Origin: Citrus sinensis
Lineage: Eukaryota; Streptophyta; Magnoliopsida; Sapindales; Rutaceae
Length of the DNA: 64,000 nucleotides
Assembly (NCBI RefSeq): GCF_022201045.2
Contig: NC_068558.1
Coordinates: 7,407,501-7,471,500, forward strand
Direction of reading: 5' to 3'
Shown: positions 1-64,000 of the stretch, piece by piece
Position numbering within the stretch: the first letter of the stretch is position 1
Layout: every line of letters begins with the position of its first letter
The notes under the pieces: generated by a model
What the model saw: only the letters and a program-made list of their open reading frames with translations
The model's database searches: none
What the model was told of the DNA's origin: nothing
Program-made: the position numbers and the translations under genes

Positions 1-472
1 TAATTCTGAGGCATGATTTATTTATTTCCTTATTTTGCAATTTGATTATATTCTCATGCAAAATTTGACTTTTCCATACATTTTATGTCTGCCTCGTTGG
101 GTGTCATATCAGCTAATTAATTTGGGATAATAGTTCAGCAAAAAAGTAGATCGATTTAATTTTTGTTTTTATTCAAACTGTTTTTTGGGGTAGGTGCGGT
201 TTAGTGGAAGGGGGTTAAAACTTTTGCCATCATTTTGGGGAACACAGTATTTTGAAGGTAATAAACAATTAAAAAATTTATTATCAAGTTAGAAAGCTTG
301 ATTGCTAAAATATGGATATTTCTGCAAGTCATGTATCCTATGCATAGCATTGTCAATTTCTGTAATTCTATTTTGTTTATCAATCGTGGCTTGCAAATGT
401 TCACTTTCGCATCCTGCATCAAAATCTTTCCTTTAATTTGTATCTTATGAACATGTTGCTTTTTACTTGTAG

Positions 473-3400
473 GTAAAGGTTATCTTTTTCTCAAAAACAG
501 GGGAGCGGGCTTCCCCATTTGTACGTCAAATTTCAAGGAATTATTGGGCTTATGCCTCTTTTGCATTCGTGCTATGGCGAGAGGAGGAATCTTCCATTTG
601 GTGGAATACGTAAGTGGTTATGCTTTCTCATTAATGAGATTTTGCTATGCCAGTCTTTCATGTTTCATGAACCATGATAAAAAAATGTTTTTCAAGGAAC
701 ATTTGAAATAAAGTTATCTATCAATCGTATAAACAATTATTTTTCAGTTGCATGTATAATTTCAATGAATTGCAACAATACATCTGTGATTACTTGCAGT
801 GGAAACCAATGAAGGATTTGTGCTTTATTGTTTCCGATTGTTGAAGGTAGCTGTAACTGAGTTTTCGTCAATGACAATAGGTTTGAGGTGGAATCAGCGC
901 CTGCCATTGTTTTCTTGAAAGATCCGGGTGTTAAACCTGTCGTGTACTATGGTATGTTACTCTTCTTCTGTTACCTTGTTCACTCTTGGTGCCCTTTGAA
1001 TTTGTGAAAACCTAAATAGTGCTTATAATGTTGCAGGATCATTTAATAATTCACGGCTTTCAGAAGTCATGGAACAAAACAAACTGCAAGGTACTCTCAA
1101 TGCACTATTCCCTGTTATATACCTTTTCTTTCAAAAGGAGCACAAGTGTAATTTTCTCACGTTATTGTTACCAATGGTTTAGTTTACCTTGCTGGCTTCA
1201 TTTGGAAATGAGATACTGAAATGCGTTTATTTGATTCATCATTTATTTTTAGTTATACAAATTGGTTTAAAAGTTCAAGAGGCGGGTTTATAAATCTTTC
1301 AGATTGAAAATAGCCTTAAAATTAAGTTTATAGTTGCTTTTCTTATTTCCAGTCAATCTGCCCCATTCCTCTCGATACACAAACAAAAATTAAACATAAA
1401 CCCTAGCTGAGGTTGGTGTGAGAAATTAAGTTTTATAGTACAAATGATGTCAAGCATGAAAAAATGTAGAGATGCATATCTTCCGTCCACCATTCTATTT
1501 TACCTGCTTTACTGCTCGTACATTAGCATGAAAGAGATGGAAATCACCTTGTGGCTGTGTCATATTTCAAGGTGATGTAGTACTCAGCTGAGGGCTGACT
1601 GAGGGAAATTAGGAACACATGATATTACCTTTACTAGGTTGCGTGATTGAAATCTGTTGATATAGATCCTTGTCGTTTGTCTTATGGCCATTTGAAATAT
1701 CTTTAATATCAACCTTGAAGATGCTATTGCCATTTTTATTTTCTGTTTTTTATGATTCAGAATCAATTTTATCTATATTTTGGTAGGTCTTTATTTTTGT
1801 GGTACTTGTGTTTCAGAGCTTCCTCAATTAAGGAGTGTGACATCAATGGAATTGGGTTGTGATGCCCGGGGCTATTCTCGTGCTGGAAGCGATACTACAA
1901 TTTGGTATTGTGTTATTCTTGCGGGAAGGCTAAGTCCAGAGCTAAACAAAATGCGAGAGGTAAGCATTTCTGCCTGGATTCTGATCTGAGAAATTCTAGT
2001 CTTGAAAATCCGAGTGCAATAACTATATTATCAATATTCTTTGCTTTTCTTCTCCCCATGAAAAAAAAAAAAAAAACTTTGTTTCTCATAACAAATTTAT
2101 CAGCTTCCTCCTTCCTCTGATTAGTCTTAATTCTTTTTTTGCACAGATCCTTGTAGAGAAGATATAATTACATTTACATTGTAAATTTTGACTTTTTTGT
2201 TCTGTCATTACCCCTTGAAAATTTAAAAACTTGCTACAAAGTCAAAGCAAAGGGTAATTGGCAAAAGAGAGCTTAATATCTTTTCTTTTTGATTTCACAT
2301 ATGCACCATATTCTAAAGAGAAAAAGGGAAATGAGAAACTTTGTTATGGGAAACGTGGGGAGTGGCATACCTCACAGAAAAGAATTTTTCCAAAAAGAGG
2401 ATACAAAAGAAAACTGTTCCTATCGACTTTCTGAAATTTTTTTCTACTGCAGTTTTTCGAGGGAGTATTTTTCTAGATTTTTAATGATTTATAACTGTTT
2501 TTCGTCGTAAGATTTTCTCTTGGAATTTCAGCAGAGTTTCTGATCTCTTGCAACAAAAAGTTATATTGTTTTTTCAGGAGATGCACTCCTATCTGTTCTG
2601 GAGATGAAACCTTATTGAGTTTAAGTTTTGATCTCTTTCTTTCATTTTAGAACCCACTTCAAGCCCTGGACATCTTCTCCCTTATTTTAGTTGATCTATC
2701 CCATTTTAGTAAATTCTTAAAACTGCTGTTGAGACATTCTCACACCAATGTGGGACATGAGACACAAGCATCCAGCATCTCTTTTTATGGCGATTTATTT
2801 TCTACATATGACGTGATGCTTCTTTATTAAAATAGGTAGCAGCTGGTGGTAGTTTTCACTTTTTAGGGACTTCTCTAGATTAATGGATCACTTGTTCAGT
2901 GACATTTGAGCTCAATACTTTTGTCTTTATATTCAATTGTGTATTATTTGGTACAACAATTGCCCATAAATTCTTTGAGTTTAGTAATGGAGGAAATAAC
3001 ACAAGGCTGTAGACCATACGCAGGGTTCAAGAAACATTATTAAGTGATGATGAATCAAATGCAGCTGACACAGATCAATCTTTATCACCAGCAGCAGTCG
3101 CATTCAGAAACAAGAGACTGACTTTTGCTTGGCTTGATGGAGAAGCTCAAGATGTGAGTTTTATCATGCTAATTTCTTTGTTCTATGTTGATTTCTTTTT
3201 GCATTCTGATCTCTTTGTTTTATGGTTGTTGTTTCCCAGCATGTCGATGATATTGATTAGTGCTTAAGGCACATCTGTCTGAATTTCTTGAAGATTACCT
3301 GATTGTTATTGGTTGATCACAGCTAATCAGAGAATTTTGTTTAATGAATGAACCTTATTGGGAACAAATTAAAGGCATTTCACAGGGTCTTCACCAATTT

Positions 3401-5873
3401 GCAGGCTTCTCTGTGCAAAATATGTTGACATAGTTTAGTTTTTTGCTTCAAGCTATGAATCTTCTTTGTATCGCTGTTTGAGAATACACCATGAATTAGT
3501 ATTATATCTTTTAGGATTGTTAGCATTTATTGATGTAGTTTAGGAAAAACCTTTGTTTTGCCAATAATAGAGAAATCTATGTAACTGCTGTTTTTGTAGG
3601 GGAACTTTTGGTTCATTTTGGTGTTGTTTCAAAAAGTAGAACCAATAATTATCACATATATTACTTATTTCTTTTTGGGATAAACATTTAGAAGTTTAAC
3701 CTTCTTTATGGCAAAGTTTTTATATGGAACTTTATATCAATGCAGTGAATGTCATACTCTGAACACGTGCTATTTACAAGATATCAAATATTCCTATATG
3801 CATAATCTTAAAAAAGATAGTCGACATGTTGGTTTCATGGTTTTCTTCTGTTTTTATTATTGGAACTGAACTAAAAAGAAGAGTTCTCAGTTTCACAAAG
3901 TTTAAAACAAACTGGGACTAAATGTCTTCAACAAGTGAACTACTCTATTCTTTTATATATTATATGATATATTTATTTAAAACTTTTGAGGGGTTGGGCA
4001 AAGCCCAGATCAAACTTTTAAGCCCCTACCTCCCCAAGATTCAAACTCTATTAACCAGCCAAATAAATTTTCTTGAAAACCACTTGGCTAAACCATTGAG
4101 AATAACTGAATCAAGCCATATTGTGTTGGTTGCTTTGATGGTTTTATGGTGATCCTCCATTCATTTTTGGGATAATTGTGTACATGTTTATATCTTAATT
4201 TATGCAATAATGTCAGGCGCCATAAGCTACTAATAGTATTTCTCTTTGTCCAGAGATATTGTTCTTTCTACCTTTTCTCGGAAACATCCTTTGAAACCTG
4301 TGGAGCAAGGAGGGATATGAGTGATGTTCCTCGGTTATTTATTGTGCGTTACAAAAGAAACACCACTGAAGACGAGGCTAAAATTGAGAGAAAGCCAAGA
4401 AATATATGGGATGCAATGCAAGAGCAGGAAGTGGATCCTGCATCACAGCTCGTTGTGAGGTACAATGGTTCAGATGAAATTCCTCAGGTATGAACTTCTC
4501 AAACATTTTTGTTGTTGGCTGCCCTAATGGGTTGCAAATTCACCTGTCTTTGTTACTCTCTTTTACCTTGTCACAGATTGCAAAATGGGTCTCAGAAATA
4601 ATTCAGGATGGTGACTCCAAGGATCTCCCCTTCTATGTAAGTTGAGTTCCTATTGTAAATCTTTTTCAACTGGGTTTTCCATTCAATTGTTGCTTGTCTT
4701 TTTAGTTATAATGTTTTTATTAGATTAATGATTTATATGTAATTAGTTTCATGTTGGTTATCAAAAATTACTTAGATTCCCCAAATCCTTACTTATCACG
4801 TTTGCCACAAATGAATGTTGTTTCAATTTTCTGAAGGTACTGTTTTAGGTTCTAATTAGGGAGTTCCTAAAATGTTTCTAGATTCCTGGGTGTAATTTAC
4901 GTCTGTTTCATTAAGTATTCATTGCTATTATGTTATGGCTTATATATATATATATTTTTGAAAGAATGTTATGGCTTATATTAAGAACTGAAAAACTGGA
5001 TAAAAATTTGTGGATACTTCTCTTTGTGAGTCTTATGTTCATTGAAGTTTCTGTCTTTTCCCTATACAGAGAGCGAAGACTCCTGAGCTTGTTCCTGAGG
5101 ATTCTGAACCTCTCTTGACTAGAAGTGCACAAAGCCTTTTTTCCAAGAGCATTGGAATGAAGCAAAGGATTCGCAACATTATGGGCCAGTGTTATGATTA
5201 CCTGGGAGATCCAAGAATAGGTCCAGCCTTGCTTTTGGCCGCATTAATGTCTTTTGGTACCATCTGGCTGATGAGGGGTCAACAACTGGCTCATCCAAGT
5301 CAGTCCGGTCAACCAGGACCATCAGCTAATGAGGTAATTGAGAGCTTGATTATGAAATCTTCAGTTTAGTGGTTCTCACTCTTTTCAAATATAATGTGCA
5401 AAAGCTGTGTTGAGGAATCCTTATATTTCATTGTGTTGCTACACGCACACACACGGATACACACAAGCTTTTTGTTTGTGCTTAATAAGCATGTAGAAAA
5501 TGATACTAATCTACAAATTTATGTTAGCTAGAGTGAATTTCAGTGTCATCCTTCATGTTGAAACAAATTATTTTTTGGATAGTCCTAATATTAGGAGCCG
5601 AGTTATTGTTTTTCCCTTTTACCTACACTATTAGTTTCATCTCTACTTATGCATGTTACTTGTTTCGAGTTATTATCTCCATTTCTTTTTCTAGTCATAA
5701 ATCTGTACGGACCAATTGCTTTGGAAATGCTTGTATCTTTCCAGGATGAAAATAGACCAGCAAGAAGAAAGCGTGCAAAAAAAGGGTCAAACGAAGCTGG
5801 ACCTCCTTCTATCACTGATGAGGAACCAAAAGATGCTTACCAAATGCCGCTCTTGGATTCCGACTCTGACTGA
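473..5873 (+). CDS. Multi-exon membrane protein, 3' part only; tentatively thioredoxin-like/J-protein co-chaperone
   Basis: Nine exons join in one frame: 473-609, 881-951, 1037-1090, 1817-1959, 3013-3153, 4254-4487, 4577-4636, 5070-5334 and 5745-5873 (TGA 5871-5873), about 411 codons. The 5' exons lie left of the window. Early exons read like a thioredoxin-fold domain (VKVIFFSKTGERASPFV, then SAPAIVFLKDPG), but I see no CxxC active site. A single hydrophobic segment (ALLLAALMSFGTIWLM) near 5220-5270 looks like a membrane anchor. It is followed by a basic tail (RPARRKRAKKG) and an acidic end (DSDSD). This plan, thioredoxin-like region then C-terminal anchor, resembles DNAJC16-type ER proteins. 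The J domain itself would lie outside the window, so the family name is inference. The exon chain is well supported; the function is not. Confidence 0.6.
3965..4110 (-). mobile_element. tRNA-derived SINE remnant inside an intron
   Basis: On the minus strand the segment has a near-perfect RNA polymerase III A box (TAGCCAAGTGG, plus coordinates 4080-4090). About 31 bp downstream is a B-box-like GAGTTTGAATC (4038-4048), the spacing expected of a tRNA-derived SINE. It lies in the intron between the exons ending at 3153 and starting at 4254. Ends and target duplication were not resolved. Confidence 0.45.
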
Positions 5874-7439
5874 CATATGCTGCTTGACGGAATGGACGAT
5901 AGGAGCTCCAGAGCGATGCTGGAGATCCTTGAAACGAAGATTGAAGCTCTTGGTCATCCTGTTAAAACAATTATTGCGAAAGCTTTCTTGAATAGATTAA
6001 AAGATGATATCATGGTAGCACACGCCTCACAGAATATATGTAGTGATGCGGCATAGAAACTAGATATTGAAAGATGCTTTTGATAGAATTGAGTGAAATT
6101 CCTTTTTTCCAAAAAAAAATAATAATATTAAAATGTTGGGAAAACCGGATGCTTTTACAAATGTTGACTGATCATTGTTTATTTCTTATAATCTTTTGTT
6201 GTTATTTCCTTCCAAATTGCTTGATGGGAGGGGAGGAGGATTCTTGAGGCTATCTAATCTCCAATAACTTATACTTTATTTTGCAAACTGGATTTAATTA
6301 TACCAAAGTAAAAGTATAAATGGCATTATCAACACAAAAATATCAAAATAAACTAAAGTAATTAAGATCATTTTCATCAAACTAAATCAGTGTCATCAAA
6401 ATTACAAGATAATCTATGAAATTAAGCAAAAATAGAGTTTTAAGATTGAATACATTCATAAAAATCACATGGTATAAATGATCAATGCAATTACTTTCGT
6501 GAATCTTTTAAGTGTTTGCATTAGCTGTTATTTATATTATTTTTACAAATCTTATTTACATTGATACAATTGTAATTTAAATTTTAAACGTATTACTAAA
6601 AATGTTAGAAGAAATAAAATAAGATGAAAATAAAAATTAGAAATGAGCAGATGGGGAGGGGAGGAAAATTTCACCTCACCAAATAAAAAATTAGATATTA
6701 AATTATTTTTGTTCAATAAGAAATTGTATATAAAGTTATTCTCATCCTTCTCAAGTATATAAAAAATCCCTCCGGACCTGTTCCCATACAAAATTTTGTC
6801 TATTATAAATTTGAAAGCAAAAACATTGGTACACCCCTTGGTGCAGATATGGAATTACCAATGAATTAAAACAACTAAAAATTTTAGCAAAAGCAAGTTT
6901 GAGGTAATTGATAAGTTTGTTTACGGAGATAAATGAATTATAATGTTATTAACAGGTAAAGAGCAATACATACGCATTAGTGGGAGAAACACTTCCGTTT
7001 TTTTAAATAATATAAGAATATTAATAAGGAGAACACTTCCATTTGTTAATAATAGAAGAATATAAATGGGTGGAGCAATTCTATTTGGTGGAATCTACGT
7101 CCACAATCTACGATTTACATTAAAGTCATCCTAAGTATGAAGTATCACCCATCCCACATATATAGATTATTAGCAATTTAACAGAAAATGTATATCTAGT
7201 TGAAAACTAAAATTAAAAAAAAAAAGCAGAAAATAATCAAATATATACAATATCGTACTAACTTTCTCCAATTAAAAAAAAAAGAAAAAGAAAAGAAAAT
7301 TAATGAAAATTGATCGTCATGATAAAATATCTTCCGAAGTGCAATGAAATCAGACAATATAACACGTGGTGCACATAGCCCCAAAGAAGGGCAGTTATGT
7401 AATTTAGTTGAAGACAAACTCGGCTTCACAACGAGGAGG
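5874..7439. other. 3' UTR and AT-rich intergenic region
   Basis: The first 200-250 bases are probably the 3' UTR of the membrane protein gene. The remainder is AT-rich, with homopolymer runs and short open frames that do not resemble proteins. No RNA gene or transposon with clear ends was seen. The last part before 7440 should hold the promoter of the parvulin gene. Confidence 0.5.
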
Positions 7440-7557
7440 AGGTTTTAATTTATACGGTGCCCACGAGAAACCGTAGAGGTTGGCAGTTGGCTGCTGGTTC
7501 TTTTGTGTTTCTGAGTTACTCTGTTGAACCCTTTCGATCGAAGTCAAATCTTTTAAG

Positions 7558-8655
7558 GTAATGTGGTGATTTTGCTCTGATAGATCTTTCTGTTTTATTT
7601 ATGATTTTATTATTCTCTCTATTAAAGTAATCCGTAGAATAAGAAATAAAGAAATTCTCCTGTTTTTTAATTCATGCATTCCATCGACTCTTGTTTTCTT
7701 TTCATAAATTTTGATGCGGAATTGTGCTATTATGTGATCATTTACCATCTTAATTTGCATCTGGGTATGTTTTGATTTATGTAATAAGATGTAAAAATGG
7801 TCGTGATTTGAATGGTAATTTGCAAGTTCATTTGGTTTTATTTGCAATTTCATCTACGAGTTATATTTGGGGTTGGTTGGTAACTTCATTATTGGTGCTT
7901 TGGAGGGGAACCTTTTCGGGATTGAAATTTGGTGTGGCTATAGTGAGTTTATATGTGTGGTTTTGTTGATCCTTAGTGGAATTTATGGATGAGGCGGCAA
8001 GATTATCTGGAGTTGTAAGTAAACTGGGAAGATGGAGGTCACCATCATTTGAAGAAAATTTGATATGTTTGTTAATCACATGCATGTTTTGTTATTACTG
8101 ATGTTAATTATAGAATTTTGAACTTTGTTTGATTGATTAATATATGGGATATGGTTTGCCTTTTCCTGTTCTGTTTAGGAAGTAAGTATAAAGCAGAAGT
8201 TGTTGTTTGTTTGAAGTTCGTCAAAAAATAATATCCATAATACACCATGTCAATTGAGATTATATATATTATATATTCATTCTATTTGGATAATCAAGAA
8301 ACAAATAGAAAATATGTGCTGATTGTTTTTTGCTATCTTTTCCTTCAAACATCTATTTTTTCCCTTATCATTTTCTTTTCTTGAGTTTGTACTAGTCATG
8401 CTGCAACTGTGCTGCTGTGGCTGTGTATATAATATAAACCATCATTCTATTTGTTTTGACCTGCCCACCTATTTGATTGGTTTGAATTTTGTATTTCCCT
8501 TGCTTTCATTTACTTTCATTTATCCTATATTTGTATCGTTCAAACTCTTACTTCTTTAGGTATGAGTTTTAATTTTATCTTGTCTGCATTTGCCATGATT
8601 GTGATGGTATAGTTATTTTAAGAATTTTCCATTTTCTATGATTGTTTACACTCAG
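7558..8655 (+). promoter_or_regulatory. Probable leader (5' UTR) intron of the parvulin gene
   Basis: A good donor (TTTTAAG|GTAATG, 7558) and a pyrimidine-rich acceptor (ACTCAG|AAC, ending 8655) bracket a 1.1-kb intron. The second leader exon would start 33 bases before the ATG at 8689. T-rich, promoter-proximal leader introns in plants often raise expression. Transcript data are needed to confirm it. Confidence 0.5.
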
Positions 8656-8688
8656 AACTTTAAGTTTGATAAATTAGATTTTTCACCT

Positions 8689-9574
8689 ATGGGAAAGGAT
8701 TCTAAACCAAAGGATGGAGGGAAGGGTAAAGGAAAACAGGCAGCTGGTGGAGCTGATGATTCAAAGGGTAAAGGAAAAGGCGGGAAGTCAGCTGATGGCC
8801 TCGGCACCTGCACATATGTCAAAGGTCTCTTATTTTTGCTGACTCTATCCTGTAGCTTTCATAACTTTTAGTGCTTCTTGTCGCTTATCTTTTATGTCCT
8901 TCTTGTTAACCTTTTGTTCATTTTGGTCCTCAATTATGTTTTAGCACGACACATCTTATGTGAGAAGCAAGGGAAGATCAATGAGGCATACAAGAAGCTG
9001 CAAGATGGTTGGCTGAGCAATGGGGACAAGGTTCCACAAGCTGAGTTTTCAAAGGTGAAATAAGTAGAAAGTGTCTTTATTGAATGTTCGAAAGACAAAA
9101 CATCAAATTTTGATAACTATCTTAGATGAGTATTGCAGTGAGTTCTTACATTTCCTATTTGCACTTTCTAGGGGAAAAAATGGGTCTTTAGTTGGCCACA
9201 TTTATGAATGCCTTAGTTTGGATGTTGATTGTATATTGTTTATGTTTCTTTTCGTCCACTTCTTTTCAGATAGCTGCAGAATACTCAGAATGCCCGTCAG
9301 GAAAGAAGGGTGGAGATCTTGGATGGTTTCCACGTGGAAAGATGGCTGGCCCATTTCAGGAAGTTGCCTTCAATACTCCTGTTGGAGTTACCAGTGCACC
9401 TTTCAAGTCTACGTATGCTTTTAATTTCTTGTTATTGAAGCTTTTGCATCAGCAAGTTTTTGGTTCATTTGGTAGTCTAGCAGTATCGTTTCCCCATATA
9501 ATAGCTTATGTATCTTGTTTTTATGATGCAGGCATGGATACCACATAATCTTGTGTGAAGGGAGGAAGAATTGA
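8689..9574 (+). CDS. Parvulin-type peptidyl-prolyl cis-trans isomerase (Par14/PIN4 group)
   Basis: Four exons, 8689-8824, 8945-9054, 9270-9412 and 9532-9574 (TGA), give 143 aa, the usual size of plant Par14-like proteins. Residues 1-40 are a Gly/Lys-rich basic tail (GKGKGKQAAGG, SKGKGKGGK), as in PIN4, where it serves nucleic-acid binding and nuclear or nucleolar location. The rest is a single rotamase domain: ARHILCEKQGKI at its start, SECPSGKKGGDLGWFPRG in the middle, and HGYHIILCEGRKN at the C-terminus. There is no WW domain, so it is not a phospho-specific PIN1. I chose the ATG at 8689 because homologues begin MGKDSK. An upstream in-frame ATG at 8638 lies before the predicted acceptor of the leader intron. 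The enzyme isomerises Xaa-Pro bonds. It is convergent with the fucosyltransferase gene. Confidence 0.93.
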
Positions 9575-10344
9575 TCGGAAACAGTATGCCAATGAAGGGA
9601 ATCTCTGAAGGGCGAGCATGGAGATGAAAATAATGTTATTGTATAATATGTGAATCTGGCGCATCCATGATGATTGACATCGGTGACTGATCGATGCTTA
9701 TATGGTTCGAAGTTAAATGTTAAATGAGTACTTTTCTTATATGATTGACAATTGACAATTGACAACTGAACAGATATGTTCGCTATCCTGTGTCCGCTTT
9801 TCGTCAAAGAATTGAAAGTATGATGTTGTTTTGGACTGGGCCTGCTTCATGATAGATGGAAATAACTGAAGGAAACTAAACAAAGGTAGTACTAAAAGAC
9901 CGTTTGTATTGTATCGGAAAACTTTAAACTTGAATCACTTGAATGAAAAGGTTGCTCATCCTTGTGTTTCATATTTTCAATTTGGTAACTAAGAATTAAA
10001 GTTGAGAGTGTCTGATATGCGGCATAATCATGCAGCAAGAATAATTTCATATTTATAAGACTTACAATTTTTACGTAAACTCCCTAGTTGCTCCAGCAAT
10101 CAAAGGAAGAGTTTGTTTCTTGACACATACTCGTCCATCATTATTCAAAAAAAGCGAGTTACACCAGTAACTCTTGATGGTTCAAGGAAACAAATAAACT
10201 TCCTTCGTAAACAAAATAACTAGAACATTAATTTGGGAAAAAAAAAACTAGGATACATTTTAAATGGAACAGCAGATTCTATAGTACACTCACAAATTGC
10301 AACTATGATGAAGGCAGTTACAACAACACAGATCCTGATACAAC
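9575..10344. other. Shared 3' flank of two convergent genes
   Basis: This 770-bp stretch lies between the stop codons of the parvulin (+) and fucosyltransferase (-) genes and should hold both 3' UTRs. I see no coding exon or repeat with clear ends in it. Confidence 0.5.
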
Positions 10345-12836
10345 TTACAACTCATCTTGATGATCAACTAGCTTCAGACCCCAACTCATATCCTCACAGT
10401 GTCTCACATGAGGAACTAAAACTCCTGTGTCAATCCCCCTCTTAGCCTTGCAATCATAAAAGGGAGGTGCATGGAAACAAGGCTCCATTGACATGGCTCG
10501 ATGACAGGGTGGATCAGGAGCAGTATGATTCTCAGGCTTATAAAGGATCCATGGCCTTAATCCTCCTAGACTCTGAGCCACATATCCGAATGTCGACCAT
10601 GAGCTTGTGACCAATACATCAGTCAAGCTCAATAGATACATTTCTGCCCATGCCTTCCTGTTGTGCGTGCGCTTTTCAGTCTGTTGATATCTTTCTTGAC
10701 TTGGCTGGTAAATGCCTATCACTTCTCCTGTCACAGTCGGATATTCCCAGTACATGTCCCTCATCTTCTCAAAGTAACCAGAGCTTAAAGATGTCAAGAT
10801 TACTGCTTTAGATGTCTGATTCCAAGACTGACGGATGATGGCTTTCTCCTTGTCAACTTTGGGGAGCAGATTCTCCTTCAAGGTGCAAGCTAGGATCTGA
10901 TCGAACACGTATTGGAATGGACCAACACCAGTATCAAAGACTCGTATCTGGATGCCTATTCTTTCATCTGCTCTAGCTAAATATGTATCATAGTATCTGG
11001 TAATGAGTCCCCAGACCAGATTCGTGGGGTGGAAGAGATACCGACCCAAGAAGTGGAAAACAGAGTCTTTGTTTGGGAAGAGATTACTGAGCTCTTGCTC
11101 AAATGATGGGATCAAGAAGAGAGATGGGATGTAGTAATTATCAGTTTTCATGATCAACCATGGTACTTTCTGGAGAAAACTTTGATCTTCATCGCAAAAG
11201 AAAAGCTTATCGTGGTCATCATAATCATGGACTAGATGGAGATACACAAAAGATCGTGACGACCCATTTGAATTCATAGTATTGTTATTCTTCAGCAACC
11301 TCCCATAACAGTGCGGAGAAATTTGATCAAAGCTGTCAAACTGAGTTTTCAGAGGAAAATCTGAGGGGAGAAACCAAGAGACCTCTGGAAATGGTTCACA
11401 GAAGAGATCAACCATGTCAACTCCAGGATCGACTAGTAGCACCCGATTTGTAAGTAGAGCATAAAGAAATGCTGATGCAAGGGTTAAAATTCTGTTCCCT
11501 AATCCGCTAAAGGAAATCCATACTAAATAATTACAGTCCGAGGATTCTGGTTGATTGCCAGACTTGAGTTTTTGCAATGTTTTGTTATATGACTCGGTAT
11601 ATGGTCCGCATCTTTGATGGAGAGCTTCATAACTTCGTAACCTGGAAATGAGGTAAGAAGAAGGTTTCCGCGATAGTTCTTTTCGATAAAAGGCAGACTG
11701 GTATCTGCTAAGACAAGATTTTTTGTCGAACTCAGCAGAAAGAAGGCCACCAAGCAATTCCTTTGGCACCTCAGCAGACTGAAAGGAATCCTCTTCTGCA
11801 CTAAAAACTATGATAGGGAAAAAAGAAGAAGAAGAAGAGAGAATGTATCAAGTGCTGATCCACTTTGCAAGACTTCTTGCAGTCAAAAGAATCATGCAAC
11901 AAATCAACTGCATATGAAGATTAAATAACGCAGGAGAAATGGTCAATTTGTTTCCCAAGAACCATTAAAAGATCAGTTTCTCATTTCTCATTACTTCCAA
12001 TTGCTTGCAGATTTCTAACTGAATGCAAATCAATGAGTTAAGACAATGTGTGGCAAATTTATACAGCCAACTGAAGTTCACAAACACAACAGAATATTTA
12101 GTTGAATAACTGGCCATTTTTTGAGGATTTAGCTAGAGGTAAATAGAAGCTGTATGGTGAGCTAATCTGCAAGATCTATAGGATTGGGTCACGCAAGCTG
12201 ACAGAGCAGAGGAAAGAAGATGAAGACCTACTATGACTGTCACTATAGTAAACAAGTGACAGACTCATTAAAGCTAAAAGCTAAATAAAACTTTACAAGC
12301 ATAAGCAACTAGAAGTATAACGTTTTGATTTCAAAGGCGACTCGTTACAGTAAAGCATTAACTTTTCAGGATCTTCAAAATGGTTAAGCATCAGATCCTA
12401 CGACTAAAATTAGATTAAAAAATAAACTTCGATTCAATCAAAATGCAGATCATTCATTATACTGAAACTGATAGTGTTACTAAAAACAGCACAAACAGAT
12501 TCGTATGGGCTTATAAAATAAATGAACCACAATTTCCAAATTAAAAAAAACAGGTTTCAAAAAGCAAGTACCTTTTCGTGATTTGACTTCAAAAGATTTA
12601 GCTTCATTGGCCTCCCAAACGCCATCATCAGGTGGGTCTCTAAGCACCACCGACACTGAGAACAGAACCGAAACAAGCATCAAAGTAACGACAGCAAGAC
12701 CCATCATCCGCATCGAATTAAACTCAAACCCGTATTGAGCAACCGGATCTCTCAACACATTGTCGTAGTTACTGCCGTTGTCAGGATCCGACTGGGTTCC
12801 GAGATCACCGTCCGGGTTCTTCTTGACCCGCTTCAT
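10345..12836 (-). CDS. FUT1: Xyloglucan-type galactoside alpha-1,2-fucosyltransferase (GT37)
   Basis: Two exons, 12836-12572 and 11807-10345, join in frame (S-R-K-G/V) to give 575 aa. The protein is a type II Golgi membrane enzyme: a cytosolic tail of about 42 residues, one membrane anchor (MMGLAVVTLMLVSVLFSVSVV, residues 44-64), a stem, then the catalytic domain. GT37 signatures are clear: WISFSGLGNRILTLASAFLY, RVLLVDPGVD, the donor-binding IGIQIRVFDTG, and SSWSTFGYVAQSLGGLRPWI. Family members move fucose from GDP-fucose to galactose on xyloglucan or arabinogalactan side chains. Which acceptor applies here cannot be read from sequence, so the FUT1 label is by family only. The tail ends in LVDHQDEL, longer than I expect for the family. 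The 764-bp intron follows the anchor exon. Confidence 0.92.
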
Positions 12837-13893
12837 GTATAAGAAAATCTCATCGGGGTGTTGCTAAAAACTATTTCAGTTCTGTTTTGGGTCAAATGGG
12901 TCGGTCCAAAACGGGTACGCGGAGCTGGGGTTGGTTGTCAACGACCGAGTGAGAGTGAGTTGCGGGGTTTTAGCAAGCCAGGAGAAGAAAAAGTACGGAG
13001 TCGGATTTTGTAACGCACATGATGATGCATGTCTCTTTATTTATTTATCTATTTATTATTTTTTGAACAGGGAAAATTCACGATGTTTAAATAAAAAAAA
13101 AAAAAATCTAAATCTATTATAAATTATATAGTGTATAGGAATTTTGAGACTCTTATCTTAAGAGATCTACTTAAGCAAGCTGATCATTTCTTAAATAAGA
13201 GCACAAAATCTTTTTTTTTTTTTTTTGGGCCTAAAAAGGTTACAGCGATGCAGTTTATTTTAGTAGTTTTATACGCGTGAGTGTGTGTGTATATAATGTA
13301 TATGGGCACAATTATTCTCTATATTTTTTTAATAATTATTTTTGTTTAAAGTATGTTTTGTTGTGTATCCTTTCCTTCCGAGCGCGCAACTCTTAGCAGC
13401 CATCCATGCGTTGAACTTGTAATGTAACCCACTTTACCTTCCACTTTTGGTAATGAATATTTCGTGATTCTGAATCTGTTTCCAGGTTGAGGAATCTTCG
13501 ATTGGATTATTTGGAGTGTCCGCACGGCACGTGCCTGCCTACTTTTGAGAGCAGTAGAAGAGGCAAATTGGGTTTAAGTTGATAATAGTCTTCTTAGAAG
13601 CACTTTAAGTTTTGATCATGAGGTATTTTAAGGAGAGCCCCAGCTGTGGGAGACACCTTTAAATCTGTACCATAATCTAGACTAGAAGTTTCCGCTCGAA
13701 CCGAGAGGCACAGGTTCTCCCAACAAAGACGACTTCTCTACGACTCGAACTTAGGAACAAATTCAATCAAGCCACTTAAAGGGACTCCATTATCAGTGGA
13801 GCCAACACTTTGTTGGTAGCACATATTATTTAATCTATTCAATCGAATAACTGTTCGTTATATTCGACAAGTGAAATATTTGCTTGCTTCATT

Positions 13894-13963
13894 TTTGCCT
13901 TCTACCAGCTTGATTTCATGTATCTTTGCCTTCTACCAGCTTGATTTCATGTATCTTTGCCTT
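13894..13963. repeat. 31-bp tandem duplication
   Basis: The unit beginning TTTGCCTTCTACCAGC occurs at 13894 and again at 13925 without change. The first 8 bases of a third copy follow at 13956. It is a simple local duplication in noncoding DNA. Confidence 0.85.
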
Positions 13964-14657
13964 TCCAACTGAAGAAAACAAAAAACTAGGATTCTTGAAA
14001 ACTTGATTGAACGAACTCAACACAATACTACACTATCACGTTTTCTTCATTTTCTCCCTACAGATTTATCTTCTTTTTTCCTTAATTATGTAAAAATATC
14101 ACTTTAGTCTTTGAAGTTAACAGTTGAAGGCTTCACCAGCACCGTGGCTTTTTTTAGAGTTTTTGAAACTATCTATGCGATCATGAATCCTAGAGTATAT
14201 AATTCGACAGGCTATGGAATTGGAAGCATGGAAAATAAAAAAAAGGCAACTTATAATTTAATTACTTTAGAAAATTGTCACAAAAATTAACAACTTTATT
14301 TTCAAAAACTTCAAGTTGCTACCTGTTACTATGAAACTCTATAACAGGAGAAAGCGAATGGTCCAACAAAGTACAAATTCTGATTTTTGAGTTTTATTCA
14401 ATTTTTTCCTTGATTAGGTATGTTGTAATAAGAAATGGACAAGTCAAATAAGGATAACGTGAGAGCATGAGAGAACGAGAAGGAGCCCAGTTGTTGAATC
14501 CAGCGACTATCTAATACTTACAAACGTTATTTAAGGCCCAATAAAAGAACTTAGAAACTCCTAAAAGACAACTCACCAAAAATTTTATTATAAATATGAA
14601 CTCTTGATGTATAAAAAAACACAAGCAACTAGCTAAACAAGGATCCCGTTACGTTAT

Positions 14658-14674
14658 GTTACGTTTAACGTAAC
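14658..14674. promoter_or_regulatory. ACGT-containing inverted repeat upstream of RPE
   Basis: GTTACGTTTAACGTAAC is palindromic except at its centre. It sits in a 35-base stretch with four ACGT cores (14650-14680). ACGT cores are known bZIP binding sites. It lies about 690 bases upstream of the RPE start codon. A regulatory role is inference only. Confidence 0.25.
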
Positions 14675-15348
14675 GTACATCCACACACAGTAACAGTTCC
14701 TATGATGAGGCACACAATTATTGCTGTGTGTGGCGTACGTAGCACCAGCCGCTAAAAAAATATAGATTTTTAATTATAATTTTTATTCAATAATAAATAT
14801 TGTTATTTTATACTCGTAAATATAATTCTAAAGTTGAATCATGTGAATTTTTTATATCTCATTTTTTATATCGTCTTATTATTTAATTATATAATTGAAT
14901 AAAAATTTACACAACAACGAAAAGGATATTCATCATAACTCAAATCAATTCAAGAATTGGTTTAAACTACATTCACTTCAGAAAAAAAAAATCCAGTTTT
15001 CCCAATTTGTTTTCAACTGAATTATGGGCATTAAATAAAAAAGAAAAAAGAAAACTGACTCTGATACACGTAAGAAAATCCCAACCATTTTCAGCGGCAA
15101 TCCACGTCAGCAACAAAGAGCGCCTACCAAAACCAATGAAGATAAGCAAATAAATCCTAAAATCTGACCACACACGTGTCACCAACCTTAATTGTTTTTA
15201 TCCTAAATTATTTGCAAGTTTTTCCGTAGACTTGCCGCTGAAATTCGGTTAGAGAAAACGAACGAAAACAGATACCATATTTCCTCTCACTAGCCATAAC
15301 CAAACCAACAGTTACGTTTTAGAGAGAGAAACAAAAAAAAGCGTCAAG

Positions 15349-18300
15349 ATGTCTACAGGCTCGCTGTGTTCATCAACGACTCAGATCAATGGCTTTACAG
15401 GTGGTTTCATGTTGCAGAAAACCAATCTTAATCAGCCCAGTTCACTTAGTTTTACAAGGTACAGTTTTTGAAGGTTCCTTTGTTTGGTTCTTTTTGTTCT
15501 TTCATTTTTCTTGAATTTTATTGGGTTTTTTTCGTTTAATGAAGTTTTGGATGTAGAATGGAAAGTTTTGTTTTCGGGTTAAACCCAGTCATAAATGATG
15601 TAATTTCCTTGCATGATTTAAAATTGATGAAATTTGTGTTGTATTTTCTAAATTTTCTATTCCATATACATTTTGGGTAGAAATGAAGGTGAATTTTGAT
15701 TAAATTTGTTGCCTTTTCTTTTTTCATGATCTTGATGTTTATAGGTAATGAGGTTGACTGTGTATAATCGGTCTGTACCCCAGATACCAAAGTTTTTTCA
15801 AATGAAGTGCTCTTGTCTTAGGTTATAAATAATTGCTATATTTAATATGTGCCTGCATGTTTGTAGTTATGCTTTTTCTTTCTAAGAAAAAGAAAGAAAG
15901 AAAGAAAGAAAGAGGCTCATGAATGTTTTGGCTTTCCTATAAAATCGATCCATGAGGCGGAAAAGCTTCCTTCAATAAATCATGTTACTAGGCTGCCTTC
16001 ATAGAGTTCAAGATTAATGACCAATGCACCCCAACCATTTCCCGCCCTTGAATATAATTCATTATCTATCAAGCATTTGTACGCTTGCCACATAGCATAT
16101 ACTTGTATCCTTATCTCCGTCATGTCTGTGTTGATCTATTCCTTATCTCACACCTACATTTGTTATATACCTCTATCACATCTTTTTATATGAATTCAGG
16201 GGGAGAATTCATACTATAGTGAAGGCATCAGCTCGTGTGGATAAGTTCTCGAAAAGTGATATTATTGTTTCTCCATCTATTCTCTCTGCTAATTTCGCGA
16301 AGTTAGGCGAGCAGGTTAACTTTTGCCTTTTGATCACTGCCACCATAATTCTAATTCATAATTTAATGTGATGATGCTGCACAACTAATTGTCTCAGATA
16401 TTATCATGCCTTATGGCCGAAAGGGTTAACATGTTAATTTTGAACTTCCAGTACAGGCCATGATCCTTATTATTGCACAAGTTATTGACATTTTATTATT
16501 TTCATCTCAGTTTATGGCAACTTCTTTAGTTGGTCAATCAATTCTGGGTTTACAAAAATAAGCAGTTTTTGATTGATCTCTTTTGCATATTGCTGTCAAC
16601 TTTTATTGCTTTTAGAATTTGACTTTCATCTTCTCTTAGGTAAAAGCAGTGGAATTGGCTGGTTGTGATTGGATTCATGTTGATGTCATGGATGGTCGTT
16701 TTGTTCCAAACATTACAATTGGACCTCTTGTGGTTGATGCCTTGCGCCCTGTGACAGACCTTCCTTTGGATGTTCATTTGGTGTTGTTTCTTTTGCATAG
16801 CTTTCTCATTGATCAAGTCATTTTCAAATAAAAGATATGCTTGCTTGCTGACATGAAGCTGAAGTGTTGCAGATGATTGTCGAACCTGAACAACGAGTGC
16901 CTGATTTTATCAAGGCTGGAGCAGACATAGTCAGCGTCCACTGTGAGCAATCATCCACCATTCATTTGCACCGCACTCTTAACCAAGTAAGATTTTTCCT
17001 TGATCTCGTTAATGCATTTTCCTTTCACGAATTTCCATATATAAATATAAATTTTTTTGTGTTCTTGTGTTTGTTTCTAATCTTTTCTTGGAAAGATTAC
17101 TACTGTGCATTTTCTATGGAAATTACTCTGTAACATGTATGGATAATGGAATAAATCTCCATCTGAGATATATGTACAATATTCCAATGGCTGGATACAA
17201 TTTATGGATCTCAATAACATTGGGAATTTGAGATCAAGCAGTAGAATGTATTTTGTTTAACTGCAGTTGCTGTTTAGAGCCTCTTGAATGTATCAAACTT
17301 GTTATTTTGATGGATTATGATTGGACCTTTCTTGCATGAATAAATAAATCATTGGGTAACCTCTAATTGTAGCCATATGTATCAGCCCCATAAGTCATGC
17401 TTAATGCTTGATCAGAACAGAATCGTTTTTTTTGCTTTGATATTTAGTGTATATATTATGGCTTGGATAAAGAACTTGCTGACTTTCCCCTAAAGCTGTC
17501 AATATCTGCTTTTATTCACATTCTTGTATTACCCACTTGGTGTTCCCAGTAGTGTGGTGCCTATTTGAGTACTCTATTAATATTGTCCCAATTCAGATAA
17601 AAGATTTGGGAGCTAAAGCTGGAGTTGTCCTTAACCCTGCTACCTCACTGAGTGCAATAGAATGTGTCCTTGATGGTGAGTTCTTCTGTTCCCTCTCTAT
17701 ATCCTTATTCTTTCTTCCAGTTTTAAGGGGAGTTTACAAAGATGACTACTAGAGAAGACTTTTTTCTGCCAATGCTCACTCCCTAACATGAAGAGATATG
17801 TCCTTTTGCGGAACAGAAAGCACAGTGTATTTCTGCTTTCTAGTATGCTAAATTGGTTGAATTTGACTCTCTGTTTCTCTCCATGTGGGCTGTCTGCTTC
17901 TTGTTTCACGGCAGTTATTTGGGGATAGAGGCTTAAGTGTGAAAGGTCATCCTGCTCTTACTTTTGTTTCCAAAATTCTTTCAAGAAAGAATCTTTGAAA
18001 ATATAAAAAAATTAAAAGAAAAAATTGACTGGAAGAAATTGTGAATTGTCAAAGTAAAGAGAGCAAGATGGAAGGATAACATTCCTCCGAAGTTGATCCA
18101 ATACCATATGTTTGGGTTATCTTTGACAATCTTCTATACCATTCATGTTGACAGTGGTTGATCTTGTCTTGATCATGTCGGTGAACCCTGGCTTTGGTGG
18201 GCAAAGCTTTATTGAGAGCCAAGTAAAAAAAATCTCAGACTTGAGAAGAATGTGTTTAGAGAAGGTATACTCTCACGCTTATGTGTGTATATGCATGTGT

Positions 18301-19365
18301 GACATGTTTGTTTTCTTTTGATCCTTCCAGTTAGGCTTTGATGTCTTTTCTTCATGTATTGAAAAGCCACTAATCTTTGTTTTCTATGCAGGGAGTAAAC
18401 CCATGGATTGAAGTAGATGGTGGAGTAGGTCCGAAAAATGCATATAAGGTACCCAATATATGATCATCTCAGCTTTGTTTAAGTTGGTGTATTTATATCA
18501 TTTGTGAATCAGTGTTCAAGTGCTTTTTGCTTATGGCTTTAATGAATGCACTCCAATATGGACTATATATCGATCCATGCCTAGATTTGCCATTGAATTC
18601 GCTGCTGGAACTTAGTCAGCTACATTCTTAAACTACTGCTAGCTTCCTTTCTGGTGCTTTCTCTGCTGGTGGTTCCGGAAAAACCTCAATTGGTGCAAAG
18701 AGGCACAAGGTTTTCACTTTTGTTGGCAGATGAGCATTTTATGAATGGTTCTTTCTGAAATCAAAATGTGTTTCATATATTTTGAATTTTAATTACAAAC
18801 TGAAAAATATTGAATTATGCTTGCTGATGATTTCATGGTACCCCATCTTTTGCTTAGATGATAAAATCTCTCTCAATATCCTATATAAGAATTTTTTGTG
18901 TGCACATTTTCAGTCATATTGTAGAGAAATACCCCATCTGTTTCATTAACTTCCATTAAAAAAGAAGGGTTTGGGAACGGTGGGATGGGGGGTGGGGATA
19001 GAAGAGAAAAACTATAACCTTTTGCCCTCTGAATTGGGATGTTATTATGACTATGTGCAATGAAAGCTCAATTTATCACCCTCAGGTATCTGTAAAAAAA
19101 GTTGCAATATCCAGTTCAATGTGATTCAGGTAAATCCAATGTTTGATTGTGGCAGGTTATTGAAGCTGGCGCTAATGCCTTGGTTGCTGGTTCAGCTGTC
19201 TTTGGAGCTAAAGATTATGCTGAAGGTGCAGACTCTCAGAACTGTTTTTAATTTTCAAGTGCTAAAATTGATGTACTTATAACACTCTTTCTCGCGTAAA
19301 TTAATTGTTTTACAGCTATAAAGGGAATTAAAACCAGCAAAAGGCCACAAGCAGTTGCAGTGTGA
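15349..19365 (+). CDS. RPE: Ribulose-phosphate 3-epimerase, chloroplastic
   Basis: Nine exons, 15349-15458, 16200-16314, 16640-16780, 16873-16986, 17597-17675, 18155-18264, 18392-18448, 19156-19225 and 19316-19365, sum to 846 bases, or 281 aa, the size I recall for the plant plastid enzyme. About 45 N-terminal residues rich in Ser/Thr and poor in acid form the transit peptide, ending near [12 protein letters not shown]. The TIM-barrel signatures are intact: [15 protein letters not shown], the metal and catalytic [39 protein letters not shown], the second catalytic Asp in EVDGGV, and LVAGSAVF. The enzyme interconverts ribulose-5-phosphate and xylulose-5-phosphate in the Calvin cycle and the oxidative pentose phosphate pathway in the stroma. 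All splice sites are GT..AG with phases that agree. Confidence 0.97.
15886..15913. repeat. AAAG microsatellite in RPE intron 1
   Basis: A run of AAAG units (about 6-7) follows a CTTTTTCTTTCT stretch and could form a small hairpin. It is likely polymorphic in length and lies well away from the splice sites. Confidence 0.8.
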
Positions 19366-20790
19366 ACAGATGATTACAAAAAGGATTGATTAGATTCAGT
19401 CCACAGTATCTGTATCACCCGCGTATGTTACCTTGCCACTTTGTCAAAGTTCTTCTATTGAATATCAGAATATGATTTATGATTAGTGACAGGGTGTTAT
19501 TAGTTTGAGGCTAGATGACCCATATTAGAAAATCTTCAGAAAAGATAGTGACTGTGAATCATTGGAACAAGAAAAAGTGTCAATCTTTTCTGTCTAGGTT
19601 CTTTTCACCAATGAACATTTTGAATTTCTGTCCCCAACTTTCTTGGTGCATTAGACCGTGTATGAATGTGAATAAAAGATTTTGCCTGCTTCTTCGGAGT
19701 TTAAACATAATTAACTTATCTTTACTTTATTGAAAAGACTTTGATTATTAAGTTATGGGTTGTCTTCATGTTTGCAGATATGCACTAGTAAATTAGTCGC
19801 CTATTGCTTGGTTCATGTCGTTGGCAGAATCATCTTCCCTTCTTGGTCGGTTTCCATGTTGTTGGGGATGTACTCATAAGAAATCAAGTCTGGGGTAAGA
19901 CTGCTGTTGTGAGGCGTATTTTGTATCATATCTTTTTATATAGATTGAATAATACAAGCTTATTCAATGCATTTGCATCAAACCAATAGACATTAATTAA
20001 TTTTCCTTTTTGTTAATTTTCTATACATATATTTTTTGGCCCGCATAAGGAAGTGAAGAAATAGACTGCAGATCTAACTAAATGTTCCTTTTACTATTTG
20101 ATTTTAACCTCCATATATACTGTAAGAATCTGTAAACACCATCGTGGGGCAAAGATTGGTTCAACACGTTTGGTTTGAACAAGCAAACTTCATAGAGATA
20201 CGTGGCATTTGACAATGAATAGACAGGTTCCAGCAGTCTCGGGTTGTAGCATTTCAACCAAATTTTAGTCTCAAATTGAGGAATAATGAACTGGATGAAC
20301 TAGATTGTTGGTCGATTGTCATGACCATGCTTGATTAAAAAAAAAACCCCCAGCTTGTGGGAAGTTCTTTGTTCCTCCTGCAACTGTATGCAATCAATTT
20401 TTCCAGCTCAGGTTGCCTAGAACCATTGAAGTGTAAAGCAACATCCAAACAAGTTCACAACATACAGTACAATGCATGAGCTCACTAAGTGAACTTCTCA
20501 AAATCAAATTCCATCAGGAGTGCAAGATTTTCATAAACAATACTTGTTTATTTGATCCACTACTAACTATATTAGATACAAAAGGTACAAGTTCTCAACC
20601 TGCAAAGCTCAACGAAGACTGTCACTATGCCACCCTAGTGCATATACGGTAACCATCCTCCATGACATATAGAGAAATTAACTTTGAAAGACTTGTATGC
20701 TCATCAATACAAACACACTATGTATATGTGGACTGGCTGGTTTCACCTCAAATTTTCTTTCTGTAAACTATAATACAAACCTACATACGC
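19366..20790. other. 3' flank of RPE and of the convergent RING gene
   Basis: The region lies between the stop codons of two convergent genes. The first few hundred bases are the likely RPE 3' UTR and the last few hundred that of the RING-H2 gene. Short open frames (for example 19515-19733) have no recognisable protein character. Confidence 0.45.
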
Positions 20791-23165
20791 CTACACATCC
20801 CGTCTGCATACAGGGCATGAGCCATGTCTGATTAGCCACTTGTCCACACATGCCAAATGAAAAGTGTGGTGACAATGAGGCAAGCTCCTTGCAAGTTCCC
20901 CAACAATGATATCCTGCAAAGAACAAAATATTATTCTCATTATCATGCTGCCAGAACCACCAAACTACAAGTATGATGGTAGTATGATTGTTTTTCTTTC
21001 TTTTAATATTATGTGATTATATAAGCCAATCCCAGATTTCTTGCACCACCTCAAATGTTTTAATAGTTGAACCAACAAGCACCCATGTATCTAATGAGGA
21101 ATAATGACAAACAAAAGCACCAAAATTTCTAACTAAAATAGTTGAATATATAAAATGAAAACCTGTAAACATATAGAGCAGCAGCTACTCTGTGTTGGCT
21201 TGATTTCATCCAAGATCACGTGACAAGGTAATTTTTTCAGTGACTCTCCTGTCAATCCTCTGGATAGAGCTCTACAGTCGGTATCGTTCACATCGTAACT
21301 CATACTAGCAATTCTTACCTATGAATGCCGATACAAATTGGTTAACAAATTGAATCTCCAGATTATTGTTCAATCTATCCTTAAAACTATTTCACTAATA
21401 ATTGTTGAAAAGATTTAAATTTAAACGGAATGAAATACATCATAGTCATGCACAATTGAATAGGGAAAATATTTATTATTTATATCATGCTGCATGTTAG
21501 GCATCTCCGACCATTCCAGAACATTAAAAAAAAAAAAAAACTAACACAAAATATTAAACAAAGATCAGAAATATGGAAATATCCAATCAAACTACTATCT
21601 TGATAGCAGATCCAGATCGTTGATGGCATGCTCATGGAACCTCATATGACAGGCATACACTCAACTTATAGCTCATATATTCATTAATCAATATATATCC
21701 TAACCTAGAAAGTTTTTCATAACAATATCTTGAATGCTTGGTCACAATACACAAGAAATTCAAGTATGATTTTGACATTATGCTGGAAGTTCTAATTCTA
21801 CAGAATGAGCACAGAAAAGATGGAGTGCTAGCGCAATAAAGCAAGAGAAGCAAGAGAGAAGTGATTGTTCAAGAAATGTCAAAGGCTTTTAAAGACCTTA
21901 TCATCTTTAAAATGCACTGTACTCCACTTATGCTATTTTCAAGTCACAACAATGGACTTAGAGAATAAAAAACACCAGAATCCACACATCTGCTTTAGTG
22001 CTTATTCTCCATTTGGACTCAGGTTGCATAGGATAAATCTCTAAATCATAACGGCCAGCAACCATAGCATAATCAATTATCCTGTGTGGTTTTAGACATA
22101 ACAGTGCAGAGTAACTTAGACTAATGCCCAACTCAAATAATTTTCACTCAACTCATCACAAGAATAAATGAATAGTCACTCTTAACCATATAATTCTTCT
22201 AGACAGTGGTAAGCTTCGAAGGATATAAAATATAAACACACCTGCCAGTGGTAAGCACCTAATATGGCTGGAGTAAACTGTTCCTCTATGAATCTCCCGC
22301 GGAGAAGATCCTCAACAAAGTCTGCCTGGGCACAGAGCGTATACAATCAGTCCATTGCAGAAAAAAGGGTAGTAGATCTATACGAAACAGAAGACTCTAC
22401 AAGATATCTTTAAAATAAAATGGATAGTGATAGCTTGATACACATACATAACTTTTGATGATTATGGAAATCCATTAATAAGAACAAGGAACAAGCAAGT
22501 CCCTGCTTTCAGTTTAATTAGTTTTAACCACAAACTAACTGCTCAGTACCAAAGGTATTAAAGAAATATCATTTAGTTAACAAACCATAGACGAGGAGCC
22601 CCGAGAACCAGTTCGTTCCAAACACCAGTAAGCACGAGAAGCCTCCAAAAGCTCAACAGAGAGTACAGCCCCGGCAATTGCACCCAGTCCAGCCCCTCGC
22701 AGAACACCACAGTCAGAAGCCCTGCCAGCTAAAGCACCCGTAATTGCCCCTGTGAAAGCTCCAGCTGCAAGTTAATCCACAAACACATATCAAACGGTCA
22801 TCAGAATAGAAATTCAACCCAATAAGAAAACCAATCTAACTTCTCGTATTCATTAAACAATCTTGCCAAACACAGTGAACCGGTACTGAATTGTCCCGAA
22901 AATTCAACAAAAATAAAGAGTAACCAAATTTCAATCTTGGCATCACAGACAAGGTTAACATGGATCATACTCATCGGGGTCAGAGGCAAAATTTGATTTT
23001 GTTTTTAACATCATTCACAAACAAACTTATGCATACAATGAATTAAGAAGCTCATAATAATGTACCCAGAGCGAAGAGACCAGTGAGGGTGCCAGAAATG
23101 GCGCCAGCGATGAATTTGGGAATAGATTGGAAAAGGTTGGGGTCTTCGAATTCTAAATCATCCAT
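20791..23165 (-). CDS. Membrane RING-H2 E3 ligase, NEP1-interacting protein-like
   Basis: Five exons on the minus strand, 23165-23066, 22764-22586, 22325-22242, 21318-21163 and 20913-20791, join in frame to give 213 aa. No intact ORF shows this gene; it appears only after splicing. Residues 17-80 are hydrophobic and rich in small-residue zipper motifs ([33 protein letters not shown]), as in NIP1/NIP2. The C-terminus is a RING-H2 finger: CSIC, 15 residues, C-H-H-TF-H-LA-C, 10 residues, CPVC, ending in RRDV. The spacing C-x2-C-x15-C-x1-H-x2-H-x2-C-x10-C-x2-C is canonical for ATL/NIP proteins. NIPs are membrane E3 ubiquitin ligases; Arabidopsis members bind the plastid RNA polymerase NEP at thylakoids. 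Whether this protein does so is inference from the family. Confidence 0.9.
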
Positions 23166-24345
23166 GCTGGCGGCGGAGCTGAAGCGGAGCCACCGCAAGT
23201 GCGAGAAGCCGGCGTATATTGGTTACTGAAGGAGTGAGGGATCACGTGCAAAAAGAGATGGATTTCGAAAATATCTCGGTGGCTCTTTATTTATTTATTT
23301 TTCATTATGTTTTTTGTGTGGATTCAATTGTAAGGGGAAAGAGAAACACAAGTACCTAGATTATGGGGCAGTTAAGTTTTTGAAACTTAAATATTTTACG
23401 TTTAATTTTTAGCCACTAAGCTACCCTGCCCACCTGTCGGTGACAGCTGCTTCGCGGACAGGTGCTTTTCGGAGGGATTTTCGCTTCACAAAAAAGCAAT
23501 CATCAGTTAAAATTATTACGGTTCTCTGAAAGAAACATATGTCAATTTCTTCATAGTTATGCATTTGTATCAAATGTTTTCTGTTTTTAGTCGAACTGTT
23601 GTTCATAAAAAGAGCTTCTAAAGCAATTGAACCATCCAGACAGAGCTTTATGATTAGTCGGTTTTGGTACCAATTATGGCGAGGCTGAGCTCAGTAATTA
23701 TGCACATACAGGCATTCGGGTAAAAAGAGAGACGTGAGATTTTCCACCTTACAATTACGAAAAGCTGTGATTTTTTATTGCATCAACTTCTGCTATTTCA
23801 CAAATAACAACAACAAAAACAAAACTTAGAATTGGAAAGCAGTGTAGAATTGGAAATAAGAACTGAAGCACGTTACTTTTTGTTTCCCAATAATTGGAAA
23901 CCTTAAGGCTCTAAACATTTATTCACTCGACCCAACCCTAAATTAATACCAACCATGGAAAAACTTTGTAAGTCAATTTTCGATATAGAAACCGAAAGGA
24001 TCTGATTTGAGCATTTTTGAAATCCAACAACGTTCCATGACATAGCATGGTACAGCCCTATGAAAAATCGGCACTTATCTCAGTATCCGGCAATTGTGGA
24101 GCAATCCATAAGCAGCTCTTCAGAAATCGGTAAAGATTGATGTAGTTATGCCAGTACTGAGCAAAACAAATGCAGCAGCATTGAAGAAGTGCAAAGCTGC
24201 TCACAGGAATGATCATTGGCATCCTCAGCAGCATGTTGCCACATGGTGTCCAATTCTGAACATCCAATGGAAAGAATCAGAGCCGCCCTCGATGGCCTTG
24301 AAATGGGCAAAGTTTTACAAGAAGGCAATTTTCTTGCCTAGGAAA
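23166..24345. other. Promoter of the RING gene and 3' flank of the P-class PPR gene
   Basis: This 1.2-kb stretch lies between two minus-strand genes. The left 150 bases are the RING gene leader and promoter, with a T-rich run after 23280. The right part should be the PPR 3' UTR. Short open frames at 24058-24360 overlap on both strands and do not look like proteins. Confidence 0.45.
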
Positions 24346-26439
24346 TTAACTACAAATTGATAAATCCTGTTCTTTATATACTGTGGGCTTTAAATGACCA
24401 AGAAAAGATCTTGTCGTGTGTCCTTCTGTTTCAGAACTCCCAATTCTTGATTCTTTCAAAAATTCAGAACAGCGGAAAGCCGATTTCAGATCTCCATTCT
24501 CTTGATAACCGCGAACCATGACCTGGTTAATGACTGCATCAGGCACAATGCCCATCTTTATCATATCAGCAAGCAGCATCATCACATCAAGCATACGCTT
24601 GGCTCGTAAAAGCCCCCGTAGCATGGTAGTATATGTGCAATTATCTGGTCTTAAATTATCAGATCTCATATCTGAGAAAAGCTTACTAGCTTTTAAAATC
24701 TGCCCATCATAACACAAAGCTTGAATAATTGCGGCATACAGCACATGATTTGGGGAACAATATCCACCATCTGTTTTATCAGTCTTTTCTAGAAAAAAAT
24801 TTAATGCATTAGAAATCCTTCCATTTTTAAAAAGGCCATGAATCAAGCTACTAACTGTGAAAACACTAGGGGTGATTTTTGCCTCTAACATCTCCTTGTA
24901 CAGCCGAAGGGTTTCTTTCATGTTACCATCTTTACTAAGCCCATCAATCAAAGCTGTAAAAACAACGACATCAGGCACAAGGCTTTTAATTACCATTTCT
25001 GTGTATAAACCCATTGCAGCATCTATGTTTCCCGCCTTGCATTGACCATCAATCAAAGAAGAAAAGGTAACAACATTTGGTTCTACACCCTTTTCTGTCA
25101 TTTGAGAACACACACTCAAAGCCTTCTCCATATCACCTTCTTTGCAATATCCATCAATAAGGGAATTATATGTCACAACATTTGCAAGTATCCCCTCTTT
25201 ATACATTTTTTGCAATAAACCTTCTGCTCCTTCCAATTGACCCACACCACAAAGACCCTTAATAAGTATGTTGTAAGTGAATACATCTGGCGAGATTTCA
25301 AACTTTTCCATTTCAGAACACAAGCTCATTGCTTCAAAAAGGTTACCTGCCTTACAATGCCCGTCAATCAAGCAATTATACACAAATATGTTAGGAAAAA
25401 CACCAAATTTAGCCATGTGAACAAAAAAATTTCCTGCCGCTCTTAATTCACCCACTTTGCACAGCCCATCCATTAGGACACCAAACGTAACAACATTTGG
25501 CTGCAAATTATGATGTAACATTTCATGATAAAACTCGAGTGCTCGATTCACATCAGCCACTTTGCAATAGCCATCCATTAGAGCATTGTAAGTGTACAAA
25601 TTAGGAACCACGCCACATTCTCGCATTGACCTGAACATACTTTCAGCCTCAACCATCTTATTCTCATTGCACAAACCATGAATAAGAATTGTGTAAATCA
25701 CCACTGTCGGCTCAATCCCTTTGTCAATCATCTCATCAAACAAATTGAGCGCTTTCATAACATCACCTTGGCCACAACAACAATCAATAAGTACCCCATA
25801 CGTGACAACATCAGCAACCAACCCACACAACACCATTTCTTCATAAAATTCCCACACGGAATCAAACTTCCCCTTCTTAATTAACCCATTTAACAACGCA
25901 TTACATGCCTGAATAGCAGGCAAAACCTCAATTTTACGATACACCCACAAGGCCTCTTCAATGTGACCCATCTCAGAAAATGCGATAATTAACGTACTAA
26001 ACACAGAGGGATTGAATTTCGGTATCTCTAAACTGTTGAGTGCATTAAAGACAGAGTAACAGACATGGTGGGGTTTGCGAGATTTTAGGAGATTTTCAGT
26101 CACGTCTTTTATCAAACACCTGGCGTTTTTGTACAACTTGGCATTGGCTAAGACATAAAATATAGCTGCAAAGGGTGCAAGACTCTTGGTTGGGTTTAAT
26201 TTTTTGGAAGAAGAATTGAAAAGTACTAGTGCTTGGTTGGGTGTTTTAGAGTTCAGTATAGCATTTGTTAAATTTGAACGGGGTGGCAATGATGACGACG
26301 ACGACGACGATAAAGAAGAAAATGGTGTTGAAGGCATTGATGATGATTCAGAGATTGATCTTAAAGTGATTAAAGGCTGTTTGTTGATTTTGATGTCGAT
26401 GAAGGTGAGTTTTTGTTTTGGCGGGAAAATCTTCAACAT
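24346..26439 (-). CDS. P-class pentatricopeptide repeat protein, 697 aa
   Basis: An intronless ORF. After an N-terminal region with an organelle-targeting look (MLKIFPPKQKLTF, then a poly-Ser run near residue 45), about 15 degenerate 35-residue motifs follow head to tail. Examples are VVTYGVLIDCCC, LYTYNALMDGYCKV, VVTYNSLIDGYCKEGD and VVTFSSLIDGQCKAGN. The uniform 35-residue spacing and the absence of L/S, E or DYW motifs make it P-class. Such proteins bind organellar RNA one base per repeat and act in processing, stability or translation. Position near RPE and a NEN-type gene suggests orthology with the Arabidopsis PPR gene beside RPE (At5g61400, from memory). It is divergent from the next PPR gene, 744 bp apart. 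The RNA target is unknown. Confidence 0.93.
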   Translation of the reverse strand: MLKIFPPKQKLTFIDIKINKQPLITLRSISESSSMPSTPFSSLSSSSSSSLPPRSNLTNAILNSKTPNQALVLFNSSSKKLNPTKSLAPFAAIFYVLANAKLYKNARCLIKDVTENLLKSRKPHHVCYSVFNALNSLEIPKFNPSVFSTLIIAFSEMGHIEEALWVYRKIEVLPAIQACNALLNGLIKKGKFDSVWEFYEEMVLCGLVADVVTYGVLIDCCCGQGDVMKALNLFDEMIDKGIEPTVVIYTILIHGLCNENKMVEAESMFRSMRECGVVPNLYTYNALMDGYCKVADVNRALEFYHEMLHHNLQPNVVTFGVLMDGLCKVGELRAAGNFFVHMAKFGVFPNIFVYNCLIDGHCKAGNLFEAMSLCSEMEKFEISPDVFTYNILIKGLCGVGQLEGAEGLLQKMYKEGILANVVTYNSLIDGYCKEGDMEKALSVCSQMTEKGVEPNVVTFSSLIDGQCKAGNIDAAMGLYTEMVIKSLVPDVVVFTALIDGLSKDGNMKETLRLYKEMLEAKITPSVFTVSSLIHGLFKNGRISNALNFFLEKTDKTDGGYCSPNHVLYAAIIQALCYDGQILKASKLFSDMRSDNLRPDNCTYTTMLRGLLRAKRMLDVMMLLADMIKMGIVPDAVINQVMVRGYQENGDLKSAFRCSEFLKESRIGSSETEGHTTRSFLGHLKPTVYKEQDLSICS

Positions 26440-27183
26440 TGCTCAGACAGCTACTTTGAGGTTGATTGCCTCTGTCCATGTATTTCTGTAACTGTTCTTT
26501 ATTCCGTTAACGGTCTTCGGGAAAGTACCCAACGACGGAGAAAATGTTAATACCAAAAGGCCAACAAAAATAATTTTATCACTTCTTAATTTTTATTTTT
26601 TATTTTGATAACAATCTTAATATCCTATTTAAGTTTTCATTGATATAATTTATTTTCATTTTACTAATATTGAAAATGATCACCATCAAGAGTAATGCTA
26701 ACACTCTTTATCTTGTTGAAATTATTCAAAACAATATTGCTACCCAATAAAGTTGGATTAAAAAAAAAAAGTACTTCTAACCAATGCGACAACAAAGAAT
26801 AATTCTGCACATGAACTGAAATGGCAAAATTTAACAACTAATTATCTCGTCAAAATTTAAAATTAATACGCATCGTGTTATCAAGTAAATATGCATGCTA
26901 TCAACTACCATAGATTAGTAAATATTAATAATGACTAACATGATTGTGCTAAATACAAATAAATTATTAGATTACCAAAGCCTTAAACACTATGACAATA
27001 ATTAAAACTTGGGGATACCTAACATTATTGTCATTAAAAAAATTTGAGGCTATTTATAATACTCTAATATCTCTTTTCCAATAATAATAATAATAATAAT
27101 TGTGAATTTATATTACTCTAATAAGTAAAATCTAGGCCTGCTCCCTTGTGCATGTTACTTGTCTGCCAGCGGCGACTGCTTAA
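26440..27183. promoter_or_regulatory. Bidirectional intergenic region between two divergent PPR genes
   Basis: This 744-bp AT-rich spacer must hold the promoters of both the minus-strand P-class and the plus-strand E-class PPR genes. It contains an (AAT)n microsatellite near 27081-27100. I could not assign a TATA box to either gene with confidence. Confidence 0.5.
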
Positions 27184-28854
27184 ATGTTGGTTGAAGAAAT
27201 AATTCCCGCCAATCCGGCAACGAGCTCCAAAGCTCCAACAACGCGACAAATTTTTTCCCTATTACAAATCCGCAACACCACTAAAACACACTTTCAAATT
27301 CACTCTCAAATAATCATTAACGGCTTTTCCCAGAAGAACTACATCCTCGCAAAGCTCTTAGCTTTCTACGTGACATCGGGTTATCTCATAAATGCCCAAA
27401 AGGTTTTTGAAAAAACTGAAAACCCAAGTACTTCTATATGGAACCAAATGATTAGAGGCCATGCTAGGAGCGAAACGCCTGAAAAATCAGTTTACTTGTA
27501 CAAACAAATGATAGACAAAGAGACTGAGCCTGATGAGTACACGTATTCGTTTCTTTTGAGTGTGTGCGCAAGATGTGGGTTCTTTAGAGAGGGGGAGCAG
27601 GTTCATGGGAGAGTTTTGGCAAGTGGGTATTGCTCAAATGTGTTTATGAGGACAAATTTGATGAATTTGTATTTGATGAGTGGGGGGGAGTGCGGCGTTG
27701 GTTGCGCGCGTCTGCTGTTTGACGATATGCCTGCGAGGAGTGTTGTGAGTTGGAATTCGTTGCTTAAGGGGTATGTTAAGCGTGGAGATATTGATGGGGC
27801 ATGGAAGATTTTTGATGAGATGCCACACAGGAATGTCGTTTCGTGGACGACCATGATTTCGGGGTGTGCTCAGAATGGGAAGTCCAGGCAAGCGTTGTCT
27901 TTGTTTAACGAGATGAGAAGAGCCCGTGTGGGATTGGATCAAGTGGCGTTGGTGGCAGCTTTATCGGCTTGTGCTGAAATAGGGGATTTGAAGTTGGGAA
28001 AGTGGATACATTCATATGTTGAGGAGAACTTTTCTGTTGGAAGAGAACCAGTTTTAGTATCTTTGAATAATGCACTTATTCATATGTATGCTAGTTGTGG
28101 CGAGATTGAAGAAGCCCATGGAGTGTTTAGAAAAATGCAGAGGAGAAATACTGTTTCTTGGACGAGCATGATTACGGGATTTGCAAAGCAGGGCTATGCA
28201 CAAGAAGCTCTTGTTTTCTTTGAATGGATGCAGAGCTCGGGAGTGAATGGAGCAAGACCGGATGAGCTAACCTTCTTAGGTGTTCTGAGTGCTTGTAGCC
28301 ATGGTGGCTTTGTTGATGAGGGCCGCCAATTTTTTGAGTGCATGAATCAAAATTGGGGAATCAAACCAAGGATAGAGCACTATGGGTGCATGGTAGATCT
28401 CTTCAGCCGTGCTGGGTTAATGGATGAAGCTTTCAGTCTTGTTCAGAATATGCCCATGAAACCAAATGATGCTGTGTTGGGTTCTCTCCTTCTTGGTTGC
28501 AGAATTCATAACAATGCTGAGCTTGCCTCACAAGTCGCTCAGAAATTGGTGGCTGAGATTGACCCTGAGCAAGCTGCCGGCTATCTTGCACTTGTGGCTA
28601 ATGTGTATGCTGCTGCTAAAAGGTGGCAGGATGTTGCTGCTGTAAGACAGAAGATGATCAAGATGGGTGTAAGAAAGCCTCCAGGTCAAAGTTGGGTCCA
28701 AATTAATGGTGTTCTTCATGATTTTGTGGCTGGTGACAGTACCTACAAGCAGGCATCTTTAATTTATAAGACGCTTGGTGAGATTACCATGCAGGCTATG
28801 CAGGAAGGCTACAAGCCAGACATATCAGAGCTGTTTTTGGGTATTGAGGAATAG
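27184..28854 (+). CDS. PLS-class pentatricopeptide repeat protein, E subgroup, 556 aa
   Basis: An intronless ORF with alternating P, L and S motifs: NPSTSIWNQMIRGHARS, RSVVSWNSLLKGYVKRGD, RNVVSWTTMISGCAQNGK, ALSACAEIGDLKLGKWIH, and ACSHGGFVDEGRQFF. The C-terminus has the E and E+ type block (PNDAVLGSLLLGCRIHNN, YAAAKRWQDVAAVRQKM, PPGQSWVQING) but stops at ELFLGIEE without a DYW deaminase domain. E-type PPRs are usually organellar C-to-U RNA editing factors that recruit a DYW partner. The first Met at 27184 gives a plausible targeting region with IFSLLQIRNTTKTHFQIHSQ. The 3' two thirds of the gene, from about 27671, is duplicated at 42985-44163 as a broken copy. Confidence 0.93.
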   Translation: MLVEEIIPANPATSSKAPTTRQIFSLLQIRNTTKTHFQIHSQIIINGFSQKNYILAKLLAFYVTSGYLINAQKVFEKTENPSTSIWNQMIRGHARSETPEKSVYLYKQMIDKETEPDEYTYSFLLSVCARCGFFREGEQVHGRVLASGYCSNVFMRTNLMNLYLMSGGECGVGCARLLFDDMPARSVVSWNSLLKGYVKRGDIDGAWKIFDEMPHRNVVSWTTMISGCAQNGKSRQALSLFNEMRRARVGLDQVALVAALSACAEIGDLKLGKWIHSYVEENFSVGREPVLVSLNNALIHMYASCGEIEEAHGVFRKMQRRNTVSWTSMITGFAKQGYAQEALVFFEWMQSSGVNGARPDELTFLGVLSACSHGGFVDEGRQFFECMNQNWGIKPRIEHYGCMVDLFSRAGLMDEAFSLVQNMPMKPNDAVLGSLLLGCRIHNNAELASQVAQKLVAEIDPEQAAGYLALVANVYAAAKRWQDVAAVRQKMIKMGVRKPPGQSWVQINGVLHDFVAGDSTYKQASLIYKTLGEITMQAMQEGYKPDISELFLGIEE

Positions 28855-30016
28855 GACAGGTAGCAAGAGAAATTTGCTGTGTTGATAAACTGCATCTCGC
28901 GTTAAGTTCACTTACTCGAGTTTCTACAGTTCTTGAGATCATTTGTTTGTCTTATAGGCACTAGACAGTTGCTCATCTTATAAGGTATAAAATTTTTCGT
29001 CAATCTCCCAAAAAGTGTAAAATTCATGTAAACTAATAGAAGTATTCTTTCTAATACAGTTGATTGTCTATTGAACTCCCTCTTCACATACACATGCAAT
29101 TGTGGCATGACCTTAATCTTTTTTGTGTCACCAAATAAAATAATAAGCTAAGAACTAGCATGATGCACGATTGTGTTGAAATAGAATATCAATCAGGCAA
29201 TTCATTCATCATTTCATGTAATTTTCACAATTACTACCATCATTTTGCGTAAAATGAACTATGACCAATTCCAAATGCTTTTGAGAAAGGCAAGTGCTAA
29301 TAGTGATTATGTTTGATTTGCTAAATATAAAGCCAAAATTTCAATATGCTAGGCATATTTCATTCACTACTCAGCAAGAAACTATGCTGGTTTGGGCCCT
29401 AGGAGGAGGAAACGTGAGACACTGTGGGAGTCAGGAGAAAACCCCAATAATTGGCTAAGACAATGCTTGAAATTTTGAAATTACAGCTTTGGTTCTACTT
29501 ATGCATCAGCGCAAGGAATAATTCCATTTGCATATTCTCAATTTACTTGATGCCAACGGTTTCTAATTCCTTGTAATGTGTCCATATCCAATTTCTTAGC
29601 AGCATGTTTCTCATTCTCCTCATTTTAGATTCTTTTATCAAACTCGTTTCGGAAGAGATTGGAATCAACCAAGATATATGTGCAACATGGAATTTGTAGT
29701 TTATTTTTCTGTTCTGTTTATTCTCTAATAGTGTATATATATATAATGATATGATGGTATATGCCTATCCTCTAATATATTGAGTTTAACAGATATACAT
29801 GCGATTCGAAATTGAAACAATTATGAACGGAAAAAAAAGTTTAATAAATAAACACTTCACTTATTGAATAAATGATTCTAGTGAGATCATCCAAAACAAG
29901 CTAATTGTAACAATTTTTTTAGAAATGTAATAATAAAAGAGATTAATATATGATAAGAGCAGCAATGGTAGGAGCCGCCTCGCTTAATTTTATTAAACCC
30001 ATTGCTTGAAATTCAT
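27671..30016. repeat. Segmental duplication unit 1, left block (PPR 3' part and flank)
   Basis: This stretch matches 42985-46021 nearly continuously: PPR codons, 3' UTR, and intergenic landmarks such as CATGATGCACGATTGTG and GGCATATT. It ends exactly where the LINE begins (CCATTGCTTGAAATTCAT). Unit 2 continues without the LINE. The right block of unit 1 resumes near 37640 and runs to about 42395. Confidence 0.85.
28855..30016. other. 3' UTR and flank of the E-class PPR gene
   Basis: Noncoding DNA, present a second time at 44164-46021. The parallel copy shows it is old flanking sequence and not a gene. No RNA gene or coding exon was recognised. Confidence 0.55.
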
Positions 30017-30963
30017 GTAAAATTAGGATTAAAAAAGGTACAAAAGGTGAGATGGGCAAGTATCCATCCACATTATAGTTTCTGTATTGTTTACAACCAT
30101 TTTAGCAATGTAATGGGCAGTATCATTACCAAGCCTTGAAGTATGTTGCAGGGTGGTGTTGTTCAGTCTTCTTAGGCCTTCTTGAATTTATGAAATAATC
30201 CAGCATATTTCGATTCTGCTAAATTTCCTTCCCATAGCCAGATCCACAGCTTTTTGACAATTGGATTCAATCATCAGTGGCATACAACTAGTAGATTATG
30301 CCGTTTCAATTCCCAACAGAATTGCTTTTGCTTCTGTAGCAAGTACATCACCATAGAACATGTCCTACTTCTGAGCTGCTGCTACAAAGTTTCCCCTCAG
30401 AATCTCTAATTACTACTCCTACACCAGCCACCTAATTTTCCACCTTTTCTACAGCATCTACATTCACTTTAAAACATCCGATTAGAGGAGGTTTCCAAGT
30501 CTGGTCCTCTAAGCTCCTCTGTCTTGAAAAAAAAAGGCAGTGGAGGAGGTTTATTTTTTCTGTATGATTCTACAATTGCTTTTGCTTTAGCCACTGATAT
30601 TTGAGAATCTTCTCTCTTTTTCTCAAAGACAAAAAGATTCCTAGAATGCCAATTTGCCTAACAAAGAGCTATAAACAATTCCATTTCTACTTCACTTTTC
30701 TTTGCTGCCAATACTTGGAAGATACTCAAAATGTCTTAGGTGGTAAAAAGCTTCATATCATCTGGAAAGGCTATGTTCTTCCATGTCTTCTGTCATTCCT
30801 TACAGTTCAGAAGAGCATGGGCAGTATTCCTTCCTTATTTGCCACATCTTTGGCACTAGGGTTGTTACAAAACCTTTTTCTGCCAAAGGTTATCTGCTGT
30901 TGGAAGCAGATTCTGAGCTGCTCTCCACATGGATATCTTAACCTTCTCTAGTAAATCAAGCTT

Positions 30964-31233
30964 TCATATTGCATGCCACTCTAATGGACTTTTCTTAGAC
31001 AAAATTTTAAGTTTTAAAGCAACTTGATAACCTTTCTTTACTGAGTAATTACCATGTTTATCATAAGCCCACAAATGTCGATCTTGTCTTGGACTTCTTG
31101 GCAACATGATCTTCAAAATTTGGTCTGCATCTTCAGGTGTAAATTGTTGCCTAATTATAGTTTTATTCCATTTATGCTCCTCATTAATTAGCAAAGAAAC
31201 TGTGCTATCTATAGGCAAAGTTGGCGCTGACAA
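30964..31233 (-). pseudogene. LINE zinc-binding (zf-RVT-like) segment
   Basis: An 89-aa open piece with DADQILKIMLPRSPRQDRHLW and YSVKKGYQVALKL, then SPLEWHAI. These are typical of the region downstream of the RT in plant LINEs (the DxLxW..GxYSVKSGY pattern). It is part of the decayed LINE. Confidence 0.75.
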
Positions 31234-31849
31234 AATCTTGAAGGTTGAAGGTCTAGGAAGCCAATTGTTATTGTAGATTTTTACTTGTTCTCCATTTCCA
31301 ATTCTCTATCTCACACTATTTTAAATCACTTGTCCATTGTCAGAGAATACTCCTCCAACTAAATGATGGCTTACAACATTTCTTTGCATTTAAGAAACAT
31401 GTTTTTCTAAAATATTGTGCCTACAAAACCTTTGCCATTAGAGAGTCAAGGGATTGAAGCAATCTCCACCCTTGTTTGGCAACTAGGGCTTGGTTGAAAT
31501 TGGATAAGTCTATGAATCTCATTCCTCATTTTCTTTTGGATTTACACATCCTCTCCCGTCTAGCCTAATGAATGCTTCTGTGATATTCCTTTGAGTTCTA
31601 CCAAAATCGAGCTATTGCTTTTTGGATGTCAGCACATAGACCCAAAGAAATCCTAAACACACTCATAGCATAAGCAGGAGCTGCTTGGGCAATTGTTTGA
31701 TTAAAACTCTTTCCCTCAACTGGAAAATAGTTTGCTCTACCAATTGGATATCTTATTAAGCACTCTCAGCTTGATGTCATTGAAGAAGCCAAAGTTTCCA
31801 TGGACAACAACCTCAAATGCTTCTCATGTCTTGAAACAACATTGAGCTA

Positions 31850-32560
31850 GAAGATGCTTTTGATTTTATCAATTTGCTGGGCTTGGTTGTTTCCATTGAA
31901 GAGCATTGAGGATTTCTCGCAGTTGAAAATTTAACCAAAGGCAACTGTATAGCTATCAAACATTTGCTTTAGCCTTGTACAATCTTCATCATTGGCCCTT
32001 GCAAATATAAGGCTATCGTCTGCAAAGAGTAAATGAGTTATTGCCAAGTTGTTGTTGAATTTCAACCCCTAGATCAGCTTCTTAGCTTCAGCTTGCTACA
32101 ATAGATTTGAAAAGCCTTCTGCACAGAGAATAAAATGATAAGGAGACAGGCAACAACCTTGTCTCAATCCCCTTTGTAAGTGAATCATTCTTTTTGTTGT
32201 TCTATTAATGAGAATTGAGAAAGATATTGCTGAAATACATCTCATAATCAATTCAATTCATTTAGGTGAGAAATTTAGTTTCTTCATAACATTTTCCAAA
32301 AAGCCCCACTCCACAGTGTCATATGCCTTACTAATATCAAGTTTTTAAGGCAACTAGGGCATTTTTCCTCCCCTCATACAACCTTATCTTATGCAAGCAT
32401 TCATAACATATAACTACATTATCAATAATAAGTCTAATAGGAATAAAAGCACTCTGAGTTGGTAAGATTATACTATGCAACATATGTTTTAGTCTATTGG
32501 CTATGATTTTTGTTACAATTCTATAAATCACATTATATAAACTAATAGGCCTTAATATAT
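31850..32560 (-). pseudogene. LINE reverse transcriptase core, broken
   Basis: Minus-strand fragments give MIYRIVTKIIANRLKHML and ILPTQSAFIP (32531-32400), then QGCCLSPYHFILCAEGF and the catalytic FADDSLIF (32026-32003). The order and motifs match a non-LTR RT (NRLK, QxAF, GCPLSP, FADD). Several frame changes separate them. Confidence 0.8.
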
Positions 32561-33380
32561 GTCGCTTTTTTAGGCTTCTCCACCTTTGGGATTAAAGCAA
32601 TGTATGTATGATTAAGGGGAACAATATTACTTCTTTTATTGAGGATATAAAGGCATCAATACTCATTTGCTCACATATTTCCAGTGCTTTTGAAAGAAAA
32701 CTGTTGGAAGCCATCTGGTTTAGGGTCTTGGGTTAGACACATTTGGGACAAAGTTGTTATTATCTCCTCTGCAGTGAAAAGTCTATCCAGCTATTTATTC
32801 ATGTCATTTCTCTTATTACTCTAGTAGACATATCTTGAAAGACATATTCTATTTGAATTTGAGAAGGATTTGTTGTAATGAGTAACTATGTAAAGTAGTT
32901 GCAAAACATTTTTTCCACATCATCAGCTTCTTTTGTCTTAAGTCCCATATTCATCTAGAATTCCCCAGATTTTTTTTTTCCTTTTTCTAGATAATTCCTT
33001 GGCATGGAAAAATTTTATGTTTTTGTTTCCCTCTCAAAGCCAATCAACTATGGATCTCTTCTTCCAGTATATCCCCTCTTTCAGTAAAAGGCCACTAATA
33101 TACTTTTCTAACATTTTGATATGTTATCAATCTTCATAATGCCAATTTTATTATTTCATCCCCGTTAATTCATTTATCAACTTTTCCAGTTTCTTACCTC
33201 TATTTCTGAATGTTTCTTTACTCCAACATTGAAGTTGAGCCATTGATTCTTTTTTTTTTTAAGCATTTAACTGCACCTTCAGTCATTTCACCTTTTTTTC
33301 TCATCCCACACCTACTTAAAAATTTCTCTGCATTTGTCATAATGGTTCCATAAATTCTCATAGTGTACCTGAGTAAAAGT

Positions 33381-34202
33381 TGTTGGAAATTTTCAAAATA
33401 ATTGTGTCTTATGGTAAAGACATGTCCTATTAATTGTGCCTTATAGAAAATGTACCTTTCACTAAAGACTTGTCTAATTAAATAATGTCTTGTTGTAAGG
33501 ACATGTCCATTTAATTGTGTCTTGTAGAAAATGTATCCTTTTACTAAATGATATAACTTTTCATGGCAACATTTCACTTAGAGATGCATCATTTCATGGT
33601 GACATTTCATTTGAAATGGTGATGGTTCAATTTGGACCATTGATTAAAATCAAATCTAGATCCAATGGCCATGAATGAAGGGGTATCATGAAAGATGATA
33701 ACCCAAATGAGGGGGCACAAGTATATCTATAAATAGGGGTCATGTTTAAGCCATTTAGACATGAAATGAATGATCATACACCACTCTTTTCTTAGCATTC
33801 CTTTCTAGTACGAATCTCAACACAAAACACCCATTTCTTTTGTGCATTCACATTCTAATATATTGTTTTTTGCAGGAACAATATATTGTTTCTTGGTAGG
33901 CTTGCAACATTCAAGAGTATTCTAGTTTGCTTTCGTCGATGCACAACGCAAGCAAACAAACAAGTGCTTCATTGTATCCTGGAGGCATATTTGCTTAACC
34001 CATGTGCATCACTCAATTGGTGGGGGCAAATAACGTCTTAAGGAAAGCGACATTTGTAACGTGCCTTGAAGCACACAAAATTTATGCAGTTTCTTCCTAC
34101 ATACAGAGTTAGTTGTAAACACATTATTTTACATAATAAAGTTCCACCATTATTGTTGTATTTCTCTACATTTATCATTCCCCACAAAATTTACCACCAA
34201 CA
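33381..34202. mobile_element. Solo LTR (822 bp) nested in the LINE, 5-bp TSD AAAGT
   Basis: The element begins TGTTGG (33381) and ends CCAACA (34202), exact inverted termini of TG..CA type. It is flanked by AAAGT at 33376-33380 and AAAGT at 34203-34207. The LINE endonuclease frame is interrupted exactly here: on removal it reads on from the SDHNPIL block to HYENLWNHYDKCREIF. A TATA-like TATAAATAGGGG lies near 33730. No internal region is present, so it is a solo LTR left by recombination between two LTRs. Confidence 0.9.
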
Positions 34203-34930
34203 AAAGTTCTATTATATCTTAAACCCCTTCATTTCTCCACCACAACCATCAAAATAGGGTTATGATCTTATGTCCATGTCTTTAAAGTTTCAACAGCTGA
34301 TTCAAGAAACATATTACACTATTCATTGTTACCCAAGAAGCGATCTAATCATTCTTCAATCAGGCAGTGCTATATCTTTTGTTAAACCATGTAACAGGAC
34401 GCCCTTTACATCCCAAATCCACCAGATTGCATTCTCTAATGGCTTATCTAAATTGATACATCATGCAAACTTCTCTGTCATTTCCTTTTGTTTTCTCAAA
34501 AGGCCACAGAATTTCGTTGAAATCACTAAAGCACACCCAAGGCAGAGAAGATATGTTAGCTAACCTTTTTAAAAACGTTCATGTATGGTGTTTCTAGCTC
34601 ATTTCTAGGTGTCCGTAGATCCCTACACACCTCCAACAACTACCATTCTCAGCACAAACCATTACGTCAATTTGGCGTTTACTTTAGGACTTGATATCCA
34701 CCAATAAGTATGAGTTCTACATTAAGGCTAAACCTCATTTTGCCTGTTTTGTTTTCTTCAAAACAATTATAAAACTTCAACTTTTTACTTTTCTCTTGCA
34801 TTTGACTAGCTATTAGCTTGGTTTCGCAAAAGAACACAAGTTTAAGCTTATGCTTTTGGAGCAATTTTTAAGCTTTTCGGAACGTTGGGTCACTCCCCAG
34901 TCCATGAGCGTTCCAGCTTATAATATTCAT
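34203..34930 (-). pseudogene. LINE endonuclease domain, broken
   Basis: The minus strand starts at 34930 with MNIISWNAHGLG, then KHKLKLVFFCETK, LPWVCFSDFNEILWPFE, and SDHNPIL near 34240. These are the ordered motifs of an AP-type endonuclease at the N-terminus of LINE ORF2. Stops interrupt it, and the solo LTR separates it from the following region. Confidence 0.8.
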
Positions 34931-35115
34931 GGCCGTAGGTGGGGTTGGCGTCCAGCCTCCATCGATGTCAACATTATGCCTTCCGTTTCAAATTCCTCTA
35001 TTTCATTGTCTTGTTACTCCTTTGTTTCCATCTTCAGTTTTTGTTTTGCTTTTGGAGAGTTGAGAATCACTACTTCTGTTTGGCCACTTATTTTTTTTTC
35101 TTTTTTGCTCCTAAG

Positions 35116-36036
35116 CAGGGACGTAGCCAGGATTTTGATTGAGCCGGGGCATATTTAAAATCAAACATGACTCGAATGTGCGATTGCTCGTGTCATAAGT
35201 CCCTATTTGAGAAAATTTATTGTGGGCCCCATAAACTCCAAATGGGAGCTTGCCACATGTATGATTGTGCTCCTTATAAAGTGCGTCTGTATGCATCTAA
35301 TTGAAACCCCTATTTAAAGTATAATACATTTTTAAAAATTTAGATATCAATATATAACATTACAACTATAATATTTATTGATAATAAATTTACTTATTAC
35401 AATGGTTCTCCGTGAAAACTCCTCAATGAGATTTTATGAGTTGAAAATAATGCATTATCACTATAAGCAAAAATATATTTTTCAATATACAAGACTAGGT
35501 TATTACTTAATTTGCTCTTAAAATCTTTTAATAATAACAAAAATATTCATATATTGCAACACACAAAACAAATATGAAATGCATGATAAAATTATAAATT
35601 TTAAAACTAGACAAAAGATTAATTAGAAAATTAAAAATTAGAATTAGGTAGACTTACAACTTATGATTCGGTGTTGAAAGACTAAATAATTGATTTTACT
35701 TGAATAAAAAATAAAAAGATTAAATACCAGTCCATTAACCATTATACTAACATTTTGTTATGATTGTTTTGTATTTTAATATTTGTTCTTGTGTCTTTAA
35801 TCAAGTTTCATGAAATGTTAATAACTAATTAAATTATTTATAATTAGAAATTTAAACTAGGGACAATATGAAATATTTTAAAATTACTGGAGTCAATTTT
35901 AAATTTTATAATTCAACTGGGGCATTTTTCATAAATAACAAATAAAATATAATTTTTTAGTATAATTATAAAAAAAAAAATTTTAAAGCCAGCTGGGGCC
36001 TGTGCCCCACCTCGTCCCACGCTGGCTCCGTCCCTG
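35116..36036. mobile_element. Non-autonomous hAT-type element (921 bp), 8-bp TSD CTCCTAAG
   Basis: Terminal inverted repeats CAGGGACGTAGCCAG (35116-35130) and CTGGCTCCGTCCCTG (36022-36036) pair with one mismatch. Both sides carry the identical 8-bp duplication CTCCTAAG (35108-35115 and 36037-36044). Terminal CAGGG and an 8-bp duplication are hAT traits. The interior is AT-rich and shows no transposase frame. It is inserted in the C-terminal part of LINE ORF1. Confidence 0.92.
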
Positions 36037-36910
36037 CTCCTAAGCTTGCACAAATTGCTTCAGTAGCTTCGATTGCTAGCTTTTTGTTGTTATTAGCCCA
36101 TGTTGCTTCTTTTCTTTACATTTGTCTTCACCTTGTGCTTGCATTTTCCATTTTCTTCTTTTGGGCTTTGTTATAGCCGCATTCAACCCATTTGCTCTTT
36201 CTTTGTTTTCATTTTCTTTACTTTCCCGCCATATTTTTTCATGTCTCCAAATCCAGCTGTGTTTTCTATTTTTTAGCATTTTGCCTTTTTCCTTCCTCAG
36301 CTCCATTAGCTGTAATAGGTATTTCTAGCTCTTTCCCTTTGTTGATGTTGACTTCACTAGCTGTCATCTTTAGCCTCTGACAGTTTTCACTTACAAATCT
36401 CATCTCTTTATATCTTTGTAATTGATACGCCTTTGTATTTAAATTTTCTCAGATGTAGATTGCCTCATCTTCCGGGTCTAAATTTTCAACCCCTTTTAAA
36501 GGTTGCAACTCGATGATTTTGGAATGGGGGTTTCCCTTGTGGATTTAGTGATTCATTTGTTGTATTTTCTGATCTTGTGTTCGGTCTTCCACTATCTTTT
36601 TGTTGTTTCAATCTTTCTACAGTGGTTTGAGCTTTAGTTCATGTACCATACGGCATATCTTCCTTAGCATGATTTTTGTATACTACACATTCTTTGTATT
36701 AGTGTTCAATACAACCACAATAGTAATAAAATTCTGGTAGCTTTTCATATTGGACTGTTATTGGAATCTGGTCTTCCTCTTTTTGGCTTTCTCCATGACT
36801 ATCTTTCTGCATCTCAGGTCGTCTATTTGTTTAGGCATTTTCTTGTTTCTTCTTTGTCAGCAGCAGTATGACTTTTGTTAGTGGCTTGGTGATACCCTAA
36901 GCCTGATAAT

Positions 36911-37408
36911 CTACCCCATAACATCTCTGCTGGCATCTGTTCCCACCTTCTCAACTTTCCTAATTGTGCCACCAATTACCATTAATATTTCCTTATCCAT
37001 ACACATAATGGGTACATTTTGAAGTTGCACCCAGAATGATGTATGTACAAAGGATTGTTTGGAGATATCACCGATACCTATAGGCTCTGTAAACACAAGG
37101 AAGGCATTATTAAAAAGACATGGACCACTTGTCAACTCACGCCTTTTATCCATCTTTGCTCCAAACTTGAAGAGGAATACATTGTCCCCCAAGTTTTCTA
37201 CTTTTACTGCTCTAATATTTTGCCAAGCTTGTTGCAAAGCTATTTTTAAGCCTTTCTTGTTCACATTCCTGTTTGTTAACACCTTCCCTATTAAGCATTC
37301 CGCCACAATTTTTTCTCCTTTTGCTTTCATTTTGCTCCTAAAAGATACTCTCCCCTCTCCCTCTCCTGATATAGTGATTGCTCTACATCGTTTGATTAAG
37401 TCTTCCAT
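36911..37408 (-). pseudogene. LINE ORF1 (Gag-like, DUF4283-type) fragment
   Basis: 165 open codons with GKVLTNRNVNKKGLKIALQQ, then AWQNIRAVKVENLGDNVFLF, then GPCLFNNAFLVF. They match the DUF4283-type N-terminal domain common in ORF1 of plant L1 elements. The following Lys-rich minus-strand piece (36306-36076) is likely the rest of ORF1, cut by the hAT element. Confidence 0.75.
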
Positions 37409-37640
37409 ATCTATAGCCCGTTTGCAGACACTGGCTTCAATTAATAATGGATTAATTCTAGCGATGACTCCTCTAACTTTGAACTCTGGTTGCTACCCAA
37501 AACAAGGCTGGTATTGAAAGCAAAATCAGATAAGTTTACTAAGAGAAAAATGATTCTTATAACCCAACTCGTGGGTAGAAAGAAGAGCCATAAAGACCCT
37601 ATCTAGTTTCATTCTTATTTTTCAGAGAAAACCTAAGAAG

Positions 37641-38543
37641 GAAGATTTATTTATTTATATTTTATATTTTATGGAAGGCCCTATTTATGTTGCCACAACG
37701 ACAACCTACACCACATTTTGTCTTTTTTGTGTTAAATTTCATTTGACCACTTTCTTTTCTTTTTATTTTCAAATATTTATAACTCAATCCAATTAATACG
37801 ATCGGCAGGAGAAGCGATGGCAGCAGGTTGTAGCAACGGCAGTAGGCAGTAGCGGGTAGTAGCAATAGTACCCAAAATGTGGTTTTTTGTCAGTGAAGTG
37901 TATATTAAGGAATCAATAGAAAGGTGGAGGCAAAATGGGAATAGTAAAGTTAGGGAGGAAGAGGATGAAGATGAGCAGGTGACTGCTTCGGTAAGTGTTG
38001 ATCGCTGCTCTTTTGCTTATTTTCAAATTTAAAATAATTCAGACTTATCTGTTAAAAATTCACTTTTTAATTTTTCTTTTTTAAATAGGACCTATGATGT
38101 TAATTATCAAATATATACATCCTTACGGACCTTACCATTGAGTCTGCTTTTCCATTTCATTGGACGGTAAAAAGACAAAAGTTGCATGGCACTTTTTCTT
38201 TTTGACGTGAAAGTTGAAAATACGGTGACCCATTCAACAAGCATTACATCCGAGGGTGAAGAGTTAAAGTCACAAATTGGCTGGATTCTTTATGGAAACG
38301 CTTTTTCTTTTTGACATGAAATTTTACAAGCGTGACCAGCAAGTTAATAAAACGGTGACCCATTCGACAAGCAATCGAAGGTAAAAAAGAAAAAAAATTA
38401 TGAGAACCCCAAAATGTTCCTATAAACATCCAATCGAATTCCCGTCTTCGTTTCCATTTACCGATAATTTCACTTCAATCAAAATCAGCTGATACATTCT
38501 TCCTTAAACGAAAACTAGAAAAGAAAAACCAAGCAGATATACG
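37641..38543. other. Former promoter region of the NEN pseudogene
   Basis: The last 200 bases correspond to the 5' flank of the intact NEN gene (GCAAGTTAATAA, CGGTGACCCATTC). A local direct repeat places CGGTGACCCATTC at about 38224 and again at 38356. No coding exon was found. Confidence 0.5.
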
Positions 38544-41500
38544 ATGGGTCCAACTCAAGACAGATCCGAAATCGTGTTCTTCGACGTAGAAACAACGTTT
38601 CCGATCCGACACATATGGGAATTCGGAGCCATTTTAGTTTGTCCCAGAAAGCTCGAGGAGCTCGACAAGTACACCACTCTGGTCCGACCCGCCGACCCGT
38701 CACTAGTCTCCAATCTCTGCGCTCGCCGTAACGACATCACTCCAGAGGATGTCTTTTCCGCCCCTACCTTCGCCGATATCGCCGATACAGTCTTTGACAT
38801 TCTCCAGGGTCCGTAGAGAGCTCTCATTTTTTCTTTCAATTTTTATAATACTATTTGTTCTTTTTAACTTAGATTTTATATATTTATTGTTGTTTATACA
38901 GGGAGGATATGGGCGGGTCATAATATACTGAAGTTTGACTGTGCAAGAATAAGAGAGGCGTTTGCGGAGGTCGGACGGCCAGCGCCGAAGCCCAAGGGGA
39001 CGATTGACTCGTTGATATTGCTGACTGAGAGATTTGGAAGGAGAGCTGGTGACATGAAAGTAAATATCTGTTAGCTTTGGATTACTATGATGTTATTGTT
39101 CAAGTATTGGTGGCTGCCAAAGATTTAAGATTTTGTGTTTTTTTTTCTTCAATGTTTTGCTTGTGTGCTTTTCTGTTGTTATTAAGTGCTGTCGTTTTAA
39201 TGCTGTCTGATGAAATCACTGGCTATCTAGTGTCAAGTAAAAGTGGAATGAAACACTTTAGCTGCTTTGCTTTTAAAGTCTTGTTGAAGCACGGCAGTTA
39301 CCTATGTTTGGATGGAGGGAAGGAGAAGAGAAAAAGAAATTTGGGAAATTTCGTCTTTCTCTCTGTTTGGTTGGGAGGGACAGAAAAAGAACTACGTCAA
39401 AACTTTCAATTGGATAGTTTCACTGCAAGACTGAAAGGAGGAGAAATTCGTTTGTTTTCAATTTGATCTTATAACTATGTTTCAATTTGTAAGTTTGGCC
39501 CTGTGCTTTCTGCCTGTACTGTGAAATGATTGGATTTGGAATGATGGCACATGCTCAACCTTCCCCTCCTTTCATTGATTTTTCGAGCCAAACTGGAGAA
39601 ATTCCTTCATACCTCCTTCCCTCTCATTAATTTTTTTAAGCCAATCACAGTTTTTTGCATTTTTCAATATCATATTTAGACCCTTTTTTGGCTTAAGACA
39701 TGCTAAAGAGGTGGCGCTTTCTTCTATTTGAAGTTTGAACCTCATTGGATAAATTTTGAGAAACTTGCAAACAAGGTTTTAGCCTGTAAAGAATCTTGCA
39801 ACTGGGATTCTGTACTGTCATAATTGTTGATAAGACAAGAGTTGATGAATCTTTTGTATGCAATTTACAATTTTGGCATTATGGCTTATGATAAGACAAG
39901 AGTTGATAATTATTTACTTCTTGATGCTGATATGCTAGTATCTGAGCAGATGGCCTCCCTTGCAACCTAGTTTGGCCTTAGACAGCAGACTCATAGGTAT
40001 TTCTACAGACTGCAAGGAGTTATGTTGCTTGCTCTTTCCATGAAATAATACTTTTTTCTACAATCTTTCAGGAGCTTAGATGATGTTCGGATGAATCTTG
40101 AAGTTCTCAAGTATTGTGCAACTGTGTTGCTCTTGGTAATCTCTTGTTGGAAAAGCAGTGAGACCTGGCTTCTTCTTGAATGATAGAAATTAAGCTTTCA
40201 GATTTCATAATATTCCTGTATAACATACTTGCAATGTTAAGCTTGGACTCAATTTCCATCCAATGAGTATGACATGCTTTCCTGCTAGTTGATCTTATCA
40301 TAACATATTTTCAAAAAGATAGTGCATATTGCATGCAAACGTACATAGGTAGCTTTTCTGAAGCTTGATGATAGATGAAGATCCTTTGGAAGTTCAATGT
40401 TTAGTCTACAATCCCTCTGAAGTTTACTTTGATTCATATGTAATCCAGACCCTACCACCCTTGGAGAACATCATGCACTTCAATTTTGTTTTGTACTTAC
40501 CGCAATCAGTTGGTACCATATAAGCTTGCAATAGTTTTTCAACTATCCCAATTACTCTTTGACAATCAAATTTTGTAAGATGATTAAATGCAGCGTATGC
40601 TGAGATGTGGAATGCTTGCCCTCCCATTGGTCATAATTGATACTTTTGAGTTCTTGTATATTTTAGGCTTATCTTGTTTTACTGATAAATGACATCTGAT
40701 TGAGAGTTTACTGGGGTGGCTGATGGACTTGCATATTTCATAAGATTTCTTGTGCTACAATTAACCAGAAATTGCCATATTCACAGGAATCAAGCCTCCC
40801 AGACATTTTCACTGGGAACGGTTGTGTTTCCCAAAATGCTACTGCAAGAGGTCGTATTAATGTTAGATCCTCTCCCGAGGGGACAAGCTCAGTGCTCCCT
40901 CTTCAAAATTTAAGTTTGAAAGTGCTTCAAATGCGTCTCCCCCAGATCAAGGAAAGGAGGAAATTCACCCAATATTTACTCTAGTGACTCAAGGAACTGG
41001 GGAGTTGGACTCCGTTCTGGCTGTAACTACTGTTGATCAACTCAATCCTTTGGACATAAGCCGACTCAACAATCAGATGGAAACTCAATCTCTTCAACCA
41101 GACAACACCATGGAAGATAAATCTGAGCCAGAGTCTCGTCAGATGTGGTTCGCGGCATCTGTGTCTGAGGGTTCAAGTGGTTATGCCGGATTTATGGAGC
41201 CTGATGAAGTTTCCATCACCTCCATCAGTGCTGCTGTTGTCCCATTGTTTCCTGGGAGTCGAATTCAAAAAACTAAATTATTGCACAATGATGTTTTTTT
41301 GCAGCTTTGTTGTTCCCGCTTGAAAACACGATTTGAAATAAGCAGGAAGTTTCCTGATCAGGCTGGCCGGCCAAAGTTGAGCTTTCTTGTTGATGCATCG
41401 CAAAGTCTATGCACGGTTCTTGATGCATGTGAAGTCGTTGTGAAGAAATTGGTTGAACATTCTGGTAGCAGCTCTGAATGGAGCGATGTTGTGACCAGAA

Positions 41501-42345
41501 AAGGTGGTTTCTTCAACTATCCCGCAGCAAGATTGCAGTAAGTTTTCCCGCCATTTTTACTTGCATATTTTTCCGTTCCGGCAAGAAAATGAACAGAATT
41601 ACAGTCTAAAGGAATTAAATTTCTGATATACATCTTTTTCCTACGGCAGGAATTTAGGATACCGTGGTATGTTTATTTTGATATCTCTTGCTTTCTGTGG
41701 TACTCATCAAGTTGCGTCTTAGGTGTAAAATTTACATAATAATAGGGAAAACTGACAGCCAGCCTGAGAAGTTTAGACGTTCATATTACCATGCATATGG
41801 ATTTTGGGTGTGTAGTTTATTTATTAACTATTAGCTTTTGGATTGTTTTCGAGATTCATGAGGTGCTGGGTAAGTACAAAAATGGATCAGTACAGAAGTT
41901 TGTATTAGTTTTGAAGATAAAGAGGGAAGTCAATATTGAAATCTCTTTTTGACGTAACACCATCAAAGGCGGGCAAATTAAACATTAATGTTTTGTTTAT
42001 GCGGAATTACAAATGAAGCATCAACATGAATTAAGTGCCTCCTTGTTTTTACATATATTTCACTATTGAAAATACAACAGATGGATAATGTTTTGCCACC
42101 CTTTTCGCAGCATACGTACTGAAGCATTCGGAAATGCTGCTCGATACGCTACAGAAATATACCGGAAAGATGCATCTGGCAACATTCAGAAGCTCATGTT
42201 CGATAAGTTTGATGCTGCAGAACTCAAGTCCTCCTTAAAACCAGGGACCTGTGTGGATGCATTCCTGTCCTTAGATCCATATGACTATCAGCAGCGTGCA
42301 GGCATCCGATTAGTGGCCGAAAAGTTAATTATTCATTACGAGTAA
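38544..42345 (+). pseudogene. NEN-type exonuclease pseudogene (copy A)
   Basis: It has the same exon plan as the intact copy at 46938-50751: exon 1 38544-38808, exon 2 38902-39059, exon 3 from 39950, and the last exon ending TAA 42343-42345. It is broken three ways. There is a 15-bp in-frame deletion in exon 1 just after the DxE motif (near 38605). There is a nonsense TAG at 39968-39970 in exon 3, where the intact copy has TAT. There is a 7-bp deletion near 40887 that shifts the frame and stops at about 40981. The stop removes the third exonuclease motif (H...D) and the whole C-terminal half. Splice sites are still well preserved, so decay is recent. Transcripts may exist. Confidence 0.9.
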
Positions 42346-42984
42346 CAAAAGGGAAAGGACCTCTTGGAGGATCATCATTTGATGGTTAACAATACCAACG
42401 ATAATGTAATGTACCCCAATGTTACCAATACAATGTTGCCAAATGGACAACAAGAACAATCTGGAAAAAGCGCTTCATAATGAATTGCCCTTCGCCCCTG
42501 CTTTTGCTTCTCCGCTAGTGTCAAAATCATGGATATTGTTTAAGCTCAAAACTGTGGAAATAGACCACCAAACGTGGCCCTACTGAAACAAACTTTTCAT
42601 AAGCTACTCATTAGTCGCTCCAAGCCAAGAGTTATGTTATGTTGGTTGATTTCCTTTGTCGCCCCACAATAAATACTTTCTGTTAACGGACAGTGTGTCA
42701 GTGTCAACTAATGGTAAATTTGAGGGAAAAATGTCGGGTAAAAATGGGATTTTGTTTTGTCTTGAGGCATAATATAAGGTTTTGTTGGCTTTGGGTGTTT
42801 GGAAAGAAGCGGTTCCCTCAGCTTCGACGGTTGCCGTTTTAACAAAATTCCAGACGGCTTTTTCTTGTAGCTAGTAACATGTAATTCTTTTTGGTCCTCT
42901 GTCTCCAACTCATCCTCGTCACCACATATTCTCCTAAAACTGAATTAAACAGAAATTGAGTTTAATCTGTACAGGCACATTTGA
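42346..42984. other. Junction region between duplication units
   Basis: The first 50 bases are the shared NEN 3' flank. The rest lies between that and the start of PPR similarity at about 42985 and has no counterpart elsewhere in the window. It holds the duplication breakpoint. No gene was recognised. Confidence 0.5.
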
Positions 42985-44163
42985 TGATGATATGCCTGAG
43001 TGGAGGGGAGCGTGGTTTTGGGGTGTGCACGTTTGCTGTTTGATGATATGCCTGAGAGAAGTGTTGTGAGTTGGAATTCGTTGCTTAAGGGGTATGTTAA
43101 GTGTGGAGATATTGACGGGGCACGGTAGGTTTTTGATGAGATGCCACACAGGAATGTCGTTTCCTGGACGACCATGATTTCGGGGTGTGCTCAGAATGGG
43201 AAGTCCAAGCAAGCGTTGTCTTTGTTTAACGAGGTGAGAAGAGGCCGTGTGGGATTGGACCAAGTGGCGTTGGTGTCAGCTTTATCGGCTTGTGCTGAAA
43301 TAGGGGATTTGAAGTTAGGAAAGTGGATACCTTCATATGTTGAGGAGAAATTTTCTGTTGGAAGAGAGCCAGTTTTAGTATCTTTGAATAATGCACTTAT
43401 TCATATGTATGCTAGTTGTAGTGAGATTGAAGAAGCCTACGGACTGTTTAGAAAAAATGCAGAGGAGGAATACTGTTTTTTGGACAAGCATGATTAAGGG
43501 ATTTGCGAAGCAGGGCTATTCTTGTTTTCTTTGAATGGATGCGGAGCTTGGGAGTGAAGGAAGCAAGACTGGATGAGCTAACCTTCTTAGGTGATCTGAG
43601 TGCTTGTAGCCACGGTGGCTTTGTTGATGAGGACCGCCAATTTTTTGAGTGCATGAATCAAAATTGGGGAATCAAACCAAGGATTGAGCACTATGGGTGC
43701 ATGGCAGATCTCTTCAGCCGTGCTGGTTTATTGGATGAAGCTTTCAGTCTTGTTCAGAATATGCCCATGAAACCAAATGATGCTGTGTGAGGTCTCCTTC
43801 TTGGTTGAAGAATTCGTAACAATGCTGAGCTTGCGTCACAAGTCGCTCAGAAATCGGTGGCTGAGATTGACCCTGAGCAAGCTGCTGGCTATCTTGCACT
43901 TTTGGCTAATGTGTATGCTACTGCTAAAAAGGTGGCAGGATGTTGCTGCTGTGAGACAGAAGATGATTAAGTTGGGTGTAAGAAAGCCTCCAGGTCGAAG
44001 TTGGGTCCAAATTAATGGTGTTCTTCTTGATTATGTGGGTGGTGACAGTGCCCACAAGCATGCATCTTTAATTTATAAGATGCTTGGTGAGATCACCATG
44101 CAAGCTATGCGGGAAGGCTACAACCCAGACCTATCGGAGCTGTTTTTGGGCATCAAGGAATAA
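42985..44163 (+). pseudogene. 5'-truncated PPR pseudogene, copy of the gene at 27184
   Basis: It matches the E-class PPR gene from about its codon 163 to the stop (TAA 44161-44163). The first 160 codons and the promoter are missing. Further breaks are a nonsense TAG at 43126-43128 (Lys codon in the intact gene), an extra A in the A-run near 43450, loss of 11 bases near 43518, and shifts around 43790-43930. Open pieces still read NVVSWTTMISGCAQNGKSKQ and LFSRAGLLDEAFSLVQNM. It was probably non-functional from the moment of duplication. Confidence 0.93.
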
Positions 44164-44604
44164 GACAGGTAGCAAGAGAAATTTGCTTTGTGTTAACGAA
44201 CTGCATCTCGCGTTGAGTTCATTTACTGGAGTTGCTACAGTTCTTGTGATCATTCATTTGTATTCTCATAGGCATTAGGCAGTTTTTCATCTTATAAGGT
44301 GGCAAAACTTTCTCCAATCTCCCGAAAAGTGTAAAATTCATGTAAACTACTTGCTTGCTTGCTAGTTGCTGTCTAAAGAAATTGCAAAGTGTTTATGAAA
44401 AGAAAATTTTATTGATATTGATTTTGGGTACAAGTTGAGTGCTTGCTTGTTCGTGTATTCACTTACACATTCATGCATCTTGACTTGAGACTCTTTATAT
44501 ACAACTCAAGACTCTGGTCAAGACTTTGGACCATTATTGACATTGATTACAAAAGACAAAAGTAGAAAATGACTCTTTATATGTGGTGAAAAGTCAACGA
44601 TTAA

Positions 44605-44996
44605 TTAAAAAGGTACAAACTGACTAATTAGTACTATTATAGTGACTCACTATTTATAAACAGTAACTGTTTACTATTTTAAGTGATGACTCACTGTCGG
44701 TAAGAAAAGACAAAATGAAAAATGTGTTTTTACAGTTTTTCCTTTATCGAGTAGCGAATAAAGGTTATCTATAAAACTACGTGACTCTATCTACTTTAAT
44801 TTTACACTGATTTTGGCTACTGCTGACTAATCTTCCATGTCGTTTTTTATGTTGTCTGATTCTTTACTTTCCAAGTCATCCTACCATTTTGTCTTTTCTT
44901 ACCAACAGTGAGTTATCACTTAAAATAGTAGTCGGTTACTGTTTATAGATAGTGAGTCACTATAAAAGTACTAGTTAGCCGGTTTGTACTTTTTAA
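44605..44996. mobile_element. MITE-like element with about 113-bp terminal inverted repeats
   Basis: The left arm (44605-44717) runs from TTAAAAAGGTACAAAC to AAGAAAAGACAAAATG. It is matched in reverse complement by the right arm (about 44885-44996), with shared internal words such as ATAGTGACTCACTAT and ACTATTTTAAGTGAT. The whole unit is about 390 bp. It is missing from the parallel flank of unit 1 (near 29030-29080), where bases are replaced rather than simply absent. Target duplication is unclear (TTAA or TAA are possible). Confidence 0.8.
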
Positions 44997-46100
44997 ATAT
45001 TCTTTCCACATATGCATGCAATTGCGGGAAGACCTTTATCTTTTTTGTGTCTCCAAATTAATAGTAGACAAGCCAAGAACCCTGGAACATGATGCACGAT
45101 TGTGTTGAAATAGAATATCAATCAGACAATTCATTCATCATTTCTTGCAACTTTCACAATTACTGCCATCATTTTGCGTAAAAAGAACTATGACCAAATC
45201 CAAATGCTTTTGAGCAAGGCAAGTGCTAATAGTGATTATGTTTGATTAGCTAACTACAAAGCCAAAACTTCAATATGCTAGGCATATTCTATTCAGTATT
45301 CAGCAAGAAACTATGCTGGTTTGGACCCTTGGAGGAGGAAACGTGAGACAGAGTGCGCGTTAAGAGAAAACCCCAATGATTAGCTAAGATATTGCTTGGA
45401 AATTTAAAATTACGGCTTTGGTTCTACTTGTACACGAACGCAAGGAATAATTCCTAGTGCACATTCTCAATTTACTTGTTGCGTAGGGTTTCTAATTTCT
45501 TGTAATGTGTCCATATCCAATTTCTTGGCAGCATGTTACCCATTCCCCTCATTTTAACTTCTTTTATCCTTTTAATAATTAGTACTGAATCTTCAAACCC
45601 GTTTAGGATGAGATTGGATTAAGCTAAGATAAGCTATTAATTAAATGAACTATATTTTGCATTATGAAACTCAAAGCATTTGAATTTATAGTTTATTTTT
45701 CTGTTCTGTTTATTCTCTGATAATCAATCCTTACATTCATTATATAAAAAGAATGATGCAATATGGTATGCCCATCCTCTAATATATTGAGTTTTGACAG
45801 TTACACATGCGTTTTGAAATTGGAACAATTATGTACTTGAAAAAAATAAATAAATAAACGCTTCACTTATTGAATAAATGATTCTAGTGAGACCATCCAA
45901 AATAAGCTAATTGTAACATTTTTTTAGAAATGTAATATTAAAAGAGATTAATAAATGATAAGATGGGGCAATGGTAAGAGGGACCTGCTCAAATTTATTG
46001 AACCCATTGCTTGAAATTCATTCCTCTTTCATAACTAATTATTTATATTCTATATTTTATAGAAACACTTTTTTTTCTTTTGGGACATTACCATTACACT

Positions 46101-46726
46101 ACCTTTATTTTGTTTTATATTCATTCAACCACTACAAAATTCTAACATGATTTCTGTACCACATTTTTTTTTTAATTTGTATAAATTAGCTACTTTTACA
46201 CAAATACTGTTAAATAATTAAAACAAAATGATAATTTTACCCAAAAAAATAAAAGATCATTTTATTTTTAAAAAATTTGAAAAAAAATAATTTAAAAAAT
46301 ATCCCTAAATTTAATAAAAAATAAATTTCAAATAGAGGTTCTTAGCTGATTTTTATTAAATTTAGATTTTGTAAAGTTTTAATAATTCTTTTTATTAAAA
46401 AATTATAATTTTGTAAAATTTTATTAAAATAACTGAATTTATTTATTAAAAAATCCTTTATTAAAAAATAAAAATTATAATTTTGAGATTTGTTTCTCAA
46501 TTAAATTTAGGAGTATTTTTATAATTATAATTTTTTTATTTTTCAAATTTTTTACAAAATAAAATAGACTTTTAATTTATTTAGAGGTAAAATTGGTATT
46601 TCATTTAAATTATTGAATGATGTTTGTGTAAAAGTGATTAATTGATATAAATTTTAAAAATATGATGGTTCAGAAAATACATTAAAATTTTGTGGTGGTT
46701 GAATGAATATAATATAAATCAGGGAT
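46101..46726. mobile_element. Long-hairpin foldback or MITE-like element
   Basis: The arm from 46101 (TATATTCATTCAACCACTAC, CTACTTTTACACAAA) is mirrored by 46570-46726 (TTTGTGTAAAAGTGATT, GTGGTTGAATGAATATAAT). The pairing continues inward (AAATTTGAAAAA at about 46275, TTTTTCAAATTT at about 46540). Arms exceed 200 bp, with a loop near 46330-46490. It lies about 210 bp upstream of the NEN start codon. There is no counterpart upstream of copy A. Confidence 0.75.
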
Positions 46727-46937
46727 GATTTTTTTTTCTTAAATGTGAATTTTTTCATGCGTGACAGCAAGTTAATAATTCGGTGACCCATTCAACAAGC
46801 AATCGAAGGAAAAAATACTCTATAAATATCCAATCGAATTCGCGCCTTCGTTACCGTTTACCGATAATTTCACCTCAGTCAAAATCAGCTGATATATGCT
46901 TCCTTAAACGATAACAAGAAGAAAAATCATCTGAACG

Positions 46938-49900
46938 ATGGGTCCGACACAAGACCGATCCGAAATCGCGTTCTTCGACGTAGAAACAACGGTTCCGACC
47001 CGACCTGGCCAGCGCTTCGCCATTTTGGAATTCGGAGCAATTTTAGTTTGTCCCAAAAAGCTCGAGGAGCTCCACAACTACTCCACTCTGGTCCGACCCG
47101 CCGACCCGTTGCTTATCTCCTCTCTCTCCGTACGCTGTAACGGCATCACTCCAGACGCCGTCGTTTCCGCCCCTACTTTCGCCGATATCGCCGATACAGT
47201 CTTCGACATTCTCCATGGTCCGTTGAAAGCTCTCATTTTTTTCTTTCAATTTTTGTAATACTATTTGTTCTTTTTAACTTAGATTTTTATTTATTTATTG
47301 TTGTTTATACAGGAAGGATATGGGCGGGTCATAATATACTGAGGTTTGATTGTGCGAGAATAAGAGAGGCGTTTGCGGAGATCGGACTGCCGGCGCCGGA
47401 GCCCAAGGGGACGATTGACTCGTTGGCATTGCTGACGCAGAGATTTGGAAGGAGAGCTGGTGACATGAAAGTAAATATCTGTTAGCTTTGGATTACTATG
47501 ATGTTATGTTCAAGTGTTTGTGGGTGCCAACGATTTTAGCGTTTGTGTTTTTTTCAATGTTTTGCTTGTGTGCCTTTTCTGTTATTATTAAGTGCTATCA
47601 TTTTTAATGCTGCCTGATGAAATCACTGGCTGTCTGGTAAAAGTGGATTGAAGCACTTTAGCTGCTTTGCTTTTAAAGTTTTGTTGAAGCACGACAGTTA
47701 CCTATGTTTGGATGGAGGGAAGGAGAAGAGAAAAAGAAACTAGGGAAGTTTCTTTGGGAGGGACAGAAGAAGAACTAAATTAAAGCTTTCAACTGTATGG
47801 TTTCACTGCAATTGAAGTGAGGAGAAATTCATTTGTTGTCAATTAGATCTTATGACTATGTGTTAATTTGTTAGTTTGGCCTTGTTCTTTCTGCCTATAC
47901 CGTGAAAGGATTGGGCTTGGAATGATGGCACATGCACAACATTGCCCTTCTTTCATTGATTTTTCGAGCCAAACCGGAGAAATTCCTCCCTATCTCCTTC
48001 CCTCTCATTATTATTTTTTAGCCAATCACTGTTTTTTGCTTTTTCCAAAACAATATTTGGACCCTTTTATGGCTTAAGACATGTCAAAGAGGTGGAGCTT
48101 TCTTTGTTTAATCTATTTAAGTTTGAACCTTATTGGATAAATTTTGAGAAACTTGTGAACATTGAAGGTGCCAACACAGCGTTTTAGCCTGTAAAGAATC
48201 GTGCAATTGGGTTTCTGTTCTGTCACATTTGTTAATAAAACAAGAGTTGATGAATTTTGTGTGCAATTTACAGTTATGGCATTATGGTTTTATACTTTTC
48301 ATATGTGATAACTGTTTACTTCTTGATGCTGATATGTTAATATCTGTGCAGATGGCCTCCCTTGCAACCTATTTTGGCCTTGGACAGCAGACTCATAGGT
48401 ATTTTTACAGACTGCAAGGAGTTATGTTGCTTGCTCTTGCCTTGAAATAATACTTTTTTCTACAATCTTTCAGGAGCTTGGATGATGTACGAATGAATCT
48501 TGAAGTTCTCAAGTATTGTGCAACTGTTTTGTTCTTGGTAATCTCTTGTTGGAAAAGCATTGAGATCTGGCTTCTTCTTGAATGATAGAAATTGATAGCT
48601 TTCAGATGTCATAATATTCCTGTATAACATACTTGTAATGTTAAGCTTTGACTCAATTTCGGTCCGATGAGTATGATATGCTTTCTTGCTAGTTGATCTT
48701 ATTATAACATGTTTTCTTAAAGATAGTGCATATTGCTTCCAAAAGTACAGCTTTTCTGAAGTTTGATGATAGATGAAGACCCTCTAGGAGACTAGGAAGT
48801 TCAATGTTTAGCTACAATGCCTCTGAAGTTTACTTTGGTTTATACATAATCCAGACCCCACCACCCTTGGATAACATCATGCACTTCAATTTTGTTTTGT
48901 ACCTACGGCTATCAATTGGTGGCATATAAGTTTGCAATAGTTTTTCAACTATCCCAATTACTTTTTGGCCATCAAATTTTGTAAGATGATTAAATGCAGC
49001 TTATGCTGAGATGTGGAATGCTTGCACTCTGATTGCTCATAATCGATAACTTTTGAGTTCTTGTATATTTTAGGCTTATCTTGTTTTACCCATAAATGAC
49101 ATCTGATTGAGAGTTTAGTGGGGTGGCTGATGGATTTGCATGTTTCATAAGATTTCTTGTGTAACAATTAACCAGAAATTGCCATATTCACAGGAATCAA
49201 GCCTCCCAGACATATTCACTGTGAACAGTTGGGTTTCCCCAAATGCTACTACAAGAAGTCGTAGTAATGCTAAATCATCTCCTGAGGGGACAAGCCAAAA
49301 CCTCAGTACTCCCTCTTCAAAATTTAAGTTTGAAAATGCTTCAAATGCGTCTCCCCCAGATCAAGGAAAGGAGGAAATTCATCCAATATTTTCTCTTGTG
49401 ACTCAAGGAACTGCGGAGGTGGACTCCGTTCTGGCTGGAACTACTGCTGATCAACCCAATCCTTTTGACATGAACCAACTCAGCAATCAGATGGAGACTC
49501 AATCTCTTCAACCAGATGACACCATGGAAGATAAATCAGCGCCAGAGTCTCATGAGATGTGTTCCATGGCATCTGTGTCTGAGGGTTCAAGTGGTTATGC
49601 TGGATTTATGGAGCCTGATGAAGTTTCCCTCTCCTCCATCAGTGATGGTGTTGTCCCATTGTTTCCTGGGAGTCAAATTCAAAAAATTAAATTATTGCAC
49701 AATGATGTTATTTTGCAGCTTTGTTGTTCCCGTTTGAAAATACGTTTTGGAATAAGCACAAAGTTTGTTGATCAGGCTGGCCGGCCACGGTTGAGCTTTG
49801 TGGTTGACATAGCTCAAAGTCTATGCACAGTTCTTGATGCATGTGAAGTCATTGTGAGGAAATTGGTTGAAGATTCTGGTAGCAGCTCTGAATGGAGGCA

Positions 49901-50751
49901 TGTTGTGACCAGAAAAGGTGGTTTCTTCAACCATCCTACAGCAAGATTGCAGTAAGTTTTCCCTCCATTTTCAATTCCATATATTTCCGTTCCGGCAAGA
50001 AAATGAATAGAATTACAGTCTAAGGGAATTAAAATTCTGATATACATCATTTTCCTACAGCAAGAATTTAGGATACCGTGGTATGTTTATTTTGATATCT
50101 CTAGTTGCATCTTAGGTGTAAAAGATTATATAATAATAGGGAAAATGGATAGCCAGCCCTATATGTTTGGATGTTCATTTTTCCATGCACATGGATTTTG
50201 GGCATGTAGTTTATTTCATTTTGCTTTATTAACTATTAGCTTTTAGATTGTTTTCATGATTCATGCGGTACTGGTTAAGTACAAAAATGGATCGGTACAA
50301 AAGTTTGTAGTAGTTTTGAAGATAAAGATGGAAGTCAATATTGAAATCTCTTTTTGGCATAACACCATCTATGGCAAGCAAATGAAACATTAATGTTCTG
50401 TTTAAGTGGAATTAGAAATGAAGCATCAACATGAAATTAAGAGTCTCCTTGCTTTTACAAACATTGGTCTATTGAAAATACATGAGATGGATTATGTTTT
50501 GCCAACCTTTTTGCAGCATACCTACTGTAGTATTCGGGAATGTTGCTCAGTATGCTACAGAAATGTACCAGAAAGAAGCATCTGGCACCATTCAGAAGCT
50601 TGTGTTCGTTAAATTTGATGCAGCAGAACTCGATTCCTTGTTAAAACCAGGGACCTTTGTGGATGCATTCCTGTCCTTAGATCCATATGACTATCAGCAG
50701 AGTGCAGGCATCCGATTGGTGGCCAAAAAATTGATTATTCATTCCGAATAA
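46938..50751 (+). CDS. NEN1: NEN-type DEDDh 3'-5' exonuclease, intact copy
   Basis: Six exons, 46938-47217, 47313-47470, 48352-48398, 48474-48537, 49194-49951 and 50517-50751, sum to 1542 bases, or 513 aa, close to Arabidopsis NEN1. The N-terminal domain is a DEDDh exonuclease with all motifs: Exo I FFDVET (D14, E16), Exo II GHNILRFD (D106), and Exo III HRSLDD (H161, D166). The C-terminal half has a long Ser/acid-rich linker and the conserved blocks LLHNDVILQLCCSRLKIRF, RPRLSFVVD and DPYDYQQSAGIRLVAKK. In Arabidopsis, NEN proteins act below NAC45/NAC86 in the degradation of the nucleus during sieve-element maturation. The role here is inferred from family. It sits in duplication unit 2; its sister at 38544 is dead. 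Confidence 0.92.
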
Positions 50752-51358
50752 CAGGAGGAAAAGAACCTTTCGGAGGATCAGCATTTGATGGTTAACAATT
50801 AACCAAGTAGACTGACATGTACACAGCAAATTTGTTTTTCATTTTTCATAGGATGAGAATTGGAAATAACATTGTACTGATGCAGATGATGTATGATTGT
50901 AATATCATTCTTGACATTTGAAGTTTAATGTGATATAACTTGGTCTACCTTTTCAATTTTTATGTTTCTCTTCCTCCTCTAAATTAGTGAAAAGTGAAAA
51001 AGGTAAAAACAGTAAGCAGTGCAATGTTGTGTGATAATATTGCCACTATTAACACAAGTAAAGTCATCCATTAAATTATTAATGGTTCTGTTATATCAAT
51101 TATTTTACCGCCAACAAGCAAACAAAAAACAAAAGGTTTTTAAGAAACCCTAAATTCTTTGAAACCTCTATTTTCACTGGAATACGTGGGAAAGATTTTA
51201 ACAAACTGAAGAATAAAAATCTCCAGTGAACAAACAAAAAATGTATAGAATTGGCAATGCAGTATTTTACTTTAAAGATAAGATAATCGCAGGTGTTTGG
51301 AGAGTTAAATAGGGTGATAATGATCTCCTCCAAATAAAAGTGAGCAAATGGTTGAGTA
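50752..51358. other. 3' UTR and flank of the NEN gene
   Basis: The first 50 bases are shared with copy A. A stretch near 50860-50940 looks like a 3' UTR end (AT-rich, ATTTTTATG). No gene follows; open frames on the minus strand (51100-51576) are composed of the adjacent dyad repeats. Confidence 0.45.
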
Positions 51359-51565
51359 GACCACCTCGAGTAGGTGGTAATTTTGAGACCATGAGCAAAC
51401 CACCTCGACCAGGTGGTAACTTCGATGAGCTTGAACAGATCACCTCGACCAGGTGGTATGAATTTGAGCAAATCAGCTCGATCAGATGGTATGAGCTCGA
51501 GCAGATCACCTCGACCAGGTGATAATTTTGATGACCTCGAGCAGACCACATCGACTAGGTGATTA
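51359..51565. repeat. Array of about six palindromic CACCTCGACCAGGTG repeats
   Basis: Copies of the dyad (C)CACCTCGACCAGGTGG or close variants occur at about 51362, 51400, 51440, 51473, 51506 and 51546, with 33-42 base spacing. The spacers also repeat (GAGCTCGAGCAG, TAATTTTGATGA). Each unit could form a short hairpin of 5-6 base pairs. Nothing else in the window matches it. Confidence 0.8.
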
Positions 51566-52038
51566 CCAGGAAACAAGAATCAGTCAAAATGAACCGCCAC
51601 ATACCTCCTCCTAAAATTAAGGCACAAACTTAATCAATTAATGGTTATTGCCATGATCTAACGTCGTAGGTTTAAGGGTATTTTCAACTCATCTCTCTAT
51701 GATATTTTTTAACTGTTCTCACTTTTAAAGAGGGGGGTCCATCTTTATAAAAAAAAAGAGAAACTATTTATTGAGATATTTTTATTTTTCGGAAAAACTT
51801 ATAAACTGACTTGAGTGCGGAGGGTTTACGCTGAAAAAACTTCCGGCACCTCTGACCATTCTATGTGATTTCAGGTACCGGCTAATCATCAGCTTGAAGA
51901 TTATCAGCTCATGAAAATTTTGCTCATAGTCGGAGGATCTTCTTGGAGATCAACCAGCAGCTTTCCACCAAACAAATTCAATGATGATGCAGAGATTTGA
52001 GATCGAGCCACTAACCAATTCATCCGGATTTTGGCATC
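51566..52038. other. Left flank of the gypsy element, with a minus-strand open frame at its end
   Basis: Mostly noncoding. From 52038 to 51904 the minus strand is open (AKIRMNWLVARSQISASSLN, then LFGGKLLVDLQEDPP, ending IFMS-stop). It continues across the insertion to about 63060. I do not recognise the product. The final five bases GCATC are the target duplication. Confidence 0.4.
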
Positions 52039-52702
52039 TGTTGATGCCGAAATCTGCTCGTCCTTAGACCGACCAGATTCTTTCACCAACGTTTAAGTTA
52101 TCGACTGCTGCACGAACCGCTAAGGCTGGAATCACCCTCCTTTCTCTCACTAGACCTGCGTTCACCGAAAACGGATCAGAGACGCCGGTGGTTTTGCCGG
52201 CGTAAACCCTCCGATGCCTAAGTTAGCACAAGGTGTTTACGGAAAAATAGTGTAATTTGGATTTAAGATGTTTGTTAGAAATTTGTAAGGAAATGGCCTG
52301 GTTGCAATTTGGCAGCGTTTTCCCTCTTTCCAGTTTTTCTGTCCCCTTCTTCATCGATTTCTTCTTCTTTTATAGCCGCTGTCCCCACGTTCCCGTTTGC
52401 CCTTCATCCCACCTTTTTCGGGTAGTGGCAGCCCCTCATGGGACTCTAACTGCTGCATCATGGGCAAACGTGGGATCTCGCATCTCCCGCAACGGTTCTG
52501 GGAAAGCGCAACTGCCGCGATTCTGTGAGATCGTGTTTCCGCTTTTTGGGGTACGGGTACCGGCTCGGTATATACCTCTGGTCAGCATTCGTCTCGGCTC
52601 GGCTCATGTTGCCCCTGCTCTGCTCGTACCATTTGGCTGAGGTGATTCATGCCGGGGTGGAAATAGTAGCATGACCGACCTGGTGCTTTTATTTACTTAA
52701 CA
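52039..52702 (-). repeat. 3' LTR (left) of the gypsy element
   Basis: On the plus strand it starts TGTTGATGCC and ends ACTTAACA (TGTT..AACA termini). Its body matches 62348-63015 throughout. A palindromic GGTATATACC sits about 130 bp from the LTR's transcriptional start side and could serve as the TATA element for minus-strand transcription. Confidence 0.95.
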
Positions 52703-52718
52703 CCAGTCCCCCAGTTTC
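52703..52718 (-). other. Polypurine tract candidate
   Basis: Minus strand GAAACTGGGGGACTGG lies directly against the inner edge of the 3' LTR, the place where plus-strand DNA synthesis is primed in LTR elements. It is purine-rich but not pure. Location is the main argument. Confidence 0.55.
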
Positions 52719-53301
52719 TGGTCTTGTGAGTGAAATGAGTCAAGAGTAGAAACTGATTGTCAAATCTTGCCAATCCGGGGGCTTCTCCTCTGGTTTTCTA
52801 TCTACATGGACGGACCTGAGGATTTCTTTTCTTCAGGGGAGGTTTTGACCTGAGCATGGGCCTAAATGAGCATGTCCATTGCGTATCTGGGCTTGCATCT
52901 AGCCTGGCCTCTTGTAACAGTTGGTGACGTGGCATCCGCAGACTCTTCATATTTTGAAATTTGAAATGACGGGCTATCTGTCCTCGATGTACGGTGCGTC
53001 TCCATCACTTTAATGCTTTCATTTCCCCCTTTTCGTTTCAAATCCCTAGACTGGAGTCATCATCATCTTGTTACTCGTTCCTCCGCCGTTAACCAAATTT
53101 TCTCTGAACTTTGCTCATACTCCCAGCGTCCGAAGTATCCATTTGCTGGGTGTTTCTCTGTCACGGCAGCGCTATCTGTGTCTGTCTGTTCCAGGTATAG
53201 CCTTTAACCTTTTCTTTGGCTGTTGTTGATTGGGTTCTGTGTTGCCCCTTTTTGTATTCGTGTACTTGGGTTTGTTTTGGTTTTTCTTTTGAGATTCCGA
53301 T

Positions 53302-55318
53302 ATGTCAAACCGGAAAAGAAAGTTAATTGTTGATGAGGGTGATGAAGAATCAGGGGATTCAGGCCTCAACGTGCCAATACCCACCGATTTCTTGGGTCCC
53401 TCCAGTAGTGTAGGTCCTTCCCATGGCAGGGATACCCTTGAGTACCCACGCCCTCTGGTTGTCTCTTCCTCCCCCGAACTAGCGCTTGTAAAAAATAGAG
53501 GTGGACCTGCGTCGAGCTCTGGTGAGAACCACAGCTTTGGTGGGGTTGGGATCTCTGAAGGAGTTGGCGATGGTGAGGGGAGCAGTTCCGGACCGAGCCG
53601 ATCTGCTCAGAGAAGGAACCTAGGCCATAGGGTGGAGGCTGATTCCTACCCTATTGATTTCATGGCTTGTGCCACCACCCCCACTGACCTATTTAAACTT
53701 AGGAACCTCTACAACATCCCCAGCGAGGTTCTTCTTGTAGTTCCTGGAAAAGGCGATGTCCCTAGTCGGCCTCTGAAAGAGTATGTGACGATGCACTTGG
53801 AGAGTTTCAAACTAGGAGCTCGGCTGCCCCTTCAATCTTACTTTGCCAAGATACTGGGCGGTATGCACCTGGCCCCAGGTCAGCTACACCCAAATGGGTG
53901 AAGGGTTCTCTCGGCGATGTTTATGTTGTGGGAGAGGTGTGGGTCTGAGGAGCCTTCTCTTGTCGAAGTGAAACATCTGTATCAGCTGCGGAGTAGCCCA
54001 AAGGAGGCAGGCTGGTATTATTTTATGTCCAGTTCTGCCAAGAGGAAACCGATCACTGGGTTTTCATCTTCATGTAAAAATTGGAAGAACAAATTCTTCT
54101 TTGCTGGAGGGAACTGGTGTCCAGCAGTTCGGTCGCTTGGTGGGGACATTTATCTTCCCACCCATTTTGTCACCCCAGGTCGTTCATTTTTGCCTATATT
54201 CTTAATTAGACTGCTACTTATTGGGTTCTTTAACCTTTTGTGCTATTTCAGAGTCGTGGGGTCTGATCGGGGGGCTTGAAGATCGGCCTTTGCTTCAGGT
54301 GGAAACGGCTCTATTGAACGCGTCTACCTGCCAAGACCTCCTGTCACCAACAAGTCTGGTCGGCTCGGGCTTAGTGGATATAGCCGCCGGGATGGATAGC
54401 AAGATTCTCAGTGCTATGACCAGAAAGCGTGGTCGGGCTTCGAGCAGCTCCAGCAACCCTCCTCCTCCCCCGAAGAAACCTAGCGTTGGTCCTTCCAAGA
54501 CGCCTGTTCCTGCTCTGCCCCCACCTCCACCTCGTAAGAGTGTTGGGGAGAAAACCTCCGACAAGAGTCCTGAGGTCAGATTGCAGTCTGGGGACTGCTC
54601 TTCTCCTCTACTATCTCGGGATCAAGTGGACTACCTAAGCCCGTATCAGAAGGATTACAAAAAGGCGGTGGGGCCCAATATGGTGAAGGACATCGAGAGT
54701 ATGAACCTCTCCGAATTAGCTGCTTCCGTTCAGAGAGTGTCCTTCAGGTTGGCCACCATGGTTTCGTGCTACAAGATTGGGTCCGCGCACCATGAGAAGA
54801 AACTCCAAGCTGACAATCAGGAATTGAAGAAGAAAGCTGAATCTGCTGATCGCTCCAAGGAGAAGCTGGCTGAGCTGAACAAGCAGATTATGGAGCTAGA
54901 GGAGAGAGTTGCGGTTGCTGAATCCACTTCCTCCAAACTCGAGGGTGAGCTGGGTGACCTGAGGTCTGATCTCCATGCTACTCAAATTGAAAGGGATACT
55001 CTGAGGGCCGCCCTTGAGGGGGAAATCAAATCCTTGGGTGAGCAGCTAGCTGAGGAGAAAGGCAAATCCACTGACGTGGACGATCGGCTGGATGCCGAGT
55101 ATGACTCTGGGGTTGCCTTCTCCTATAAGTGCATAATGTCTGTGCTTAAGGAAGAATATCCCGAGCTGGACATGAGTAAGCTGGAGGCTGGAGTGGAGAG
55201 GTACATGGCTGAGGTCGGCCAGGGTGATAAGGAGCAGGGCGGGCAGGATCAGGTGGAGGCTCCTTCGGATGGTGTGCAAGAGGGGGAAGCTGGGGGACGC
55301 ACTCTCGAAGTGGGTTAA
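53302..55318 (+). pseudogene. Spliced antisense ORF of the gypsy element (gypsy-associated domain plus coiled coil)
   Basis: It runs opposite to gag-pol between the 69-bp array and the 3' LTR. The exon from 53302 to 54178 and the exon 54252-55318 join in frame over a 73-bp intron with GT..AG borders (T-P-E-S-W-G-L). Together they make about 647 codons. The N-terminal third (TDLFKLRNLYNIPSEVLLVV, LHLAPGQLHPNG-like block, then YYFMSSS and NWKNKFFFAGGNW) resembles the domain annotated as putative gypsy-type transposon protein (Transposase_28, named from memory). A Pro-rich linker (NPPPPPKKPS, VPALPPPPPRK) follows, then a heptad-rich coiled coil (ELKKKAESADRSKEKLAELN to about 55110). One in-frame TGA at 53899-53901 breaks it. 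Its role in the element is unknown. Confidence 0.8.
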
Positions 55319-55544
55319 GGGTCCATGCCTCCTCCTCTCGGCATTGCTGATCTTCCACCTCCTGATGTTGCTGATCCCTCACTTCCCGAGCTCGCTGATC
55401 CTTCAACTGCTGGAGCCGCTGATTCTCCTAACCTTTAGGCCTATTTTTTGTATAAGCTCTAGATTTGCGTTTGTTTTGTAAACAATTTAAACATTTATAT
55501 AAAAAAAATTTTTTGAATGCTCTCTATTGGTTTTCCTGTTTGGT

Positions 55545-56415
55545 TTTTTAGTGCATCGAACAGGAATAGGCATTCGTTTACCTTAGTAAAATTTTCACAA
55601 AATTGCCTGCTGGTCTTCGGTGACCGAGTAGGAGTAAGCATTTACTCGCCTTAGTCTAATATTCGAAGCTTTAGTTGCTGGTCTTTCGTTGACCGAGCAG
55701 AAACAGGCACTTTATTGTCTTAGTAGAATTTTCGAAGTTTTAGCTGCTGGTCTTTCGTTGACCGAGCAGAAACAGGCACTTTGTTGCCTTAGTAGAATTT
55801 TCGAAGCTTTAGCTGCTGGTCTTTCGTTGACCGAGCAGAAACAGGCACTTTGTTGCCTTAGTAGAATTTTCAAAGCTTTAGCTGCTGGTCTTTCGTTGAC
55901 CGAGCAGAAATAGGCAAGCTGTTGCCTTAGTAGAATTTTCGAAGCTTTAGCTGCTGGTCTTTCGTTGACCGAGCAGAAACAAGCACTCTGTTGCCTTAGT
56001 AGAATTTACAAAGCTTTAGCTGCTGGTCTTTCGTTGACCGAGCAGAAACAGGCACTCTGTTGCCTTAGTAGAATTTTCGAAGCTTTAGCTGCTGGTCTTT
56101 CGTTGACCGAGCAGAAACAGGCACTCTGTTGCCTTAGTAGAATTTTCGAAGATTTAGCTGCTGGTCTTTCGTTGACCGAGCAGAAACAGGCACTTTGTTG
56201 CCTTAGTAGAATTTTCGAAGCTTTAGCTGCTGGTCTTTCGTTGACCGAGCAGAAATAGGCAAGCTGTTGCCTTAGTAGAATTTTCGAAGCTTTAGCTGCT
56301 GGTCTTTCGTTGACCGAGCAGAAACAGGCACTCTGTTGCCTTAGTAGAATTTACGAAGCTTTAACTGCTGGTCTTTCGTTGACCGAGCAGAAACAGGCAC
56401 TCTGTTGCCTTAGTA
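55545..56415. repeat. 69-bp tandem array, about 12 copies, with a 345-bp higher-order period
   Basis: The unit (starting TTGACCGAGCAGAAACAGGC) recurs every 69 bases. Phase points are 55689, 55758, 55827, 55896, 55965, 56034, 56103, 56172, 56241, 56310 and 56379. One or two degenerate copies precede it. Because 69 is divisible by 3, it can be read as a false protein repeat (LTEQKQALCCLSRIFEALAA). Copies at 55896 and 56241 share the variant AAATAGGCAAGCTG, exactly five units apart. It sits in the 3' noncoding region of the element. Confidence 0.95.
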
Positions 56416-56625
56416 AGCATTTAATGGGCTTGCTAGCAGAAAGGTTCCATACTGAATTCATATTTATTGAATTTTGAATGCGTTACAGAAATGTGAGACA
56501 TATGTGTGTGTCACAAATCACTGTGTTCATAACAGAAATAACTTATCAGAATGAAAACTAGTAGGGCACTTTGCTTACTGGAAGTACTTTTTCAGGTGCT
56601 CGGCGTTCCATGACCTCTTCACCTC

Positions 56626-57396
56626 TCATCCGTTTGGATACGCCAGCTTGTAGGCTCCCGGACCAGTTGCTCGTATCACCCTGTACGGGCCTTCCCATTT
56701 CGGACCAAGAGCTCCATGGTTAGGATCCTTGGTATTTTGGTTCACCTTCCTGAGCACCCAATCTCCTGTTCGGAACTGCCTCACACGTACGTTCTTGTTG
56801 TAATAACGCGTGACCCTTTGCTGATACTGAGCCACTTTCTGCGAAGCCCCTTCCCTTTTCTCCTCCAGCAGGTCCAGGCTCAAGCAGATCTGCTCGTCAT
56901 TTTGCTCCTCATTGAAGTATTCCGTCCGATGTGTTCCCACTCCAATTTCTGCTGGGACTACCGCCTCGTGACCAAAAGCTAAGGCAAACGGGGTCTCCCC
57001 TGTGGCGGTTTTGTGAGTTGTCCGGTAGGCCCACAGTACCCCTGGTAGCTCGTCAACCCAAGCTCCTTTCTTCTCTCCCAATCTAGTCTTTAGGAGTTTC
57101 TTTACCACTTTGTTGGCTGCTTCCACTTGTCCGTTTGCCTGGGGGTGTGCGGGGGTGCAGAATTTCAGGTCCACCCCTAAGTTCCAGCAAAACTCTCTGA
57201 AGTTGTTGTTGTCAAATTGCCTCCCATTATCGGTGATGATGGTATACGGGATTCCGTATCTACAGATGATGTTCTTCCAGATAAAATTCGTTGTCATTCT
57301 CTCCGTGATTTGGCTAAGAACCCCCATTTCTATCCACTTGGTGAAGTAGTCTATTGCTACGATTGCATGGGTTGCCGCTCCTCGGCCTTTCGGCAA
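56626..57396 (-). pseudogene. Gypsy integrase core and C-terminal region
   Basis: 256 open codons with the DDE integrase core: IVAIDYFTKWIE (first Asp), TIITDNGRQFD (second Asp), HPQANGQVEAANK (Glu). The C-terminal part follows (GDWVLRKVNQNT, GPKWEGPYRV). The frame is separated from the upstream RNase H/zinc-finger part by shifts near 57397-57450, so it could not be made from one continuous gag-pol frame. Confidence 0.9.
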
Positions 57397-57405
57397 TCGG
57401 ACTAA

Positions 57406-58581
57406 TCAGGTCGATTCCCCACTGAGCAAAAGGCCATGGGATGTCATAGTGGTCAGCTTTTCTGGGGGTTGTGCGGGAACCTCTGAGAAGCTTTGGCAGG
57501 TTTTGCAATTTTTTGCCATTTTTTTCGCATCCTGGTGCATGGTTGGCCAGAAGTACCCTTGCCGGAGTGCCTTGAAGGCTAAGGTTCTTGCTCCCGAATG
57601 ATTGCCGCAAATTCCTTCATGAATCTCCCTTAGTACATAATCTGCCTCCTCATCATCCACACATCGCAAGAGGGGCAAAGTGAATCCTCGGCGGTAGAGT
57701 ACCTCATCGAGTAGAGTATACCTCGCTGCTCGGCATTTCAGCTTTCTTGCTTGCCTTTTGTCCTCTGGTAAAACGCCATCGCGGATATATGCAAGAATTG
57801 GGTCCATCCAGGACTCTTTAGTGCTTATTCTCATCACCTCTACCTCCTCCCCTATACTTGGCGAGGTCCTTACCTCCAGTGGAACCGATTTAGGTAATTT
57901 CGGATTTGCAATTGCAGCCATCCTAGCCAACATGTCCACTCGGTAATTTTCATTTCGAGATATCTGCTTTACCTCCACCTCCTGAAAAAGCCCAACCATC
58001 TGCTTCGCCTTCTTCAAATAAAGTCCCAACTTCTCTTCCCTTACTTGGAATTGGTTGTTGAGCTGGTTACATATTAGCTGGGAATCGGCTCGGATTTCAA
58101 CCCTTTCTGCTCGTAATGCATGTGCCAAACCGAGTCCAGAAATGAAGGCCTCATATTCAGCTTGGTTATTCGTAAGCTGAAACTCGAACTTTACTACATA
58201 AGACACCTCGACACCTTCTGGGCTTCGTATTATAACTCCTGCTCCGGATCCCTGTTCACTACGTGACCCATCAACCATCACCAGCCATACCCTCTTTGGA
58301 TCCTCATGTCCTGCTGGTTGCTCTTCTTGGACCTCTTCCCCTGGTCCAGCACGATCAACCATAAAATCAGCCAGGGCTTGGGCCTTGATTGCTCCTCGGA
58401 GCCTGTATGATAAGTCGAATTCGCTCAGCTCCACGGACCATTTTACTAACCGACCAGACGCATCTGGTTTTTGAAGCACCTGCCGAATGGGTTGGTCAGT
58501 CATCACAATGATCTGGTGGGCTTGGAAATATGGTCGGAGTTTGCGTGCTGCGGTTATCAGAGCCACCGCCCACTTCTCCAT
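57406..58581 (-). pseudogene. Gypsy RNase H, second RNase H-like domain and integrase zinc finger
   Basis: In order: the end of the RT-linked RNase H (PYFQAHQIIVMTDQPIRQVL, LSYRLRGAIKAQALADFM); a second, complete RNase H (LVMVDGSRSEQGSGAGVII, NNQAEYEAFISGL, ADSQLICNQL); and the integrase HHCC finger (EIHEGICGNHSGARTL, KNCKTCQSF). A duplicated RNase H of this type is a known hallmark of the Tat lineage. A TAG at 58681-58683 separates it from the RT. Confidence 0.9.
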
Positions 58582-58680
58582 TAATGGATATCTGGTTTCT
58601 GTGTCTACCAGGGCCTTACTTGTGTAGTATACCGGGTGTTGCTTCCATTCTTCTTCCCTGACTAAGACCGAGCTGGTAGC

Positions 58681-59442
58681 CTACTTAGAGATTGCTAAGT
58701 ATAAAAGCAGCTGGTCACCCTCTCTCGGAGTTGATAGTAACGGGGCGCGGGCTAGGTATTCCTTCAGCTGTCCAAATGCCTCATCACATTCCAATGTCCA
58801 TTCCATCTTCCTCCCTTTCTTTATGATTTGGAAGAAAGGGTGGCACTTATCAGTGGCTCGAGAAATGAATCGGTTCAATGCTGCCAATTTCCCCGTAAGG
58901 CTCTGCACCTCCTTAATTGTTCGTGGGGACCTCATCTCTATTACCGCCCGTATCTTTTCCGGGTTGGCCTCAATCCCTCGATGGCTCACCAGGTATCCCA
59001 AAAATTTACCCGAGCTGACCCCAAATGCACATTTCTCCGGGTTCAGCTTCATTTCATACCTCCTCAGCAATTCGAAGGTCTCTTCCAAGTGCTTCACATG
59101 ATCTGTCGGTTCTCTTGACTTGGTGATCATATCGTCCACGTATACTTCCATAGTGTGGCCGATCAATGGCTTGAAGACCTTGTTCACTAGCCTTTGATAG
59201 GTAGCTCCTGCATTCTTTAGGCCAAAGGGCATCACCCTGTAACAGAACAAACCCATGTTAGTTATAAATGTGGTGCTTTCTTCATCCTGCTCGTCCATGG
59301 GTATCTGGTTATATCCGGAAAAAGCATCCATGAAACTGAGCAGACTATGACCCGCGGTTGAGTCTACCAACTGATCTATATTTGGTAGGGGAAAGCTATC
59401 CTTTGGGCATGCCTTATTGAGGTCCGTGAAATCTACACACAT
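58681..59442 (-). pseudogene. Gypsy reverse transcriptase core
   Basis: 253 open codons: CVDFTDLNKACPKDSFPLP, LLSFMDAFSGYNQIPM, FCYRVMPFGLKNAGATYQRL, the catalytic YVDDMITKS, FGVSSGKFLGYLVSHRGIE. The last residues enter the RNase H. The catalytic YVDD is intact. A TGA at 59446-59448 just before it and a TAG at its end break the polyprotein. Confidence 0.92.
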
Positions 59443-59445
59443 TCT

Positions 59446-60942
59446 TCACTTCCCATTGGCCTTCTTTACCAGTACTACATTGGAAATCCATTCCGGGTAC
59501 TTAGCTTCCCTTATAAATCCTGTTTTTAGCAGCTTTTCCACCTCCGCATTAATGGCCTCGTACCTTTCCTGGTTGAAGCACCTCCTTTTTTGCCTCACCG
59601 GCCTTGCCCCTTTCTTGACTGCCAGCTTGTGACAAGCTACCCCTCGATCAATACCTGGCATATCCTCATGAGACCACGCAAATATGTCCGCATGGGACTG
59701 TAGACACTTCACCAGCTCGCATTTTATTTCTTCACCCAATTCCGATCCGACTCTGACCACTCTGCTCGAGTCACTCCTGCTCACAACAACCCCCTCCAGG
59801 TTCTCAACAGGTTCCTGGCGACCATTTTTTGAATCCCCTCGGTTATCTAGAGAAGTAACCTGCAGTGTTTCCTTGGCCGCTGTAGCATAGCAGCTTCTGG
59901 CCATTCTCTGGTCGCCCTTTACTACACCCACGACTCCACTTATTCTGTATTTCAGCGCCAGATAATGCGTGGACATCACACATTGGCTTATCCTCATGAA
60001 TGGTCTCCCCAATATCATCTGGTAAGGACTTCTTTCCTCTACCACTACAAAGTCCAGCATCATCGTTCTTTCAAATGGCTTTGTCCCCACAGTAATCGGG
60101 AGTTCAATGATCCCCATAGGAGTTAGCCGTCCCCCTTCAAATCCCTTCAAGGACGTATTTGTCCGTTCCAGTTTCAAGTCTGCAATCCCCATATCATCTA
60201 GAGCCGACTTAAACAGGATGTCAACCGAGCTGCCTGTGTCTACTAATATTCGTCGCAATTCTGTACCGGCCACCATTGCCTTAATCACCAATGCATCTTC
60301 ATGAGGATATAAGATACCCTCTTCATCGTCATCTGTCGACATAATGGGAACTTGTTGCACTTTTGCCTTCTTGGTTGCTGGCAAATTGAAAAGCACTTCT
60401 TTGCTAGTCATGGCGTACCTCCCATAGTTCTTCCGTGCTCTGTTCAAATCCCCGGCCAATGTTGGCCCTCCTGCTATCACACGGATGGTCGGCTGTTCAC
60501 GTTCCAAATCCCTCTCAACTCCGTCATCCCGCGTGTACTGCGACTTCGTGACAGGGGACATTCCATCTACGTACTCGTCCAAGTATCGGTTCCTCACTAA
60601 GTCCTCCACCTGAATCTTCAGGTCACGACATTGGCTGATAGTGTGACCGTGAGTGTCGTGGAACTTGCAGAATCTGCTCTTATCCCGTCGGTGAGTCGGT
60701 TTTTTTATTGGAGCTGGAGGGTACAGCAGGCCTCGTCCTTCAATCCTTTCATACAATTCCTCCATGGAGATCTTTAAGGGAGTGTACTGTCTATATGCCA
60801 AGCTTTGGTCTACCAGCTGAACTGCTCGGCTATCATGAATGCCACCTCGGTCTGGCTCGGTCGCTAACTGATCTGGTCGTCTAGCCCTGAAATTTATCGC
60901 ATGTAATGCTCTGGGAGTGTTGTGATAGGGGTGGGCAGCCAT
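59446..60942 (-). pseudogene. Gypsy Gag C-terminal zinc knuckle, aspartic protease and start of RT
   Basis: 498 open codons. Near residue 90, FCKFHDTHGHTISQCRDLK is the knuckle-like motif common in Tat-type Gag. The protease active site is RRILVDTGSSVDILF, followed by the flap region and MILGRPFMR. The last 60 residues start the RT (GARPVRQKRRCF, WISNVVLVKKANGK). It ends at a TGA inside the otherwise continuous RT. Confidence 0.9.
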
Positions 60943-61710
60943 CTACCGGAGTACTTGCTGCCGCTCTAGGATCGGGGGGCGCGGAGGTTGAGCTCGGCTG
61001 TGTTGAAACTGTTGTGCTCTCAGAGCTATGGGGTAAGGGCGGGACCGAGCTGATATTCCGCCCATCATTGAAGATTCTCCGATTCGCTTTTCTGACCCGC
61101 TCCCTTTCGGGGCTCGCCGGTCCTTTCGCCTCAGCTCTTTCAGCTGTTCACTTTTAATTCTTGCCGATTTCTCCTCTTCGATTTCTATATCTCGCCTCGC
61201 CTGCTCATACCCCGCCGAGTAATTCTGTACGAAGGGGCTTCTTAAGTTATACCACAGTCGGTCGATCCTTACACCTTCTTTTAATCCCCTCAACGCCTGC
61301 GGGTAATTAAAAGCTCCCAGATCCAGCACGGCTCGGTGATATCGTTTTATAAAGTCTCGAAGGGATTCATGCTCCTCTTGTCTCATCCCTATCAGTTCCA
61401 TCATGTCGTCCTCTGGGGCTACTGCCCCTTGGAACTGCTCGGCCAACTCCTGGCACATCTGCTCATACCCCTTTATACTTCCTCGGGGCAGCTTGCGGTA
61501 CCATTCTCGAGCTCGTCCCTCTAGCGTCAACAGGAACGCCCTGCACTTCTGAGCTGGTGTCAGCCCCTGCACACCCGTCATGTCGTTGAAACGCTCAATG
61601 TGCACCAGCGGGTCACTTCGCCCGGAGTATTTGAGGTCGGGGAAGCGGAAGTCTCTTGGGATTATGGTACCCATTATATCAATTGATAACGGAGATTCTT
61701 CATCTAGCAT
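60943..61710 (-). pseudogene. Gypsy Gag capsid-like region
   Basis: 255 open codons with the retrotransposon gag signature: FPDLKYSGRSDPLVHIERF, CRAFLLTLEGRAREWYRKLP, QLAEQF-like ELAEQFQGA, and SLRDFIKRYHRAV. A TAG at 60943-60945 separates it from the next frame, and a shift near 61715-61760 separates it from the N-terminal Gag piece. Confidence 0.88.
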
Positions 61711-61826
61711 TATCCTCCAGCTCGGGGTTTTCTCTTGCCCTGTATCTCCTCTATCACCTGCGCCAATCTGCGCACCTCCGCCTCCAATTCTATAGCACGG
61801 TCAGGATCCCGTGCAGCTATCTGATC

Positions 61827-62267
61827 TCACTCCTGCTCGGCGCTCTGCAACCTCTGTCTGAGCTCTCCTTCATCAACATTTGCTCCTCGGCCATTAGTTT
61901 CCCGTATGCGTCCGGGGCGAGGTTGGTCTCCCCCTTCATCCACGTGTTCCCCTGGGATCCGACCAGTACTTCTGTGGAGATGCACCCCATTAAGTTGGCC
62001 TGCGGGCGGAGGGATTTCCTCAACTCGACGCCTCCGGAGGTTGGGTTCTGCTCCGACTTCATCTCTTCCCACGGGGGTTTCACAATCCCTTCTCCGTTCA
62101 TCCCTCAACTCAAACAATATGGACGCGAGAGTCTCCATTTGTTTCTCCATCCGCTCCAGTCTGTCTTGCATCATCCTCTCTCGGGCTTCATTCGCAATTT
62201 CCCAGAGAGTGATTATCTCCACTGTTTCATTGTCCTCCCTCAAAGTATCCTTTCTTGACACATCCAT
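61827..62267 (-). pseudogene. Gypsy Gag N-terminal coiled, charged region
   Basis: 146 open codons beginning 60 bases after the PBS, the expected place for the Gag start. It is highly charged with helical repeats (RERMMQDRLERMEKQMETLA) and an Arg-rich middle (PNLRRRRVEE). It ends at a TGA (61827-61829), after which the same frame stays open for about 35 more codons. Confidence 0.75.
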
Positions 62268-62326
62268 ATCTGATCGTTCGTTGCTTCTCCGGTAACTGCT
62301 AATTTGGTGGTAGCTTTTTATTCAGC

Positions 62327-62344
62327 TCCCCACAGACGGCGCCA
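62327..62344 (-). other. Primer binding site
   Basis: Minus strand TGGCGCCGTCTGTGGGGA starts three bases inside the 5' LTR edge. TGG at its start pairs with the CCA end of a tRNA. GGCGCC-type sites in Tat-like elements are usually matched to tRNA-Arg or tRNA-Asp; I could not decide between them by eye. Confidence 0.8.
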
Positions 62345-62347
62345 AAA

Positions 62348-63015
62348 TGTTGATGCCGAAATCTGCTCGTCCTTAGACCGACCAGATTCTTTCACCAACG
62401 TTTAAGTTATCGACTGCTGCACGAACCGCTAAGGCTGGAATCACCCTCCTTTCTCTCACTAGACCTGCGTTCACCGAAAACGGATCAGAGACGCCGATGG
62501 TTTTGCCGGCGTAAACCCTCCGATGCCTAAGTTAGCACAAGGTGTTTACGGGAAAACAATGTAATTTAGATTTAAGATGTTTGTTAGAAATTTGTAAGGA
62601 AATGGCCTGGTTGCAATTTGGCAGCGTTTTCCCTCTTTCCAGTTTTTCTGTCCCTTTCTTCGTCGATTTCTTCTTCTTTTATAGCCGCTATCCCCACGTT
62701 CCCGTTTGCCCTTCATCCCACCTTTTTCGGGTAGTGGCAGCCCCTTTGGGACTCTAACTGCTGCATCATGGGCAAACGTGGGATCTCGCATCTCCCGCAA
62801 CGGTTCTGGGAAAGCACAACTGCCGCGATTCTGTGAGATCGTGTTTGCGCTTTTTGGGGTACGGGTACCGGCTCGGTATATACCTCTGGTCAGCATTCGT
62901 CTCGTCTCGGCTCAGCTCATGTTGCCCCTGCTCTGCTCGTACCATTTGGCTGAGGTGATTCATGCCGGGGTGGAAATAGTAGCATGACCGACCTGGTGCT
63001 TTTATTTACTTAACA
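62348..63015 (-). repeat. 5' LTR (right) of the gypsy element
   Basis: Same termini as the left LTR and 668 bases long. It differs from the left copy by a handful of transitions, an extra 4-5 bases near 62907-62920, and a short indel near 62743. The GCATC target duplication follows at 63016-63020. Confidence 0.95.
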
Positions 63016-63020
63016 GCATC

Positions 63021-64000
63021 AAACAGCAGGAGTCCTCCGATTCTGTTTGGCCAAACACGTCATGCAAAATGGTTCAACACTAAAGGTGTGGCGATCACCA
63101 CAACATTAAAAAAAGCAATAAAGAGTCGCTCAATGACCATTGACTTTTTCATTTGTAAATTACTGAGTCAATTATCCACATTGTGATTTGATTACTAGAA
63201 CTTTTAATGATACCGTATGGCCAGAAATTCAATTAATTATTATTACGTACGTCAGCCCATGTTATTATGTGCTTAATTGTGAATTGAAGTGGCCGATCAA
63301 GTGCGTAAGACAAAATTAATGACAAAATCCAGGCTTCCCGTCTTGTGTTTCTGTTTCATTATACACTACATAGATTTCAAACATTGCCATGCTCGATGCG
63401 TTGCAAAGTGATTAACGCCTGAAGCATTAAATGATTCGTGGCCAAATGATTTGATTCGAAAAATCAAATAATTCGATTCTACCTCTATGTATTTTCAAGA
63501 CAGCATTGCCAATATATGTTATGGCATAGACCAGTGCTATTACTAATAATGAGTTTAGATGTACCCGTAAAAGATTCAGTGATGTGCATATTGTTCATCT
63601 TATTAGTAAGATGGTTGTGGAGTTTATGAATTCAAGCATAGACCGGAACAAAACGGCAGTATTTAGAGCAATCAGTTAAATCTATTATGAAGTCAAGTGA
63701 GGGAGCTTGTGATCACTTAAATCAAAATAGCAATCAAGACTCACCTTTTTTTTTTTTTTCATAATAACTGCAAGCTTTGCGTGTGGCGGTTTACGTGACG
63801 ACTAAAAACGTTTTTTCAAGTTCATTATGACTATCCTGGACACATGTGTAGAGATTGGGTAAAAGTTAATTTAGTCCCTATATTTTAAAATTAGTATCTA
63901 TTTAATTTTTATATTTTTTAAAATGCCTCGAAACATCCATGCCGTTAAAATATTGATACCCTTACTGTTATTTTTTATTTCTTTTGACTTACTTTTACAA
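63021..64000. other. Right flank of the gypsy element; no gene recognised
   Basis: The first 40 bases complete, on the minus strand, the open frame interrupted by the retrotransposon (RVWPNRIGGLLLFDA). The remainder is AT-rich noncoding sequence with a T-run near 63748. I see nothing else to support a gene. Confidence 0.45.

Follow-up and report, generated by a model that had tools for sequence, protein, structure and literature searches.

The locus is best explained by tandem copying, up to three copies, of a segment that began inside an E-class PPR gene and ran past a neighboring gene of the family we take to be NEN (NAC45/86-dependent exonuclease-domain), after which selection would have kept the NEN of unit 2 (NEN-B) and those of units 1 and 3 (NEN-A and NEN-C) would have decayed, a reading that we hold with considerable confidence. 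Three units are present, at nearly equal distances from one another; they carry lesions, and clear constraint falls on NEN-B only.

Three head-to-tail units

We compared the window, i.e., the whole 64,000-nucleotide stretch of sweet orange chromosome 3 under analysis, with itself. Three collinear direct matches were found, pairing 27677-29035 with 42997-44349 (90.9%), 29085-30016 with 45007-46021 (80%), and 38302-42414 with 46729-50822 (86%). This PPR-to-NEN collinearity bears out the tandem duplication proposed by an earlier, sequence-only reading of this DNA; that reading, however, had described two units, and we count three, the third lying past the window end (C3:7478714-7488834, window-equivalent 71214-81334) and made up of the tail of a PPR copy and a NEN whose C-terminal half is broken. 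The units were located as follows.

27677..42957, forward strand: unit 1 as duplicated segment; the match starts within PPR codon 165, and its right end corresponds to that of unit 3
30017..37647: stretch of unit 1 between PPR and NEN with no counterpart located in unit 2 or unit 3, interpreted as inserted material
42957..42997: unit 1/unit 2 junction, without long homology
44350..45006: inserted repeat whose arms are inverted, located in the 3' region of the unit 2 PPR copy
63027..63471, forward strand: last recognizable part of unit 2, equivalent to 80156-80603 of unit 3 (window-equivalent)
Unit 3, outside the window (window-equivalent): PPR tail 71214-72336; NEN-C exons 75194-79670; end 81334

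With its whole PPR gene included, unit 1 spans 27184-42957, and the unit 2 match begins at 42997, resumes beyond a young LTR element, and reaches 63471. The copies are thus collinear and head-to-tail with distinct junctions, as in tandem segmental duplication. The unit 1/2 junction is seen, and a 15-base stretch at 42986 recurs there at 43042, which may reflect end joining with templated filler. No unit 2/3 junction is preserved; older insertions have buried it, and the second duplication step is therefore not visible.

To place the units relative to one another, we used noncoding distances (K80, 2,565 sites), which were 0.1235 between units 1 and 2 (AB), 0.134 between units 1 and 3 (AC), and 0.1277 between units 2 and 3 (BC). 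Both differences tested (AB-BC and AB-AC) include zero, and the three units are roughly equidistant, at a noncoding K of about 0.124-0.134. Inspected by eye for gene conversion between units, distances vary from block to block, with AB at 0.049 in one 148-site block.

The PPR gene and its truncated copy

27184..28854, forward strand: intact E-class PPR gene of unit 1 (PPR-A), 556 codons in one open frame
42997..44166, forward strand: PPR-B, a 5'-truncated pseudogene with in-frame stops and internal indels

PPR-A carries PPR repeats (PF01535/PF13041) followed by an E motif (PF20431, at 442-506), and no DYW family appears among the eight Pfam families listed for it at E 0.01, which is the arrangement of an E-class PPR protein. 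No second complete copy was found among the genome matches scored (78 of 796 candidates), the next best long match in that set being 42% identical.

The match in unit 2 starts at PPR codon 165, in agreement with the earlier claim that the PPR copy was truncated at the junction. PPR-B has in-frame stops at three places and five internal indels (1, 1, 1, 3, and 11 bases, leaving aside a gap of 3 bases at the edge of the junction). Over 380 codons, 43 nonsynonymous changes and 3 stops were counted for PPR-A and PPR-B combined; a simulation of one neutral branch of 390 codons with the local substitution spectrum gave 47 (33.5-60) and 3 (0-7), respectively. By these counts, PPR-B looks neutral since its origin. 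An early suspicion of temporary constraint on PPR-B, raised by an AB dN/dS of 0.35, was weakened by this simulation and stands only if the omega of PPR-A is at least 0.2.

One intact NEN and two broken copies

46938..50751, forward strand: NEN-B, intact, 513 codons; exons 46938-47217, 47313-47470, 48352-48398, 48474-48537, 49194-49951, 50517-50751
46109..46718: fold-back (MITE-like) repeat whose end lies some 217 bases upstream of the NEN-B start, with further copies in the genome
38544..42345, forward strand: NEN-A pseudogene; exons 38544-38808, 38902-39059, 39950-39996, 40072-40135, 40787-41537, 42111-42345
38610..38611, forward strand: site in NEN-A exon 1 where 15 bp were deleted in frame, a lesion absent from the earlier reading
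39968..39970, forward strand: TAG stop in NEN-A exon 3, upstream of the final two catalytic residues (H, D)
40887..40888, forward strand: point of a 7-bp deletion in NEN-A exon 5

NEN-B is open across six exons, with GT..AG introns. Its DEDDh exonuclease domain, within exons 1-4, was recognized as PF00929 at the N-terminus (residues 12-174, E 3.2e-26), the RNase T-type domain of the NEN family; the catalytic D-E-D-H-D residues are kept, and PDB yields four matches at E 0.001, all of them proofreading chains of bacterial DNA polymerase III. The protein also has a long C-terminal part, as do Arabidopsis NEN proteins. Apart from a short, presumably NEN4-like paralogue on chromosome 7, a whole-genome search gave no further NEN match; we take this paralogue as short because only 27 residues of the C-terminal half were matched by tblastn over 16 kb. 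Since nothing else was returned by that search, NEN-B is probably the only full-length NEN of the genome.

NEN-A, by comparison, has kept its introns, acquired disabling lesions, and lost constraint, as a duplicated (unprocessed) pseudogene does. The TAG stop and the 7-bp deletion lie exactly where the sequence-only reading had put them, and the decayed NEN is indeed the copy adjoining the ancestral, intact PPR-A. The complementary survival that it described thus holds for units 1 and 2: an intact PPR with a broken NEN in the former, a broken PPR with an intact NEN in the latter. Its description of PPR and NEN as a functional pair found no support. NEN-C also retains its introns but has exon 5 lesions, including a frameshift; its first stop falls at codon 258, and the exonuclease half is still open.

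To quantify selection, branch counts of nonsynonymous changes were derived from pairwise counts among the three copies (394 shared codons). These were 61.5 for A, 17.5 for B, and 40.5 for C, against about 48 for a neutral branch; the Poisson probability of so low a count is 2e-7 for B and 0.14 for C, and the NEN-A count is slightly above neutral (P 0.04). Bootstrap medians of branch omega (95% range) were 0.80 (0.50-1.47), 0.23 (0.11-0.52), and 0.61 (0.35-1.11) for A, B, and C, respectively. Of the sites conserved between the chromosome 7 paralogue and the other two copies, 8 of 113 had changed in A, 1 of 106 in B, and 5 of 110 in C, with no clear difference between C and B (Fisher P 0.21). 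Together, these results show NEN-B as the only copy under clear constraint. Stops are few in the other two (a single in-frame one in NEN-A and none in NEN-C, compared to 3 [1-7] for a neutral full-length branch), and the times of death are therefore uncertain.

Origin of the array and alternative explanations

The favored sequence of events would start with a tandem duplication by end joining, the duplicated segment running from inside the E-class PPR gene (about codon 155-165) to approximately 1.7 kb past the NEN stop, as measured on unit 3. Unequal crossing-over would then have brought the array to three copies within a short time. Because the break falls inside the PPR gene, only unit 1 would have a whole PPR and the other copies would never have been complete, the PPR break being the original breakpoint; all three NEN copies, by contrast, would have arrived whole, upstream sequence included. 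Selection would have retained the unit 2 NEN, presumably expressed and doing the NEN job in sieve-element nuclear breakdown, and the NENs of units 1 and 3 would have decayed. So understood, the locus is a case of ordinary birth-and-death, here in a two-gene segment that was duplicated in part.

The unit 1/2 junction could, however, stem from a later deletion and not mark the first breakpoint. The first duplication would then have taken the whole PPR, the deletion would have removed the end of unit 1 together with the start of PPR-B, and PPR-B would have died after arrival. We consider this unlikely. The repeated 15 bases fit a deletion no less than a duplication, units 1 and 2 could each have lost whatever once corresponded to the sequence beyond 81334, and 43 nonsynonymous changes are few for an always-neutral PPR-B if the omega of PPR-A is 0.2 or 0.3 (P 0.03 and 0.01, respectively); at 0.1, on the other hand, this number is unremarkable (P 0.12), and three in-frame stops are the neutral median. 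The earlier statement that the PPR copy was "dead on arrival" is thus compatible with the neutral simulation but falls short of proof, given how low the count is at a PPR-A omega of 0.2-0.3. That the array is an assembly artefact, made of unmerged haplotypes or misjoined copies, is hardly credible: only the repeat-rich setting speaks for it, and the units differ by a noncoding K of 0.12-0.13, each with its own insertions and lesions, all on one chromosome contig.

A further alternative concerns NEN-C, which might still work as a 257-residue protein that has the exonuclease domain in full but lacks the C-terminal half, like a short NEN4-type enzyme (NEN4 is short). Its DEDDh residues and GT..AG splice signals are kept, the first stop falls only at codon 258, PF00929 is recognized at 2.3e-26, and its nonsynonymous changes are somewhat below the neutral expectation. 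This possibility seems improbable to us, given a dN of 0.047 against a dS of 0.058 for exons 1-4 on the C branch, the larger share of changed conserved sites than in B, and the exon 5 frameshift. More doubtful still is a broader scenario in which the array changed how much NEN is made, and when, in this lineage, with NEN-C persisting as a short exonuclease. It builds on the fold-back repeat before NEN-B, whose only candidate target-site duplication, a T-rich 11-base match, is unconvincing, and on approximately 750 bp of upstream sequence that is kept by unit 3 and missing from NEN-B. If true, sieve-element enucleation would depend on a promoter that a mobile element had changed and on a truncated partner.

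A young insertion and the haplotype question

52039..63018, reverse strand: young LTR element that interrupts unit 2; its two LTRs, at 52039-52705 and 62348-63018, differ by K 0.020

Reverse transcriptase and integrase frames of this element lie on the minus strand, and by eye GCATC flanks it on both sides. Sequence elsewhere in the genome fits a Citrus source: one terpene synthase exon agrees at 71 of 72 residues with (+)-limonene synthase (PDB 5uv0), a sweet-orange enzyme, whereas an exon of another locus lay closer to cadinene-type synthases, which is unsurprising in so large a family. A matK-like frame was recognized in the readable part of the first 3 kb of the smallest contig, and the first 3 kb of contig C10 showed no tRNA. 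Sweet-orange haplotypes differ by 3.8% according to the part of PMC9832951 consulted. Since the units have diverged about three times as much (K 0.124-0.134), presence/absence of the array itself between haplotypes is unlikely, and the LTR insertion is the better candidate for a haplotype difference.

Significance and comparison with known systems

The locus, of which no title or passage seen in the open-license PMC literature searched gives a description, offers a clean example of how tandem duplication of two neighbors can leave the intact members in different copies; an annotation that went by position, choosing the NEN that adjoins the intact PPR, would end up with the dead gene. If NEN-B is the sole full-length NEN, it would be a single point of failure for a step of phloem differentiation in a crop genus, and a one-gene knock-out would test the role of the family outside Arabidopsis. 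NEN1-4 are linked to sieve-element nuclear breakdown in the sections seen of PMC5310277 and PMC13097475, and PMC5924527, likewise seen in part, gives three copies of the family in Brassicaceae and one in poplar.

As far as the portions consulted of the following sources go, plant tandem and proximal duplicate pseudogenes (PMC7935947) similarly keep introns and flanks and are disabled by stops, frameshifts, and deletions. Here, however, the duplicated segment is common to two neighboring genes, and for this reason the intact PPR and the intact NEN stand in different units. PPR genes are known for birth-and-death evolution (PMC1892557), and here too a PPR copy was born and then lost, although it seems to have been copied only incidentally, with a segment that contained another gene in full. 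NEN1, NEN2, and NEN3 (PMC5924527, PMC5310277, and PMC13097475) share the RNase T-type DEDDh domain with the citrus genes, which differ in that they form a tandem array of three on a single chromosome, two of them broken. APOLLO (NEN3), the apomixis-linked locus of Boechera (PMC5924527 and PMC10929715), belongs to the same gene family and likewise has copies that diverged after duplication; its apo and sex forms, in contrast, are alleles with 5'UTR polymorphisms (PMC10929715), and nothing seen at the citrus locus points to apomixis.

A Tandem Array of Three Units

We compared the window with itself and with its flanks on the same chromosome, 90 kb in all (30 kb before and 60 kb after). Within the window, units 1 and 2 gave collinear matches—i.e., 27677–29035 with 42997–44349 (90.9%), 29085–30016 with 45007–46021 (80%), and 38302–42414 with 46729–50822 (86%)—which confirms the tandem PPR-to-NEN duplication proposed in a sequence-only reading. 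That reading counted two units; both stand, but the total does not, since a third lies beyond the window end. A genome DNA search with 44000–45000 as the query gave a match 7 kb past that end, and in the extended self-comparison (window-equivalent coordinates) unit 3 consists of a PPR tail at 71214–72336 and, from 74511–74968 onward, a NEN copy with its near upstream sequence, up to a right end at 81334 that matches the end of unit 1 (42437–42957). Measured on unit 3, the segment reaches 1.7 kb past NEN. Unit 2 likewise extends beyond the limit first assigned to it, with 50169–51293 matching 79081–80159 of unit 3 and a distal piece, 63027–63471, matching 80156–80603. No additional units were found in the 154 kb compared (matches >150 bases).

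Because these two unit 2 pieces both match unit 3, the first of the following LTR elements sits within unit 2; the second hides the unit 2/3 junction.

LTR elements of the array
52039–63018: 11-kb LTR element inside unit 2, domains on the minus strand; nucleotide distance (K) between LTRs 0.020, hence young
64009–69728 (window-equivalent), between 63471 and 71214: second LTR element; repeats 85% similar

Both elements carry reverse transcriptase and integrase domains and, from frame order, look Ty3/Gypsy-like. By eye, GCATC lies on either side of the first, which also contains a 69-base tandem repeat (11.1 copies, 55648–56415). Inverted matches of 148 bases (63859–64006 and 69980–70127) closely flank the second.

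Constraint on the NEN Copies

Six NEN exons were placed using splice signals and comparison of the copies. NEN-B, the copy in unit 2, is open through 513 codons. NEN-A, in unit 1, has both lesions that had been read from the sequence, at exactly the positions claimed: a TAG at 39968 in exon 3, ahead of the last catalytic H and D, and a 7-bp deletion after 40887, in exon 5; exon 1 has a further 15-bp in-frame deletion. NEN-C, the unit 3 copy and a possible pseudogene, has an open frame as far as codon 257, with the entire exonuclease domain retained. Its exon 5 has lost 321 bp in frame and gained a 2-bp insertion, and the first Met of exon 3 is changed to Leu.

Over the 394 codons common to the three copies, pairwise counts were 79 (AB), 102 (AC), and 58 (BC) nonsynonymous and 41, 42, and 39 synonymous changes, respectively. 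The branch counts derived from them were 61.5 (A), 17.5 (B), and 40.5 (C) nonsynonymous changes, compared to ~48 for a neutral branch, and 22, 19, and 20 synonymous changes. NEN-B is constrained (P = 2e-7); the NEN-C branch does not separate from neutral (P = 0.14), and the NEN-A branch equals or exceeds the neutral count (P = 0.04 for excess). Judged at sites that are the same in both remaining copies and in the chromosome 7 paralogue, A has changed at 8 of 113, B at 1 of 106, and C at 5 of 110 (A vs. B, P = 0.036; C vs. B, P = 0.21). A neutral full-length branch would be expected to hold three in-frame stops (1–7); NEN-A has one and NEN-C none, which argues mildly against a very early death of either copy.

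In a genome search with the first-draft NEN-B protein, all 22 candidates were scored and 19 matches obtained; 17 of these fall in the three units, and the other two are exon matches on chromosome 7 (28644082–28644802). In the 16 kb examined there, this paralogue consists of exons 1–4 plus the beginning of exon 5, its C-terminal half was not found, and it lacks the exon 1–2 intron. Given the 17 matches in the array and this short gene, no full-length gene of this type other than NEN-B appears to exist in the genome. According to PMC5924527, poplar has one NEN1/2/3-group copy vs. three in Brassicaceae, and the APOLLO gene is NEN3.

The best-kept NEN upstream sequence is not in NEN-B: ~750 bp of unit 3 (74218–74968), largely present in unit 1 too, are replaced in unit 2 by the following repeat; among the 40 of 482 candidates scored, its relatives occur on each of the nine large contigs.

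46109–46718: MITE-like fold-back repeat; 217 bp separate its end from the NEN-B ATG

Fate of the PPR Copies

Unit 1 holds an E-class PPR of 556 codons (PPR-A). Among the 78 of 796 candidates scored in a genome search, its only close matches are the unit 2 pieces (82–83%); the best long match after these has 42% identity. The unit 2 copy, PPR-B, starts to match at 42997, i.e., PPR codon 165 (by eye perhaps a few codons earlier), and is interrupted by three in-frame stops and by five internal indels (1, 1, 1, 3, and 11 bases). We simulated a neutral branch with the local noncoding substitution spectrum, which over 390 codons gave 47 nonsynonymous changes (95% range 33.5–60) and 3 stops (0–7). 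PPR-A and PPR-B combined show 43 nonsynonymous changes and 3 stops over 380 codons; thus, PPR-B looks neutral all its life, with PPR-A strongly constrained. The total of 43 is unremarkable if the nonsynonymous/synonymous rate ratio (omega) of PPR-A is 0.1 (P = 0.12) but low if it is 0.2 or 0.3 (P = 0.03 and 0.01), so that PPR-B may have had a constrained phase.

A separate PPR frame of 698 codons (24346–26442, minus strand) lies ~0.7 kb from the E-class PPR in divergent orientation; its Pfam listing has PPR repeats and no E motif. Elsewhere in the genome, a Pfam search for terpene synthases gave at least 190 matches (150 of 257 candidates scored), with exon clusters on chromosomes 9 (25.1–26.2 Mb), 8 (25.6–25.8 Mb), and 5 (9.3–9.5 Mb). 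One terpene synthase exon agrees with PDB 5uv0, the (+)-limonene synthase of sweet orange, at 71 of 72 residues, which points to Citrus, and a small contig carries a matK-like frame and looks plastid.

Order and Age of the Array

Noncoding distances over 2565 sites were 0.1235 (0.110–0.138) for AB, 0.134 (0.120–0.150) for AC, and 0.1277 (0.114–0.143) for BC, and the bootstrap ranges of AB–BC and AB–AC include zero. Such near-equal distances indicate that the three units diverged almost simultaneously. PMC9832951 gives 96.2% overall similarity for the sweet-orange haplotypes; set against it, the divergence of the units argues that the array should be older than the haplotype split and present in both haplotypes. 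The young LTR insertion in unit 2 may vary between them.

Together, these results bear out what the sequence-only reading had observed and support its interpretation in part, including complementary survival, with the PPR kept in one unit and the exonuclease in the other. The locus very probably reflects birth-and-death after partial tandem duplication of a segment, a known kind of event of which this array is a well-defined new instance.
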